From contig LDOQ01000005.1 in NCBI GenBank assembly GCA_001887945.1, positions 1 through 64,000 of the forward strand: 64,000 nucleotides of DNA, read 5' to 3'. The position numbers and the translations under genes were made by a program. The notes below the pieces were generated by a model. The model was given only the letters and a program-made list of their open reading frames with translations. It searched no databases and was not told the origin of the DNA. This document shows, piece after piece, positions 1 to 64,000 of the stretch. Position 1 is the first letter of the stretch; each line of letters opens with the position of its first letter. The stretch is from Spraguea lophii. Taxonomy: Eukaryota; Microsporidia; Spragueidae.

Positions 1-3000
1 CGTAATTTTTTTTTATTTTTTACCCTTGGTAAGAATGAGAAGAAACACTTTATTATATATTTTTTAATTAAATATTTCTATGATTTTTTTCAAATTAAAT
101 ATGTTTACTTTGTTTTGGAATGGTATTTTAAATATCGCTGATTTATTTTTTTATATAATTTATAGAAAAATTCAATTTCATTAAAAATGTTTATAAAAAG
201 CTGTATGCATCAATATGATCGTGATTATATTACATTTATATTTATATTATTTTATTTTTGTATCTATTAAACGCTAATTTAGTAATTAGATTTATATATT
301 TCTTTTAAAACTTAAAAAACTTTTAAATATAAATCAAACATTAATTGTAAAGCTTTCCAATTAAAAAACTAATAACCACCTTTATAATTTATGATATACG
401 TGTTTATTTTTCATAATAATATTATACAGACGCAATATATCGATCATAGAATTAAAAACTCATCAAACTTGATTGATAATTGAGTGTTACTTTATTATGA
501 AAATTAGAATATCTTAAAAATTATTCAAGGAAATAAAAAATTACTTAGAGTAAATAAAAAAAATAAAAATAATTATAGGTATACATTATATATAAATCTA
601 TAAATAAAATTATAGCGTTTATACAGTGAAGCTATTAGAAATTGTATATATCTTTCTTAAAGTATCTTCATTTGAGACCATGATGATGTAGAATTGTCAA
701 GAAATTTTGGTTGTAATCAAAGTGTTGCTAAAAAGTTATTTCATTTTTTACTTAAACAAATATAAATATAATGTAAAATACAATGAAATTTATAATATAA
801 CGGTTGTATATACTAGAATTAGTAGAATTTATAACCATATTTTGATTTGATATTTACAGTTTTCCTATATAATTATTATTTCTAAATATATTTTATGTCC
901 ATCTTTTGTATTAAAATCTTAATAATAAATAGATTTATTATAATACGTACAATATAATCTTAAAACATAACCTTTTAAACAATGAAATTCGAATATATAC
1001 TTCATCTTCTTTTAGTTTTATATATTTTATAATATGTATTTTTTACATTGCTTTTCATTGAAAATTATACAGACAATAGTTATATGGTCTATACAATCAT
1101 TCAATATAACATTTTATGTATTTCAATTATTATTATATACTTTATGTTTTTATTATAATCTACATATATTAATCTTATATTGTAATTATTTGTTAGTTAT
1201 TTTATAGTTGAAAAAATTTAAAATTGTATTTTCTTTGTGTTAATTAAAATATTGAATTATAAATTCATAATTTCTATTGCTTAATTTTATTATTATTAAA
1301 TTCTTTAAGTTCAATTAAAAATATTCTTTTCCTACCGAATTCTCTAGTTTTTATAGTTCAACACATTTATATATCCTTTATAATTAATAGTTTTCATAAA
1401 ATATAACCTTTTTATTTTAAATTTATCGCTAATTTTAACAATATAACCTTATTATAAGGTATTCGGATATTTCATTTCAATTATATGTTATCAAGATAAA
1501 GTATTATTATTATAAATCTTAATTACTGTGAAAATTATTATTGATATACTTTAGATATTTAATTCGCAATACAAAAAAAATTTTGTCTATATAGAATTTA
1601 TACAGTTTTAATTTGAAACTTATCAATATCATCGGTGTTTCAATAGAAATATAGATTTTTTTACACATTGATCTTATAAAATAATATTTCTATTACTAAA
1701 TACATATATTATTTTGTATCTTATTAGCTCATTTAATTTTTATATTAGAATTATTTATTTTTTTTCTAATAATTTATTATCTTTGTTTAGATTTACAGTA
1801 TTTCCGATATATCCTATTTTATTAATATCTATTATAATTATATCATTTGATTCGGTTACAAAGTTTTGATGATTAGGAAATGTTAAAAGTTATCGTGTTT
1901 TTTTCAATCATATATTGAAAATCTATATAATTTAATTTTATAGTATAAATGTTCTGGGTGTAAATCATTGATGAAATACCATGAAAAAATAACCATTATG
2001 TCTATTATTCTTCAAATGACTTTTTCTAAAATTATAATTTATTGAAAACATAGTGTTGGTGTTGTTTTTTTTGTGATCGCATTCTATTTTGTTATGAATA
2101 TAAATAATATATAATTAGTATTTTAATTCGATGGCGGTTTTAAATGAAACTTTGTATTCCTTTAATAGTTATATAAATATTTCTAATTTCTTATAACTGG
2201 AATAGATAATATAAATTATTTAAACAGTATTATTAGGATAATGTGTATTTTATCTTCAACAATTGGTTATGAGCTATTAATAAAGAACTAAGAAGAGTTA
2301 TATAAATATAAAATTATATTATGATATTATAATGCAAGAGGAAATTTTATATGAGTAATAGTCTTGTGAGTGGTATTATAGGTCTTTTGAGGTGTAACGA
2401 GTTTTACTTAAGGGCGGTTTATAGAACATATTTTCTGTTGTATTCAAGCTAATTCCTTTTTTTGTTAAAAAACTATTCTTTTATCGTATAAGAAAGTCGT
2501 TTTTTAATAAATCCTATGTTTAACAACCATTTTTGAACTAATAATAATATTTTTTTTAATAATGTTAATAAAAAACAATGGTTATAAAAGAAATCCCAAA
2601 AAGAAGAGTTTTCATTTACCCTTTATAGAAACTTAATTATGCCGAATCTAATACCAGAATAAAAAAACGTACAAATTGTTTTTAGAAATTGTTGCTGGTT
2701 CTTTAGTCTGATTTAGTCATAGCCATGATTGATTTCCTATTTTTTTAATACATATATTTCTATAGCTTTTTTTTGTTTATTAGTTATTATATTTATGATT
2801 GTTCTATTGAAGAAATATTTTATATCACAAACTTTTTTTAATTCAATATCTTCATATTTCTGATATTCGTTTCTTTTCGAATCTTTTGAGTATCTGTATT
2901 TATTATGAATCGAATTGTTGGCTTTATTTTTTTCATGAGAGAAGAATAAATTCTATAGAAATCAAAAAGTTAACATATTGCATGACAATACACTTGGGAT

Positions 3001-3246
3001 TAGACATAAAGTAAAGAAATTAAAATTTATCTATGAATAAGTTAATAATGGAGTTAAAAAAATGAAAATTAGTTATTATTATAGAGTTTTTATAAATATG
3101 AGAAATCTATTTTGATTCAAAAAATACAAATACATAAATATTATAGAATTCAAACGATATAACCGATAAATATTAATTTTCTAAAAAAATAAATAAAAAT
3201 ATATGTAATATTAATTAAATTTAATTAATCCAAAAATTTTCTCGAT
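1..3246. other. AT-rich gene desert
   Basis: No open frame of useful length and no recognisable transposase, RNA gene or repeat could be read here on either strand. Base composition is extremely AT-rich with homopolymer runs. A short open stretch near 2579-2640 on the plus strand has no motif I recognise. Very old transposon remnants may be present below the level at which they can be seen by eye. Confidence 0.6.
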
Positions 3247-4128
3247 TTAATCCTCTAATAAAACATATTTGATATTGCGTGTCAGACGCTCTATTGCTAG
3301 AGTTTTATATTCCGGTGCCTTTCATTCTTTTCCGGTAGAATCTTCATAATAAACATATCCTTTTTTATAAAAATTAGATATTTTGATATATATGGGTGTT
3401 TTATTAAAATCCACCATATCAAAGGTAGTATCGGCGTCAGTTGGTCTAATACGAATTGTATCATCGTTAAGATCTTCTATGGTTGTTTCTCCCATCAACG
3501 CTTCTGTATGTATGATACCGTTAAACTCGAAATTGTACTCAAATTCATCGTTTTTGATGATATCTGAATACGGGACCTGTCCATATGGACTCGTAAATTT
3601 TATATATGTATCAACAAATCGGCCTCCACTAAATTCTATAATAGCTTTAAATCTTATACCTACCACATATACTTGATCGTATGATACAATTTTCCCTGTT
3701 TCATCTTTCATTTCTAAAGTTCCGTCATCATTCTGGTCTATAGTATTAAGATGATGTGGATATCTTTGATCTTCGTATTTAAGTTTTAATTCTAACCCAT
3801 TATATTTCAACCTTTTAATACGACATGCTTTAAAAGGGCAAATTCATAATCTTACTGCTAAATCAAGATCTATAATTTCTCCATCCCTTTTAATTACTTT
3901 ATTGTCATGCTTTTTGAGACTTATTGCTACTGCATCAATTCCTGGTATTGTGTCATGGTAGTCAATTGAACTCGTGGATTTTATCTTTAAAAAATAAACA
4001 AAACAAATAATGTATAAATTTCTCATTTTTGGTATAAATAATCCCAATTCCTTTCCGCATAATCTAATAAAACTATTCATTTTCATTGTTTCTCCATAAA
4101 AATTGAAAAATTTTGTTGTACTCAACAT
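3247..4128 (-). pseudogene. Broken gene for a putative secreted/membrane protein, two in-frame TGA codons
   Basis: One continuous minus-strand reading frame of 294 codons runs from an ATG at 4128 to a TAA at 3247-3249, interrupted only by in-frame TGA codons at 3844-3846 and 3322-3324. Translation on both sides of each TGA stays in the same frame and keeps ordinary soluble-protein composition, so this is one gene rather than two or three. The N-terminus carries a hydrophobic stretch (MRNLYIICFVYFL) after a short basic leader, consistent with a signal peptide or anchor. The rest is hydrophilic with Asp/Glu/Thr-rich segments and many beta-prone residues. No family was recognised and no CCC signal precedes the ATG. 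Either a recently dead gene or a stop-readthrough case; decay is the simpler reading. Confidence 0.5.
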
Positions 4129-4402
4129 CTTTAACCCTCCAATTGGAAAAGTGTTAAATATTTGTTATTTCGAGGATCTTTTAAAAATAATAAAAAATAT
4201 ATTTGACATGTTATCATAAAAAATATATTTTGAGTGATTTTTTATTTCCAAAAGAGGAATGTTTTTTTTATTTGATTTTAAATGGTTTAATGTTATATAA
4301 TAGATAAATTCTAAACGATAAATATGTATATATGCACCTCTTATAATATCATATATATCATCATGATTTTATTTATTTTTAAGATAGTTTTTTTTGAGGC
4401 TC

Positions 4403-5218
4403 AGATACCTACGATTTACCCTTTTGAAAAAAAAATAATTTTTTTTATCTTTGTGATTACAAATAAAAAAGAAATAACATTAAAGTGTTTTAAAACGATT
4501 TTCATAGATGAAAAATAGTTATAATAGTGTTTATGCACTGTTTCAATGAGAGGAGCACAGTAAAAAATATTAGAAATTTAATAAAATGTATAAAAATTAA
4601 AATTTCTATTATTAAAAACTTTTTTTAAATTCATAACTAGATTGTGATAAAGTTATTTCACTAATATATAACATTTTAGTAAGTACCAAAGGTATTAGAT
4701 TATCATATAACGTAAAAAAAAACAATATGGAAATTTGTATTAAAATAAATAAAAATATTAAATTATGCGGAAAAGAAGTCAATATGGAAATTAAAGAATC
4801 CAAATCGAGCAAGATATAATATAATAAAAGAAACTTGGATTTGGGAGTTGTCGGAGAACAGGTAAAAGAAAAATAATATTACAGCCTGTTATTAAAGAAA
4901 TAAACATGTATTAAACAAGTCATATGAAAAGTATATTATAAAAATAACAATATTTAGACAAATTGTTGGTGAGGTTATACTGTTGCACATAAAAATTATT
5001 TTCATTCAATTAAACCATTCTATATCTTTTATATTAATACAATTTCAGGAATGCATATAAATAATATAAAAGGAACATAATGTAAAATTAAATAATATAT
5101 ATAAAAAAGAGTGTATAAGTCATCATTATTAAAATATTATTTATCATTGGTTGTTTTTTTTATTGTCACCACAAGGGCAAAAAAAAATTAATTTCTTTCA
5201 AAAGGGTACAGGGTATCT
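4403..5218 (+). mobile_element. Decayed Merlin-type DNA transposon with long terminal inverted repeats
   Basis: The two ends are inverted copies. The left end begins AGATACC and reaches ACCCTTTTGAAA within 27 bases. The right end, read on the minus strand, begins AGATACC and reaches the same ACCCTTTTGAAA four bases sooner, followed by matching T-rich sequence and a TTGTGAT/TTGTGGTGACAA block. Inside, the plus strand keeps pieces of a Merlin transposase: a degraded VEIDES-type catalytic segment near 4760-4800 and a C-terminal block near 4860-5040. The C-terminal block is also found, inverted, at 23676-24130. Frames are broken many times. No flanking target duplication was seen. Confidence 0.6.
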
Positions 5219-5465
5219 CACAATCTAAGTGTTTTGTTCTATCGAAAATAATGATATTCATATGCATTCGAATAAAAAATTAATTAAGAATTAATTTTAT
5301 TATATAAAAATAATATATAATATTTTCAATGTTTACTGCTTAAAATGAATGTCTGAAAATTTCAAATAATTAATAATCTTTCACACTACAATTATAAATT
5401 AAAATTCGATTTATTGAAAATAATAGTGATATTACATCAAAATTTTAAATAATTAGATATTCAAA

Positions 5466-5935
5466 GTCCGTTTGGTCTAGTGGTCGTGGGAAATAACATA
5501 ATCTTAGGATTGGTGTGTTCGAACCCCCCCACTGAGAATAATTTTTAGAAAAAAAAGAATAAAAGATCGAAGAGAAATATTGTTGATTGGATGAAGATTT
5601 GATAATGTACATTAACCATGTCTTATATGATGGCCTTATTACTCGATCAAAATAGCGTTGGACCAGTGTAATTGTAATCCCTATATTGATTTATGACTCG
5701 CCCAATACTATATCAAGAAATAGATTATGAATCTCTAAGAAACTAGGAGGGGGAGGCAACATGCATAATATGCAAAGTCCCAACTTATTGGACCATATGG
5801 TAAAATGAGAGTAATGCGTATCTATAGTGAAAGTAGTTAATACGAATTTGGGTCTACTTTAGGAACAAAATGTCGTAAACCACGATATGCCACGTCAGTT
5901 AAGAAACTTCGATAAATAAAAGTTTCATTAGAAAA
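5466..5935 (+). repeat. SINE-like repeat copy A (tRNA-like head)
   Basis: First of six copies of a dispersed family. The head (GTCCGTTTGGTCTAGTGGTC) contains an A-box-like element, and a B-box-like GTGTTCGAACCCC follows about 35 bases later, the spacing of a tRNA gene. The body shares ordered blocks with the other copies, including the ATTGATTTATGACTCG and AAAATGAGAGTAATGC segments. It ends in GATAAATAAAAGTTTCATTA. Diverged from copy B by scattered substitutions; no clear target duplication. Confidence 0.75.
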
Positions 5936-6024
5936 AATAATTACAATAAGATTTTTAACTAAAGAATGATAAATAAATATAATTTATTTATTTTCTAAAT
6001 TTATATTATACCTTATTGGTAAAA

Positions 6025-6069
6025 ATATTTTAAATGTTTATTTTAAATAAAAACAAACATTTAAAATAT
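6025..6069. repeat. Perfect 15-bp inverted repeat (hairpin)
   Basis: ATATTTTAAATGTTT at 6025-6039 is the exact reverse complement of 6055-6069, separated by 15 bases. It lies between SINE-like copies A and B, directly upstream of the target duplication of copy B. It may fold as a hairpin in DNA or RNA; no function is evident. Confidence 0.7.
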
Positions 6070-6074
6070 CTTGA

Positions 6075-6086
6075 TATAAAATCATT
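6075..6086 (+). repeat. 5' target-site duplication of SINE-like copy B
   Basis: TATAAAATCATT here is repeated exactly at 6580-6591, immediately after the 3' end of copy B. A perfect 12-bp direct repeat bracketing the element is the hallmark of target-primed retroposition. Confidence 0.8.
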
Positions 6087-6579
6087 GTCCCGTCTGGCCC
6101 AGTGGTCGTGGGGTGGTAACCAAACCCCAAGCCTGGCGGGTTCGAATCCCTCATCCAGAAAAAGTTTTCAAAACAAAAAAAAATAATAATAATAAATGCA
6201 GAAGAGAAGAAAAAGGTTGTTGAGTGGGTGAGGTTTCGATAGCGCAGCATAGCTGTGCCTTGTATGACGGCCCCGCTACTAGATTAAAGTAGTGTTTAGC
6301 TGATGTAGTTGCAATCCCTGTATTGATTAGTGACTCGGCCAATACTATGCAACGAAAGAGGCTGGGAATTCCTTAAGAGCTGGAAGTGGGGGCGGCGACG
6401 CGCACCATACGCAAAATCCTAACACTCTGGAGCATAAGGTAAGATGAGATTAATGCATATTCGTAGCGAAACCAGTTAGTACAAGTTTAATGTCGCTCGA
6501 GGAACCGAAGGTCACAGACCATGGTAGGCCGCAACCGTCCAGGAAGCTTTGATAAATAAAAGTTTCATTCGTAAAAAGG
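6087..6579 (+). repeat. SINE-like repeat copy B, best-preserved copy, with 12-bp target duplication
   Basis: About 493 bp. The head has an A box (TGGCCCAGTGG) and a textbook B box (GGTTCGAATCC), so it can be read as an internal Pol III promoter derived from a tRNA. An A-rich linker then leads into a body that is clearly more GC-rich than the surroundings. The 3' end is GATAAATAAAAGTTTCATTC followed by an A-rich tail. It encodes no protein. Perfect 12-bp direct repeats flank it. The preserved promoter boxes and target duplication suggest a younger insertion than copies A, C, E and F. The family responsible for mobilising it is not visible in the window. Confidence 0.85.
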
Positions 6580-6591
6580 TATAAAATCATT
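6580..6591 (+). repeat. 3' target-site duplication of SINE-like copy B
   Basis: TATAAAATCATT, identical to 6075-6086, directly after the element's A-rich 3' tail. Confidence 0.8.
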
Positions 6592-6666
6592 ATTATTTTT
6601 TATTGTTTAACATAAAATAAAAATTGTTTTAAAAATAAAATGTTAATTACATATTTTAATAAACTC

Positions 6667-7977
6667 CTACAAGCTTTTTAAAGCAAATTTCAACTTTTTA
6701 TATTCACACATTAATTTACCAGAAATATCCTCATTTGAATCCCCTTGTTCTAAAATAATTATCATTTTATTTAAATATTGAATTTTTACTTTCTTATAAA
6801 CTTTCCTTTCGTGTTTCAAGTTTATTGGATTTTCTCTTTCAGCTATTTTAATTTCTTCAAATATTAAAAATTTCATAAGCTCATTATAAATTTTCATACT
6901 TTCATAAAATATCAATTCTACAAATGATTTTATAATTATTCCATCTATTTTACTTTTCGTGGATTTATATTCTAAAATCATGGATATTGTATCAGAATTG
7001 TTAATTTTAGCTTTATAGGAAATAGATGATTTTAAAAAGCTTATTATATTTTTATATAAAATATCCTTCTTATTTGTTATATTTATCAATACACATAAGA
7101 AATCGTTTACTGGAATATTTTTGTCGTAATTATTGTTCTGAGAATCTGTTTCTATATCTCTTTGTAATAATTCAATTTGATCTATAATATCTGCAAATTC
7201 ACTGTTATTCCTTGTATCTTCTTCATTCAATAAAATATTTTGAAAAATATTCATTTTTTCGTAATTTAATCCTTTGAGATTAATGTAATATTTATCAGAT
7301 AACGAAATATCAAATTCCAATTCATAATTTCTTATATATTCTTCAATTGATATTTCATTTGTAGGTGTTCTAATATTTGATTCTAAGGATGAAATATCAG
7401 TAACACATTTATTAGGTGGAATTATTTGTTCTGTATACTCAGAAGAATATAAATTTCTTTGAAAAAATATTTCAGGATTTTTTTCTGGTTCGTATATTTC
7501 TTGTTCGGCTTGTGATGAATGTTCAAATACAAAACGATCTGAAATAGGTGGTGGAAGTGATAATTCATATTCGTCTTTTTTCATAAAACCCTGTCCTCTA
7601 GATTTACCACAATTTTTTTTAGCACGCTTAGGTTGTCTGTTCGTCATCTCATCTACCCGTGAATTTTCTAATGGATCAAAAAAATGAACTTTCTTCTCAG
7701 ATTCTAGATCTTCTTCATCTACCAACCTTGAAAATTCCTCATCCGTACTTCTTATTCCAAACATAGAATGCTTCCTCGTTCTTAAATATCTCCGTATTTT
7801 CATTTTTTCTATTTCTTCTTTTGAAGATTGATTAATAACTAAATTTTTTATAAGTTCATTTACTGTAGTCAACCCCAAATCCGTATTATATTCTTCTGAT
7901 TCCTGTTCGTTTATATCTAATAGCTTTTTATCGTCACTATAAGCAGAATATACTATTTTTAATAACAATATAATCAT
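6667..7977 (-). CDS. Putative secreted protein, lineage-specific
   Basis: A 436-residue protein if translation starts at the ATG at 7977. A further in-frame TTG lies just upstream, but ATG is the plausible start. The N-terminus MIILLLKIVYSAYS is a short hydrophobic signal peptide with a likely cleavage site before DDKK. The mature part is hydrophilic and rich in Glu, Lys, Asn and Ile, with a basic stretch (RQPKRAKKNCGKSRG) near residue 120 and helical C-terminal segments. No domain was recognised. In a microsporidian a signal peptide followed by a novel charged body fits a secreted host-facing or spore protein, but that is inference. SINE-like copy B ends about 75 bp downstream of its stop codon. 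Confidence 0.7.
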   Translation of the reverse strand: MIILLLKIVYSAYSDDKKLLDINEQESEEYNTDLGLTTVNELIKNLVINQSSKEEIEKMKIRRYLRTRKHSMFGIRSTDEEFSRLVDEEDLESEKKVHFFDPLENSRVDEMTNRQPKRAKKNCGKSRGQGFMKKDEYELSLPPPISDRFVFEHSSQAEQEIYEPEKNPEIFFQRNLYSSEYTEQIIPPNKCVTDISSLESNIRTPTNEISIEEYIRNYELEFDISLSDKYYINLKGLNYEKMNIFQNILLNEEDTRNNSEFADIIDQIELLQRDIETDSQNNNYDKNIPVNDFLCVLINITNKKDILYKNIISFLKSSISYKAKINNSDTISMILEYKSTKSKIDGIIIKSFVELIFYESMKIYNELMKFLIFEEIKIAERENPINLKHERKVYKKVKIQYLNKMIIILEQGDSNEDISGKLMCEYKKLKFALKSL

Positions 7978-8039
7978 AATACTCAAAATATAATCATTAT
8001 ATTTATACCTTGAAATTTTCCATTTTTAGAAATTTTAAA

Positions 8040-8790
8040 ATTAAATATTATAATTGTAAATACCTTTAAGATTTTATCAAAATCTAATCATAACAAAAAC
8101 ATTGACATTTTGATAGACTTTCATTAAATTAAAATTTTGAAATATTCATTTATGATTAAAAAGTACATTGAAATTTTGAAATATTCGTTTACCATTAGAA
8201 ACATTAAAATTAAAATATTAGTTTATGATTAAGAAGTACATTGAAATTTTTTATTTAAAGTATTTTAAAGATATAAATCAAATGATAGAAATCGAATGAT
8301 AGAAAGATAATAATTTCAAAATCATCACGTCAAAAAAGCTTTTAAATTTCTTAATACATTTATTATAAAACCATTTAGTAATAAATATATATTAACAAAT
8401 ATATATACGTTTGAATTATATTACAACATTTAAAATTTTCTTATAGTAAAAAAAAAGTAATAGAAATTTATAACCCGTGAAGATTAAAAGTTTAATAGAA
8501 GAGTTAAAAATATAAAATAATAGAAATTTAATGTTATAATAAAACATTTATTATTATTATCTTACAATTATTATAATATGTTTTATTATAATATAATATA
8601 TTAATATTCCTTATAATAATAAATAAACGAATAATTATCTCTTCATCTAATAAAAAATAAAAAAATAATATTCTAAAAGATTTCTAAATATAAAAAATTC
8701 ACTTAGACACATGAAACAACGTTAAAACGATTAAATTTAAAATAAACTCCAATGAATTTAGCCTACAGGAATAATAATAACAATGATTAG
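8040..8790. other. AT-rich intergenic region, no gene seen
   Basis: Contains imperfect repeats around 8130-8240 in which ATTGAAATTTTGAAATATTC-like units recur three times. Otherwise homopolymers and AT tracts. The open frame that runs into it from 8974 to 8699 on the minus strand is Ile/Tyr-dominated repeat translation. Confidence 0.5.
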
Positions 8791-8862
8791 AAATAATAAA
8801 TATAATAAAATAATAATAGATTATAATAGATTGTATTTTATAGTTATATGTTATGATGATAT
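8791..8862 (+). repeat. Left arm of a perfect 72-bp inverted repeat
   Basis: This 72-base arm is the exact reverse complement of 9257-9328. The arms enclose 394 bp that contain a 47-codon ORF. Even in AT-rich DNA a 72-bp match with no mismatch is far beyond chance and implies recent duplication, gene conversion between arms, or a fold-back element. Confidence 0.85.
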
Positions 8863-9014
8863 GGTTATAGATTATGTTATGATAATATGATTGGTTGTAA
8901 TATGCTGATATGATTGGTTGTAATATTTTATTATTACATTTATAATATAGGTATATTCTATATCCTATAACCATATAATATACAATCTATTATCATAATC
9001 ATTTTATTATACCC

Positions 9015-9158
9015 ATGAGAAATTTAGAAAATGTTCATAATATTCTTTTATCTGATTTAACAGAAAATAATTCAGAATTATACAGAAGATTAAGAAAACA
9101 CTATGAAAAGAATTTTAATATAGATTTTAATGAAATTAGAAGAAAATATAATAATTGA
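9015..9158 (+). CDS. Small 47-residue protein
   Basis: ATG at 9015 is preceded immediately by ACCC, the start-site motif shared by the recognised genes of the island, which is the main reason to call it a gene. The product is 47 residues ending at TGA 9156-9158. It is hydrophilic, predicted helical and charged (ELYRRLRKHYEKNF near the middle), with no signal peptide or membrane segment. No family was recognised. It sits inside the loop of the 72-bp inverted repeat. Confidence 0.5.
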   Translation: MRNLENVHNILLSDLTENNSELYRRLRKHYEKNFNIDFNEIRRKYNN

Positions 9159-9256
9159 TGTAATAATATATATTATAATATTGTTATAATAATACTATGG
9201 TTATGATATTGTTATATTATTATAATATGCTTATCATTATTTTATTAGATACTTTA

Positions 9257-9328
9257 ATATCATCATAACATATAACTATAAAATACAATCTATTATAATC
9301 TATTATTATTTTATTATATTTATTATTT
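9257..9328 (-). repeat. Right arm of the 72-bp inverted repeat
   Basis: Exact reverse complement of 8791-8862. The match stops abruptly on both sides; no direct repeats were found outside the arms. Confidence 0.85.
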
Positions 9329-9398
9329 TATCATAATCATTTTTCTTACAAACTATGTTTTAAGATTGTATAATTTACTTTCTTACTGTAAAATACAT

Positions 9399-9629
9399 AT
9401 GATTAGAATTATAGTAGATATTCTTGGTCTAACATTAATAGGATTATTATGCTTTATAGGATATTATACCATAAAACATGGATCTTTACCTTTTAAATTA
9501 ACTATAGGAGAAGATGATGAAGATGAAGATGAAAATGGAGATGGAGAAGAATTAATAGAAAGTAAACCATATAATCCGTATAATAGTGCATTGAAGGAAA
9601 AAATATTACATAAGGATTTTTATCATTAA
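9399..9629 (+). CDS. Small single-pass membrane protein with acidic tail
   Basis: A 76-residue protein starting at the ATG at 9399. An upstream in-frame TTG at 9366 is an unlikely start. Residues about 3-23 (IIVDILGLTLIGLLCFIGYYT) form a transmembrane helix. They are followed by a short polar linker, an Asp/Glu run (EDDEDEDENGDGEE) and a Tyr/Asn/Lys-rich tail ending DFYH. No CCC motif lies next to the start. No family was recognised; the layout suits a tail-facing adaptor or small secretory-pathway component, which is only a guess. It is the first of three short plus-strand genes before MOT1. Confidence 0.55.
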   Translation: MIRIIVDILGLTLIGLLCFIGYYTIKHGSLPFKLTIGEDDEDEDENGDGEELIESKPYNPYNSALKEKILHKDFYH

Positions 9630-9639
9630 AAATAATTTG

Positions 9640-9800
9640 ATACGTATTTTATATGTTTATATGTTTAATATGTAATATATTATGTTTGTATGTATATTTT
9701 AATATGTAATATATGTATAATTTAATATGTATATTGTTACTATTTATATGTATATTTTAATATGTAATATATTATATTTATATGTTTAATATATTATTAT
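9640..9800. repeat. Degenerate AT tandem repeat
   Basis: Units resembling ATATGTTTAATATGTAATATATT recur several times with small changes. Located in the 3' flank of the small membrane protein gene. No coding potential. Confidence 0.5.
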
Positions 9801-10032
9801 TTCTATCTAACCTCACCTAACCTTATTTATAGGTATAATTTATATTATTTATATTTTTTATTCGTATACCATTATATTATTACATTCATATATAACAACA
9901 ATTATAATTATAATCTTATAACCATCACATTACAATCTTATAATCTTATAACCACCATACTATTATAACAATCTTATAATAATCATATTATTATAAAAAT
10001 AATAAATAATAAATATTTTATACCCTTTAACA

Positions 10033-10428
10033 ATGCTTTCTAAAGATATGAAATACAAAGATATACCACTGATGTATAAACACCGTATAATATCTTTGTA
10101 TAATAAAACGAATAATAATTATTCATTAGATATTTCTATATTGGAAAATAATGATTATAATCTTATATTAAAAGAATTAAGTTTTATAGGAAGTAGAAAT
10201 CATGAATTAAATATTCAAGGATGTGAAGAAAAGATAGAAAATTTAAAAAAATTTATTAAAGATCCGTATAATATGGAGATGATAAAAAATATATTGAAGG
10301 AAATGAAAATTGTGGTAAAGCAAATGGAAAGTAAAATAGATATTTATAAAAATGGTGGAAATGATATGATAAAAATATTAAAGGAATTGTTGCAGAAGAT
10401 GACGGATAAGTATTTAAAAAATAAATAA
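10033..10428 (+). CDS. Coiled-coil protein, unknown
   Basis: A 131-residue hydrophilic protein whose ATG at 10033 follows TACCCTTTAACA, so the CCC signal sits nine bases upstream. A second ATG six codons in (MKYKDI) is a possible alternative start. From about residue 55 on, the sequence is Lys/Glu/Ile/Met-rich with heptad-like spacing, suggesting one long coiled coil. No signal peptide or membrane span. It is plausibly a subunit of a larger complex, but no family could be assigned. Confidence 0.6.
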   Translation: MLSKDMKYKDIPLMYKHRIISLYNKTNNNYSLDISILENNDYNLILKELSFIGSRNHELNIQGCEEKIENLKKFIKDPYNMEMIKNILKEMKIVVKQMESKIDIYKNGGNDMIKILKELLQKMTDKYLKNK

Positions 10429-10752
10429 ATATTAATGTTTTATAATAATAAATATAATTATTTATAAGTGTTTGTAATTATTTATTTTTCGATAGGTTAG
10501 GTAGGGTTAGGTATAATAACAATAAACGGTAAATAATTAATAATATCATTAATAAACAATTATTCTTATTATTTTTATCACTTGTTAATTATCATCATTC
10601 TTACATCATTATTAATTTTATTATCACGTTTTTTAATATCATTTTTTCTGTAACATTACAAAGAATCAATAAAACATTGTACTGTTAAAACACTATCTGT
10701 AACATTGTTTTACTATAATTTTTTATTTTATATGATTTTATTGTTTTATCAT

Positions 10753-11088
10753 ATGGAAAAAAAACATATTGACCGTTATGGAAACCCCCTTGGCACCCCA
10801 CCCCTATACAAAGATTTATACAACTACCCCATAATGTATGAAGATAAAGAATTTAAATATGAAGAAAATGAATTACCACTCTTCGTAAATGTAAATCAAT
10901 ATGGATCAATAAAAAAAAGAAAGGCAAGAAGAGATTTTTTGGATATGACAATGAAAAAAAATCATAATTGTTATTTACATGAAAGTAGACATAAGCATGC
11001 AATGAATAGATTGAGAGCACCATCAGGAAGATTTTTAACGAAAGAAGAAACAGAAGCATTGAAGAAGAAAGAGGAAACTTATAAATAA
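10753..11088 (+). CDS. HAP2: CCAAT-binding factor subunit A (HAP2/NF-YA)
   Basis: A 111-residue protein containing the conserved NF-YA/HAP2 core near its C-terminus. The subunit-association helix is at about residues 42-61 (PLFVNVNQYGSIKKRKARR). The DNA-binding segment is at about 74-96, with the signature YLHESRHKHAMNRLRAPSGR. In the family this subunit joins the histone-fold pair HAP3/HAP5 (NF-YB/NF-YC) and reads CCAAT boxes in promoters. The protein is little more than this core, with a short N-terminal extension instead of a Gln-rich activation domain. Start chosen at the ATG at 10753; an in-frame ATG at 10732 would add seven hydrophobic residues. No CCC motif lies near the start. Confidence 0.93.
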   Translation: MEKKHIDRYGNPLGTPPLYKDLYNYPIMYEDKEFKYEENELPLFVNVNQYGSIKKRKARRDFLDMTMKKNHNCYLHESRHKHAMNRLRAPSGRFLTKEETEALKKKEETYK

Positions 11089-11388
11089 ATTTTAATTGTA
11101 AAATAAATAATAATAATTTAGTTTAATTTAGTTATAGTTTAGTAATAGTTTAGATGTGGTTAGGTTGTAGTTTCGTGATAGTAGGGTTAGGTTAGGTTGG
11201 TAATATTGTTATGGGTGATAATAATTCTATAATGGTATTATGATGTTATTATACGTAATAATAAAAAATATTAACATAACTTAACCCTATAAACAATTAA
11301 CATCTAACATCTAACACAATCTAACATCTAACATAATCATATTTAAAATATTTAAAATATTAATTTAATAAATAAGAGAAATTTTATT
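11089..11388. other. Intergenic region with TTAGGT-type motifs
   Basis: Convergent 3' flanks of HAP2 and the membrane protein. Contains GGTTAGGTTG near 11158 and GGGTTAGGTTAGGTTGG near 11184, then ATCTAACA repeats near 11300-11335. No gene seen. Confidence 0.5.
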
Positions 11389-11868
11389 TTAACTCGTTGG
11401 TAATCTAACGTAATTAGAATGTTCTTCACTTTTTCTTATCTGATACCCTAATCCTATAAATATTAATGCCATTAACATAAACACTAATACTTTTGTAATT
11501 GTAATACTACTCATAATATTTTTAATAATACCTTTCCCTTTCTTTATAGCTTCATCTTTATTAAGCTCTGCTTTATAAGAATCAGAATCTTCTATTAAAA
11601 TATCTGTATTATAATCATCATTATATATTTTATTAGAATTATTTATTTTATTATTTTTAGAATGAGATAATTTATTCTTCACTGTACCATTGTATAAACT
11701 ATTTTTAAGTGTATTATTCTCATTGTATAAAATATTCTTCTTTAATATATTTTTAGATGTACTATCTTCATTATATGAAGTATAATCTATATTATAAGGA
11801 TTACTATATCTTCTAATATACATCACTGGATAATAACATAATACAGTTGTAAGAAATAACATAATCAT
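11389..11868 (-). CDS. Putative membrane protein with signal peptide and C-terminal anchor
   Basis: A 159-residue protein. The first 15-18 residues (MIMLFLTTVLCYYPVMYI) are a hydrophobic signal sequence. A long Asn/Tyr/Lys/Ser-rich low-complexity middle follows, then a transmembrane helix at about 125-143 (VLVFMLMALIFIGLGYQI) and a short tail. The architecture is that of a type I membrane protein of the secretory pathway or spore surface. No family recognised. No CCC motif at the start. The low-complexity middle resembles the Asn-rich inserts in MOT1 and DcpS nearby. Confidence 0.55.
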   Translation of the reverse strand: MIMLFLTTVLCYYPVMYIRRYSNPYNIDYTSYNEDSTSKNILKKNILYNENNTLKNSLYNGTVKNKLSHSKNNKINNSNKIYNDDYNTDILIEDSDSYKAELNKDEAIKKGKGIIKNIMSSITITKVLVFMLMALIFIGLGYQIRKSEEHSNYVRLPTS

Positions 11869-12059
11869 TAAAAATTATTGTAATAAAAAATAAAATATGA
11901 AACAGTTGTAAGAGAATTAATCAATGTATTAAGATTCTGATGTAATGATATTGTGGTTCGTGGATTATAAGTGGTTCGTGGTGTAGTGATAAGATTGTAG
12001 TGAATGATAATGATAAGATTGTAGTGTGTTTATGATGTAATACGAATATATGAATATAA

Positions 12060-12265
12060 TAAGGTTGTGAATATTATTATTACTCTCATTGTGTTTGTAT
12101 CACTGATACTACCATCATATTATTATCACTCATACTTATTACTCTAATACTTATTACTCTAATCACACTCTAATACTTTTACTACCATCATATCACACTC
12201 TAATACTCATACTACCATCATATCACTTATATCACTCATACTCATATTCACTCACACACTAATAC
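12060..12265. repeat. Pyrimidine-rich imperfect tandem repeat
   Basis: Plus-strand units built from ACTACCATCATATCAC and CACTCTAATACT recur several times immediately downstream of the MOT1 stop codon. It is purine-rich on the MOT1 sense strand. It may act in 3' end formation, but nothing proves this. Confidence 0.5.
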
Positions 12266-15200
12266 TTATATGATATCATTGTAATCTTCATCTTCTGTCT
12301 CTCTATCACTTATATTACTACCTAATATATTATTCTTCTTTTTATTTATTATCTCTTTATCGTTATGATCTAATATTCCTGTCATATCTATATTTTTATT
12401 TTCTTCTGTTATCAAACTACTAGCTAAATATATTTTAAATTTCTGTAAAGACATTATTCTCTCTTCTATCGTATTCTTAGTAATTAATCTTATAACATTT
12501 ACACATTTCTTTTGTCCTATTCTATGGGCTCTATCCATAGCCTGTAGATCATTGAAAGGATTCCAATCGTGTTCAAAGAATATAACAGTAGAAGCAGAGG
12601 TTAGATTTAATCCTAATCCTCCTATACTGGTAGTTAATAATAAAATTCTAATAGAAGAAGAATTAAATTTATCTACTACTCTTCCTCTCTCTGAAGGTTC
12701 TACACTTCCATCTAAGATTGAATATGATATATTCATTGCTATTAATAAATCTTCTATAATAAGTTTTATAGTATTTTTATACTGGCAGAATATTAATATT
12801 TTATCTTCTATCATACTGAGTATCTCTCCTAAAGCTTTCATCTTAGAACTATTATCATTTGGATTTACTTGTTTTTTATTTACCAATGCTAAATGACTGC
12901 ATATTTTTAATTGTTGATTTAATATTCTTAGACCGTCTCTAGGTATTTTATTTATTTTCTTATAATCTTTATATTGATTTATAGATGGTGTAGTTGTTGT
13001 TATATTTTTGTTATCTGTTATATTTTTGTTATTCATATCTTTACTATTCATATCACTTATATCTCCCACGTCTCTATCTCCCGCATCTCTATTATCACTC
13101 TCATGGTTATCGTCTATGAGTAATTCTGCTTTGTTATATTCTTCTCTTTGCTTAGTTGATAATTCTACTATAACATCTTTAACAATCTTAGGTGGTATTT
13201 CTTTTAATACATCTTCTTTTACTCTTCTAAGAATAAATGGTAATATTTTATTATGTAATTCTTTTAATAATTCTACTATTTCTTCTCCTTCTTTATCAGT
13301 GTATGCTTTCTTATTCTCTCTAAATTTTAATAATGCACCATATCTACCATTAAATGATTTATATTCTCCTAGGTAATTTCTATTGATAATATTAAATAAT
13401 GCATAAATATCTGTTATAGTATTTTGTATTGGTGTACCACTTACTATTATTTTATTTTTAGATTTTAATAATAATATTCTTTTATACAAAAGAGTATCTT
13501 TATTTCTAAGAAGATGACCTTCATCCAAGATAATATAATCATATTCTATTTCTATTAATTTCTTATAAGCTATCCTATAGGTATCATAAGATATTATTAA
13601 TAAATTATATTCTTTATTCTCTTTAGAATATATCAATGGTATAATATTATTAGTAACCTTTAAAGATTCATTATACCAATGTGTTATAAGAGAAGAAGGG
13701 CATATAACCAGGAATCTACCTGTGATGGTTAGTGTATTGTTAATTGTAGTGGTGGTAATATTGTTAGTTGTATTGTTGTTAGTTAGTGTAGTATTATTCG
13801 TTGTATTGTTATCAGTTCTCGTATCTCTCTTATTATCACTCTTACCATCTTTATTACTCTTACTACTCTTACTATCATTTCTACTATCACTTCGAATACT
13901 ATTACCACCACTACTCTTACTATTACTCTTACTACCACTCTTAATCTCATTAGAATTATAAGAATATCTTTTAAGATATTTATTCTCTTTAACTAAATAA
14001 CTAAGAAATGCTAATACCTGTACTGTTTTACCTAATCCCATATCATCTGCTAATATACCATTCATTCCTATTCTATAAAGAAAATTAATCCATTTAATAC
14101 CTTCTATCTGATATTCTCTTAATTCTAAATTTATATCACTTTCTATTTCTTTTATATTTTTACTATCCAATATTTCATTTACTAGAATATATTCATTATC
14201 TATTTTATCTTTCATATCCTTAGAAATATTATATTCTTCTTTTATATAAATATTAGATAATACCACAGATAAACATTCTTGTATTATTTCTACCTCTGAT
14301 TTATTGATAGTTTCAATATCTTTATTGATAATTTCATTCTTGGTAATAATGTTATTGATATCTTTATTGATGTCTTTAGTAATGGTTTTAATATCGTTAA
14401 TAGTTTTAGTATTGGTTTTAGTAGTAATTCTATCCTTAGTATTATCTTTATCACCATTCTTATCTTTAATATTATCACACATATTACTTATATCACTTTG
14501 TTCATTACACTCTCTAAGTTTCTTTATTAAAGGTCTTAGAAATAATACATTAAAACATCTATGTTGTATATTTATTATCTCTCTTAATATATTTATATCT
14601 AATTCTTTTAATAAATATTCTACTATTATTTCATTATATTTTATATCCTTAATAAAATATTTTAATATTTTTATTCTTTTATATTCTAATGCATATTTTA
14701 ATATAAAAGAATATATTTTTATATCTTCTACGTATTCTATAATATTTTCTATAAAATATAATACATCATTTATGTTATCTATTTTAATATCTATATGATT
14801 GGTAATAGTATCTATATTATTTATATTACCTATATTATCATTATAATGATATAATATTATTTTATATAAATTATATTCTATTATTCTATCTCCTAATACT
14901 TTAAAGAATATTCTATTATTAATATTATTATTAATTATATTATAATAAATATTATATATTAATATATTTATATTAGTTATAGTTATATTATTGGTAGTAT
15001 GATTGGTAGTAGTATTAGTATTAGTATTAGTATTAGTATTAGTATTAGTATTATTGTTGTTGGTATCTATATCATTAATAATATTATCTCTCATACCACC
15101 TATATCATTATTATCATTGTAGTGTATAGATATTATAATATAGCTTATATATTCTAATAATATAATATTATCTTCTCTTCTATAATATTCTATTATATTA

Positions 15201-17788
15201 TTTATATTAAAATATTTATATGTAATATCTCTAATATATAAATAATAAAGATTATTTATCTGAGGATTGATAGATGTATATTCTATTCTCTTTAAGAAAT
15301 TATTAATATTAATATTATTATATTCTTTATATTTGCTTGTATATTCTTTTATCCACGTATAATCTTTATAGTATTTATTCGTATGATTGGTAATAGTATG
15401 GTTAGTAGTGGTTAGGTTGGTTGTATTGTTGGTATGAGTGGTAGTAATAGTATGAGTAGTAATATTGTTGTTAATATGGTTATTACTACCCAACTCTTTA
15501 TTATCACGACAATCTAACTCTTTATAATTTCTATACTCACTATATTCACACCCACGATTAGTGAATAATAAAAATAAATTACTTAGCATATTAAAGCTTA
15601 TTGAATTATTTTCTATTATTTTTATTCTTCTATTATAATATTTAAATATCTTAATTAATCTTATTCTCCGTTCTAATATAATTCCATTGCCTAACATTTT
15701 AATACCACTCTCAGTAAAGAAATATTCATTAGGATCGCTATTATCATAAAAATATTCTTTCTTTAAAGGATAAGATAATGGTAATGTAATAAGATAAATA
15801 AGTAATCTAATGGATATATCAATGATATCTAAATAATTATTATTTTCTTTAAGAGAAATATACGTATTATTAATTATTTCTATTATATTTATATTACTCT
15901 CATATTCTATCATTTTAATATTATTGTTAATATTACTGTTAGTATGGTTGTTAGTAAGTGTATCGTTGGTATTGTTAGTAATATCTTTATTATCTTCCCT
16001 ATTATCTTTCCTATTATCATTACCATTATCTCTACCATCTTTCATACTATCCGTCATATCATCTACAATATCTCTATTATCACTACGATTATATTTATTT
16101 ATTATATTTTTATATAAAGAATAATTTAAAGATAAAATATCATCGTATTCTTCTATGATTATATTTTCTATTGTAAGTAATAAAATATTAAATATAAATT
16201 CATTAGGTATTTTATCTGTATTTTCTATTATATTGATAAATATTAATATAATATTCTTTCTTATATCTTTTATAGGTGATCTAAAGAGATTAAGTAGAAA
16301 AGGTATTGTATCTATAGAACTCTGGATATTAATAGTAGTATTGTTGTTAATGGTATTATTACTTTTATCAGTATTATTACTTTTATCAGTATCACTACTC
16401 TTCGCTCTATCATTACTCTCACCATCTTTATCCTTACCATCTTTACCATATTCACACTCATTATTGTTATCATGAATACAAATAGATAGTAATTTTAATA
16501 ATAAAGATTTACTGTTAGAATATTCATCATTATCTTTAAATGATAGAAGAATATTATTGTAAAGTAAAATCTTATCTGTATAATCATATAATGATAATAA
16601 TAATTTACAAGAATAATATTTTACATCATCAGATGTTGATAATAAAAGTTCAGAGGAATAGTTGATTATTTCTTTGAGTGTTTCTTGGTATTCATTGCAT
16701 GCAGAATTATTTATGGCTGAATGTTCATTGTTAGGTATTATGGTATTATTTTCTATGTTGGTTAGGTATTCTTTGATATTATAAAATGACATTAGGATAG
16801 AACATTTTGATTCCCAATCTTCATTTGAATGTAAAATCTTGTATAATATTTTTATTGTTTTATTTTTACAAAGGTATTCGAATATTATGGATAGGAGATA
16901 GGCTGCTGCTTCTCTAGCAGGGAATGTTACGGTTTCTCCTATGAAATCTGAAAATCTATCATTTTCTAGAATATCTAAAATATTTAATAATAATAAATTA
17001 TTAAGTGTTGTAGGTGTGTTATTGCAATAAATATTAATTCTTTTATTTTCATGGATAAAACGATTTTTAGTTTCTTTTATACTTTTTTCTGAAGTTTGTT
17101 TGTTTGTTAATTTGTTTATGCTATTTTGTTTGTTTGTTGGTTCATTTGCATTGTTTTGTTTGTTTGTTAATTCATTTGTATTGATTTTATGTTCAGAATT
17201 ACTATTTCTTTGCTTATGATTTTTTATCAATGCACCAAGAGCTAGAAGACTCCCATGCCTAATATACCATTGATCACTAACAATATTATTTTCCAATCTT
17301 TTAACAAATTCTTCAACACTATTAAATTTATGTTCTAGAATCTTCTTCCTTCTTTTTACCGATTCTTTCTTTCGATACGAAAGATCTTTAGCCTCTATAA
17401 ATTCTACTTTATCCACTCTATCATTATATCCCAACTCTTTTCTTATTTCATCTTTTTGTTTCTTAATATCAACATCCAAGGTTGTATATTCAGTACCATC
17501 ACTTTGATAATAAATTCTACCCTGTTTACTTTGACCCTCAGTATTTTCATCTAAAATATCATAATAAATAAAACCTGGTAATTCTATTTTTATATTTAAA
17601 TGCTTAACAATACGTGCAGCAGCTATTCTATTCTCCCATTGAAGACTTGTTACCAATTTATATATTTTATTAAGAATATAATTATTAACTTCTTTCAACT
17701 CCACCAATAATTCATCAACAAGTAAATTCTTCAAAATTTTATTGTTGTTAGATTCTATGCATTCAAAGAGTTTTTCTATTCTTGACAT
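12266..17788 (-). CDS. MOT1: TATA-binding-protein-associated ATPase MOT1 (BTAF1), Swi2/Snf2 family
   Basis: An 1840-residue protein. In the family MOT1 binds TBP through N-terminal HEAT repeats and uses ATP to strip TBP from DNA. The N-terminus starts SRIEKLFECI and holds helical repeats with RIAAARIVKHL. The Snf2 motor is C-terminal: Walker A in GILADDMGLGKT near residue 1250, DEGH box in ILDEGHLLRNK near 1420, and helicase motifs V-VI in TTSIGGLGLNL and DRAHRIGQ near 1720-1750. The start was set at 17788 because CCC lies four bases upstream; an ATG 21 bases further out lacks it. The middle carries large Asn/Thr/Asp-rich inserts, including a Thr-Asn repeat encoded by TTAGTA hexamers. These make the protein much longer than the conserved parts require. 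Confidence 0.95.
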   Translation of the reverse strand: MSRIEKLFECIESNNNKILKNLLVDELLVELKEVNNYILNKIYKLVTSLQWENRIAAARIVKHLNIKIELPGFIYYDILDENTEGQSKQGRIYYQSDGTEYTTLDVDIKKQKDEIRKELGYNDRVDKVEFIEAKDLSYRKKESVKRRKKILEHKFNSVEEFVKRLENNIVSDQWYIRHGSLLALGALIKNHKQRNSNSEHKINTNELTNKQNNANEPTNKQNSINKLTNKQTSEKSIKETKNRFIHENKRINIYCNNTPTTLNNLLLLNILDILENDRFSDFIGETVTFPAREAAAYLLSIIFEYLCKNKTIKILYKILHSNEDWESKCSILMSFYNIKEYLTNIENNTIIPNNEHSAINNSACNEYQETLKEIINYSSELLLSTSDDVKYYSCKLLLSLYDYTDKILLYNNILLSFKDNDEYSNSKSLLLKLLSICIHDNNNECEYGKDGKDKDGESNDRAKSSDTDKSNNTDKSNNTINNNTTINIQSSIDTIPFLLNLFRSPIKDIRKNIILIFINIIENTDKIPNEFIFNILLLTIENIIIEEYDDILSLNYSLYKNIINKYNRSDNRDIVDDMTDSMKDGRDNGNDNRKDNREDNKDITNNTNDTLTNNHTNSNINNNIKMIEYESNINIIEIINNTYISLKENNNYLDIIDISIRLLIYLITLPLSYPLKKEYFYDNSDPNEYFFTESGIKMLGNGIILERRIRLIKIFKYYNRRIKIIENNSISFNMLSNLFLLFTNRGCEYSEYRNYKELDCRDNKELGSNNHINNNITTHTITTTHTNNTTNLTTTNHTITNHTNKYYKDYTWIKEYTSKYKEYNNININNFLKRIEYTSINPQINNLYYLYIRDITYKYFNINNIIEYYRREDNIILLEYISYIIISIHYNDNNDIGGMRDNIINDIDTNNNNTNTNTNTNTNTNTTTNHTTNNITITNINILIYNIYYNIINNNINNRIFFKVLGDRIIEYNLYKIILYHYNDNIGNINNIDTITNHIDIKIDNINDVLYFIENIIEYVEDIKIYSFILKYALEYKRIKILKYFIKDIKYNEIIVEYLLKELDINILREIINIQHRCFNVLFLRPLIKKLRECNEQSDISNMCDNIKDKNGDKDNTKDRITTKTNTKTINDIKTITKDINKDINNIITKNEIINKDIETINKSEVEIIQECLSVVLSNIYIKEEYNISKDMKDKIDNEYILVNEILDSKNIKEIESDINLELREYQIEGIKWINFLYRIGMNGILADDMGLGKTVQVLAFLSYLVKENKYLKRYSYNSNEIKSGSKSNSKSSGGNSIRSDSRNDSKSSKSNKDGKSDNKRDTRTDNNTTNNTTLTNNNTTNNITTTTINNTLTITGRFLVICPSSLITHWYNESLKVTNNIIPLIYSKENKEYNLLIISYDTYRIAYKKLIEIEYDYIILDEGHLLRNKDTLLYKRILLLKSKNKIIVSGTPIQNTITDIYALFNIINRNYLGEYKSFNGRYGALLKFRENKKAYTDKEGEEIVELLKELHNKILPFILRRVKEDVLKEIPPKIVKDVIVELSTKQREEYNKAELLIDDNHESDNRDAGDRDVGDISDMNSKDMNNKNITDNKNITTTTPSINQYKDYKKINKIPRDGLRILNQQLKICSHLALVNKKQVNPNDNSSKMKALGEILSMIEDKILIFCQYKNTIKLIIEDLLIAMNISYSILDGSVEPSERGRVVDKFNSSSIRILLLTTSIGGLGLNLTSASTVIFFEHDWNPFNDLQAMDRAHRIGQKKCVNVIRLITKNTIEERIMSLQKFKIYLASSLITEENKNIDMTGILDHNDKEIINKKKNNILGSNISDRETEDEDYNDII
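15011..15053 (-). repeat. Hexanucleotide tandem repeat inside MOT1
   Basis: About seven copies of TTAGTA on the plus strand encode alternating Asn-Thr residues in the MOT1 insert. In-frame hexamer slippage is the likely source of the low-complexity expansion and would be length-polymorphic between strains. Confidence 0.8.
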
Positions 17789-17795
17789 TGAGGGA
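17789..17795 (-). promoter_or_regulatory. CCC start signal of MOT1
   Basis: On the minus strand the sequence reads TATCCCTCAATG. The CCC triplet at 17792-17794 is the microsporidian start-proximal signal and selects the second ATG as the start. Confidence 0.6.
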
Positions 17796-17809
17796 TAAAA
17801 TTTTAACAT

Positions 17810-18209
17810 AAAAATATTTCAGATAAAATATTCGTGATAGAAATTAAGATAGAAAATGTTAGAATAATTTTATAATACAATTAATAATATATAGACTTTC
17901 TTTATTAAATATTTATTTAAACATGTTTTTAAATATTTTTTTGTAGCTTATAATTCTATAGCATAAAAATAAGATAAAATATTTTACTTTTTTTGACAGC
18001 ATATTTTGAATTTTGGAGACACTGTGAAATTTACTATTCTTTGTTAAATATTTTTGTTACAATATTTTATTTCTTCTTATCATTATCTCGTTATTTCATA
18101 TTATCTCTTCCTATCATTCACCCTACTATTACCATCATCACACTATTATTATCCTATCACATTATCACTTATACACATACGCATAAAATAAATTAAAAAT
18201 TAATATCCC
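17810..18209. promoter_or_regulatory. Divergent MOT1 / RING-gene intergenic region
   Basis: Four hundred bases between two divergently transcribed genes, so both promoters must lie here. T-rich and C/T-rich tracts on the plus strand (near 18100-18180) precede the RING gene. The 67-codon plus-strand frame inside is not supported as a gene. Confidence 0.4.
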
Positions 18210-19187
18210 ATGGAACAAACAAACAAAAAAGATATTTCCACAGAAGAAAATAATCTTAATAATATTCATGGAATAAATATATTTGAAAATAAAGATAATG
18301 GATTATCGAATATACAAGATGATGATGTGCTTGTTCTTAGGAACAAACCAATAAGTATGGAGAGAAAAATAAATATAATGTCTGGACCAGGAGGTATTCC
18401 TATTATAAGAGATGTAATAATTATAGAAACAGAAGCTTCAATAGCAAGAATACTTACTATTCTTGGGATACTTTCTATCTACGGTATAATATTTCAAAGT
18501 TTAACTATGCTATGGGAAAAATATCATAAAAAAAGTTGTAGAGTATTTTTTAGCCTTCTTATTTTCACAGTGCCAATTATGCTGTGTTTTTTGATGAAAA
18601 AATATTTTATGTTATTACTCCTAATTTCATTTAATGGAATAATAATTTTTGTTTTCAATTTAATACGCAGAGGAAGAAATACAAAATTTTTATTTGATTT
18701 TTTCAAAATATTATTCATCCTGGTTTACGTAGGAGTAATATTATCACAATTATTATTAATTATTTCATTTCTATTTTTCCAAAATACCACAGATTTTACA
18801 TTTAAAATATTTATATTTTTTCTGTATTTAGGACTCTTAGCAAGAGAATACGTAGAAATTAGTACTTTACTTTTTAAAACCCTACCTAACCTAACCTTTA
18901 AAGAAAATAATTGTTCTATTTGCAGTAATATTATTATTCCCAATACATCTACCACACTTACATGTAATCATATATTTCATAATAGTTGTATTAGAGGATG
19001 GTTAATGGTTGGAAAAAACCATATCTGTCCTGTGTGTAATGAAAAAGTAATAATAAAAAATCTAAAAGTTATGTGGTGGGAGAAAATAGAATTATTCTTT
19101 GGAATATTTATTAATTTTCTAAGATCTATTATAGCATTTAGTGGTGTGTTGATTATATGGTTTATGATAGGAATAAAACATAATTAA
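18210..19187 (+). CDS. RNF121/RNF175-like multi-spanning RING E3 ubiquitin ligase
   Basis: A 325-residue protein starting at ATG 18210 in the context ATATCCCATGG, a textbook CCC start. The N-terminal 70 residues are cytosolic and polar. They are followed by five or so hydrophobic helices between about 75 and 225. A C3H2C3 RING then begins at about residue 235 (CSIC, CNHIFHNSC, CPVC), and a last transmembrane segment ends the protein. The RING followed by RGWLMVGKNHICPVCNEKV, a Trp-Glu pair and a terminal membrane span is characteristic of RNF121/RNF175. In animals these are ER/Golgi ligases linked to membrane-protein quality control. Here it is presumably an ERAD-type ligase. The coding sequence includes CCTACCTAACCTAACC, a motif otherwise seen between genes. 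Confidence 0.85.
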   Translation: MEQTNKKDISTEENNLNNIHGINIFENKDNGLSNIQDDDVLVLRNKPISMERKINIMSGPGGIPIIRDVIIIETEASIARILTILGILSIYGIIFQSLTMLWEKYHKKSCRVFFSLLIFTVPIMLCFLMKKYFMLLLLISFNGIIIFVFNLIRRGRNTKFLFDFFKILFILVYVGVILSQLLLIISFLFFQNTTDFTFKIFIFFLYLGLLAREYVEISTLLFKTLPNLTFKENNCSICSNIIIPNTSTTLTCNHIFHNSCIRGWLMVGKNHICPVCNEKVIIKNLKVMWWEKIELFFGIFINFLRSIIAFSGVLIIWFMIGIKHN

Positions 19188-19598
19188 TTATTATGGTGAT
19201 TGTGATATGATTAAGTGTGATGGTTATAAGATTAGTAATTAGTGATAATTATTTTATAATGGTATTAATTATACTCTATGGATTTTTATAAATATACTTT
19301 AAATTGTTGATATTTTTTTATTTCCATATTTTAATATTATATTTATATTTTATAATCTATATCTGTTATATAATTTATTATTCTATAACTTTTTATTATT
19401 CTATAACTTAATTTTATAATATGTTTATGTGTTGATTTATTATATATTTCTAACCTACCCTAACCTAACAATAATTATTTGTTATTAATATTTAATATTA
19501 TTTGAATATAATATAAGGTAATAAGAAATGGTAAAATAAAAATACAATCATATCACATACTATCAAGCTAAATCACATATCAAAATATAATAATTTAT
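19188..19598. other. Convergent intergenic region
   Basis: Lies between the 3' ends of the RING gene and DcpS. AT-rich, with CTAACCTACCCTAACCTAAC near 19451. No gene or structured element seen. Confidence 0.5.
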
Positions 19599-20666
19599 TT
19601 ATCCTAAGAAATACATATCTTTTTTCTTATAATATTCGTTATCTATTTTTATATTATATATAACATCATCCAACAATACTGCTCTTCCCACACTCATACT
19701 ATCATCTACTTTTCTAAAAATACTAACAATATGTAAATGCATTACATAATACGTTGGATGATAATGAAAGTATATTAATATTTCTTCTTTTATATTTTTA
19801 TAACATATATTATTATTTTTATAATATTTTATTAAACATTCATATATTATTTTTTTTGCATTTTCTAATATTTCTATATCTGCTTCTCGTAATGTTTTAT
19901 ATTTTATATTTTTAAAAATTAATAAAAAATATAAATCTTTTATATCGTCATTACACCATTTATAATCTTTTATTATTATAAAATTATTATCATAATAATA
20001 TATTTTTTCTGTTTCATTGTTTTTTATAGGATTATTTTCTGTTTTATTTTTTATAGGATTATTTTCTGTTTTATTATTTTCAGTATTATTATTTTCAGTA
20101 TTATTTTTTATAAAATCATCAGAATATATTTTTTCAACATTGTTTTTTATAAAATTATTATCAGAATAATTTTTTATAAGATTTGATATCCAATTATTTT
20201 CTGATATTTTTTCTATTTTTTCATATTCTGTGTATGTTTCTATTTTATATTTTTTTGTTTTATATTTTTTAAAATGAAAATCTGTTGCAGGAGAAATAAT
20301 TCTTATAAAATAATTATCATTTATGTATGAAGAATAACAATCATTCTTTTGTATTAATTTTACATTGTAAAATATATTATTATTTATATTTATATTTATA
20401 TTTGTATTATTGTTAGTAATAGTTGTATTATTGTTATTGTTGGTAGTTGTATTATTGATAGTTGTATTAACAATTGTATTATTATTATCTTTTTTACTCT
20501 CTATGTCTTTACTACTCTCTATATCATTATCTTCTTTTAAATAAAATTCTGTATTATTTATATTTTTTATTACAAAAATAGAATCTGTTTTATTGTAATC
20601 ACAATGAAAAACAATCATATTATTTTTTATTTGGAGATATTTAATAAATTTATATTCTATATTCAT
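19599..20666 (-). CDS. Scavenger mRNA-decapping enzyme DcpS (HIT family)
   Basis: A 355-residue protein. DcpS hydrolyses the m7GpppN cap left after 3'-5' mRNA decay. The HIT motif is at about residues 305-315 in HPTYYVMHLHIVSIF, with the middle histidine of HxHxH placed as the catalytic residue in this family. Upstream, LREADIEILENAK matches the helix that precedes the HIT core, and the YDNNFIIIKDYKW strand suits the C-terminal fold. The N-terminal domain is interrupted by two Asn/Thr/Glu-rich inserts, at roughly residues 45-95 and 170-205. The start ATG follows AAAACCCTT, a CCC signal. Confidence 0.88.
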   Translation of the reverse strand: MNIEYKFIKYLQIKNNMIVFHCDYNKTDSIFVIKNINNTEFYLKEDNDIESSKDIESKKDNNNTIVNTTINNTTTNNNNNTTITNNNTNINININNNIFYNVKLIQKNDCYSSYINDNYFIRIISPATDFHFKKYKTKKYKIETYTEYEKIEKISENNWISNLIKNYSDNNFIKNNVEKIYSDDFIKNNTENNNTENNKTENNPIKNKTENNPIKNNETEKIYYYDNNFIIIKDYKWCNDDIKDLYFLLIFKNIKYKTLREADIEILENAKKIIYECLIKYYKNNNICYKNIKEEILIYFHYHPTYYVMHLHIVSIFRKVDDSMSVGRAVLLDDVIYNIKIDNEYYKKKDMYFLG

Positions 20667-20799
20667 AAGGGTTTTATATTATCTTTTTATTTTATTTTTA
20701 AATGGAAATTTTTATTTTAAATAGAAGGTATTAACGTTTCTTATTTTATTTTTATTTTAAACGGAAATTTTACTTTATTTTATTTTTTACTTTTTTTAA

Positions 20800-21271
20800 A
20801 TGTAACTTGAAGTATTATGGTTTATAACCTTTGATTCTTAAAGCATATTTAAACTTATATTAATTATATATTTAAACTTGTATTAACTGATTTCGCTACA
20901 TATATGCATTAATCTCATATTACCTTATGCCTAAGTGTTGGGATTATACGTATGGTATAATGATTGTCTATCATTTACAATGATATTTTAATCTTTTTAA
21001 TGGTATAATATTGATAGAATCACAAATTAATACAGGGATTACAATTACATCAGCTAAATACTACTTTAATCAAATAATAGGTTGTTGTGCAAAATATAAT
21101 CAAATTATACTATCGAACTCTCATTCACTCAACAATCTTTCTTTTTTTCTTTTCCTCTTCTCTTCTATATTTTATTCTTTTTTTGTTTTGAAAATTCTTC
21201 TGGATATGAGATTTGAATCTATTAGGCTTATGATTTTGTTACCATCTTATAATTATTAGGTTTTGAGATTA
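20800..21271 (-). repeat. SINE-like repeat copy C (diverged)
   Basis: Minus-strand copy. The head lies at about 21250-21271, and the recognisable tRNA-like section includes GATGGTAACAAAATCATAAGCC and GATTCAAATCTCATATCCAGAA. Body blocks align in order with copies B and D, including TTTAGCTGATGTAATTGTAATCCCTGTATTAATTTGTGA and GGTAATATGAGATTAATGCATATATGTAGCGAAA, each shown here only through its short conserved core. The B box is mutated (GATTCAAATCT) and the 3' end is weak, so this copy is probably inactive. It lies upstream of DcpS. Confidence 0.7.
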
Positions 21272-21882
21272 AATTATGGGTAATACGAATTTATATAAAT
21301 TTTTAATTAAATTTAAGATGTATTTTAAATGACGCATTTAAAAAGATTTATTATTAATATTTGTTAATCGATATATTTTAAAATAAATAATATATTGAAT
21401 GTTATAAAATTTATTATAGCCAATTTCAAAGTATATTATTTATTTTAAAATATATGCAAATGCTATATTTTTAATTTTTATATATATTTGGAATTCAGAC
21501 AACAAGTTCATGATTTAATTATGGTTATAAATAAACATTATAGTTAATAGATTATTCTTTTATAAAGTTATTTTTCTATCAAATCTTATATTGATTGATT
21601 CTAATTATAAAGCAGATATATCTTCAAAAACCTATATTAGCAATAAATTCTTGGTTTATTAAAGTTATTGAAATCATAATACATAATTTAATGAATAAAA
21701 TATTTACAGACTTAAATATTAACGTTAAAAGATTAGAAGTAAATACTAAAGAAGTTGCCGAATAAAGGAGAAAAATATCATAATTTTTAGTAGAATGTCA
21801 TAATATCATTTAAACAAAGGATGGATTTGGGGCAAATGGATACAAATTGACATATGTTATTTACAGTGGTTAAAAAGGAACA

Positions 21883-22700
21883 AACATATATATTATTAAA
21901 ACAACTTTACATGGAATGAACTAACAGCACATAAAATCAAAATGAAATTTCAAAGAATTGAAAATAATGTAATAAACTATTATTTTTAAAAAAATAATAT
22001 GTCAAAAATATTTAATCTATTGAACATTATCATGTTAAAATAGAGAAATTTAGATTCTTTATGATTTCAAAAATTTTCGTATCAATTCGGCCTCCGATGG
22101 TTTTGAAGAATCGGAATTATTTATATGAACAGGTTTAAGTTTCTTTCTTTGTTCTTTAATGTCATCAAGTCCCATAGATAGTCCATGGCTATTATTATTT
22201 TGCGGGGGAAGTTTACGAACGGGGGATGGACGTGTGTGGGTGCTGTGGTGCCCAGGTTGTGATGTTACCATTGGTGGTGGCGGTGGAGGAATCGGATTAT
22301 GGATATTTTGTTGTGGAAGTGGAGGAGGTGGTGGTGGATTTGAATTTTGTATCTTTTGTTGTGTTGGCGGAGGGACTGGATTTGAACCTTGTATCTTTTG
22401 TTGTGTTGGTGATGATTGATTTAACTTATAATGTAACATTGTTTTATCGGCTATATCTCTTTCTGCATTTGAAGATTCATTATTTTCTGCAATATCAACT
22501 TTATTCGGCTTTGATATTTTTTTATTTGTTCTATCTTTAGTGATTCTTTTATTGTTTTTATCCATATAAACGAAAACACCACACATTGTTATAAATAAAA
22601 TACATATTAATACACACAACAAACTTATTATGATAATGAATTCTTTTCTCATGGGTTATAAATATTCTCCTATCTTATAATTTTTTTATGTCATAAAAAT
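21883..22700 (-). repeat. Segmental duplication, copy 1
   Basis: This segment and 24253-24950 are direct repeats. Each contains a membrane-anchored proline-rich gene plus flanks. Shared flank sequence includes AACAGCACATAAAATCAAA upstream and AATAATATGTCAAAAAT before the gene's 3' end, and both have the same promoter-proximal stretch ending ATAACCC. The duplication is old enough for many substitutions but still alignable across non-coding DNA. Confidence 0.75.
22059..22652 (-). CDS. Membrane-anchored proline-rich protein, paralogue 1 (possible actin-binding)
   Basis: A 197-residue protein with ATG at 22652 right after ATAACCC. Residues about 5-30 (FIIIISLLCVLICILFITMC) are an N-terminal signal anchor. 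A basic juxtamembrane patch (KNNKRITKDRTNKK) suggests that the rest is cytosolic. Residues 85-130 contain polyproline blocks (NPPPPPPLPQQ and NPIPPPPPPMV), the kind of tract that binds profilin or SH3/EVH1 domains in other eukaryotes. The C-terminus has a short amphipathic helix plus basic motif (LDDIKEQRKKLKPV) reminiscent of a WH2 actin-binding segment. The WH2 reading is inference from a short match. Direct paralogue of the gene at 24451-24885. Confidence 0.7.
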   Translation of the reverse strand: MRKEFIIIISLLCVLICILFITMCGVFVYMDKNNKRITKDRTNKKISKPNKVDIAENNESSNAERDIADKTMLHYKLNQSSPTQQKIQGSNPVPPPTQQKIQNSNPPPPPPLPQQNIHNPIPPPPPPMVTSQPGHHSTHTRPSPVRKLPPQNNNSHGLSMGLDDIKEQRKKLKPVHINNSDSSKPSEAELIRKFLKS

Positions 22701-23026
22701 AAATAAATGATCTAATTTCCAAAAAAACTTGTTTTCAAAACAAAAAGTTATTCTGGTTTTGAATAAAAATAAAATGTTAATGAAAAACTTTATAATAATT
22801 TTTTTTATCTCCTAGAAGAAAATAAATTGTTTAATTAAAGAAATAAAATATATTTAACCATCATTCTATAGAAATTATATACAAATACATTAATTTAAAT
22901 AATTTTTTTAAAAAAATATTTAAATTTTCTATTTTTGTGTTTTAGGAGAAGTAATAAAAGGGAATATTCAAATAAAGGATTAACTAAATTTCTGGTAAAT
23001 AAATTATAATAACGTTCACACATTTC

Positions 23027-23374
23027 TTACATTTTAAATAAAATCATATTTTTATCTGGCAGGCCAAATAATAATTTATAATCAATAAATAATAAGAATA
23101 ATTTGATTAAAATAAAATTTATGAGTTTACGAGAAAACAAAACAATAAAAACTAAAGATAAACGTTTTATTTGATTTTTTTGTAATTTCCAAAAAATATT
23201 CACCGTTCCTTTTTCTTTAAAAAGATATTCATTAATATATAATAAATTTTTTTTCTGTTTCACGAATTTTTTATTTTTAGTATATTCTTTGTTTTTATCG
23301 CATGAATCTACAGAATTTTCTGAACAGATAATTGTCCAGTGTTCATATCTCAATTTAGTTGTCTTTTGATACAA
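23027..23374 (-). pseudogene. Possible N-terminal remnant of a Merlin transposase
   Basis: A 115-codon frame whose middle and end (FWKLQKNQIKRLS followed by LFSRKLINFILIKLFLLFI) resemble the Trp-Arg-rich strand and following hydrophobic helix of Merlin N-termini seen elsewhere in this window, for example near 54500. Zinc-ribbon cysteines are mostly lost and there is no catalytic half nearby in the same orientation. It sits between the duplicated proline-rich genes. Weak call. Confidence 0.35.
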
Positions 23375-23675
23375 TTTTCAATAATCAGATATAATTAACA
23401 TCCTTTATGTATATTTTATTTATTAAAATGCATTTTTTCTGCCTGGAACTTTTATTAAAAACGTATCATCCATATTATGACAAATTCCTCAAAATATCCA
23501 TTGTATTTTCAATATTCGACTCTTGTTTTACTTTTTTTAGCCCAAAACATTTTCATCTATTTCCATTTATTTTTACATTTTTATTTTACATATTTAAAAT
23601 ACAGATCATTTGTAATGAGTTAATAAGATTAATGATTATTGATTTAGAAAGAACAATATCTATTATTCGGAACTC

Positions 23676-24275
23676 AGATACATACAGTTAACCCTTTTGA
23701 AAGAAATTAGATTTTTTTTGTCCTTGTGATGACAATAAAAAAAACAACTAACGATAGATCATATTTTAATAATGATGACTTATACGCTCTTTTTTATGTA
23801 TTATTTAGTTTTACATTATGTTTCTTCGATATTGTTTGTGTATATTCTTGAAATTGTATCAATGAAGATATGGTGTGGTTTATAATTGAATGAAAATAGT
23901 TTTTATGAACATCTGTATAGTTTCACCAACAATTTGTGGAAATAATGTTATTTTTTATAATATATTCTTCATAAAATTTGTTTAATACATCTTTATTTCT
24001 TTTAATAACAGGCTGTAATACTATTTCTTTTACCCGTTCTTTCACAGCTTAAAAATCCAAGCCTTCTATTCTATGACCCCCATTATATTATCTCTTACCA
24101 AATTTGGATTCTTTAATTTCTATATGACACTTTTGTATTTAATTTACTATTTTTATTATATTTTAATACAAATTTTCCTATTATTTTGGTTATTTTCCTT
24201 ATTGTTTTTATTTTTACGTTATATGATAATCTAATACTCTTGTTACTTACTAAAATGTTATATATTATTGAAATA
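23676..24275 (-). mobile_element. Truncated Merlin transposon, same subfamily as 4403-5218
   Basis: The left boundary at 23676 begins AGATACATACAGTTAACCC, matching the terminal repeats of the element at 4403-5218. Minus-strand translation shows a degraded catalytic segment near 24110 (the ESKFGKR-type stretch, frame-shifted, then YNGGH). A C-terminal block follows with NNIISTNCWWNYTDVHKN near 23930, where the family expects the second catalytic region. The N-terminal half is missing: the element stops at the edge of the downstream copy of the segmental duplication. Multiple stops; dead. Confidence 0.6.
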
Positions 24276-24950
24276 GTTCGCATGAAATGAATCAACAGCA
24301 CATAAAATCAAAGTGAAATTTCAAGGAATTGAAGATGATGTAATAAAATGCTATTTTTAAAAAATAATATGTCAAAAATGTTTAATCTGTTGAATATTAT
24401 TATGTTAAAATAAAAAATTTAGAGTCTTTATAATCTTTAAGTTTTTCGGATCAATGTAACTCCTTTGATTTTGAAGAATCGGAATTATCTCCATAACCAT
24501 GTTCAAGATGTTTTCTTCGCTTTTCAAGAGCAGCAGCCAGTTGATCCATAAACGGGTCACGTTCATTGTTATTTTGAGGGGGAAGTTTACGAGCGGGGAA
24601 TTGACGTGTGTGAATATTGTAATGCTTAGGTCGTGGTGGAATTGAACCATGTGCATTTTGTCGTGATGGTGATGAATGCTTTAATATATTTCTTTGTCCA
24701 TTCGAAGATTCATTGTTCTCTGCAGGATCAGTTTGATTTGACTTTGATATTTTTTTATCTGTTCCATCTTTAGTGATTCTTTTATTATTTTTATCCATAT
24801 AAACGAAAACACCACACATTGTTATAAATAAAATACATACTAATACACACAACAAACTTATTATGATGATGAATTCTTTTCTCATGGGTTATAAATATTC
24901 TCCTATCTTATAATTTATTTTTATCTACAAATAAGATAAATAAATAATTT
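24253..24950 (-). repeat. Segmental duplication, copy 2
   Basis: Direct repeat of 21883-22700, including gene, upstream flank and 3' flank. The Merlin remnant ends at its lower boundary and SINE-like copy D begins about 40 bp beyond its upper boundary. The locus has therefore attracted repeated insertions. Confidence 0.75.
24451..24885 (-). CDS. Membrane-anchored proline-rich protein, paralogue 2
   Basis: A 144-residue paralogue of 22059-22652. The first 45 residues are almost identical, including the signal anchor (FIIIISLLCVLVCILFITMC) and the basic patch, and the start has the same ATAACCC context. The polyproline blocks have been lost, leaving only PPRPKH and LPPQNNN. The C-terminal helix (FMDQLAAALEKRRKHL) is longer than in paralogue 1 and still looks WH2-like. 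Both paralogues share the NSDSSK tail, but the last residues differ. Divergence concentrated outside the anchor suggests relaxed or diversifying selection on the exposed part. Confidence 0.7.
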   Translation of the reverse strand: MRKEFIIIISLLCVLVCILFITMCGVFVYMDKNNKRITKDGTDKKISKSNQTDPAENNESSNGQRNILKHSSPSRQNAHGSIPPRPKHYNIHTRQFPARKLPPQNNNERDPFMDQLAAALEKRRKHLEHGYGDNSDSSKSKELH

Positions 24951-24991
24951 AATTTCCAAAAAAAATGTTTTTATTTCTTTCAATCTTTATA

Positions 24992-25470
24992 ATCAAACTT
25001 GGCCCACTGATTGTGGGATGGTAACCAAACCACAAGTCTAAGTGGTTCGAATCCCTCAACCAGAAGGATTTTCAAAACAAAAAATAATAATAATAAAAAG
25101 GCTGAAGAAAAGAAAAAGATTGTTGAGTGGGTGAGGGGTCGATGCGTAGCATTAGTTATGCTTTATATATATGAATATTACTAGATTAAAGTAGTGTTTA
25201 GCTGGTGTAGTTGCAATCTCTCTATTGATTTGTGACCGGCCAATATTATGCCACGAAGAGGTTGCTAACTCCTTAAAAACTGAAAGGAGGGACGGCAACG
25301 TGCACCATACGTAAAATCTTAACAATCTGGAACATAAGGTAAGATGAGATTAACACATATCTGTGGCGAAACCAGTTAATATAAGCTTAGTTGTGCTTGA
25401 GGAACCTAAGGTCACAAACCATGGTAGACCGCAACCTGGAATTTTGATAAATAAAAGTTTCATTAGTAAA
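24992..25470 (+). repeat. SINE-like repeat copy D
   Basis: Second-best preserved copy. The head reads ACTTGGCCCACTGATTGTGG, followed by TGGTAACCAAACCACAAG and a perfect B box GGTTCGAATCC. The body matches copy B closely through TTAAAGTAGTGTTTAGCTGG, GTAAGATGAGATTAA and GGTCACAAACCATGGTAGACC. It ends in GATAAATAAAAGTTTCATTA plus A-rich tail. The A box is slightly altered. No convincing target duplication. Confidence 0.82.
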
Positions 25471-25496
25471 AAAATAAATTAAATAACTATTTATTT

Positions 25497-25706
25497 ATGA
25501 GAATATCTTTATTTTTCTATGATAAACATTTTAACATTCCTTTTAATGAGAATAGTTATATGAATTCTCTATACAGAATAATTTCAATAAACTTTAATAA
25601 GAATTTGAAGATATTTACAATTGTTAATTTAATTTTTTCAGCAAAAAGAGATGAAGGTTTTTATCTATACGATCTACATAAAACATATGAAAAATACAAC
25701 AATTAA
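25497..25706 (+). CDS. Short ORF of uncertain status downstream of SINE copy D
   Basis: A 69-codon frame with an ATG at 25497, starting 27 bases after the SINE-like repeat. Composition (Phe, Asn, Ile, Lys, Tyr) is close to what AT-rich random sequence gives, no CCC motif precedes it and no domain was recognised. Listed because it is the only open frame in this interval; more likely non-coding. Confidence 0.2.
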   Translation: MRISLFFYDKHFNIPFNENSYMNSLYRIISINFNKNLKIFTIVNLIFSAKRDEGFYLYDLHKTYEKYNN

Positions 25707-25925
25707 TATATTAATCTATTAAAAAGAATGTTAAATGATGCTACCAAATAAAATAATAATAAAATGTAAATATTTCTAATTAAATTATTTTAAATACTTC
25801 ATTTAAAATAAAATAATAAAATAAGAATCTTATTACGTAACTGTTTAATCTTAATATATTTAATATTTATAAATTATATATTTTATTTATAATTCTTGAT
25901 ACATAAGAATTTGTTACATTCTTAA

Positions 25926-26043
25926 AACCAATAATAAAATATTTTTTATAATAAATTTTAAAGCCAATAATAAATATAATACAATAAATATTTTTTATAA
26001 TAAATTCTAAAACCAATAATAAATATAATACAATAAATATTTT
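25926..26043. repeat. Tandem repeat of about 58 bp, two and a half copies
   Basis: The unit contains CCAATAATAAATATAATAC followed by AATAAATATTTTTTATAATA and recurs with one or two changes. Non-coding, upstream of the ricin-like gene. Confidence 0.7.
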
Positions 26044-26380
26044 AATAGGTATTAGTAAGATAATATACCAATATAAAAATATGATTGAAAATAAATAATA
26101 TTTAAATATAATAGAATAATATTATAACGTAAGAAGTTTAAAATAAGAAAAATATAATAGGTAAATAAAAGGTTTTATCTTCTAATGTAAAATATTATTA
26201 ATAGAAAAATTTTGTAAAATAATAACAAATAATAATTATTTTATAATTTTATTAATATATTTTATTTATTTTAAAACAATAATAAATTAGTAATAAATTA
26301 TATTTCTATAGAATGATTATTTGTAATATTCAAAGAAACGTTTTATCCTTCGTATAAAAGATAAACTGATTTTAAAATCT

Positions 26381-26977
26381 ATGTTATTTTTATTTTTTTC
26401 ATTGTTTCTGAGTAAAAGTTTTTATTTCAAATTATCTGATGAAGAGCGATACTTTGCAGTTGTAAATAATGTTCAAGTAAGTACTATTAAGGATAAAGGT
26501 GATGCTTTGGTTCTAAATTTAGATTATTCTACAATCCCAGGTGGTTATTTTATAGTTGCGAAGAATAAAGAAAATAAAATATTTAATATTCGAAATGAAC
26601 AAGAAAATCTCACTATCAGTAAGAGAAAAAGTAGTAAAGGTGGTAGGGTATTTGTTATTGCTATTATTCCTAAGGAAAATGTTTTGATAAGAAGTCAAGG
26701 TAAATGTTTAGAATATTTTCCAGAAAGAAAATCATTTAGGATGGAAGAATGTGAGGATAGAAATCCAATGCAGCGGTTCAAGATGGAATATTTGAAAAAA
26801 TCAGTTAATGTGCCAGATGAAGAAGTAGAGAGAATAATGGATCCTCCCAGAGATGAATCTCCTTATTTAGGTTCAAGGAATGGTAATTTACAAGATTTTA
26901 TGCGTTTTAGAGATAATATGTTAGGAAATTCATATTCTCAAAAGTCTTATCGTTATAATAGTTATCAAGGTCATTAA
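26381..26977 (+). CDS. Secreted protein with ricin-B-lectin-like domain
   Basis: A 198-residue protein with an N-terminal signal peptide (MLFLFFSLFLSKSFYF). Residues about 18-135 look like a single beta-trefoil unit of the ricin-B type. There is a hydrophobic/Gly turn (IPGGYFIVAKNKEN), then GKCLEYFPERKSFRMEECE and a degenerate QxF/W-type motif (NPMQRFKM). Secreted ricin-B-like proteins are common in microsporidia and have been linked to host-cell attachment. The C-terminal 60 residues are polar, Arg/Tyr/Ser-rich and not part of the fold. No CCC motif. The domain call rests on pattern, not alignment. Confidence 0.6.
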   Translation: MLFLFFSLFLSKSFYFKLSDEERYFAVVNNVQVSTIKDKGDALVLNLDYSTIPGGYFIVAKNKENKIFNIRNEQENLTISKRKSSKGGRVFVIAIIPKENVLIRSQGKCLEYFPERKSFRMEECEDRNPMQRFKMEYLKKSVNVPDEEVERIMDPPRDESPYLGSRNGNLQDFMRFRDNMLGNSYSQKSYRYNSYQGH

Positions 26978-27064
26978 AACATTTAAATAAAATTTGTTTT
27001 ATATTTATAGTTTAAAAAACAAACAAACATTTCTAAATTTAGTATATTTTAATTTTTAAAAATT

Positions 27065-29257
27065 TTATTGTTCGAAATTTTCTTCGTATTCTAAAAATCC
27101 AATAAGTTCTACGCATTCATTAATAATTCCATCTTTAGTAATATTTTGAGTATTTGAATAAATGCAATTTTCACGTTCTGTGATAATATTTGTTTCTATA
27201 TTTTTATTCGTAAGATAAAAAAGTTCTAGATTATTGTTCTTTGATATTATTATTTTATCTCCTATAAATTCAAAATTTTCACCTTCAGTTTCACCACAAA
27301 GTTTATTGGTAAAAATATTGTAAAAATAAATTTTATGATAAGATCGTGATTCTTCCAGTGTACTAGAATTTACAACAATAAATCCTATTATATCATTTTG
27401 AACTTTAAAAATATCAATATTTGAAGAACAATCTTCATTTATCCTATAATTTCTAAGTAATTCTTTAGTAGCTAAATTGATAACACTAAGACATTTTTTT
27501 GTGTTAACATAAATATTATCATCTATGATAGTAGATTCAACAATATTATATTTTCCTTTATTTTTCTCATTATTTTCTTTGTTTGTTTGTTTTATGTTAT
27601 CATTTTCCTTATTTAGACATTTATTTATGCAATCGGGTATAAATATAGATCTAAATTCAAAATCACGCAATAAAATATCTTCAAGTTTATACCTCTCAAT
27701 AAGAACACCCTTTCCACTATACTCAATAAGTTCATTATCAGTAAATAATATTATACGATCATTATACAAACACATACTAGCACTCAACACCATCTCCTCA
27801 TGAATTTCAAATAATACCAACCGAGATACAACATTTATAACAGTCACTCTACTCTTTGTGCTAAAGATAATAAAATTATTACAGACAGACATACCAATAT
27901 AATTGATTTTATATTGGAAATCAAAATACAATGCAATCTTTTTATCAGATAACAGATAAAGCCTATTATCACAAAACAACAGATTATTATTTATAAAATG
28001 ACAATCCTTTAGAATACAAACATCACCTAATTGCATATTAGTATCACCAGCAAATTTATTTCTAAGTTTAACAAATAATTCTCTACACCTACTAAATACA
28101 AAATTAGCCTCCTCTTTACGTATATTTATATTATAAATATTCTTATCGGTTAAAACCACAATATCATTATTATGAGAAATAAAATCTATAATCATACCAT
28201 CAACACCTTCTCTCTTCCTAACCAAATTATCATCATACATATAAATACTATTATTCCTAGTAAACACAATATAAGAAAGAACATAACAAAATCCATTAAC
28301 ATCTTCATATTTGCGTAGAACACTAAAATCTTCTAACCCATACACATAGAGAATATTTTTATCCTGCTTACTAAGTATCAATAATTCATTACCATCATTT
28401 CTAAATTCTATATCTATAATATTTTTAATATTTATATCTCTATGATTTATAATCTTAATTCTTCTATCTAAAAGATTTATAAATATAAATTTATTATTTA
28501 TACTTAATAAAAGAATATTATTCCTTAGAGTAAATAATACAGAAGAATATTTATTATCCTTTAAAAATAATAATTCATTGGATATACAATCATCATAAAT
28601 ATTATCTAATACATTATTACTATGATAATCTATTATTTTAATATTATTATCTAAAACTATCATCCTTGTATTATCTATTATATAATAATATTTATAATTT
28701 ATAGTATTTATATATGTAATATCATTATCAATAGAAAATATATATGTTTTATTATCAGATATTAGAAATAACATATTATCTTTAGATCTTATATTCTCTA
28801 TAGAAGTTATATTAGTATTAATGATAGTAGTATTAGTATTATTATTAGTAGTATTAGTACTAGTGGTATATATGTTAGTATCAGTTATATTAGTTATATT
28901 AGTATCGTTTATATTAGTATTATCATTACTACTCTTATCCCTAATATTATCATTACCATTACAATCAGTGATATCAGTTATAATAGAATTAATATCTTTG
29001 ATAGAATATCTTCTAATCAATTCTTCTCTATAGTATATGTAAATATTATATTTATCAGATGTTATTATAAATTTATTACAGATAGTTATATTTTCTCCTT
29101 CTACAGTAAATGTAAATAATAATCTTAGATTATCAGCAGTATAAATATTTACTATGTTATTATATTTGGTTATTAAGAAATAATTATCTTCTAGATTATA
29201 AGAATGTATAAAAGAATTATTAGATATTTTGTTTAATGATATAATATTTTCTAGCAT
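27065..29257 (-). CDS. Beta-propeller (WD40-like) protein
   Basis: A 730-residue protein starting at ATG 29257 in the context TTATCCCTATG, so the CCC signal is present. It consists of many short alternating beta-strand segments of the form 'hydrophobic strand, turn, NNxxxI/YIY strand' across residues 10-660. Examples are YNIYIYYREELIRRY, NIYMYDDNLVRK and FIIFSTKSRVTVINV. This suggests two propellers. An Asn/Thr/Asp-rich insert occupies about 95-150. Such proteins in reduced genomes are often U3 snoRNP (UTP) or trafficking subunits. No specific orthologue could be recognised, so no symbol is given. Confidence 0.6.
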   Translation of the reverse strand: MLENIISLNKISNNSFIHSYNLEDNYFLITKYNNIVNIYTADNLRLLFTFTVEGENITICNKFIITSDKYNIYIYYREELIRRYSIKDINSIITDITDCNGNDNIRDKSSNDNTNINDTNITNITDTNIYTTSTNTTNNNTNTTIINTNITSIENIRSKDNMLFLISDNKTYIFSIDNDITYINTINYKYYYIIDNTRMIVLDNNIKIIDYHSNNVLDNIYDDCISNELLFLKDNKYSSVLFTLRNNILLLSINNKFIFINLLDRRIKIINHRDINIKNIIDIEFRNDGNELLILSKQDKNILYVYGLEDFSVLRKYEDVNGFCYVLSYIVFTRNNSIYMYDDNLVRKREGVDGMIIDFISHNNDIVVLTDKNIYNINIRKEEANFVFSRCRELFVKLRNKFAGDTNMQLGDVCILKDCHFINNNLLFCDNRLYLLSDKKIALYFDFQYKINYIGMSVCNNFIIFSTKSRVTVINVVSRLVLFEIHEEMVLSASMCLYNDRIILFTDNELIEYSGKGVLIERYKLEDILLRDFEFRSIFIPDCINKCLNKENDNIKQTNKENNEKNKGKYNIVESTIIDDNIYVNTKKCLSVINLATKELLRNYRINEDCSSNIDIFKVQNDIIGFIVVNSSTLEESRSYHKIYFYNIFTNKLCGETEGENFEFIGDKIIISKNNNLELFYLTNKNIETNIITERENCIYSNTQNITKDGIINECVELIGFLEYEENFEQ

Positions 29258-29582
29258 AGGGATAAAATATTATATTTTAAAAAATAATATTATAGATTTA
29301 AGATATAATTATATGATTATAGTTATAATATTATAGTAATATTTTATGGTTGTATAATGATACGTTATAATAATATTGTATGCTATAATAATATATGATA
29401 ATATGTTATAGTAATATTATATGCTATAATAATATATTATCATATCATACAATCATATTACATACTCACACCTAATAACTATATCATATTACTACCTAAT
29501 AACTATATCACTACATCATATAATCATATTATCATATTATCAAATATATTATAATAATTTAATTTATCTAAAAAATATACCC
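29258..29582. promoter_or_regulatory. Divergent promoter region, AT repeats
   Basis: Lies between the divergent beta-propeller and NCS-1 genes. Made of ATAATATTATATGCTATAATA-like repeats and, near the NCS-1 start, CACCTAATAACTATATCA units in two copies. Ends in the ATACCCATGG start context. Confidence 0.4.
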
Positions 29583-30131
29583 ATGGGTAATAAAATAAGT
29601 ACTATACCACCACAGGAAAATATAAATGATAAATTTTCTCATTTCACACCACAAGAATTAGAAGAATGGAATAAAAGTTTTAATACTAAATTTCCTAATG
29701 GATATATTACATCAGTAGATTTAGAAAAGATATTACATTCATTATTTCCATTTGGAAATCCTTCTAAGTTTTCTTCTATTTTATTTAGAACAATAAATAT
29801 CAGTGGAAATAAAACAATAGATTATAATGAACTATTAATAGCATTCTCTATTTTAAATAAAGGTTCTCATTTTGAGAGATTAAGATGGGTATATAGATTT
29901 TATGATATAGATAATGATGGTATAGTATCTAAAAAAGAAATGTTAACGGTTGTACAATCTATATTTGATATGACCTCTCATACTTTTAATATGAAAATAG
30001 ATGTAATAGAATTTATAGATAGAATATTTAAAGAATTAGAAAATCAAAGTGGATTTTTAACATTTGAAGATTTTAAAAGATTAAGTGTAGAACAACCAGA
30101 ATTCTTTAAAAGGTTATGGATTGATATATAA
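29583..30131 (+). CDS. NCS1: Frequenin / neuronal calcium sensor 1 (NCS-1) homologue
   Basis: A 182-residue EF-hand protein of normal NCS length. It begins MGNKIS, an N-myristoylation signal, in the context ATACCCATGG. After FTPQELEEWNKSF come the family landmarks PNGYI, FPFGNPSKF and the RWVYRFYDID helix. EF3 (residues 108-119, DIDNDGIVSKKE) is fully canonical. EF2 (about 72-83) keeps Asn/Ser/Asn ligands and the terminal Glu but has Lys at the usual Gly. EF1 and EF4 appear degenerate. In yeast, frequenin is a membrane-bound calcium sensor that activates the PI4-kinase Pik1; that role is inferred here. Calcineurin B is the alternative, but the N-terminus favours NCS-1. Confidence 0.88.
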   Translation: MGNKISTIPPQENINDKFSHFTPQELEEWNKSFNTKFPNGYITSVDLEKILHSLFPFGNPSKFSSILFRTINISGNKTIDYNELLIAFSILNKGSHFERLRWVYRFYDIDNDGIVSKKEMLTVVQSIFDMTSHTFNMKIDVIEFIDRIFKELENQSGFLTFEDFKRLSVEQPEFFKRLWIDI

Positions 30132-30420
30132 TAAATGTGATATGATAATATGATTATAATGTGAGTATGATTATAATGTGGGTGTGATAAATGTGATTAT
30201 GTGATGTGATAATAAGTGTGATGAATGTATGTGTGATTATAGATATATAAAGAGTATAATATAACAACAAAAACATATATACTAATATAACAATAATATA
30301 AAGATAACAATAATATAATAATATATACTAATATAACAATAATATAATATATACTAATATAACAACAAAGAATATAGTAAAAATAATAATATATAAAGAA
30401 TAATAATATTTTATTGTTTA
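30132..30420. other. Convergent intergenic region with ATATAACAATAATATA repeats
   Basis: Imperfect repeats of ATACTAATATAACAATAATA between 30280 and 30370. No gene seen. Confidence 0.5.
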
Positions 30421-31029
30421 TTATAATGTAGTTTTATATTCCTGTCCATCTACTGAATATAAATGACAATCATTCAATAACTCATCAACTGTATTTCTTA
30501 TATCCTCTTCTTTATATTTATTCTTTAACATATTTATTACAATATCTAAATGTAATCCATTAGCATCTTGATTATTTCTATAACACTGAAGAATATCATC
30601 TTTTATGTTATTATGATTCTTTGTAGGTTCTTCTATAAAATCTTTCTTTGTATTTTGTTTTATCACAGAGAGATAATGGTAGAACATAAAATTACTATCA
30701 TTTATTTTTTGTATATTTGTTACTGTTATACTTTTTTTATTATTAAAATTTCTTAGTGTACCTGTTACCATTAAAATAGAATTTACTTCTATTAATCCAC
30801 TGTTAATATCATCTAATGGATTAGATGGCCAATATGCACATTCTATATTATTACTATCTTCTAATATAAAAACAGTACCATTACTAAGATTCTTAACATC
30901 TCTTACCCATCCTACTAATTGGATTATGGATGTATCTTCATTTGTTGATAATAATTGAGATACTGTATATTTTTTTATACATTTTTTAAATGTTTTTTTA
31001 GGAGAAGATGTTAGAAAATTAGAATCCAT
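30421..31029 (-). CDS. RFA2: Replication protein A 32-kDa subunit (RPA2)
   Basis: A 202-residue protein, shorter than typical RPA32. The start ATG follows TTTACCC. Residues about 15-115 form the OB fold of DNA-binding domain D, with the recognisable run VGWVRDVKNLSNGTVFILED and later VTGTLRNFNNKKSITV. Residues about 140-202 form the winged-helix C-terminal domain (DDILQCYRNNQDANGLHL to LLNDCHLYSVDGQEYKTT). The usual phosphorylated Ser/Gly-rich N-terminus is reduced to a dozen residues (SNFLTSSPKK). RPA32 joins RPA70 and RPA14 to coat single-stranded DNA in replication and repair. Confidence 0.93.
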   Translation of the reverse strand: MDSNFLTSSPKKTFKKCIKKYTVSQLLSTNEDTSIIQLVGWVRDVKNLSNGTVFILEDSNNIECAYWPSNPLDDINSGLIEVNSILMVTGTLRNFNNKKSITVTNIQKINDSNFMFYHYLSVIKQNTKKDFIEEPTKNHNNIKDDILQCYRNNQDANGLHLDIVINMLKNKYKEEDIRNTVDELLNDCHLYSVDGQEYKTTL

Positions 31030-31861
31030 GGGTAAATTATTTATAATTATTATAATGATATTAAAGATAGATAGATAGAGGTAATGATGATGTTATAATG
31101 ATGATGTTATTATAATATATAAGATAGAAGTAATATTATTATAATGATAATATTTATTATATTTATTCTTGGCTCAAGAGAATTTCATTTCTATAATATT
31201 TTTTCTTTTATAGTTACACGATTTTATTATTTTTTGTAATCATAATGGATTGAATGTATACAATTATTTTCTCCCTTAAAATTTATTATAATCTTATTGT
31301 TAAATTCTTATAATCTTATTGTTAAATTTAATTATGTTTGGTTAATACAGATGGTATTGTTTTTATATTTTATATTTTATATTTATATTTATATATCTTT
31401 TACAATATGTTTCAATATTAATATTTAGAATTGTTTTAATAAAAGTTGGTTATCTCCAATTTTATTGTTTTTATTTTTGTATTTCTAGAATATCAGGTAT
31501 AATATTTTCTATTATTTTTATTCACTTGTTCTGGTTTTACATTATTATATAATATTATATAATATATTTTATAAATATAATAAACTTATATTATTTAATA
31601 TATTACATAGTCTATATGCATTATTACATTATACCAATGACATATTACATACTTTACATACATTATTACATTATACCAATAACATATTACATTACACACT
31701 AGAATATATCACATATTAAAATATATTACATAATAAAATATATCATTAATAATTTAATAATTTTGAAAATAGATATATTTAAATATCCTAAAGTAGATAA
31801 TTGACGTATATATACATATACAGATAAATATTGATATATTTTTGAAAGATCACCATCATAT
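31030..31861. other. Divergent intergenic region
   Basis: AT-rich. Near 31605-31700 the unit TATTACATTATACCAATGACATATTACAT is repeated twice with small changes (cited by position; core ATTACATTATACCAA). Promoters of RFA2 and the bZIP gene must lie here; no other element seen. Confidence 0.5.
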
Positions 31862-32341
31862 ATGATGTCTAGAAATAATATTAATGATAATTACAACAGA
31901 AATTACTTTTATTACAATGAATATGAAAATAATGTTGATTCTAGAGAAATTAAGAGTTTGTGGAAGAAGGAGCGAAATAGATTGGCTGCAAAGAAAAGTC
32001 GGGAAAAAAAGGCTGTGCAATTAAAAGAGTTAGAAGAGAGGGAGAAAAGATTGGTAGAGGATATTGATATTATGAAAGAATGTACAAAAGATTACGATAA
32101 TATTTTAAATGAGCTTATGATATATATAGAAAAGGTCATGAATGGAAATTGTGGGAAGGATAATTTGGTGGAATTGTTCGAAGCGTTGGCAAAATTGAAA
32201 AAACCAGGTACGGATTATTTCATTGTTGATATAGCTGGTATTGGTGATATGGCGCTTCTTGTAAATAATCAGCGTATAGAAGTCATTTCAAGAAAAATAA
32301 AAAGATATTTGAATGATATGTGGTATAGGAATATGAATTAG
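31862..32341 (+). CDS. bZIP transcription factor
   Basis: A 159-residue protein. The basic region at residues 35-51 (KKERNRLAAKKSREKK) has the family signature Asn-x7-Arg, N39 to R47. It runs directly into a leucine-zipper-like coiled coil from about 52 to 95 (LKELEEREKRLVEDIDIM). The C-terminal 50 residues after LKKPGTDYF are not a known activation domain. Two adjacent ATGs exist; the first is used. No CCC motif lies upstream. Which DNA site it binds cannot be told. It is the last host-like gene before the transposon-rich half. Confidence 0.85.
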   Translation: MMSRNNINDNYNRNYFYYNEYENNVDSREIKSLWKKERNRLAAKKSREKKAVQLKELEEREKRLVEDIDIMKECTKDYDNILNELMIYIEKVMNGNCGKDNLVELFEALAKLKKPGTDYFIVDIAGIGDMALLVNNQRIEVISRKIKRYLNDMWYRNMN

Positions 32342-33429
32342 ATTCATTAAATATTTTAAGTTCAATGTATTTTATTGTTTAGATGGTTTTTAAAAGTGAT
32401 AAAAATATTATTTTATTATTTTTTAAAGAATTAATAACATTAAAATATTCTATGATGCAATTATCAAAAATATTTTGATTATAATTAAATTCAAACGTAA
32501 ATAAAGATATTTATTTATATTTGAATTTATTCCAAATGATTTTTATTTATATTTGAATTTATTTAATATATTACTTCATATTCATATAATTTAAATAGAA
32601 AGATTATACGTAATAAAATTATATTATTTAAATTTATTTTATGATATTCTATATCCTTTGTTCTAAATGATTTTAAAATTAATATATAATCGATAGAATG
32701 AATTATCACGTCGCTTTCTTATATTATATTTATATTATAAGATAAATTATTTTTTTGTTTTTTTTGTTATTCGTGGAAAGTTCTTGAAAACATCTTTTGA
32801 AGATAAAAAGAGTTATTTTTTTTAAAAAACATAATTTATTTAAATTATTCATTTAAATAATGAATATTTCTATAATGACCAATTAAATATATATCTTATA
32901 TGTGTTTGACTTATCACTGTTTCTTTAATATTTCTTATTCAGATAATAAACTCTATTATCATATATACAGAATTTTTTAAAGAATACATAGTTGTATTTT
33001 ATAATTATAGAAAATTAAATAATTATAAAAAATATTGTTTTTTTTAAATATATTATTAATCTTAGTCGTAGGTAATTTATTTTGCTTATAAATAAAATAT
33101 TATAATTAAATATATGTTTATTAATTTTATTCACATAATTAGCGTTAACCATCGTTTTGACAATAAAATTATTATATTTCAAAATATAATAATTTTGTCT
33201 TTCAATATTCCGAAAAATAATATTAAAAAAAATAATAATAATATTTTAATTATTTTTTAATGGTTTTTATAGATATGTTATATAAGCAGTTATCGGTGAT
33301 TCACCCGAATTTTTTTAAAAATAAAAAATATCATACAAAAAATATTTAATTGAAATGAAATTTATAAACAGCTAAAATATTTTCTATATAAATTCAAATA
33401 ATAAAGTTTATTTCTTTAATACTATCTTA
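32342..33429. other. AT-rich intergenic desert
   Basis: Includes two copies of TTTATTTATATTTGAATTTATT near 32508-32565. No gene or element seen. Confidence 0.5.
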
Positions 33430-34600
33430 TTGGTCATGTAATATACCCATATCTAGTTTTTTCTAATCCTAATTATTTCTATCATAATGTTCAATTAACT
33501 TGGATATAAATAATGCAATATTTGGTGTTGTTATGTTTATTTCTGAATTAATAACTCTGTGGAACGATCCAACATCAATGTTTGTTATTGATTTGAATCT
33601 TTAACTCTTTCCAAAATATCCAAATTTGATATACTAAAGTTTGGTGTAACATAATCATCTTTCTCGAATCTTCTAAAATATATATTTTTAGGATATTCAA
33701 TAAAATTTTTCTTTTTCATGAAAAATTTCAATACGTCTCCACATGAAATATATACAAAAGTCAAAATTGTTTTAAAACATTTTTCGAAATCGTAATATTT
33801 TTAAACAAATTATATAACTTTTCATCTTCGATTTTACGCTATAATAATTAACGCAAATTAAAATAACAATATTATAAAATTAATTTATAAAAAACCACAC
33901 CACATCCATTATTTAGAAATTTTTTAAAGTTTTCTATAATTAATCCATATTTATTTTTTTAAACCTTTAAATTTATCAATTGTTTTTATATACTTCATTT
34001 CTGATTTTGTTCTTAATAACATATACACAATTGAATATGTTCTATACAAAACATATATAATATTAATCATTAAATAAATCCTCATAAAAAATTCTAAACG
34101 TATCACCTATAAATAAAATCTTCATATTTTCAAAAAACTGTTTTTTAAAGTTTATTTTAAAAATTAAAAATCTTTTTGTATCATCGTAACTAGAATAATA
34201 TTGTAAAAAATAAGCATTATTCTTGTCTTTTAAATAACATCCTAATTATTATCAAAATGATCCGACTCATCACAGCCTAAAATCACCAGCTCTTTTAAAT
34301 TATCAGGGAAATCATTAAACTTTTTTGACTGGTAATCTGATTTTTTTATTTCTTATATTTTTAATAACTTTTTTTATATGGAATATTTGATGTTTTTTTA
34401 TGTTTGTATTCATCAAGTATATATATATTTATAATTGTTTTTTTTTGTAAATTCATTTGAGATCAACTCTGTTTTTTAGATTATTACATTCCATGGTTGT
34501 GTGCGTTTTACTTTTTTAGATAAGAATCGGATTTATAATATAATTTCCCAATTATTTAGTTATCTTTAACTATACCACGCCAGAACATATCCTGTTTTTA
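33430..34600 (-). pseudogene. Remnant of a Mutator-like (MULE) transposase
   Basis: Minus-strand translation, switching frame several times, gives an ordered series of MULE features. First, a degraded FLYWCH-like segment ends in NAHNHG near 34490-34510. Next come a block near 34180 (DDTKRFLIFK) and the segment near 34120 equivalent to the 'IDGTF' strand (here LFIGDTF), where the first catalytic Asp lies in the family. A C-terminal block follows near 33600-33480. The better-preserved relative is at 53700-54360. Many stops; inactive. Boundaries approximate. Confidence 0.45.
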
Positions 34601-34734
34601 TATTTATAATTCTTTATTATCTTATTTATTTGGATATAAAATTTGAAAAGTAATAGATCTCTATTTATTTAAAAAAATTAAAATTAATTGTATGCGATAT
34701 AAGTATAAAAACCTTATGTGAATCGATGGACTTG

Positions 34735-34830
34735 ATCTAAAAAATAGTCTGGGAAAATCAGTGGCCAGCCGATAAAACACAATAGTTACTTTTTCCTCTA
34801 TCCGGGTTTTCGGAGTCAATTCAGGTATAA
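34735..34830. other. GC-richer island of unknown nature
   Basis: A stretch containing CAGTGGCCAGCCGATAAAAC and TATCCGGGTTTTCGGAGTC stands out from its AT-rich surroundings. No long open frame and no alignment to the SINE-like family could be found. It may be an old RNA-gene-derived or transposon fragment. Confidence 0.3.
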
Positions 34831-34980
34831 ATTAAAATACGATACACCTGTAAAAATTTTATTATATAATCATCCATATTCATAAAATCCTGTGTTTATT
34901 TCTGTTGTTTTGTTTTGTTTAATTTGAAATTTATATCGGTAAAGATATAGATTTTTTTAAAGTAATTATGAATTTGTATA

Positions 34981-35166
34981 TTATCCTTTTATAACTTTTA
35001 TTAATAACCTTATATTAACTTTAATTCCCAATTTTCCAGGATTTTTTATATTACCAAATAAAAGTGATAATCTCTTCATTAACTTTTTATTTACCGTCAT
35101 GTTCTTTTCACCACAACTTTCACATTTATAAATTTTTATGACATTTTCAGTTTCATGATAATTCAT
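34981..35166 (-). other. Short ORF with CxxC pair, possible transposase N-terminus fragment
   Basis: Sixty-one codons from an ATG at 35166. It contains CESCGEK followed by basic residues, the general look of a zinc-ribbon N-terminus as in Merlin proteins. Nothing catalytic follows. Host-gene status is unlikely: no CCC motif and desert surroundings. Confidence 0.25.
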
Positions 35167-36219
35167 ACCCAATAGAAATACTGTACTTTTAACATTTTTT
35201 ATCTAGAGCATTCTTATTTCTATACAAATTAATTCATCCTCCGAATTATTTTTGTTATTTTAAAAATTAGAAAATCGAAAAAAACATCGATAGAGATTTA
35301 AATTGGTTTTTTTTATATTGTTAAAGAAAATTTTCATAAAATTTAAAACCGGTTACAATTATTTGAAAATATGATTATTGAAATTAATGAACAAAAGTAA
35401 ATTAGAAAAGGCATCATAAAAGATATTATGCTTAAGACATATTAATAATAGAAATGGTAAAAATAAATATATAAAATTGAAAGAGCTTGTATAATCATTG
35501 TAAACCGGATATTAATTGTTGCCAGTAATCGCAATTTTTAATCAACACATTCTTAAAATTATAAGATTTTAAAGTTAATTTATTAGAAGATAACATACCC
35601 GAAATAGACGGGGTTAAGAATTTACGCAATATTTATATTAAGATCGAGGGAAAGGAGATGAGTTTTTGATATTTATAAAAACTATTCAATAAACCATACT
35701 TAAATCATAATAACTTTTCCCGGAAAATATATAAATTATTATGATTTATATTTTAAAAAATTTCTTTTATAAAAAGTAATATTTCTTTTCTTATGATATT
35801 GATCAATTTTTTATTATTTTATAACAAGTCAGTAAATTATGATAAATAAATTGGTTTTTATATATGGATACTATACTGCCTAATTATTAATATAACATTA
35901 GAAATTATGGAAGCAATACAAGGATCAGATGTTTAGTAATAGATATAAAAGAATAAATAACACGATTTATTTTATGACGAAAAGTCAATATTATATATAA
36001 TAGACATTTAATAAAACATTTAAAAACACTCGATAAAATATTAATTAGTAATTATTTTTATATATTGTTTATATATATATCTATCATATTTATTTTATTT
36101 TTAAATTTTTTTTATTTTACCCCCACTTCCTTATGAATGGGATTGGATAAAATAATTAGTTTGTAAAATTATATATTCGAAATATTATGATAAATTTAAG
36201 ATGATTTGTTTGTTTTATA

Positions 36220-36990
36220 TTTATCATTTCTTAATGTCGAATTTCTATCGATTATTTCTTTTACGGTATAAGAGTTCTTTTCATATATTGTTTCCAAAGA
36301 CCTTTTTCTTTGTTTTTACTTTGTATCAAAGTCTTTTTTTAATAATACTAAATCTTCATTATTTATTTCGTATTTTTTATAATTGAAATCCAGACTTCTT
36401 ATTATACCTATATTATAATTTTGTCTATATTTTTCATCCATTATCGACATTTCCACATCATTATCATTTGTTTTTATATCTTTTTCAGATGTACTGCTAT
36501 ATCCTTCTTTTATATTGTACTCTTCAATATTTCTGTGGACATTAATCGGTGATTTATTTAATGCTCTATGGATTGTTATATTATATTGATAGGTTATATT
36601 ATTTAACCTATTATACCAATTACAATCGCTTGCTGTTGCTTTTGTAAGCATTCCTTTTATTGTCTGGTTTAAACGCTCCACTTACCCTTGACTTTGTGGA
36701 TGTCTTGACCTACCAAATTTTATTGTTATTTTAAATTCCTGGCATAGATTATCCAGTTTGTAGTTTTTAAACTCTTTCCCATTATCTCCATGAAGGATTT
36801 TGGGTGAACCTTCGACATAGAATAATTTTTTAAATGTTTCTGTTACATTCTCCATGGTTTTATTTTTTAAAGCAAATGACCATGCAAATTTTGAATATGA
36901 GTTTATAATATTTAAAATGTATTTATATCCTGTAATTTTCTCTGCATATATTGACACATCAGTTATTCACCCTTCCATTTTACTTTTTTT
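36220..36990 (-). pseudogene. Stand-alone integrase I, catalytic core and C-terminal part
   Basis: Encodes an rve-type (DDE) integrase core related to the KRBA2/Ginger-like lineage. The segment TGYKYILNIINSYSKFAW follows the first catalytic region. DNGKEFKN carries the second Asp, and RSRHPQSQG is followed by VERLNQT with the catalytic Glu. The frame is interrupted by one TAA at 36679-36681 just before VERLNQT, and a TGA lies upstream near the Merlin junction. The tail ends VLLKKDFDTK, as in integrase II. No reverse transcriptase adjoins it. The N-terminal parts lie at 37997-38090 and 42176-42354, split off by insertions. Confidence 0.7.
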
Positions 36991-37996
36991 GGGGCTTCTA
37001 AACTTTAAGGTCTACCAGTAAGGAACTATCTTGAGTTTAAAAACACCACAAAACAACACTGAAAGATATTGAGTAAAAATTATTTAATTTTAAATATCAA
37101 TTAGTATTTTTATTATCTCAATAAATATTCTTTTGAACTCTTCATTGCTTGTTCCTGTCAAATACCTTCCTTTAAATGTATATTCGCCTAACCATAAATC
37201 GATGTTTTGCCTCATAACCCCGTTTTTTTTTCTCATCGAAGACTTAAGATGCGACCAAAAGCTTTCAATGGTATTTGTGTTGCCACCTTCTTCATTAACC
37301 TAACCATGATTATGGTTTACAACAATATGAGATAAGTTTAAGTTTTCAACAACTGTGGGTAAGATGGATACCCATGGTTACATAAAACACTTCCAACTCT
37401 AATAACACCTTCTAAAACTCGTGTCAATGTATTCGACCGTCTATTTCTCACTCTTTTTATAAAAAAATTTCTGATATTTGTTTGATTCACAACTCCTAAT
37501 ATCCACATCGTATTAGTAATTCCATCAGGCAATGTTGTTGGATTAACAATTATTCCTCTCCTAGAGATAACTGTTTCATCCACTTCTAAAAACACACACA
37601 TTTCACCTAAAACTATTAGATTTCTCCCAAAATATATATTATAAGCAACTCTTAATTTGCTTTTGATTGATGAGATTGTAACATCTGAAATACCCAACCA
37701 CACTTTCAATTGCAGTAATTGGCACTAGACATTATAAAATATACCGCTAAAAAATAATTTAAAACACCAATATTTGTATTAAATATACCTTTTCTCTTTT
37801 AGTACCCTTTTTTCGTGCATCTATATACTAAATATTTCTTTTCTCCTTGGTTATATATCATTAACTTGGAATTAAATCCACAGGTTGAACAAACATAAAA
37901 TTCTAACAAAACCTCTTCATCTATTAAGAATGTTTTGAGGTCTTCTATGGATTTGAATACCTTATCGGTTATTAAAAAACCCATGTTAGAAGTCCC
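36991..37996 (-). mobile_element. Merlin transposon 1, inserted into integrase I
   Basis: A 1006-bp element. The left end begins GGGGCTTCTAA and the right end, read on the minus strand, begins GGGACTTCTAA. The heptamer GTAAAAT occurs just outside both ends, within a few bases, and is the probable remnant of the target duplication. Integrase I sequence continues on either side. The same left-end sequence pattern recurs at 49796 in Merlin 2. Confidence 0.7.
37090..37984 (-). pseudogene. Merlin (IS1595/ISXO2-like) transposase, frameshifted
   Basis: Begins MGFLITDKVFKSIEDLKTFL near 37984 and has a zinc ribbon (CSTCG then YRCTKKG). The frame breaks near 37800 and resumes around 37709. The catalytic first Asp lies in FLEVDETVISRRG. 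The second region, NHGYPSYP, has Asn where an Asp is expected. The third block, near 37290, contains NTNTIESFWSHLKSSM with the catalytic Glu, and the protein ends near 37090. At least two frameshifts. About 290 residues when intact, the usual size for Merlin. Confidence 0.75.
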
Positions 37997-38090
37997 ATTA
38001 ATTTTACCGATGGTTTAGTAATCATATTGTTATTTAATTAGCATTGGTTGCATTTATCGAGATAGGATACAATATCTTTTCTTTTAATAC
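37997..38090 (-). pseudogene. Integrase I, zinc-binding fragment
   Basis: Minus-strand translation gives DIVSYLDKCNQC, the helix and CxxC pair that close the HHCC zinc-binding domain of retroviral-type integrases. It lies exactly between the Ty3 LTR and Merlin 1. It is therefore the piece of integrase I left between two insertions. Confidence 0.55.
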
Positions 38091-38309
38091 TGTGGTTTGC
38101 TGCCACTATCAATGATGGATAAGTCTTTTCTTAATAAACTTTTATTTAATTGTCTTTCACTCAATCTCAACATACGTCTCTTTCCTTCACTTTCTTTTAA
38201 GTCAAAAAGATCAATTTCTTTGACATATTTTATTTTAGAGATTTAAAGAGTTTCTAGAAGTATTCTTTGTTCTTTATATCTCTTATAAAGAACTATAACT
38301 TTAGCTACA
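38091..38309 (-). repeat. 3' LTR of the Ty3/gypsy element
   Basis: 219 bp, starting TGTAGC and ending CCACA on the element's strand (TG...CA). It differs from the 5' LTR at 41957-42175 at about five positions, all transitions, so roughly 98% identical. Confidence 0.9.
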
Positions 38310-41166
38310 CATCTCCTCCTCTAAACTTTGCTCGCAGTTTGTAACCTTCAATAAATCTCTTCGATTAATAGATCTTCCTATACCATCTATTCCCTTTATA
38401 TGATATGCTCCTTTATCTAATTTCTTAATAATTCTGTATGGGCCGGAATATCTACCATCTAATTTATTTTTCCTTTCAATCATATTTTTCTTCTTATATA
38501 CTATATCACCAATTTGTAAATCGTTGTTATCTTTTCCTCTAACCTTTTCAACCTCTGATTCTCTTTGTTTTATTGTTAATTTTACTAATTTATCTCTATA
38601 ATCATCTAATCTCTTAAGTACCGTATTTTCTGTGTCTAATTGGATATCTTTATTATTGTTCCATAATAACGGGATTCTTCCATAAATAATTTCAAATGGG
38701 CTTGTTTTTAACCTATTGTTTGGAGATATTCTGCATGCAAAAAGTGCTATTTCTAACCAATTATCCCAATCATTAAAATCTTCATTTATAAACGTACATA
38801 ATTTTTCTATTAGTGTTTTATTAAATCGTTCTACAGTTCCATTACATCGTGGATTGTACGGTGATGTCATACTTTTTTTTTATTAATCATCTGGCAGAAT
38901 AATTTAATAGTATCATTCATAAATTCTTTTCCTTGGTCTGTTACTATTTCTACGGGTGCACCGTGCCTAATAAATACATCTCTAAGCAGAAACTTTGCTA
39001 CTTCATCTGCTGTCTTTCTTCTGATTGCTATCGCTTCTGGCCACCGTGTTGTGCTATCTATTGCCGTAATAATATATTTATTTCCTTTATCTGTCTTGGG
39101 AAGAGGCCCTAATATATCTAAATGTAGTTTTGAAAAAGGCGGTCCAATTAAAATTCTCTCGTCTTTAAACCCTCTCTCCCCCCTTGAAAACTTTTTGCAT
39201 GTTTCGCATGTATCTAAAACCCTTTTTATTTCTTCTCTACTAATATGTACATCATATCCGTTTTTTAGAAATATATATATTGATTCTGTTTTAGCGTGAC
39301 CAAGATCTTCATGTATCATTTTAATAAGATTTTTGTTTTTTCTAAATTTATTATATTTAATCCTATCTCTGCGGGTCTTGATAGCATATCACTAAAGTTA
39401 TTATATATTCCTTTTATATATTCAATTTTAAATTTATATTGTTGTAATTCCATATTCCATCTCATTAACCTGTTTGTTGAATCTTTCTTTTTTATAAGAC
39501 CTTCAATTGCTTTATGGTCAGTTCTAACAATAAATTCTTTACCTAAATATATTTTAAACTTCTTTATCGACCATACTACCGCAAGCATCTCTTTCTCTGT
39601 TACTGTGTAGTTTATTTCCCTTTGTTCTAGTCTTCTACAAATTCAAAGTACTGGTCTGAGTCCCTCTTCTTTATTCTGCATTAATGCACCTGCTATATAG
39701 TGATTGCTGGCATCTATGTATATTATGAAATTATCTTTGAAATTTGGTAATATTAATACATTTTTCTGGCATATTAATTTTTTTATGTTTTCTAAAACTT
39801 GGGTTTCTTTATCTTCTATTTTAAAATTATTTTTCTTTAATTTTGAAGTTAATGAATAAACCACTTCAGCAAATCCAGGAATAAACTTTCTAAAGAATCC
39901 TAGGAAACCTAATAAACTTCGTAATTCTTTTATGGTTCTTGGGGGTTGTAATTTTTTTATTTTATTAATTTGTTCATCATCAATTCGTATTTCTCCTTCT
40001 GATACTTTTAATCCCAGAAACTTTACAGATGTAGATCCAAAAACACATTTTTCCAAATTCAGTCTTAAATTCCCTTTCACTAACAGATCTAATACAATTT
40101 TCAAATGTGTATAATGTTCGTCTATATTTGATGAATAGACTAAAATATCATCTAAATAAATTACACAAATTTTATACAAATATTCTTTAAAGAGTTTATT
40201 CATTATTTTCTGAAACGTGTATGGTGCGTTAATTAACCCAAATGGCATTCTATTATATTCAAATTTGCCTTCTCGTGTCACAAACGCTGTCTTATACCTA
40301 TCTTGTTCTTTAATTACTATTTGATTATATCCACTCTTAAGATCTAGTACTGAAAAAATATTTGCATCGCTTAAACTATCCGTGAGTTCTTCCATATGAG
40401 GAATTGGATATGGAATAGGAATGGTGAAGCTGTTTAATTTTCTGTAGTCTACGCAAATTCTAACTTTATTATTTTTCTTAACCAACACTAAGGGGCTTGT
40501 TATTTTTGAATTACTATCTCTTATGTAGTTTTTTTCTTTCATTTCTGTTACGTATTCTTTAATAAATAGATTATCTTCTGGTGAACGTCTGTATGATGTA
40601 GAATTTATGGTAATTGTTTCATCTTTTAATATTATTTCATGTTCTTCAGTATTTGCGGCTCTCTCTTCTTTTATATTGTTTAAATATTCCTTTATTAATT
40701 TAATAATCTTTACATCTTTAATTTCCTTCTTTAATTCGTGTTTTTCCATTTCTAAAGTATTCAATATTAATTCTGTTTTCGGAAATTTAGTAAAATTCGT
40801 TGATAAACCGTTAACATGTGTAATTAAGTTTTCTGATAAATCAATGCTTAGTTTAAATTCTCTGATAAAATCTGTACCTAATATAACCTTTTGTCTCAAA
40901 TTCTTTAATATTATAAACTCGAACTTACTTTCTACTTCTCCTTTTACATCAACAATCTTAACCTTACACTTCCCTAATGATTCTGTATTTCCAACAGCAC
41001 AGTTTATTTGAATAGCACAAGGTTCAAATTCCATATTTATTCTTCGTGCTAATTTTTCATCTATAAATGATGCTTCTGCGCCTGTATCTATTAGACCCAG
41101 ACATTCTTTATTATTTACTCTGATGATTATTTTTGGTTTCATGGATTCTTCCACTGCAATAGTCAT
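38301..41166 (-). pseudogene. Ty3/gypsy pol: protease, RT, RNase H, integrase
   Basis: Reads from 41166. The protease active site is in LIDTGAEASFID and the RT catalytic motif in VIYLDDILVYS. RNase H runs from IIYIDASNHYIAGAL to TDHKAIEGL, and integrase has HEDLGH plus CETC zinc ligands, then VTDQGKEF and VERFNKTL. A GPY/F-type C-terminus (RYSGPYRIIKKL) follows. Lesions: an in-frame TGA at 39643-39645 inside RNase H, a frame change at 39316-39319 between RNase H and integrase, and another in an A9 run near 38872 between the second Asp and the Glu. The reading frame ends nine bases inside the 3' LTR. No chromodomain seen. Confidence 0.9.
38310..38323 (-). other. Polypurine tract
   Basis: On the element strand AGAGGAGGAGATG abuts the 3' LTR, the expected position for the plus-strand primer of reverse transcription. 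Confidence 0.75.
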
Positions 41167-41937
41167 GGGTCTTTTTTTCTTCTTTCTGCTTTAGTTTTGG
41201 GCATTTTATTTTAATATGACCATCTCCTTTACAATAATAACATTTTACTGTCTCTGTCCTTTTCCGTTCTTGTTTTATTTGACTTCTCTTAACTTCTTCG
41301 TGTTGATTTTGTTTCTGATTAGTGAATCTCCACCTTTTCGCTATGTAATCATCGTCCAGTTGTTTAGCCTTTAGTAATAAATTCTTCCATGAACTTTGTT
41401 CTACTAACCCTCTTAACAAGTGTGGTGGCATGTTTCTACCAGCCGTTCTTATAAGCACAACCAATTCTATTTTTAGCTCGTGTTTCAATGAAAATGCTTC
41501 ATAACAAGCTCCAAGATTTTGCCCGGCTTAAACCCCCCAGCCAAATCACATATAAGAGATATCTGTTTGTCTTCTTTTTCCTCTGAACCAAACATTAATT
41601 TTATCTCTTCCACAAACGTTTCCCAATTTGAAAAAATATTATTTTTCGTTCCATTATACCAATCTAAAGCAACTCCAGTGAGTTTTGTTTCGATGATTTG
41701 GAATGTCTTAATAATTCCCCACGTATTAATATATGGTACAAATTGTTTGACAAAAACCTATACCTTCATATTGTAGCCATCAAAGGTAAGTATTCCTAAT
41801 TCACTTACTGTATTAACATTCTGATCCAAGTTCACTTTATTTATTTTTTCGATTATTTCATCTAAAGGATTTTTCTCTAAATTAAATAAGTTTATCAATC
41901 TTTTATTATCTTTTCCATAACTAAATTGCTTATCCAT
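41111..41937 (-). pseudogene. Ty3/gypsy gag
   Basis: Starts at the ATG at 41937, directly after the primer-binding site (MDKQFSYGKD). A TAG at 41758-41760 interrupts the frame. The capsid-like segment that follows contains GVALDWYNGTKNN and NWETFVEEIKLMFG, typical of retrotransposon gag. A frameshift near 41525, at a run of six C, precedes the last part. That part carries one CCHC zinc knuckle (CYYCKGDGHIKIKC). Gag ends at 41111, overlapping pol by 56 bases in another frame; a programmed frameshift is the usual arrangement in such elements. Confidence 0.8.
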
Positions 41938-41953
41938 CCTTCTGCCGACGCCA
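41938..41953 (-). other. Primer-binding site
   Basis: TGGCGTCGGCAGAAGG on the element strand begins three bases after the 5' LTR. It starts with TGG, complementary to the CCA end of a tRNA. The identity of the priming tRNA was not determined. Confidence 0.65.
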
Positions 41954-41956
41954 TTG

Positions 41957-42175
41957 TGTGGCTTGCTGCCACTGTCAATGATGGATAAGTCTTTTCTTAA
42001 TAAACTTTTATTTAATTGTCTTTCACTCAATCTCAACATACGTCTCTTTCCTTCACTTTCCTTTAAGTCAAAAAGATCAATTTCTTTGACATATTTTATT
42101 TTAGAGATTTAAAGAGTTTCTAGAAGTATTCTTTGTTCTTTATATCTCTTATAAAGAACTGTAGCTTTAGCTACA
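41957..42175 (-). repeat. 5' LTR of the Ty3/gypsy element
   Basis: 219 bp, TGTAGC...GCCACA on the element strand, paired with 38091-38309. The first 17 bases (TGTAGCTAAAGCTACAG) are a small palindrome present intact here but mutated in the 3' copy. Confidence 0.9.
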
Positions 42176-42354
42176 CCTATATTTTAATTTATCACATTTC
42201 TTTAAAAAACTTTTCAAATATTTTTTTATTCGATCTGGAATTTTTTTATATTTTAATATTTATTATTTCTTCTTTTTTTCTTCTTGGGTTATAATTTTTA
42301 ATACATTAACTATGGTAAAGAATATAAAATATTCTTTAAAATCTTAAAAAAAAT
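42176..42354 (-). pseudogene. Integrase I, N-terminal fragment
   Basis: An open minus-strand stretch of 57 codons without ATG runs straight into the 5' LTR. It contains KKIPDRIKKYLKSFLKKCDK, a basic helix of the kind that precedes the zinc-binding domain in the KRBA2-like integrases. It is assigned to integrase I by position and orientation; the match itself is modest. Confidence 0.4.
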
Positions 42355-42539
42355 AAGTAAAATGTGCAAATAAAAATCCTAAAAGATTAAGAAATAAAAA
42401 AACAAAACAAATAAAATAAATAATCATTTAATATATTTTAAATCGTTTAAGAGTTCATGAAAAAGATTTTTTTTGACTTCAAATAAAAATAGAATGAAAT
42501 TTGAGCTGTTAATAATCCATTTACATTACTTATAGGTTG

Positions 42540-43030
42540 TTTTTTAGATATTGTTTAAATATCTCCACATAATTTCAATGGTTTGAGTGTATATTTCTTT
42601 GTTTTGTGGGTGTACAAAGTTCCTGCATGATTAATTGTTTCATGTGTATAACCTAGGTTAAATAGTTTTGAATAAGTTTTCCAATCTTTTGTTATTCTTG
42701 TTCCTACGTTAACATTGTTTTTGATTATTTTTTCAATGACTTCTGCATTTCTTTTATTTTCACCATGATAAACCATCTCTTTTGTGTTCCTAGAAATGCC
42801 ATAAACTACCCAAAATTGTTTTAGAGATCTTCCAGTATTATATTGAGTGAGATGCGTCTCATTAATTTCTATTATGTCATCATACCCACCTATTTTATTA
42901 TTTTTTTGATTGCTACGTTTTTACTTTTTTGTTATAGAATTTATTACTCTATAACTGACTCTGTTTTTTTGTAATATGTTTATATGTTGATTTTTTACAT
43001 ATTTCTAACAATACTTGAAGTATTTCGTAG
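42540..43030 (-). pseudogene. Merlin transposase remnant
   Basis: Keeps the catalytic half. GGYDDIIEINETHLTQYNTG has Asn-Glu where the family has Asp-Glu. FWVVYGISR, NVGTRITKDWKTY (Lys for the second Asp) and LGYTHETINHAG follow. The substituted catalytic residues and the lost N-terminus show it is inactive. Part of the catalytic stretch, 42555-42776, remains an open frame. Confidence 0.7.
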
Positions 43031-43199
43031 ATAGAAATTTTAAAACCATCAAAAAAACTGTTTTTTGTCATTTTTAGGGTTTAAAAACATGCGAAAAAAT
43101 AGTCGCCACGAACAAAATAATTATGACAAAAGAATCCAATTATTCCAGAAATATATAGAGCATCCTGTTTATTTTTTAACAATCACCCATACATTTTAA

Positions 43200-44320
43200 T
43201 AAAAATTTTTTTAAATAAAATTTAATTTATTAAAAATATTTTTTGTCTGCCATATCAATTACTCTTAAAAACTTTCTGTAATAGCCACCTACGTCTTCTT
43301 CTATAACTTCACAAAATCCCATTTCAATATAGGTATTTAATTCAATTTCAGTATTTGGTTCTTGTCATGCAACATAATTCTTCAATATATTATAACAATT
43401 CTCAATAATATTTAATTGTGGAGAATATGGTGGAAGATACCAAACTTCTATATTTTGTTCCTCTGATAATAATTTTAATTCTGAATAATGATGTATGTGA
43501 GCATTATCCATAATCAATATTGGATGTATTATTACAATTTCATCACATTTTCTTAAAAGTCTTAAAATATATTCTTTGAAATTAATGCCATTTACTGGGT
43601 CATGATTAAATGAAAGTCTATTTTTTGGTATTTATTCACCGAAATTATTACTGATATTTTTTTCGTTCTTATGTTCGATGTTGTAATATTAGCAGGCATA
43701 TCCTTGGTGGGTCTACCATGTTTACTCCGCATTTATATATTAAAGCCTACCTCATCTATAAAAATAAAGTTTTTATCCTCAATTTCCAATATTTTATTGG
43801 AGTAATTTCTTGCAAATTCTTCTCTTTTAATAATTGTAGTTTTATTATTTCTTCTGTCCGATATTATGGAAATTCTTTTTAAAGTAAAAGAAAATGATTC
43901 TAGAGTACGATCTATAATGGACTTTCCAACACTAATATTATGCGTGTCACTCATATACCTAACAAGTTCTTTCAGTGTAATTGTTACAGATTCCCTTCCT
44001 TTTGATATTAAACTTTCTTTTTGGTAATCATCTAATTTAGTAGATTTACAACCACCAGCTATTTTCTTTCAATTCATTTTTCATTTTTATATATTCTTAA
44101 AATACTATATATGGTGGGCGTTTTTATGTCCAATGCCCTACCAATAGCTTTTACCGAATAGCCTTGATTTTTCATAGAAATAATACTCTTTCTTAAGTTC
44201 ATTTGAAATAATTTTATTTTTTTCGTAATAGAGTTATTTAGAACAATAGTATTTTGTATTTCATTTTGAGTACTCATAGCATAATAAAGTTTTGTGTTTA
44301 TGTATTTCAATTTGCGATGT
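43200..44320 (-). pseudogene. Tc1/mariner-like transposase 1
   Basis: The N-terminal helix-turn-helix domain reads SIISMKNQGYSVKAIGRALDIKTPTIYSIL near 44100-44240, cited here by its core QGYSVKAIGRALDIKTPTIY. After a gap comes the second DNA-binding part and the first catalytic segment (FIFIDEVGFNI at 43733-43770). Further down, LPPYSPQLNIIEN near 43400 carries the last catalytic residue region, and the protein ends near 43230 with VGGYYRKFLRVIDM. Several stops lie between 43450 and 43720. Clear terminal inverted repeats were not found. Confidence 0.75.
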
Positions 44321-44639
44321 ACATCTTTTTTTTTAAATTTTTAAAAAGTTTTTTGAATTCTTTAAAAAACAATTTTTTTATTAAAATGGAAATGAACCCT
44401 ATTAATGATGTTTTTTTATTTATTAATTAGTCGGCGGACATATGTATATTAAAAAATAAAGTTAGATCTCTTTATGCAAAAAGTTTATAATTTTGATACT
44501 AACAATTGTTCATATGGATATGTTTGGAACCACAAGTACAGAATTAAATCAGTTCCAATCAGGAAAAGTTCATTGTCTAAAGGGGCTAAAATATCTTTTA
44601 TAATAATCATAAAAAATAATATATGTAATTTGTAGTTTT

Positions 44640-45090
44640 TCTTTATACAAGAATATAATAAACGAATATAATATGGTTATTCGTCGATTAAAACAATTGT
44701 TAAAATCTTACTCAATATTTTTGATATTAGATACAATAATAAATTTTGAGCAGAAATATATGAATCGTGTATTTCAAAAGGAAATACAATAAAGATGAAA
44801 TTCTAAAAAATATGTAGCTTATAGGTGATACGGGTAAAGAAAGTTCAGATACGTTTTTATAAGGTTAGTTAAGTAAAGAATTCAATAAGTTTAATAAAAT
44901 TATTGTAAAACATATAAGAAGGATAGTACCGTATGTTACATACGGTTTAAAAGAATAGATAATAACACTAATAAATATAAATACGAGTATTTTGTTGATC
45001 CTAAAAACAGTAACACTGGCATACAAAAGACTGAATTTGCATGGTCTTAATTTAAAAAATATTTAAAAGAACAACAGTTAAAATTAAAAA
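44640..45090 (+). pseudogene. Merlin transposase remnant
   Basis: Plus-strand, heavily decayed. It keeps the helix KTIVKILLNIFDIRYNNK near 44687, an EIYESCISKG segment replacing the first catalytic motif, and a C-terminal block EYFVDPKNSNTGIQKTEFAW near 44990-45045. The same subfamily is seen on the minus strand at 57050-57470. Confidence 0.6.
44928..44946. repeat. Perfect 9-1-9 palindrome
   Basis: ACCGTATGT-T-ACATACGGT inside the decayed Merlin copy. Probably incidental; the same geometry occurs at 49823-49841. Confidence 0.7.
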
Positions 45091-45715
45091 AATCCGCAAC
45101 AATACATATTAAAATATATCTTTTCTTATAAATTTTAATTTCAACGAAGTATTAACAGTTTTAAAGATAAAACAATAAATTTTTTTAACTTATTTCGATA
45201 TTTATTTTCTAATTTATCCTTTTTTACATACCTTAAAACCCATAAATGTTGGTTTATTTTTTTATATCGTCTTTTTAATATTGTTAACTAAAGAAGATAA
45301 GTCAGGATATCTATTAAAGAAATATCCCGAATAATAAAAAAATATATAAAATTATTCAAATCGTAATTACAGCAGAAAAAATATATTAATAGCTGAATTG
45401 ATAAGTTAGTTTAAAGGATATTTACACGATAATGTTTATATACTTTTAAATCTACAAATTATGGTATAAAATCAGATGTTATTGTAATTTTAAAAAATTA
45501 ATATTGTTTATGATTGGCCAGAATTCCAAATCAATCTTGATTTTCCCACTGAAAGAATATGCAGTTAAAAAGCCATTTTTATATTATTAAAAGTATAAAA
45601 AAATAAAGCGACTTAGAGATGTAAGAATAAAAAATGTAACGAAAGTAAAGTTGGAAACGTGAAATAATTAACCATTTATTAAAAAGTATAATGCGGATTC
45701 CTTTTAAAAATGTTA

Positions 45716-45905
45716 AATATTTAATAACTTATCAATTCTTCTTTTCATCCAATATCTATGTGCATAAACAACTTTAGAAAATTCTTTATCTATTTCTTTA
45801 TTTAATGTTTTTAATAGGAAAGATACTTTTTCAATAATATTAATATGATTTTCTTTTACTGGAACAATGAAATTTTGTGTATGATTAACATTTTAATGCA
45901 CATAA
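45716..45905 (-). pseudogene. Merlin transposase C-terminal remnant
   Basis: Minus-strand reading gives HTQNFIVPVKENHINIIEKV and then AHRYWMKRRI. The asparagine-histidine block followed by an IIE segment corresponds to the last catalytic region of Merlin proteins. No N-terminal half is visible upstream. Confidence 0.5.
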
Positions 45906-45909
45906 ACAT

Positions 45910-47890
45910 TACTTTCCCTTAAGGATTCAATCTTTTTCAACAATCTAAATATATCCTTGATATTTCTTTATGTTCTTTTTAATTACATCAAGTATATTTT
46001 TTATTATTTTCATCTTATATATTTATATATGTTTTTTGTATTATTCATACATAATACACGATATCTTATATTCTATTTTTTCCAAGTTTGGTAATTATTC
46101 TTAATATCATACTCCTATTTTTTATCTTTATATTTATTCATATTTACGGATGTGTATTGATGTTTCTTTTATTATTTTTCCGATTCTTTTTTTAAGGGCT
46201 AAACTATAATTTACTCTATAGTTATTCCAATGTAAAACAAATTAATAATGTATAAGACTTCTATATTTTTATTTCGATAAAAAATATATTTTCTTTGAAT
46301 ATTATGCTTATCTTTCTCCGTTCTTTATGTAAATCTTGAATTACTACTTTTATCCTTTTCCAGTTTTATTTTCCACAAACAATTCGGGTAAAGCATGTAT
46401 TTAATTTTTTGTTTATAACAAAAGTTATAATCCTTTATACGAAAAATATAAAGAATAACAATGAGTTTTAAAATATATTCTAGATTTCGACGAACGTAAT
46501 GTCAAAAAAGAAATATTTGTAGAATGAAATAAATACTGAAATTATGATAGATTAAGAAAGATGAAATGGTTTAATAAAAATGCATTGAAGGAATATTCAT
46601 TTATTATTATCAATATATATATCTTTTTTTTTGAAAATGTCAAACTGTGATTACATCCATTAATTATTTATGAAAACCAAAATTAAAAATTTTTAATACT
46701 TTAAAAATAGACCCATATTATATTTAACTATTCAACTAGTTTTAAATAAAAGGTAATATTCCATAATGATTATTTTCTAAAACTTCACAAACTCAACTGA
46801 GATGATATTATATATTTTATATACACGAGACAACATCATAGTCAAAGGATAAGCAAAAACGTTTTATTTCAAAATAACAATATTCAAAAGATTAACATTA
46901 ATAATATATATATAAATTATTCAAAAATCGTTAAAAAAATCATATAGAAAATCATCGAAAAAGATGTAAAATTGTAAATGATAATAATAAATTAGAAAAA
47001 GAAAGTGGGGATATATTTAAAATAAAAGAGAAAATAAAATTTATAATAAAAAAGACCCGATATAAAAATAAATAGAGGGACTAACATAATTAGAAAAGGT
47101 AAATAATATCAAAAAATTTGATGTAACACAAAAAGATATTTAATGAATTTGAATAAAAGGATATAACAGGAAAATCGGAATCAAACGATGGAATTCTATT
47201 AATATACTACAAGAAACACAAAAAGGTATTGGTTTGTATATAACCTTATGGCATAAACGTCATTGTAGAATAACTAATATAAATTACCATTTATGAATGA
47301 TATGATAAAAAATGTCTATTGATCAAAATATTTTTATGATTTGATTTAAACGAATAATAAATTTAATATAAAGGATGTAACATATAAATAGAAAAATATT
47401 GTTATGAGTTTGAAGCCTTACTCTTGATAATACAAAAAGTAAACCTTGATATTTCGTATAAATTTAAAAAGGATGATGGGTTATAAGTATATATTAGTAA
47501 TAGTATATTATATCTAAATAACATAACGGAGTGTATTGTCTTACAAGTAAAGTATTGAATAAATTTAAAAATAACAAATAAATAATAAATACAATATCGA
47601 CAAGAAAAGTAAAGTTATTGAAAGTAATAATTAACGGGGAAAAAATACAAATACACGAAAATTAAGAGAATGAAACATTTAAGTTTTTTGAATTAGGGGG
47701 TGTAAAAAGAGAAAGATACTCTTTAGATCTTGCTTGGTTATTTGAAAATTTATAGTAAATCTTGAACATAACTATCGATTTGATAGAATATATAAAAAAT
47801 CAAATATATGAAGTTAGACGAAAGTGACAGAGATTGATTTAAAAATGAAATAAACTAATACTTAAATAAGTTAGTAATTAAAATGCACGA
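45910..47890. other. AT-rich region with no readable gene
   Basis: Contains runs such as GATGTAACACAAAAAGATATTTAATGAATTTG and related wording near 47110, 47380 and 47590 that may be decayed transposon sequence; only the core TGTAACA is shared. No coding unit could be reconstructed. Confidence 0.4.
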
Positions 47891-47899
47891 TTATAAGAA

Positions 47900-48810
47900 A
47901 TCTTGGGATTAAGAATAAATGTACGTAATAATGGGATTTGAACGTATTATTCAAAGAAAAATAAGAGATAAATGTATATCCTTTCATTAAAATTTTAAGG
48001 AATTTATATCTACTGCTGTCAAATGTTCTACAACCAGAAAAAGTACGTAGGAGTGTTTGGGACAAGAATTTAGAGAAATAAAAATTAATAATAACCGAAT
48101 TATTGGATAGGTTAAATAAATCAAGGAATTCAATCTATTTATTAGGTACACAAAGAGAGAATATATGGTAAACATAGGTATGATAAAACGTAATATAAAA
48201 TGAACAATAAAAATATTAAAATAAACGAGTCTTTTATAAAACGCGAAAACAAATTGAAGTAAAAATCTTTTTATGATCCAAGAAAAAAAAGAAAATGAAT
48301 AACCATGACAATAAATATGAAGTTAGGATATAAAGAGAAAGAGAATGTATATTATTTGATCAAGATCAATATATTTGTCAAATACAATAAAATCGTAAAA
48401 ATGTAATAAAAAAATACAAGACCTGTAAAATATACAATATAAAGAATTTTAATGAGTCTAAACTTATTTATATAAATAAGTTTCTTTAATAACTGGTTAT
48501 ATATTTATTAGAGATAAAGATGAACACAAATATACATTGCTATTATTGGATTATTTTCCAAAAATAATATATAAAATTCTAATTAAAAATAAACCAAGCA
48601 GCATTATAATTGAAGATTAAAAAATATATAATAAATGGTATAATACCAGAAGAGATGATATCAGATAATAAATAAGTTACATATAATGTCTTTGTAAATT
48701 ACACAGGAATAATGAATAATTAAGAAAAAATACGTTTATTCAAAGAAGATATGATTCATATGAGTAATATTCAAACAGATTAATAATGAATATAATAACA
48801 TATATTACAC
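47900..48810 (+). pseudogene. Decayed integrase (plus strand)
   Basis: Near 47995-48050 the plus strand reads FKEFISTAVKCSTTRKSTRS, a zinc-binding-domain-like segment with a degraded first cysteine. Near 48490-48670 comes HKYTLLLLDYFPKIIYKILI, then IIPEEMISDN, matching the core strands of an rve integrase. The second catalytic Asp is in SDN. Stops occur about every 30 codons. Whether it belonged to an LTR element or to the stand-alone integrases cannot be told. Confidence 0.45.
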
Positions 48811-49439
48811 TGGAATAAAGTCAACATCATTAAAAATTTGAGAGAGAAATAATCATGAGATCGTATCAGAAGATAACAAAGAAAGAAAATATTGTAAAAA
48901 TTATTTTTATGGTATTGTTGGTTATTTTATCATCGTTTCATTTTATATGTTATAAAGTGTATAAGCATACATAATTTATAAAAATAAAGAAAAAATATCA
49001 AATTAATGTTTTTGATTCTATTCTTCAAAAAATATTTTTATGTATTATATTAAAGAAACAATAAATCAAATGATTTTTATAAATAATTTTTTTTAAAGAA
49101 TAAATAAAAATTCAAGTTCTATTTATTTATTTTTTCCCTCCAAAAGTTCCCTCCAAACAACTATAAAATAAAAAAATTTTGACAACCCCATGTTTTATTT
49201 ATAAATTTTTATTAATACTGAATAATTTTTTTCTCGAAGTCTATTATGATCTATATAAATTATGACTATAATTATGTTATCTTACATTTTGCTTAATGTA
49301 TCATCGGATTGATTACTTAACTCGTATAATTTATTTTTACTATATAGTAAAATTTTTCTGTCTTTTCTCTTTGGTATTCACTGTAATATATTTATGTTTA
49401 TTGATCGTCTATCTTTATATTATATAATAATTATTTAAG

Positions 49440-49580
49440 ACTTTACTAGTCTCTCCCTTTACCAGTACTGTGTTATCCACAGACGTACGAGCGTGGTATC
49501 CTTGCTGAAGTGATAGCAAGGCTTTATAGCCGAATGCTGAAGAAATTCTAGCACTGGTTCGGAGAGAAACTATTTTTTTA
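49440..49580. other. GC-rich, potentially structured segment
   Basis: About 140 bases of much higher GC than the surroundings. It contains a stem-loop CTTGCT-GAAGTGAT-AGCAAG (near 49501-49520) and a long-range pair CCAGTACTG/CACTGG. The edges carry GAGAGAAACT-type purine runs. No ORF, no Pol III boxes and no match to the SINE-like family. It may be a non-coding RNA or a transposon end. Confidence 0.4.
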
Positions 49581-49822
49581 ACTCATCTCTGGAAGAATTA
49601 CTTTAGAATATAAAAAAAGAATTTATTTATATATTTGTTTTTGTCTGAAACTGAAAATATTATTTTTTTTTAAAAAAGTTATATAATGTTTAATGTTGTG
49701 TATTTCATTTTATTATTTAATTTAGGTTAGAGTATTTAGACTTTCTTTGTTTCTAAATCTAAGTACTTCAAAGAAACATGTTTTTTCGAGTATCCGAGAC
49801 TTCTACAATAAGAGATCTACCA

Positions 49823-49841
49823 CCAAGGGGAGTCCCCTTGG
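49823..49841. repeat. Perfect 9-1-9 palindrome in the 3' flank of Merlin 2
   Basis: CCAAGGGGA-G-TCCCCTTGG followed on the plus strand by a run of A. It is a strong GC hairpin in very AT-rich DNA, inside the subterminal region of the transposon and 21 bases beyond the transposase stop. Confidence 0.8.
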
Positions 49842-49861
49842 AGAAAAAAATTAGTAATAAA

Positions 49862-50765
49862 TTAATAAAAAAATAAAAATAAATAAAATTTTAATATTTC
49901 AATAAACATATTATTGAATTCGTCGATTGTGGATACAGTAATAAATCTTCGTTTAAACGTATACTCACTAATCCCAAGGTCAATATTTTGTCTCATTACT
50001 CCGTTTTCTTTTCTCATTGACGATTTTAAATGGGATCAGAAACTTTCTATTGTGTTTGTGTGATCACCATCATCGTTTACAAACCCACGACTATGGTTAA
50101 TAACCCTATGGCCCAGACATAAATTTATAGCAACTGCTGAATATAAAGGATATACATCACTACATAAAATACTCCTTACGCTTACCACACCCTCTAGAAC
50201 ATTATTAAGTGTGTCCACTCTTCTGTTTATTATTCTCTTGATGAAAAAGTGTCTGATATTACGTGGATCTACAACACCTAAAATCCACACTGTATCTGCA
50301 ACTTCATCAGCTAATGTTGTAGGATTAGTAATAACATTCCTTCTCGAAAGTACAGTTTCATCCACTTCTAATAATACTCCTTCTCCACCTAGAACCAAAG
50401 GGTTTTCTCCTATATAGATTGAATAGGCTTCTCTTAATTTTGTTTTTACTGATAATATTGTATTATCAGTTATATTTAAATATATTTTTATTTGCCAATA
50501 ACTGGCACTTGACATAATAAAATATAATAATTTAATATATTTTAAAATACCTATACGCGTTTTAAAAATTGGTTTTCTTTTCTGGCAACCTTTGTGTTTA
50601 CATCTATATGCTAGATATTTATTTTCTGATTGGTTGTATATTATAAGCTTTGATTGTCCACCACAAAAAGCACATATCACCTCTTCTTGAACAATATCAT
50701 AATCTAAAAGGAATTGTTTAAGTCCCTCAATCGATTTAAATAGCTCATTTTCTAAACAAAACGTC
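49862..50765 (-). pseudogene. Merlin transposase 2, almost intact
   Basis: About 300 codons. The frame opens upstream of 50680 with ENELFKSIEGLKQFLLD, where the expected ATG is replaced by ACG. The zinc ribbon is CAFCGG and YRCKHKGC. The first catalytic Asp is in LLEVDETVLSRRN, and the second region is in LCSDVYPLYSAV. The third region, HTNTIESF, is followed by an in-frame TGA at 50036-50038 and then SHLKSSMRKENG to the end at 49862. The TGA stands where Merlin 1 has Trp, so one G-to-A change explains it. The best-preserved Merlin coding sequence in the window. Confidence 0.8.
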
Positions 50766-50769
50766 GTTC

Positions 50770-51150
50770 TGGGGTAAAAATATATTTTTTTGCTTTCCTA
50801 TCTCACCTAATATCCAAACCCCATCAACCATCCTTCATCTATTATATTTTCTTTTGCCAAATTTTGATTCATCTACTTCAACTATTATCCCATCACCACC
50901 AATTTTACTTCTTTGTTCTTTCTTTAAACTCTCGAATATTATATCAAACTTTTTGAAAATTTCTCTTATATTATTCCTATGTACATTTAATTGGAGCTCT
51001 ATTTGTTTAAGTCGTATAACCAGATATATAAAATATCAATAATAGCAGTAATTTCAACTTTAGTTTCAATAAATGGATTTTCTAAAACATTGTAGGTCTT
51101 ATTACATCTTTTTTTCCTACATCTCAAAATGTTTTTAGATCCACTTTTCG
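50770..51150 (-). pseudogene. Merlin transposase fragment, different subfamily
   Basis: Reads IELQLNVHRNNIREIFKKF then GGDGIIVEVDESKFGKRKYN, an intact first catalytic segment. A TGA follows, then VDGVWILGEIGK, and the copy is cut at about 50775 where Merlin 2 begins. A fusion of two transposon fragments. Confidence 0.7.
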
Positions 51151-51399
51151 CTGACACTTATATAAACAACATAAATATAATGATTTAGATATTAATATAA
51201 TTTTTAAATTGGTAAACAACATATGAAATTCAAATTTTTTCATCGTTTTTTTTTAAAAAAAGAAGGATTCAAAAAAAATTGTGGTATATAATTAAGTTCC
51301 ACACCATTTACAACGTATGGAAAAAAATAAAAAGTGAATTATTGTTATTAACTTTATATTATTTATTTCTGTTAAATCTTTTAATCTAAGTATTGTATT

Positions 51400-51861
51400 A
51401 TCCAATCGATTTATGCTACTTCGACTCATATCTTCTATTTTTCTATAATATTGCTTTCTATATTCGTCTATCTCTTGGAATTAAATACCAGAAAGATTAA
51501 ATGAAAGATTGATACCTTCACGAAAAATATTTTCACTTGAATTATATCCGGATACACTTAGAAATAATTCTGCTGGTGATTTACCGGTTCCTCTATGCTT
51601 TTTTATGTTATACTCATATATTGTTCTATTGAGTTTATCTATCCATTTCAATGTGGTATTGTATATATTACAGAAAAAAGTATATCTTTAATGTTTTATT
51701 AAACCTTTCTATTTGCCTCTGTGATTGCGGATGATTAGGAGAGTTAAACACTTGCCTAATATTAAATTTTTGGAATAAAAATGTTATTTTTTATTTTTAA
51801 ATTCAGGTTCATTATCGCTGTGTAATTCCTTGGGAATAATACACTGTAAAAATAATGTTTC
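51400..51861 (-). pseudogene. Integrase III, C-terminal part
   Basis: Continues the integrase interrupted by Merlin 3: FAETLFLQCIIPKELHSDNE with the second catalytic Asp, then after a frameshift HPQSQRQIERFNKTLK with the catalytic Glu. Near 51570 SPAELFLSVSGYNSSENIF corresponds to the post-core helix of this family. Several stops and at least two frameshifts. Confidence 0.65.
51854..51861 (+). repeat. Target-site duplication of Merlin 3 (left)
   Basis: AATGTTTC, repeated exactly at 52865-52872 directly outside the right terminal repeat. Eight bases fits the 8-9 bp typical of Merlin. Confidence 0.8.
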
Positions 51862-52864
51862 GGCGAAAGTGTAGAATATGACACCCATTAAAATAAAGGT
51901 TTTAACGAAAACGAACATAATAAAACTCTTTATCGAATAGTAAAACTTGCTTTTATAATGTTTATAAACTCTTTCCATTTATTTTTTGAATTGTTACGAA
52001 AAATATATTCAGAAGATATGAATTAATGTCTTTTTTTATATTATTTCCTTTGTTTTTATGCGTTTTTTTAATAAACTTCACCTACATTCAATATTTTGAG
52101 TGTGTATTTCATTGTTTTCCTTTGAAACAAACTCGATATTATGATTAATTTTTTGATGTGAAAATCTTAAATTTTTTAAATTATCATATGACCTAAATGA
52201 ATCAGTTATGATAATTAATCCATTAACAACATTTTCTCTTATTTCATTTTCAATAATTTCCATTTTTCTATTAGGTAATTAGAAAAAAATAGGTTACCAT
52301 CTTCCATAAAAATTCCGCCTAATATCCACTTTGTTTTAACAATTTTTCTTTTGTTGTATTTTCTTTTATTAATTACCGATTCATCAATCTTAACTTTTTC
52401 TCGACACCACCTATTTTTTTAAAATTTTTCTTTCTATTTTTGGCAACCATTTCTCTAAAAATTTTATGTCAATATATTATAGTCTTTTTTGACAATTTTG
52501 TATTATTTATTTGTTGTTGTAAAGCGTGATTTTGAACCCACCCATATATTAAAATTATAAATGTTTTAAATTTTATATTTTTCTTTTCTAATATACTATA
52601 CTTTTTAATTGTAACTTTATTCTTGTTACATTTATAACTTAAGCACCTAAAATATGATTTTTCTTCTTCGAGGTTTATGTTTATTTTCATACTTTTTTGA
52701 CATTTATCACATATCTTATTTTTTATCAAAATACCCATGTGCTGTAATACTGAGAGAAAACAATTGGTGCTAAATAACTTTGAATAAAAATCAACATCAC
52801 TTTCTATTGACAAAAAATCTTCATATTGCATTTTTTGAGGGGTGTCATATTCTACACTTTTACC
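51862..52864 (-). mobile_element. Merlin transposon 3, complete ends, inserted in integrase III
   Basis: A 1003-bp element with 25-bp terminal inverted repeats at 51862-51886 and 52840-52864. The repeats match at 23 of 25 positions and both begin GG. Their inner 19 bases, AGTGTAGAATATGACACCC, are identical. An 8-bp direct repeat AATGTTTC flanks the element. The transposase inside is broken, so the copy is non-autonomous now. Confidence 0.88.
52078..52831 (-). pseudogene. Merlin transposase 3, fragmented
   Basis: The N-terminal half at 52469-52831 opens with MQYEDFLSIESDVDF and has a zinc ribbon (CDKCQKS, then FRCLSYKCNK) and FIILIYGWVQNHALQQQI. After a frameshift and stops, VKIDESVINKRKYNKR near 52380 gives the first catalytic motif. 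The C-terminal half at 52078-52263 has GLIIITDSFRSYDNL with the second Asp and HQKINHNIEFVSKENNEIHT. The last catalytic region is truncated. Encoded inside terminal repeats 51862-52864. Confidence 0.75.
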
Positions 52865-53391
52865 AATGTTTCTAAATGTAAATATGTTTCATCTGTATTT
52901 CTATTTAAGCAGGGGATGACCATGCGAATTTTGTTGCACAATCTATTATATTTAATATATACTTAAAATCGTTATTATTATTTGCAATCTATCAAACTTT
53001 TTAATTATAATTATTGGTTGGATTTGTATTTTTTGTACAATCATGGTTCTTGTTGAACAAAGTTCACAATCTTTAATTATATTTTTAACTTCATTTTGTT
53101 TTATATTATAATATTTGTTACTTATTTCGTTATATATTGCGTTTACATCTCTATGATAATGTGCATGAATATCTTCAATATGTTGTTTTTTAAATCTGGA
53201 AGATAATCTGGAACATATTCTAAACTGTTTTTATTAGTTCTTTTAATAAAAATTTTATTACTCAGTATTTCTATTTTATTTAATTTTTTCTTTAAATTAT
53301 TATTGAGAGTTTTTAATAAACTATTATTTGTTTTTAAATCAATTAGTAATTGATATTCTCCTTCTGATTCGATTTTTATATTATTTGCCAT
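52865..53391 (-). pseudogene. Integrase III, N-terminal part
   Basis: Begins MANNIKIESEGEYQLLIDL at 53391. It has a Lys-rich helix (NNNLKKKLNKIEIL), then YVPDYLPDLKNNILKIF leading to a degraded HHCC domain ending DCELC near 53060. The start of the catalytic core follows (DFKYILNIIDCATKFAW near 52950). The frame shifts near 53140. Merlin 3 interrupts it at 52865. Confidence 0.65.
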
Positions 53392-53699
53392 GAAAAAATA
53401 ATTTTCATTAATTTTTTTAAAAAATTATTTATTACTATAAACACATTAAAATCGATGCTCATCTCTTTAAATCTTTTTTTATTTTTTAAAATAACCGCTT
53501 TAATAACATAATGCCCTTAGTTCCATGAAATGATTTTTTTTCATTTTTCACGGTAAAAAAACATGATTTTTTAATAAAAGTTAGTTTATGAGATGAGCTC
53601 TCTTAAATAAAAAAATGGAAATGGATAATATAAAGCTTAATAACAATAATGCACTTTTTATTTTTTTCCCATACGTTGTAAATGGGGTGAGACTTAATT

Positions 53700-54360
53700 A
53701 TATACAACACTTGACTCACTTATATCTTTCATAATAATATAAATATAAGGAACTACTTTACCAAAAATATAACAATGTATTGATAATATTTGATAATATT
53801 TTAATGATGCTATTTGAAAGTTCCATCAATAAGTATTATTTTTGGATTTATAATTTTTTGTTTTTTATTCTCTGATATTAAAATTATAAATCTTTCTTCG
53901 TCTTCGTAACCATTATCATATCTTAAAAATAAATTGCCTTTAGAATCTTTTTTAAGACTTTCAGATATATCATCAATGGTCTTTTTCGAATCCATATACT
54001 TTATTTCTTACTCTTCCTATTTGTTTTATCATGGATGAAAGTTTTAGGAATTCACGTGGAATTATACTATCATCATTTAAAATTTCATCAGATATAATCG
54101 ATTTTAGTTGCTCTCTATTTGTAGTTGCCTTTTCTTTAATTGCATTTAATGTTAAAATCCGATTAATTTCTAATGATATATTATGAGTCATATTATGTTC
54201 AACTTAATTATTAATAATACCATCATTGTCTGTGAAAATGGCACCTTTACATGGTCGGTTTTTACATCTCCATCTTGTATTTCCATTTTTTAACGAATCT
54301 TTATTGTATAGATTATTGTTATAAATGATCATTTCTTTGCCTCTTTGGTTTTTTTGTAAT
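53700..54360 (-). pseudogene. Mutator-like (MULE) transposase, N-terminal half
   Basis: Starts with a FLYWCH-like zinc-binding segment (TRWRCKNRPCKG near 54270, then HNMTHNIS). A helical region follows (REQLKSIISDEILNDDSIIP). A frameshift near 53990 leads to RYDNGYEDEERFIILISENK and ILIDGTFK, where the first catalytic Asp of MULEs lies. Next come FQIASLKYYQILSIHCYIFG and VVPYIYIIMK. The C-terminal half is absent; the copy ends near 53700. Confidence 0.65.
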
Positions 54361-54369
54361 TTTATAACT

Positions 54370-54715
54370 TTTTTCAAGACGGATTTGACACAACTCGTAT
54401 ATTATTGGAATTCTAGTAACCAAAGGTAATTTAATATTACTTAAAACATTGCCAGTTCTTATTGAGATTGTTTTTTTTATTGGATCTTACCATAGTATCT
54501 TAAAATAAAACCATAACTCGATTCATTTCTTATCATTTTCATATTCTTTCTATATAATGGACATATATGATTTTGTTTAAGAATTCCTAAATTATGCAAA
54601 AAATATATTATTTTGCTCGAACAATTTATTTTATTTTTTAAATCTATTCTATTTTTTATTGTTGTATTTATACTTAAGAACTATTTCGGGGTAGTTAATA
54701 TTCATTATTGCCATA
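54370..54715 (-). pseudogene. Merlin transposase N-terminal remnant
   Basis: Minus-strand reading ends in DPIKKTISIRTGNVLSNIKL followed by PLVTRIPIIYELCQ, the conserved segment after the zinc ribbon of Merlin proteins. The upstream part is full of stops. It joins the MULE remnant at about 54370, so the catalytic half has been lost. Confidence 0.5.
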
Positions 54716-54799
54716 AATTGTTAAAATAATTTTTACCCTATCCATAAAACTCTATGTAAGAATTTTATTTATATTATATATATCGTCCTCATAAAAACC

Positions 54800-55919
54800 A
54801 TCTAATTTTTCCTTTTGGATATTTTTATTAGCATCAAAATCCTTTTTAATTAACGTTTATTTCGTATTTTGATATTTGTGAATTACTATCTCATCCATTC
54901 TTTTAATATACTCTTTTCTTACAAAAGTAAATTCGCTGGAATAGAATTCTTTGTCTTCATTATCACATTGTATTATCACATTATTTTCTGGTTGACGGTT
55001 ATGAAATAATTCAAACGGACTTTTTAATGTCATAGAATGAACAGTTTTGTTATAATTAAATGTAACCTTTGTGAGTTATTTAGGCCAATTGTTTTTATTG
55101 TCTTTGGATATTTCCTTACTCGTCATCATTGTTAATATCTGATTAAAAACGTTCAACCTGTCCTGTGACTTAGGATGTCTTGGTTTACCAAATATATATA
55201 TAACTTTCCAGTTGTACACAATTCCCTTGTACGTGATTTTTAAATTCTAAACCATTATCACTTTGTATTATTTGTGTGATGTGTTTGAGTAAAATAACTT
55301 TTCTAATGATTCAGCAACGATTTGACATTCTTATTTTTTAATGGATAACAAAAGCAAATTTTATACAGATATCAATAATTGTTAAAATCCATTTATATTC
55401 TTCCTCATTATCACTATATTTTCTTAGATCTATTAAATCAATTTGTATTTTTTCAAATGGTTTTTTGGATTTAGCATGTTTAGGTTTATCTTTTGCTTTA
55501 ACTGGTAATGCTCTTTGGCAAGTAAAACATTCTTCTACAAAGTTTTTATTACTTCCTTTTTGATTTGTTAAGTATTCTAATTTGTTTACGCTGGGATGTG
55601 AAGAATACCCATGTAATTTTATAAGCTTAAACTTCATCGTTTCCATAGATTCATCGGATATGACTCTAAGAAATTTTTCATTCCCTATGAGGTATAATGT
55701 ATTTTCAATACATCTAAAATGTTCTGACTTCTTCTTTAGACGATATCTAGCATCTTTACTTACTATATTAATATCCTTTGTTTTTGGATATTGCAAAATA
55801 TTATTTATCTCATTTTCATTTTTTGTTCTTCCTTTATACATATAGATAAAATTATTAATTTTTATAATATAAACTAAAAAATTAACCTTATATAATATTT
55901 TTAATGCAAAAAATTCCAC
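54800..55919 (-). pseudogene. Stand-alone integrase II
   Basis: The N-terminal frame (55338-55919) has a basic N-terminus, then an HHCC zinc-binding domain (LHGYSSHPSV and CFTCQRALP). The first catalytic segment is QIDLIDLRKYSD, with WILTIIDICIKFAFVI after it. The frame then breaks. GKPRHPKSQ near 55170, the polypeptide around 54990-55060 (SPFELFHNRQPENN) and DFDANKNIQKEKLDGFYEDD near 54800-54840 complete a KRBA2-like integrase. Stops and frameshifts are spread over the second half. No RT, RNase H or gag sequence adjoins it. Confidence 0.7.
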
Positions 55920-57049
55920 AAATCATCGGGATTGCAATATCATTAATGCAATGATTTTAAATTGGTGAAATATAAGTTTCACAGGCATGGCATGAGTAGT
56001 GATTTCTGCATACAGCATTGTATATAATAATATTATATTGGTTGGAATTCGGTATAATTGATAGTTATAATAAGTTTTTTATATATTGATTTATATGATT
56101 ACAGATAGCCTGTACCAATATGAGTATTTACAATTAAAAGATTCAGGGAGCATATAATAAACTTTTGTTTATTTTAAATATAACTGTGGTGGTCAATGGT
56201 TTTATTTCTTCTTCCTTTAACCCGTTCTGTATTGGTTGTAATCCTAGATCATATGGTTTAAAAACTGTTACAATATAATTTCTTAATTAATATATTAAAA
56301 AAATGATATTAAAGTTGTTCTTGTTTTTTGATACCTTCTATATTATGATTAGTTTTATAATTACTAAATTCAATAAGTTTATTAACCTATTTTTATAAAA
56401 ACATTGTACAAATTTCATTAAATGTTGATAATAAAAAAATAACTTTTCTATTCTTAATCATTGATAAGACATAAAGGAATGTAGAATAATTCAAAATAAA
56501 TTATATTATCAGATATTTTAATTTTAAAATCGTAAGATAATATATACCATTAATATAAATTATGATTCTTGTCTTTTGTTAATTTATTATTGTTATATTT
56601 TATGTGATATTTTTCTATACCCCTTCATTGTTTTTATTTCTTAATTTATTCCTAATGTAAATATAAAATTAGTTCTATCAAATGTTTTTCTTGTATTCTT
56701 ATAAGATTGAGACGTGCATATCAAGCGCACACTCGATCTGAATTGCTTTATAATCTTTTTTATAATATTTCAACGTATTTTGTTGCATTTAAGTGATAAT
56801 TTATATATTCGTTTATTTGGCGATTAATTTTTTAGGAATTTTTTGAGTTTTAAGACACGTAAAAAAATAAGATAAATTTGAAAAGAAATATAGAAATAGA
56901 TTAGAAATTTATTTTTCTATGAAAAATCAATATGTATGTTATAAATTTTTTTTGTTTTTAAACGTTGTTTCTTTAGATATTTTTTAACTTATAGTTACTT
57001 TGATTTAATCTTTTGTTTGTTAATGTTATTATTTTTTGGTTTAACGAAA
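55920..57049. other. AT-rich region, possible transposon debris
   Basis: A segment at 56160-56300 on the minus strand has a degraded Merlin-like feel (GLQPIQNGLKEEEIKPL) but no catalytic motif. Nothing else recognisable. Confidence 0.3.
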
Positions 57050-57470
57050 TATTTTTTATGATTTATCACAAAATGCCATATTTATCTTTATTAATATTGT
57101 TATATTCTACCCACCATCTGTTACTACATACTACCTTCGTTTACATGTTTTTCTATAATTTTATTAAGTTCGTTAAATTTCTTATTCGGCTAATCTCGAA
57201 AAAAATATATGAACTTTCTTTATCTATATCACTTATAAGTCATAATTTTTTTGAATTCATTCTATTATATTCCTTTTAAAAATACATGATTCATCTATTT
57301 CTACCAAGATCTTATCACCTCCTATTTTCTTATTGTGTCTATTATCAAAAATATTAACTAAAATTTTAACAAATGTTTTAATTGATTAATAATCAATATT
57401 GTATTCGTTTATTATATTCTTATAGGACGAAAAAAAAAACAAATTTGTATATTATTTTTATGATTATTGT
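57050..57470 (-). pseudogene. Merlin transposase remnant
   Basis: Reads NIINEYNIDY, KTFVKILVNIFDNRHNKKIG and GGDKILVEIDESCIFKR with the first catalytic Asp, near 57270-57440. A degraded YVVTDGG segment near 57110 follows in place of the second. Same subfamily as 44640-45090. Confidence 0.65.
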
Positions 57471-58239
57471 AAGAGATATTTTAGTTCTCTCAAATAACGA
57501 TTTTTTTTAATCGAACTCGATTTAGTTTTGCATTTATATCAATAACATTTCTAAATATATCCACCTGAACAACTTTAGCTATCAAAACTATACTTTTTTT
57601 AAATGTTAAACATCTGACTTGATTTTTTAATATACCTATGTTATTAGTTAATTAACAAATATAAAACATTAGCACATATACTAAGTAATTGGTCTTGTTG
57701 TGACAATCCTTTCATTCATGGGCGTTATTTTTTTACATGCCTTAAACCCCAAAATGCCTAAATTTTTAATCATACTATATGTTTATTGATATTGTTATAT
57801 ATATTAATGAGTAACTGTACTTACTTTATTTACTTTTTAAATAAAAATCATTATAAAATATAATTGAATTCTCCTGTTTAAACCAATTACTATAATATTA
57901 TGTCGTATAAATTATCATCACATCTTTGTTGCGTTATATTTAAACAGTAAAATAAGAGTGTATATTAGAAAATGTGTTTACAAATTAATTGTAAAGTTTT
58001 ATGTTTATTTTAACAATTTCCTATTCATTTTAATAAAAAATATTCTTCAAAAAATTTATGTTCTAAGTAATATAAATGTCTTTTTAAAGAACTAAGAAAA
58101 GATCGATATCACAAATTGATAATATAAACAGAAAAACTTATTATATCATGAGTATTCAAAATAAAATACCGTATACCATTATTCTAAACAACTTTATAAT
58201 GAGAAAAAATAAAAATTTTCAAACGAACTTAGAGAGGAT

Positions 58240-58860
58240 GTTATTTCTATGAAAACCAAATGTATTCTGCGAGATTTATTAAAACGATGTTAGATATGAA
58301 AGTCCTTACAATATATAATATTTAAAGAATGTATAGAAATAAGAAAGAAAATACCGGTGCATGTAAACTTACCAAATCAGAGAAATTCGAAAATAAAGTT
58401 TAATACTGAAAATAGGGGAACTTATAATAATTATTCTAAAAAAGCTTGTCTGATATATGAACGCATTCACAATATTGATGTTGGGAATCATGGTAAAGCA
58501 TACTCTGATGTGTTTGTTTTTACCACAAAAAGAATTTATATAATATAAATAAAAAGAAACACTGAAAATACAGCTATTAAAAAAAAGAATTTACAGAAAT
58601 TATTTTAATAGAATATTAGAAATCTGTGATAAAAACTTTATTTTTATCAACGTAGCAGGATTTAATGTATTGATTTAGAGCAAATGTGATAAATATCATG
58701 GGACCTGCTGATATTATAATAAATTAATATGAAGAAGAAAGAATATATCTGTAATGTTTCCGTAAATAAGAATTGAAGATATATTTCTATATTAATAACA
58801 AGCTAATAAATAGCATTGGCTTTAGAAATTGTATTGTAAGGCTTGTAAAAATATGTGAAG
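58240..58860 (+). pseudogene. Tc1/mariner-like transposase 2, N-terminal half
   Basis: Plus strand. FKECIEIRKKIPVHVNLPNQ and the open stretch 58357-58548 (NIDVG, FVFTTKRIYII) align in order with transposase 1. DKNFIFINVAGFNV near 58640 then stands in place of the DEVGFN catalytic segment, with the Asp replaced by Asn. The C-terminal half is missing; SINE-like copy E begins at its end. Confidence 0.6.
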
Positions 58861-58861
58861 T

Positions 58862-59248
58862 CGGAATGGTATAATTCGTTTTGATTATGGATAGTATTCG
58901 AGTCGACCATCATTTCGGATTAAAATTAATATTGCAGGAACAAAATAAAGAAGGTTGCAACCTTATTTTTCATAATTACATATTATTAAAAATTATCTTG
59001 GTAAATAAAAGAATAACAATATTATGTCAATAGAGAGGTTAGAAATCTCAAAAAGTTGGAAGGATGCAGTGATGTGAACAATACACAAAATCATAATGTT
59101 TTTGATTATAAAGTAAGATGGATTTAATACATATCTATGATGAAACTAGTTGTTACAGTTTAGATATATTTTAGGAATCAAAGGTCATAAACCATCCTAA
59201 GTTGAACTTGCCCGAAAACTTCTATAAATAAAGTTTTATTAAAAAAGT
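58862..59248 (+). repeat. SINE-like repeat copy E (diverged)
   Basis: Body and 3' half are recognisable: AAAGTAAGATGGATTTAATA, GATGAAACTAGTTGTTACAG and AGGTCATAAACCATC, ending TATAAATAAAGTTTTATT. The tRNA-like head is barely readable. An old copy abutting Tc1 remnant 2. Confidence 0.6.
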
Positions 59249-59249
59249 T

Positions 59250-60463
59250 ATACATATATGCTTTTGCTATGAATAAAGATATTTACGAGTTATTTTTCAA
59301 TACTAAATTTAGGCATAACGAAATCCAAGAATATTCTATATGAAAATATAAATATTTTAAAGAGATAACATTAAATGCTATAAAGAATATAAATATATAT
59401 TTTAATAATTTTGAATATAATATCAATAATATATCCAACATAATATATATAACAATTAATTTGGGTTTCTAACGATAAAAATACTTCATTCATAATATAA
59501 AAACGTGAAGAATATAAATTCTTTTTTAGAAATACTTTTCTATTAGAACCAAGACATAAAATGATTGTGAATGCTTTTTAACAATTTATAAAGATATTCT
59601 TGTAATAGAGTTTATAAATTTACAGGTATAAATGCATATTTTTACTTCATAGAGCTTTATTATATTATGTGGTGATTTTATATTCAGAATTTAGAAATAT
59701 TTTTATTCGGAAATTTATGAATAACAATGTCAAAATCTTATTGGCCGATTCTGAAAATATAATGCTGTTGTTAAATGTATGAACTATAGATTCTATAATT
59801 AGAGTGTTTATTTATAAAATTCGTTATTCTTGATGAAACTGTATTTCTATAGAATTTACTATTACTATATTAAAATATATGCCAAACATATAATTGATAT
59901 TTAAAACTTAAATAATAAGTTACTTATTACATCAAATAATTAAGTAAAAATAAACATCCAACATAATATATCTATAGACAATATTATTTATGATAAAGAT
60001 AGAACGCATCATAATTGTAACGCATGTAACATTATATATCCCAAGGATAAATGTTACTAATTTTTCTTAAATTTTCTTGCATTCATTTTCTAAAAGAACT
60101 TTATTTTTATCATTATTAATATCTATTACTTATAAGATTTTAAATACTTTGAAATGAAAGTTTAATATCCGAGCTTTCTTTACGAAACTTTTATCTTTTA
60201 TTTTAAATTTATATTTAACTCTTTATTCATTAATCTTCTTATTTTTAATATTACATGTTCTTTAAATCTGTTTATGGTATGACGCGATTCATATATTTTA
60301 CAATTAACTGGATAACTTAAAGAAATATTGGAAATTAACTTGAACGACGCAATTTGATGTATTCTTTGTATAGGTGTTTTTTAATAAATACGTCCTTTCA
60401 ATACGACAACCAACCCAAATTTTTATGAATTATACAGATATTTCTTAATTTTTTAATGGATTT
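59250..60463. other. AT-rich region with no gene seen
   Basis: Long AT tracts. No transposase motif, repeat or RNA gene could be identified. Confidence 0.5.
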
Positions 60464-60882
60464 TTTATTTATAAAAGTTTCTTGGTCGGATGTTGCATGT
60501 TGTATCTATGACATTTGGAGATAATGCATACCTAAATGTGTATTGACCGGCTTGGTAAGGTTATGCATTAATCTCATTTTATCTTGTGTTCCAGAACATT
60601 AATATTTTGCGTATGGTTCATTTAGCAACACCACGTCTTTTTAGAGATTCCTAATCTTTTCTTGGCATGTATTGACCGAGTCATAAATCATTACAGGGAT
60701 TGCGATTGTACCGGCTAAACGTTACTTTAATCTAGTAGCAGAGTAATTGGATCAAACATACCCACACGCACACAACAACCTTTCTCTCCGGATTTTTATT
60801 TTTTAATTTTTTTTGAATGAAAGATATGAACCCGTTGGGCTTGGGATTTGGTTACTTTCCACGACTCCTTGGCCAAGCGGGA
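60464..60882 (-). repeat. SINE-like repeat copy F
   Basis: Minus-strand copy. The head reads TCCCGCTTGGCCAAGGAGTC, then GTAACCAAATCCCAAGCCCA and a slightly altered B box GGGTTCATATC. Body blocks follow in order: CTAGATTAAAGTAACG, ATTTATGACTCGG and ACAAGATAAAATGAGATTAA. It ends with an AAACTTTTATAAATAAAAA-type terminus. Confidence 0.75.
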
Positions 60883-61149
60883 AAAAAATTTTATTGTCGA
60901 TTATTTTAACTTTCCGTGAAATCGCATATAGGAGACATAAAATTTATGAAATATTGTTTTTTTTCGGTTTATTGGTTTCGTCATTACTTATATTTTCGTA
61001 AATTTGTGACATATTTGTTGTAAACTTAATTGTTATGTGTGTCAACAATCCTTTAGAATTTTCTCTTATAGATAAAGCAAGAATCTTCAATTTATTTTTG
61101 CATATGTAATTATTTATAGGATTTCCTATTTAATTTAATAAAATTTAAC

Positions 61150-62110
61150 TAATTAATGGGGATTTACCGTATATATCAATAATTCTTAAAGACTTCCTAT
61201 AATACCCATTAAATCATTTTTCTGGTATTTAATCAAATCCGTTTTCAATAAAAATATTTAATCCCTTCAATTGTTTAGCTCTCGCTGTATAATATAGTTT
61301 TTTCGCTTATTAGAATAGTTCTTATTGATATTAAATTAAGGTTAGTATGAGACAGATATCGTACTTCGATATTATATTCATCAATTGTTATCTTTATTCC
61401 AGAATGTGATATATTCTGATACTGCCAATTAATTAAAATAAGTTACGATATAACTTTTTCTGGACACTTTTTATTGATCTGATAATATAATTGTTAAAAT
61501 CTACGACATTTACAGAATAATGTTTTTATACCCATTAGCTTAAACTATTACAGATGTATTTTTATTCGTATAATTGACATTGTCATGTTTACGTGATGCA
61601 TTTAAAAGAATACCCCCGCTTGAACCTCATATAAACATTAAAACCCCGTTTTATCTACTAACATAAAATTTTTATCAAATATTTCCATTATCTTATCGAA
61701 ATATTTTTTAGCAAACTCTTTGTATTTTTATATTACATTCTCATTATTTCCTTTTTAGAAATATCAAACTCTTTTCATGATAAAAACGAAATGTTATAAT
61801 GTGCGATCTATTATGGCTTTGCCTATTAATACATTATTTTTCTTGTTTACATGTTCTATTAGACCTTATAATATTATGGCAACAGACTCGTTAATTTTTG
61901 AAATTATATTCTCTTTTATCTAAATGTTTAATTTTTGATGCTTATTGCCCTCAACCTTCGTTTTTTATTTTGGCTTTTCCGATCAAAAATTTTAGGTATA
62001 TTGTATATTGCTCGCAATTTTATATTACGGATATATACATGGCATCGGGCTATATCCTTAATTTTTTAGTAGTATAATAATTCTTGTTCAATTCGCCAAT
62101 ATTTTTCTAA
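61150..62110 (-). pseudogene. Tc1/mariner-like transposase 3
   Basis: Order preserved on the minus strand: a degraded helix-turn-helix with AIYNIPKIFDRKSQNKKRRL near 62000, DKNFMLVDKTGF near 61640-61660 at the first catalytic site, and FNGYYRKSLRIIDIYGK near 61170. The last matches the C-terminus of transposase 1. Frequent stops. Confidence 0.6.
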
Positions 62111-62179
62111 ACTGTATTAATTATAATTATTTCTTTTCTTATATTTATTTCATTATTCGTGTATCGTTTCTATTCTCTT

Positions 62180-63400
62180 GTTAAATATTTTAATTTGTAA
62201 TGTAGAACTTTTTATATATTTTATAGTGGTATTAATTCCTAAATAAAAAAATAACAAAAAATTGGTATTTTATTAAATTAAACGAGAAATGATTTAAATT
62301 AAATGAGAACCCAATAGTTCCTTTTTTCGGAGAAATGATTATGTATGTTTACACTAACTGTAATGCTGTTAATATCAGTTGCTAACGTAATTACGTATAA
62401 TCTAGATATACACCTTGATTTATTGTTATTATCACTTTGTGTTCCAAATTATAAATATATCCGTCATATGCATATATTTTATCACTTCTTTTTTAAATAG
62501 TTTTAATTAATTGATATATAAGAACAAAAATTTTATTCTTTTAATTTTCTAAATAATATGTAAATTTTATTTAACAATTAAGCTTGATACTATTAGTTAA
62601 AAATTAATCCGTAATAAATAACAAGTCTGTCGTTTTTATTTATAAATCAATGAAAAAATGTCAAATATTTATAAAAATTTTTTTAATCACGTCATGTTTT
62701 CCTAGACAAAATTATAACAAATACATATTAATGATACAATATATATGTTATATTTAATTGAATTCTATTAAACATCGGTATCACATAATGATCTGATATG
62801 TATTTGATTTGTATGTGTGTAACAAGTGCTATAAATAAGACAATTAGGTGACAAATACTTTAATTTGGGTCTCGTTAAAAATTATATTATTGACATTTGA
62901 TGTTTAATACGTCGTAGATTGATAATTTAATTAATTTCTGAAAATAATTTGTATTATTTATTTTACTCAATAAAATGGCAAGATGTATTTTCATATTTTT
63001 TGCCTATATACATCTATTGTAAATATATAATCGGTGGTGATAAATAATCCCTTATTTGAATAATTAAACTTTTTTCAAATCCTTCTTTTACATTAACAAA
63101 TTAATTTTACAATTTAAATATAACTCCCATTTGTTCACTTAATTAAATAATATGCGTTTTTTGAATATGAATCTCGATATAAAGGGTTCAATATATTTTC
63201 AATTTTTATATTTTGTTGGTATTGTTGCTTTAAAAACTGACTGTGTCCATTTCATAATGCTTGGTTGTATATATGTTTCTGTTTTGTATTTTAAGGATAA
63301 GCTGTGATCAATAGTAATGTTATATTCGCTGTCTTTTTTATATCCTCTCCGATCAGCAGCATATATAAAAAAATTTTAATAATTTATCATTTATGATATT
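62180..63400. other. AT-rich region with no gene seen
   Basis: No coding unit, repeat or RNA gene recognised. Confidence 0.5.
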
Positions 63401-63720
63401 TTGTAATGTGTTCATATCGCTTTTTCGATAAATAATATAATTAAATCGTATTTTATTTCGCACAAGCCATTCCTAAAACCAAATATTATCAATATGGTGC
63501 CCTTTAGTGTATATTCTTTTCTTTATTTTAATTACATTTCTTTCGATAATAACGTTGTTTCATCCTACCTTATAATCGGTAATATCTTGTTTATTAAGTG
63601 AGTTATTTCTTTTACAATGTGCCGGACTCTTATTAAATCACGTAAAATTTTCTATAGCCTGCCAAACCGCTCAACGAGACCGGGATTTAATATGCTTAAT
63701 ACTTCAATTATATTTCTTTT
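63400..63720 (-). pseudogene. Decayed integrase C-terminal fragment
   Basis: Minus-strand reading shows NPGLVERFGRL near 63660-63700, the 'xxGxVERxNR' segment with the catalytic Glu. A loosely matching downstream helix region follows. The rest is unreadable. Related either to the stand-alone integrases or to an LTR element. Confidence 0.4.
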
Positions 63721-64000
63721 TACTATAAAAAAATATTTGTTGAATATTACATATCTACGTTTGTAATTATTTTTACCGTATTTTAATATATTTTACTTTA
63801 TTTTAAAAAAGTGTAGAGTCTAAAACATTTAGCATGTTAAAAATCTTTGATTTTGTGTCTTATTAATTTGTAATATATCATATATAGTTTGTTGGTATTT
63901 AATTCCTTCTTTATGTAAAACAATAATTCAAAGAAATTAATTACTGTTAAATATCGATAATTATTTATTTTTAGCTCTTTTAATAATATTTCTTAATCTT

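Follow-up and report, generated by a model that had tools for sequence, protein, structure and literature searches.

The 64,000-nucleotide stretch of Spraguea lophii DNA analysed here (the window) carries six copies of a repeat which, judged from its sequence, is very probably a tRNA-type SINE of about 487 bp that exploits a LINE resident in the same microsporidian genome. Mobilisation by that LINE is the most likely explanation because the repeat combines tRNA-type boxes, target-site duplications (TSDs), 5' truncation and a 3' tail shared with the LINE 3' UTR. An earlier note on this DNA had read the six-copy family as a SINE. That reading is supported: the unit proved to be non-coding, and its copies have fixed 3' ends and TSDs.

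A SINE family in the window and in the assembly

The six places proposed in the earlier note are homologous, and an HMM built from 28 young copies found no further ones in the window at E<1e-3. The proposed occurrence in both orientations was confirmed by the HMM strands (four plus, two minus), as was the graded divergence, which runs from 2.1 to 31.7% from the young consensus (Table 1). Two other proposals held in part. The fixed 3' end AAATAAAAGTTTCATT is exact in three of the six copies, but it appears as variants at 59 kb and 60 kb and is absent at 20.8 kb. Likewise, a head with both an A and a B box matching the consensus is present in the copies at 5466 and 6087, but not in the other four. 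Two segments assigned to the family, the head of the 59-kb copy (58862-59016) and the 3' part of the 20.8-kb copy (20800-20871), had no HMM support. In total, HMM matches cover 2453 of the 64,000 bases of the window (3.8%), and the GC content of the copies is 0.24-0.46, against 0.165-0.299 for the 2-kb bins of the window.

Table 1. Features of the SINE family in the window
Feature	Position	Strand	Details
5' target-site duplication TATAAAATCATT of young copy	6075..6086	+	
Young full-length SINE copy	6087..6575	+	HMM model 1-487, E 2e-188; 2.1% from young consensus
A box TGGCCCAGTGG of tRNA-like head	6095..6105	+	regex
B box GTTCGAATC	6140..6148	+	regex
Tail block 1, common to LINE 3' UTR	6490..6544	+	L020:1338-1392, 82%
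Predicted 3' hairpin GAAGCUUU / AAAGUUUC	6543..6566	+	moderate evidence
Tail block 2, terminal ATAAATAAAAGTTTCATTCGT ahead of A tail	6552..6572	+	aligned with LINE terminus
3' target-site duplication TATAAAATCATT of young copy	6580..6591	+	
Old SINE copy, head and 3' end retained	5466..5935	+	HMM 5468-5934 (model 4-486), E 2e-61; 30.5%
A box of old copy 5466..5935	5473-5483	+	
B box of old copy 5466..5935	5517-5525	+	
Old SINE copy, 3' tag lost	20800..21271	-	HMM only 21245-20872 (model 27-402), E 6e-41; 26.5%
Intermediate-age SINE copy	24992..25470	+	HMM 24998-25469 (model 7-486), E 7e-110; 16.7%
Old SINE copy	58862..59248	+	HMM only 59017-59239 (model 252-480), E 3e-16; 31.7%
Old SINE copy, almost full-length, variant 3' end	60455..60882	-	HMM 60882-60455 (model 2-481), E 7e-51; 27.4%

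The unit has a tRNA-like head that holds the A and B boxes. An A-rich linker leads into a GC-rich body without coding capacity, and the fixed 3' end carries A's. Stops interrupt each of the six frames of the 487-nt young consensus, and its longest stop-free stretch (94 codons) is antisense, which argues against its being part of a protein-coding element. The A and B boxes stand at the same place in 26 of the 28 young copies, and the same regex finds 54 of the 57 tRNA matches of the genome itself. In the young window copy the boxes span 54 nt, as in 19 of those 57. Only two box matches occur in the window, both of them SINE heads (a Markov null gave a mean of 0.27 per 64 kb and at most 2 in any of 100 draws). 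Aligned with the 57 tRNA matches, the young head scored 43, against 42 for the best of 200 mononucleotide shuffles; one old head scored 33, about the 95% line of the shuffles (32).

Searches for tRNAs no longer recognise the head. Rfam gave it no tRNA match even at E 10, ARAGORN made no tRNA call on the heads in the window and in 16 SINE-bearing loci, and no cloverleaf appeared when it was folded (z -0.4). A single internal T4 lies near position 79 of the SINE. It need not stop Pol III, since the first downstream T-run is at least 5 nt long in 19 of 20 tRNA genes of this genome and two of the 20 contain an internal T4.

The family extends well beyond the window. With at most one mismatch allowed, an 18-nt 3' tag was counted 327 times (167 + 160 by strand) across the 5.27-Mb assembly, against 4 times (1 + 3) for a reversed control. 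The proposed BLASTN-type search with the 6087 copy was run, and in 40 of its 44 genome rows (self included) at least 479 positions aligned at 96-100% identity. An exact 28-mer of the body had 0 and 0 matches in viral and prokaryote contig collections, which may lack records close to the window.

The probable partner LINE and the shared 3' tail

The earlier note had seen no LINE. Within the reach of the RT search this holds for the window, where the only RT frame (39643-41166) is of the Ty3/gypsy type, but it fails for the genome, in which a LINE lies on other contigs. An ORF of this putative APE-type LINE, with a predicted endonuclease and the predicted start of an RT, was found on contig C72. 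Its Pfam matches, to the start of RVT_1 and to Exo_endo_phos_2 (18.5 bits each), are both below the Pfam cut-offs; homologs of the frame carry PF03372 and/or PF00078, and the RT part matches LINE-1 ORF2p (E about 1e-9). A zinc knuckle was read by eye at the C-terminus, which is encoded on contigs C21, C63, C11, C61, C27, C67, C34, C5 and C1. The 3' UTR end occurs at at least 15 places. The element lies in pieces in the assembly: the sole link between the C72 ORF and the 3' UTR is a decayed copy on C1, and four contig ends fall at the same LINE base, so that much LINE sequence is probably absent from the assembly.

The LINE copies also display hallmarks of retroposition. TSDs of at least 9 nt flank 4 of 9 tested copies, against 1 of 72 mismatched pairs; the nine come from 14 LINE ends, and the search was looser than that for the SINE (60 nt, offset up to 6). 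The LINE copies too show 5' truncation, and at one tag locus (L026) a pair of 19-nt duplications differing by one mismatch encloses the last 20 nt of a LINE and A7.

Comparison of the SINE 3' end with the 3' ends of non-LTR elements in the assembly, as the earlier note had proposed, returned a match with the LINE 3' UTR. It falls into two blocks. In the first, SINE and LINE are 84% identical over about 55 nt (E 4.6e-9), an identity shared by most SINE rows of the genome search. The second, terminal block is weaker: against random 29-mers of the window, p was below 0.01 for 10 of 14 LINE ends, which are related to each other, 0.03 for two, and 0.10 and 0.16 for the remaining two, no better than chance. 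About 105 nt of LINE tail between the blocks are missing from the SINE, and the termini are similar, not identical (GTTTCATTCG vs TTTTCTTATG). The predicted 3' hairpin of the SINE gave a z of -3.5 in a 38-nt consensus cut and of -1.4 to -1.5 in 50-nt context (three copies folded); in the stretch 6530-6579 (z -1.4), 15 of 200 shuffles folded just as well. A 3' stem-loop common to both elements was not found, all eight folded LINE ends having z between -0.6 and +1.2.

Other candidates for the partner were set aside. The Ty3/gypsy frame of the window has no SINE HMM match near it (between 38 and 42 kb). A second element, 'LINE-A' on contig C21, was rejected on its unrelated 3' end, of which 12 were found at no more than three mismatches. 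An RT match on contig C2, beside a Sec61-like frame, was also set aside; judged by eye, it is telomerase-like. Four tags without a SINE body (L027, L028, L029 and L049) were considered as LINE ends, and no LINE frame was recognised by eye at them; the HMM identified L029 as an old SINE.

The differing termini, the missing 105 nt and the lack of a hairpin at the LINE ends are also what one would see if the SINE were served by another, unassembled LINE with a 3' end identical to its own, the LINE found here being a cousin. The probable loss of much LINE sequence from the assembly points the same way. We regard this as rather unlikely, because such an element left no sign where it was sought. A tblastn search with the N- and C-terminal LINE frames matched none of 30 fetched tag loci (of the 327 tags), and no LINE frame was recognised by eye when 1.4 kb upstream was translated at eight of them. 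All 13 rows of a search with the C-terminus fell at places known from LINE 3' DNA, and the sole other LINE seen is the one with the unrelated 3' end.

Age layers and insertion hallmarks

Among SINE hits above 50 bits, divergence from the young consensus spans 0.8 to 35.5%. Most likely the family underwent a recent burst on top of older layers that have decayed. Outside the window, copies were mostly fetched by similarity or exact tag, so the young fraction is biased upwards, as is the share with an intact 3' arm. The old copies decay towards AT, with G>A at 0.28 and C>T at 0.32 per site, against 0.065 for A>G. This decay speaks against a functional family of Pol III RNA genes, spread by retroposition and kept for use, as does the absence of any Rfam family match in the window at E<=1. 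The body does persist through the old layers, and the 3' stem can be placed with 7 pairs in 46 of 52 copies; this count is a best placement without shuffled control, tag-based fetching favours copies with an intact 3' arm, and the C>T and G>A bias can by itself produce paired changes. A conserved RNA gene family is thus a quite improbable explanation.

The insertions themselves agree with the SINE reading. Of 40 copies tested, 28 lie between exact TSDs of 9-17 nt; among mismatched flank pairs the figure was 16 of 1560. The 40 were drawn from 52 starting hits (model end at least 470, at least 50 bits) and had at least 280 bits, or more than 100 bits with a start at model position 100 or beyond, together with flanks of at least 25 nt on the 5' side and 45 nt on the 3' side. 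Split by divergence, the duplications of at least 9 nt belong to 28 of the 34 young copies and to none of the 6 older ones, leaving 12 of the 40 without one. The 30 fetched tag loci include 19 young copies, of which six are truncated at the 5' end. The shortest (L047) measures 39 nt with its A's and is enclosed by two 16-nt TSD copies; it has no divergence value and was counted as young since its SINE part is identical to that of young copies. The nick sites (n=28) are T-rich upstream, with no sharp motif.

These features bear on whether the repeat could be a non-autonomous fragment of an LTR or DNA transposon (TRIM or MITE) with A and B boxes by chance. Domains of the Ty3/gypsy type do occur in the window, as does a weak match to a transposase. 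TSDs of variable length, 5' truncation, fixed 3' ends, A tails and boxes at tRNA spacing in nearly all young copies make such an origin highly implausible.

Among the flanks of 33 young copies, 26 pairs match at E<=1e-3, one of them formed by two neighbouring copies on contig C16. Most of these matches arise because one other repeat harbours four of the young copies and a further repeat harbours three. Within the shared repeats the SINE lies at different points, as the differing match offsets show, and was therefore not carried along with them. One pair on contig C1 (142.8-144.3 kb) has swapped TSDs, possibly through a mis-oriented segment. Matching flanks and swapped TSDs might suggest segmental duplication or an assembly artefact in place of retroposition, but with these differing positions, a TSD of its own for each of 28 copies and the wide range of divergence, we give that explanation practically no weight.

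For the SINE and its LINE partner, we propose the following route. Pol III would transcribe the SINE from its internal A and B boxes, passing the single internal T4 and stopping at T-runs in the flanking DNA. The LINE endonuclease-RT would then bind the shared 3' tail of the SINE RNA and copy it into a nicked target by target-primed reverse transcription. We infer this use of the LINE enzyme from the shared tail and from the TSDs and 5' truncation in both elements.

A probable SINE/LINE pair in a reduced genome

In the wider fungal lineage, SINEs are found in filamentous fungi, e.g., MGSR1/Mg-SINE and Foxy. Microsporidia are textbook cases of genome reduction. For one protein of the window, the six organism names among 18 homologs are all microsporidian (two Nosema species, Astathelohania, Trachipleistophora, Tubulinosema and Edhazardia), which supports a microsporidian host. 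A search of the assembly for SSU rRNA gave no match.

The kind of SINE described here is classic; a structural description of one in a microsporidian was not found in the literature consulted. tRNA-derived SINEs with LINE-derived 3' tails are described as the 'stringent' type, in which a 3' stem-loop shared by SINE and LINE is commonly observed (PMC3747384). The Spraguea SINE resembles them, as that source presents them, in its tRNA-like head, body and 3' tail common to a resident LINE. It differs in its microsporidian host, in a tail split into two blocks with the intervening LINE stretch missing, and in that no shared stem-loop was found.

Among Microsporidia, the repeat table of Nosema bombycis has a SINE category of 28,669 bp, or 0.18% of the genome (PMC3614468, Table 2), compared with the 3.8% of the Spraguea window under HMM matches. 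The section around that table gives no subtype, structure, LINE partner or boundaries; the likeness lies in the SINE category. Non-LTR elements are also known from Anncaliia algerae, with four families (PMC4202319), from Trachipleistophora hominis and N. ceranae (PMC3486916), and from N. bombycis, with the LINE Dong-R4 (PMC3614468). The relevant passages of these sources report such elements, as we do here, but tie no SINE to a LINE. Searched as whole words, SINE and SINEs are absent from the main text on T. hominis (PMC3486916), and SINE from that on A. algerae (PMC4202319).

The 327 SINE tags stand against at least 15 LINE 3' ends, in an assembly where the LINE has probably collapsed. A bolder scenario, which we put forward tentatively and hold to be less probable than its opposite, is that two tiers of genomic parasites are active at present in this strongly reduced 5.3-Mb genome, which would make them the first SINE/LINE pair of Microsporidia to be described structurally. 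The SINE would outnumber the LINE, would have trimmed about 105 nt of the LINE tail and gained its own end, and may compete better for the LINE enzyme, while recombination between copies would invert segments, as at the swapped TSDs on C1.

With at least 300 SINE ends and a likely LINE partner, a genome of this size shows that a retroposon system of two levels is compatible with genome reduction. The SINE copies form a record of decay, from GC-rich young to AT-rich old ones, in which the mutation bias can be read directly. Genetic tools are scarce in this group, and young insertions with clean TSDs could be used there to mark strains and ploidy. In this small-genomed intracellular parasite, one small genomic parasite, the SINE, probably lives off another, the LINE.

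The repeat family, its boundaries and its age

The six copies of the tRNA-headed SINE (about 487 bp) that the earlier note had described in the window were recovered at the same six places by BLASTN and by an HMM at E<1e-3, the latter built from 28 young full-length copies, i.e. copies with low divergence from the young consensus. Within the window, BLASTN added two short chance-level matches, whereas the HMM gave no seventh place, its matches covering 3.8% of the stretch. Two adjacent copies, read directly, both displayed a tRNA-like head and an identical 3′ end. The fixed 3′ end proposed for all six copies was exact in three and not exact in the other three, and their full extents held in part, as the HMM backed the copy at 20.8 kb at model positions 27-402 only and the copy at 59 kb at 252-480 only. 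The body contained no notable ORF: every one of the six frames has stops and the longest stop-free stretch, on the antisense strand, is 94 codons, which counts against the unit being part of a protein-coding element, the refuting condition set in the earlier note. No Rfam family matched the window at E<=1.

The assembly holding the window (5.27 Mb, 73 contigs) contained the 18-nt tag of the SINE 3′ end, ATAAATAAAAGTTTCATT, 167 times in forward and 160 times in reverse orientation with at most one mismatch, against 1 and 3 for a reversed-pattern control. When the 6087 copy was searched against the assembly, the best 40 of 434 candidates gave 44 rows. Of these, 40 were 96-100% identical across 479 or more positions and four were partial pieces (74-97%). 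Divergence from the young consensus formed one cluster at 0.8-4.7%, followed by a scatter at 10.2-35.5%, a distribution that overstates the young share because copies were collected by similarity or tag. Substitutions in old copies from the fetched loci were strongly AT-ward (G>A 0.28 and C>T 0.32 per site, versus A>G 0.065 and T>C 0.081).

Young copies start with GTCCCG and end, in most rows, with TTTCATTCGT followed by A's. An exact repeat of 9-17 nt links the 5′ and 3′ flanks in 28 of 40 copies, compared with 16 of 1560 mismatched flank pairs. These target-site duplications (TSDs) occur in 28 of 34 young copies and in none of six older ones; among the six young copies without an exact TSD, two hold each other's, two have near matches by eye and two have none. 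The 5′ end is missing in 6 of 19 young copies among 30 tag loci, and the shortest insert (L047) comprises 39 nt including A's, bounded by two 16-nt TSD copies. Comparing both flanks of 33 young copies (66 flanks) gave 26 matching pairs at E<=1e-3. One such pair represents two adjoining copies, and most others stem from two groups of copies sitting within other repeats. These two repeat families enclose young SINEs at differing points (L031 on C1, L003 on C72, L040 on C2 and L072 on C34; L002 on C13, L012 on C48 and L043 on C3), indicating that the SINEs inserted into pre-existing repeats rather than being carried along by them. That the repeat is a retroposon is, taken alone, near certain. The swapped TSDs of an inverted pair of copies on C1 are as expected from recombination between the two copies, inverting the segment, or from mis-oriented assembly.

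The tRNA-like head

An A-to-B box pattern matched the window twice, both times in a SINE head (first-order Markov null 0.27, maximum 2 in 100 draws). All but two of the 28 young copies carried it, at position 9 and with an A-to-B span of 54. It was also found in 54 of the organism's 57 tRNA-model matches, 19 of them with that same span; in the same assembly a microsporidian SSU rRNA model gave no match. The best alignment of the young head was to a tRNA-Arg(TCG) gene, with a score of 43 versus at most 42 for 200 mononucleotide shuffles, and the old 5466 head scored 33 against the organism's own tRNAs (95% line of the shuffles 32, maximum 39). Rfam gave no tRNA match for the head even at E 10. 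ARAGORN called no tRNA in the window, and none in 16 SINE-bearing loci in a run that recovered 39 of 40 tRNA loci; the folded head formed no cloverleaf. By these criteria the head is not called as a tRNA. On paper its sequence is predicted to act as a Pol III promoter.

The young consensus has a single T4, near position 79, and 27 of 28 copies carry T4 or T5 at that place. The first run of at least four T's past tRNA genes is five or longer in 19 of 20 sampled, and two of 20 contain an internal T4. We infer that T4 is a weak Pol III stop in this organism and that full-length SINE RNA would terminate in flanking T-runs.

A LINE with a SINE-like 3′ end

No LINE had been seen in the window, but the assembly contains one with a SINE-like 3′ UTR, in pieces on C72, C21, C1 and other contigs. 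Of the nine places returned by a reverse transcriptase (RT) search, one is a frame on C72; the rest are frames of Ty3/gypsy type, one telomerase-like frame and remnants. The C72 frame, 479 aa and open to the contig edge, matched Exo_endo_phos_2 and part of RVT_1, both below curated cut-offs. Its homologs are annotated with endonuclease or RT domains, its RT part resembles LINE-1 ORF2p, and kin occur on C48, C21 and C1. The transposase-like frame in the window may belong to a Merlin-type element.

Coordinates of further features in the window and assembly
Feature	Position	Strand	Remarks
Ty3/gypsy-type retrotransposon pieces	window 38301-41166	-	aspartyl protease, RT, RNase H, integrase core; several frames
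Frame matching ISXO2/IS1595 transposase domain PF12762	window 50036-50680	-	sub-cut-off match
Long Asn/Thr-rich low-complexity inserts in large proteins	window 12266-17809	-	also L016; SNF2/Mot1-like and telomerase-like frames by eye
Inverted SINE pair with swapped TSDs	C1:142812-144267 (L031, L032)		full-length minus-strand and truncated plus-strand copy
LINE-A, second LINE family	L020:1-665 (C21)		different C-terminus; 3′ end TTTTCTCCTCCTCTGGTGGAAAAC + A's

At L020 on C21, the C-terminal end of a LINE frame, where a CCHC-like knuckle was read by eye, is followed by the 3′ UTR and an A tail. A decayed copy on C1 has both the C72-type RT piece and the LINE 3′ region, and thus ties them together. 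The LINE 3′ end occurs at 15 places or more (C21, C63 at both ends, C11 three times, C67, C34, C8, C6, C5, C1, C2, C4 and C9), a lower bound drawn from the best 40 of 113 candidates; C61 and C27 match the 3′ region but stop short of its end. Four contig ends (both of C63, C11 and C27) lie 67 bp before one match position in the LINE, which suggests that the assembly breaks in the repeat and that LINE copies were collapsed. LINE copies are 5′-truncated, with TSDs in four of nine tested versus 1 of 72 mismatched pairs. Within an old SINE at L026, the final 20 nt of a LINE plus A7 lie between 19-nt duplications (one mismatch), and a LINE copy on C34 interrupts another old SINE near model position 326. 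With three mismatches at most, the LINE-A 3′ end occurs 12 times genome-wide (control 0), and L072 contains, by eye, a 5′-truncated LINE-A copy with a TSD.

SINE positions 404-458 are 82-86% identical to the LINE 3′ UTR. A second shared block lies at the extreme end, ATAAATAAAAGTTTCATTCGT against ATAAATAAAATTTTCTTATGTT, with 14 LINE ends aligned with young and one old SINE; the roughly 105 nt of LINE separating the two blocks are missing from the SINE. Against random window 29-mers, this block reached p<0.01 for 10 of the 14 mutually related LINE ends, 0.03 for two, and 0.10 and 0.16 for the remaining two, so that taken alone it offers modest support for a shared tail. A SINE 3′ hairpin appeared strong in a 38-nt cut (z -3.5) but moderate when 50 nt of each of three window copies were folded (z -1.4 to -1.5), 15-23 of 200 shuffles doing equally well. 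None of eight LINE 3′ ends folded beyond chance (z -0.6 to +1.2). A 7-pair stem could be placed in 46 of 52 SINE copies, with free placement, no shuffled control, and a count favored by tag-based fetching, which retains the 3′ arm, and by the C>T and G>A bias, which makes paired changes likely. What the SINE and the LINE demonstrably have in common is thus sequence. A LINE-like 3′ tail is a feature of 'stringent-type' SINEs; the folding results count against a full stringent-type reading.

Known SINEs and a proposed route of mobilisation

A SINE sharing its 3′ end with a LINE is of a known kind, since 58 SINEs with a 3′ end common to their partner LINE are among those described in PMC3747384. 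For Nosema bombycis, the consulted portion of PMC3614468 has one SINE row, of unspecified type. Titles and abstract openings of the papers listed yielded no other microsporidian SINE, subscription papers and Repbase lying outside this scope. Neither SINE nor SINEs occurs as a whole word in the main text of PMC3486916, PMC3749934 or PMC7313128, and SINE does not occur in that of PMC4202319. The fungal transposon survey PMC6416283 treats SINEs, in the portion consulted, in general terms only.

We propose that the SINE would be transcribed by Pol III and that the shared tail may recruit the LINE enzyme to the SINE RNA. The RNA would then undergo target-primed reverse transcription, a step backed in both SINE and LINE by TSDs, by copies truncated on the 5′ side and by 3′ ends that stay fixed. 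In all, the element of Spraguea lophii is very probably a SINE with the LINE lineage found here as its partner.
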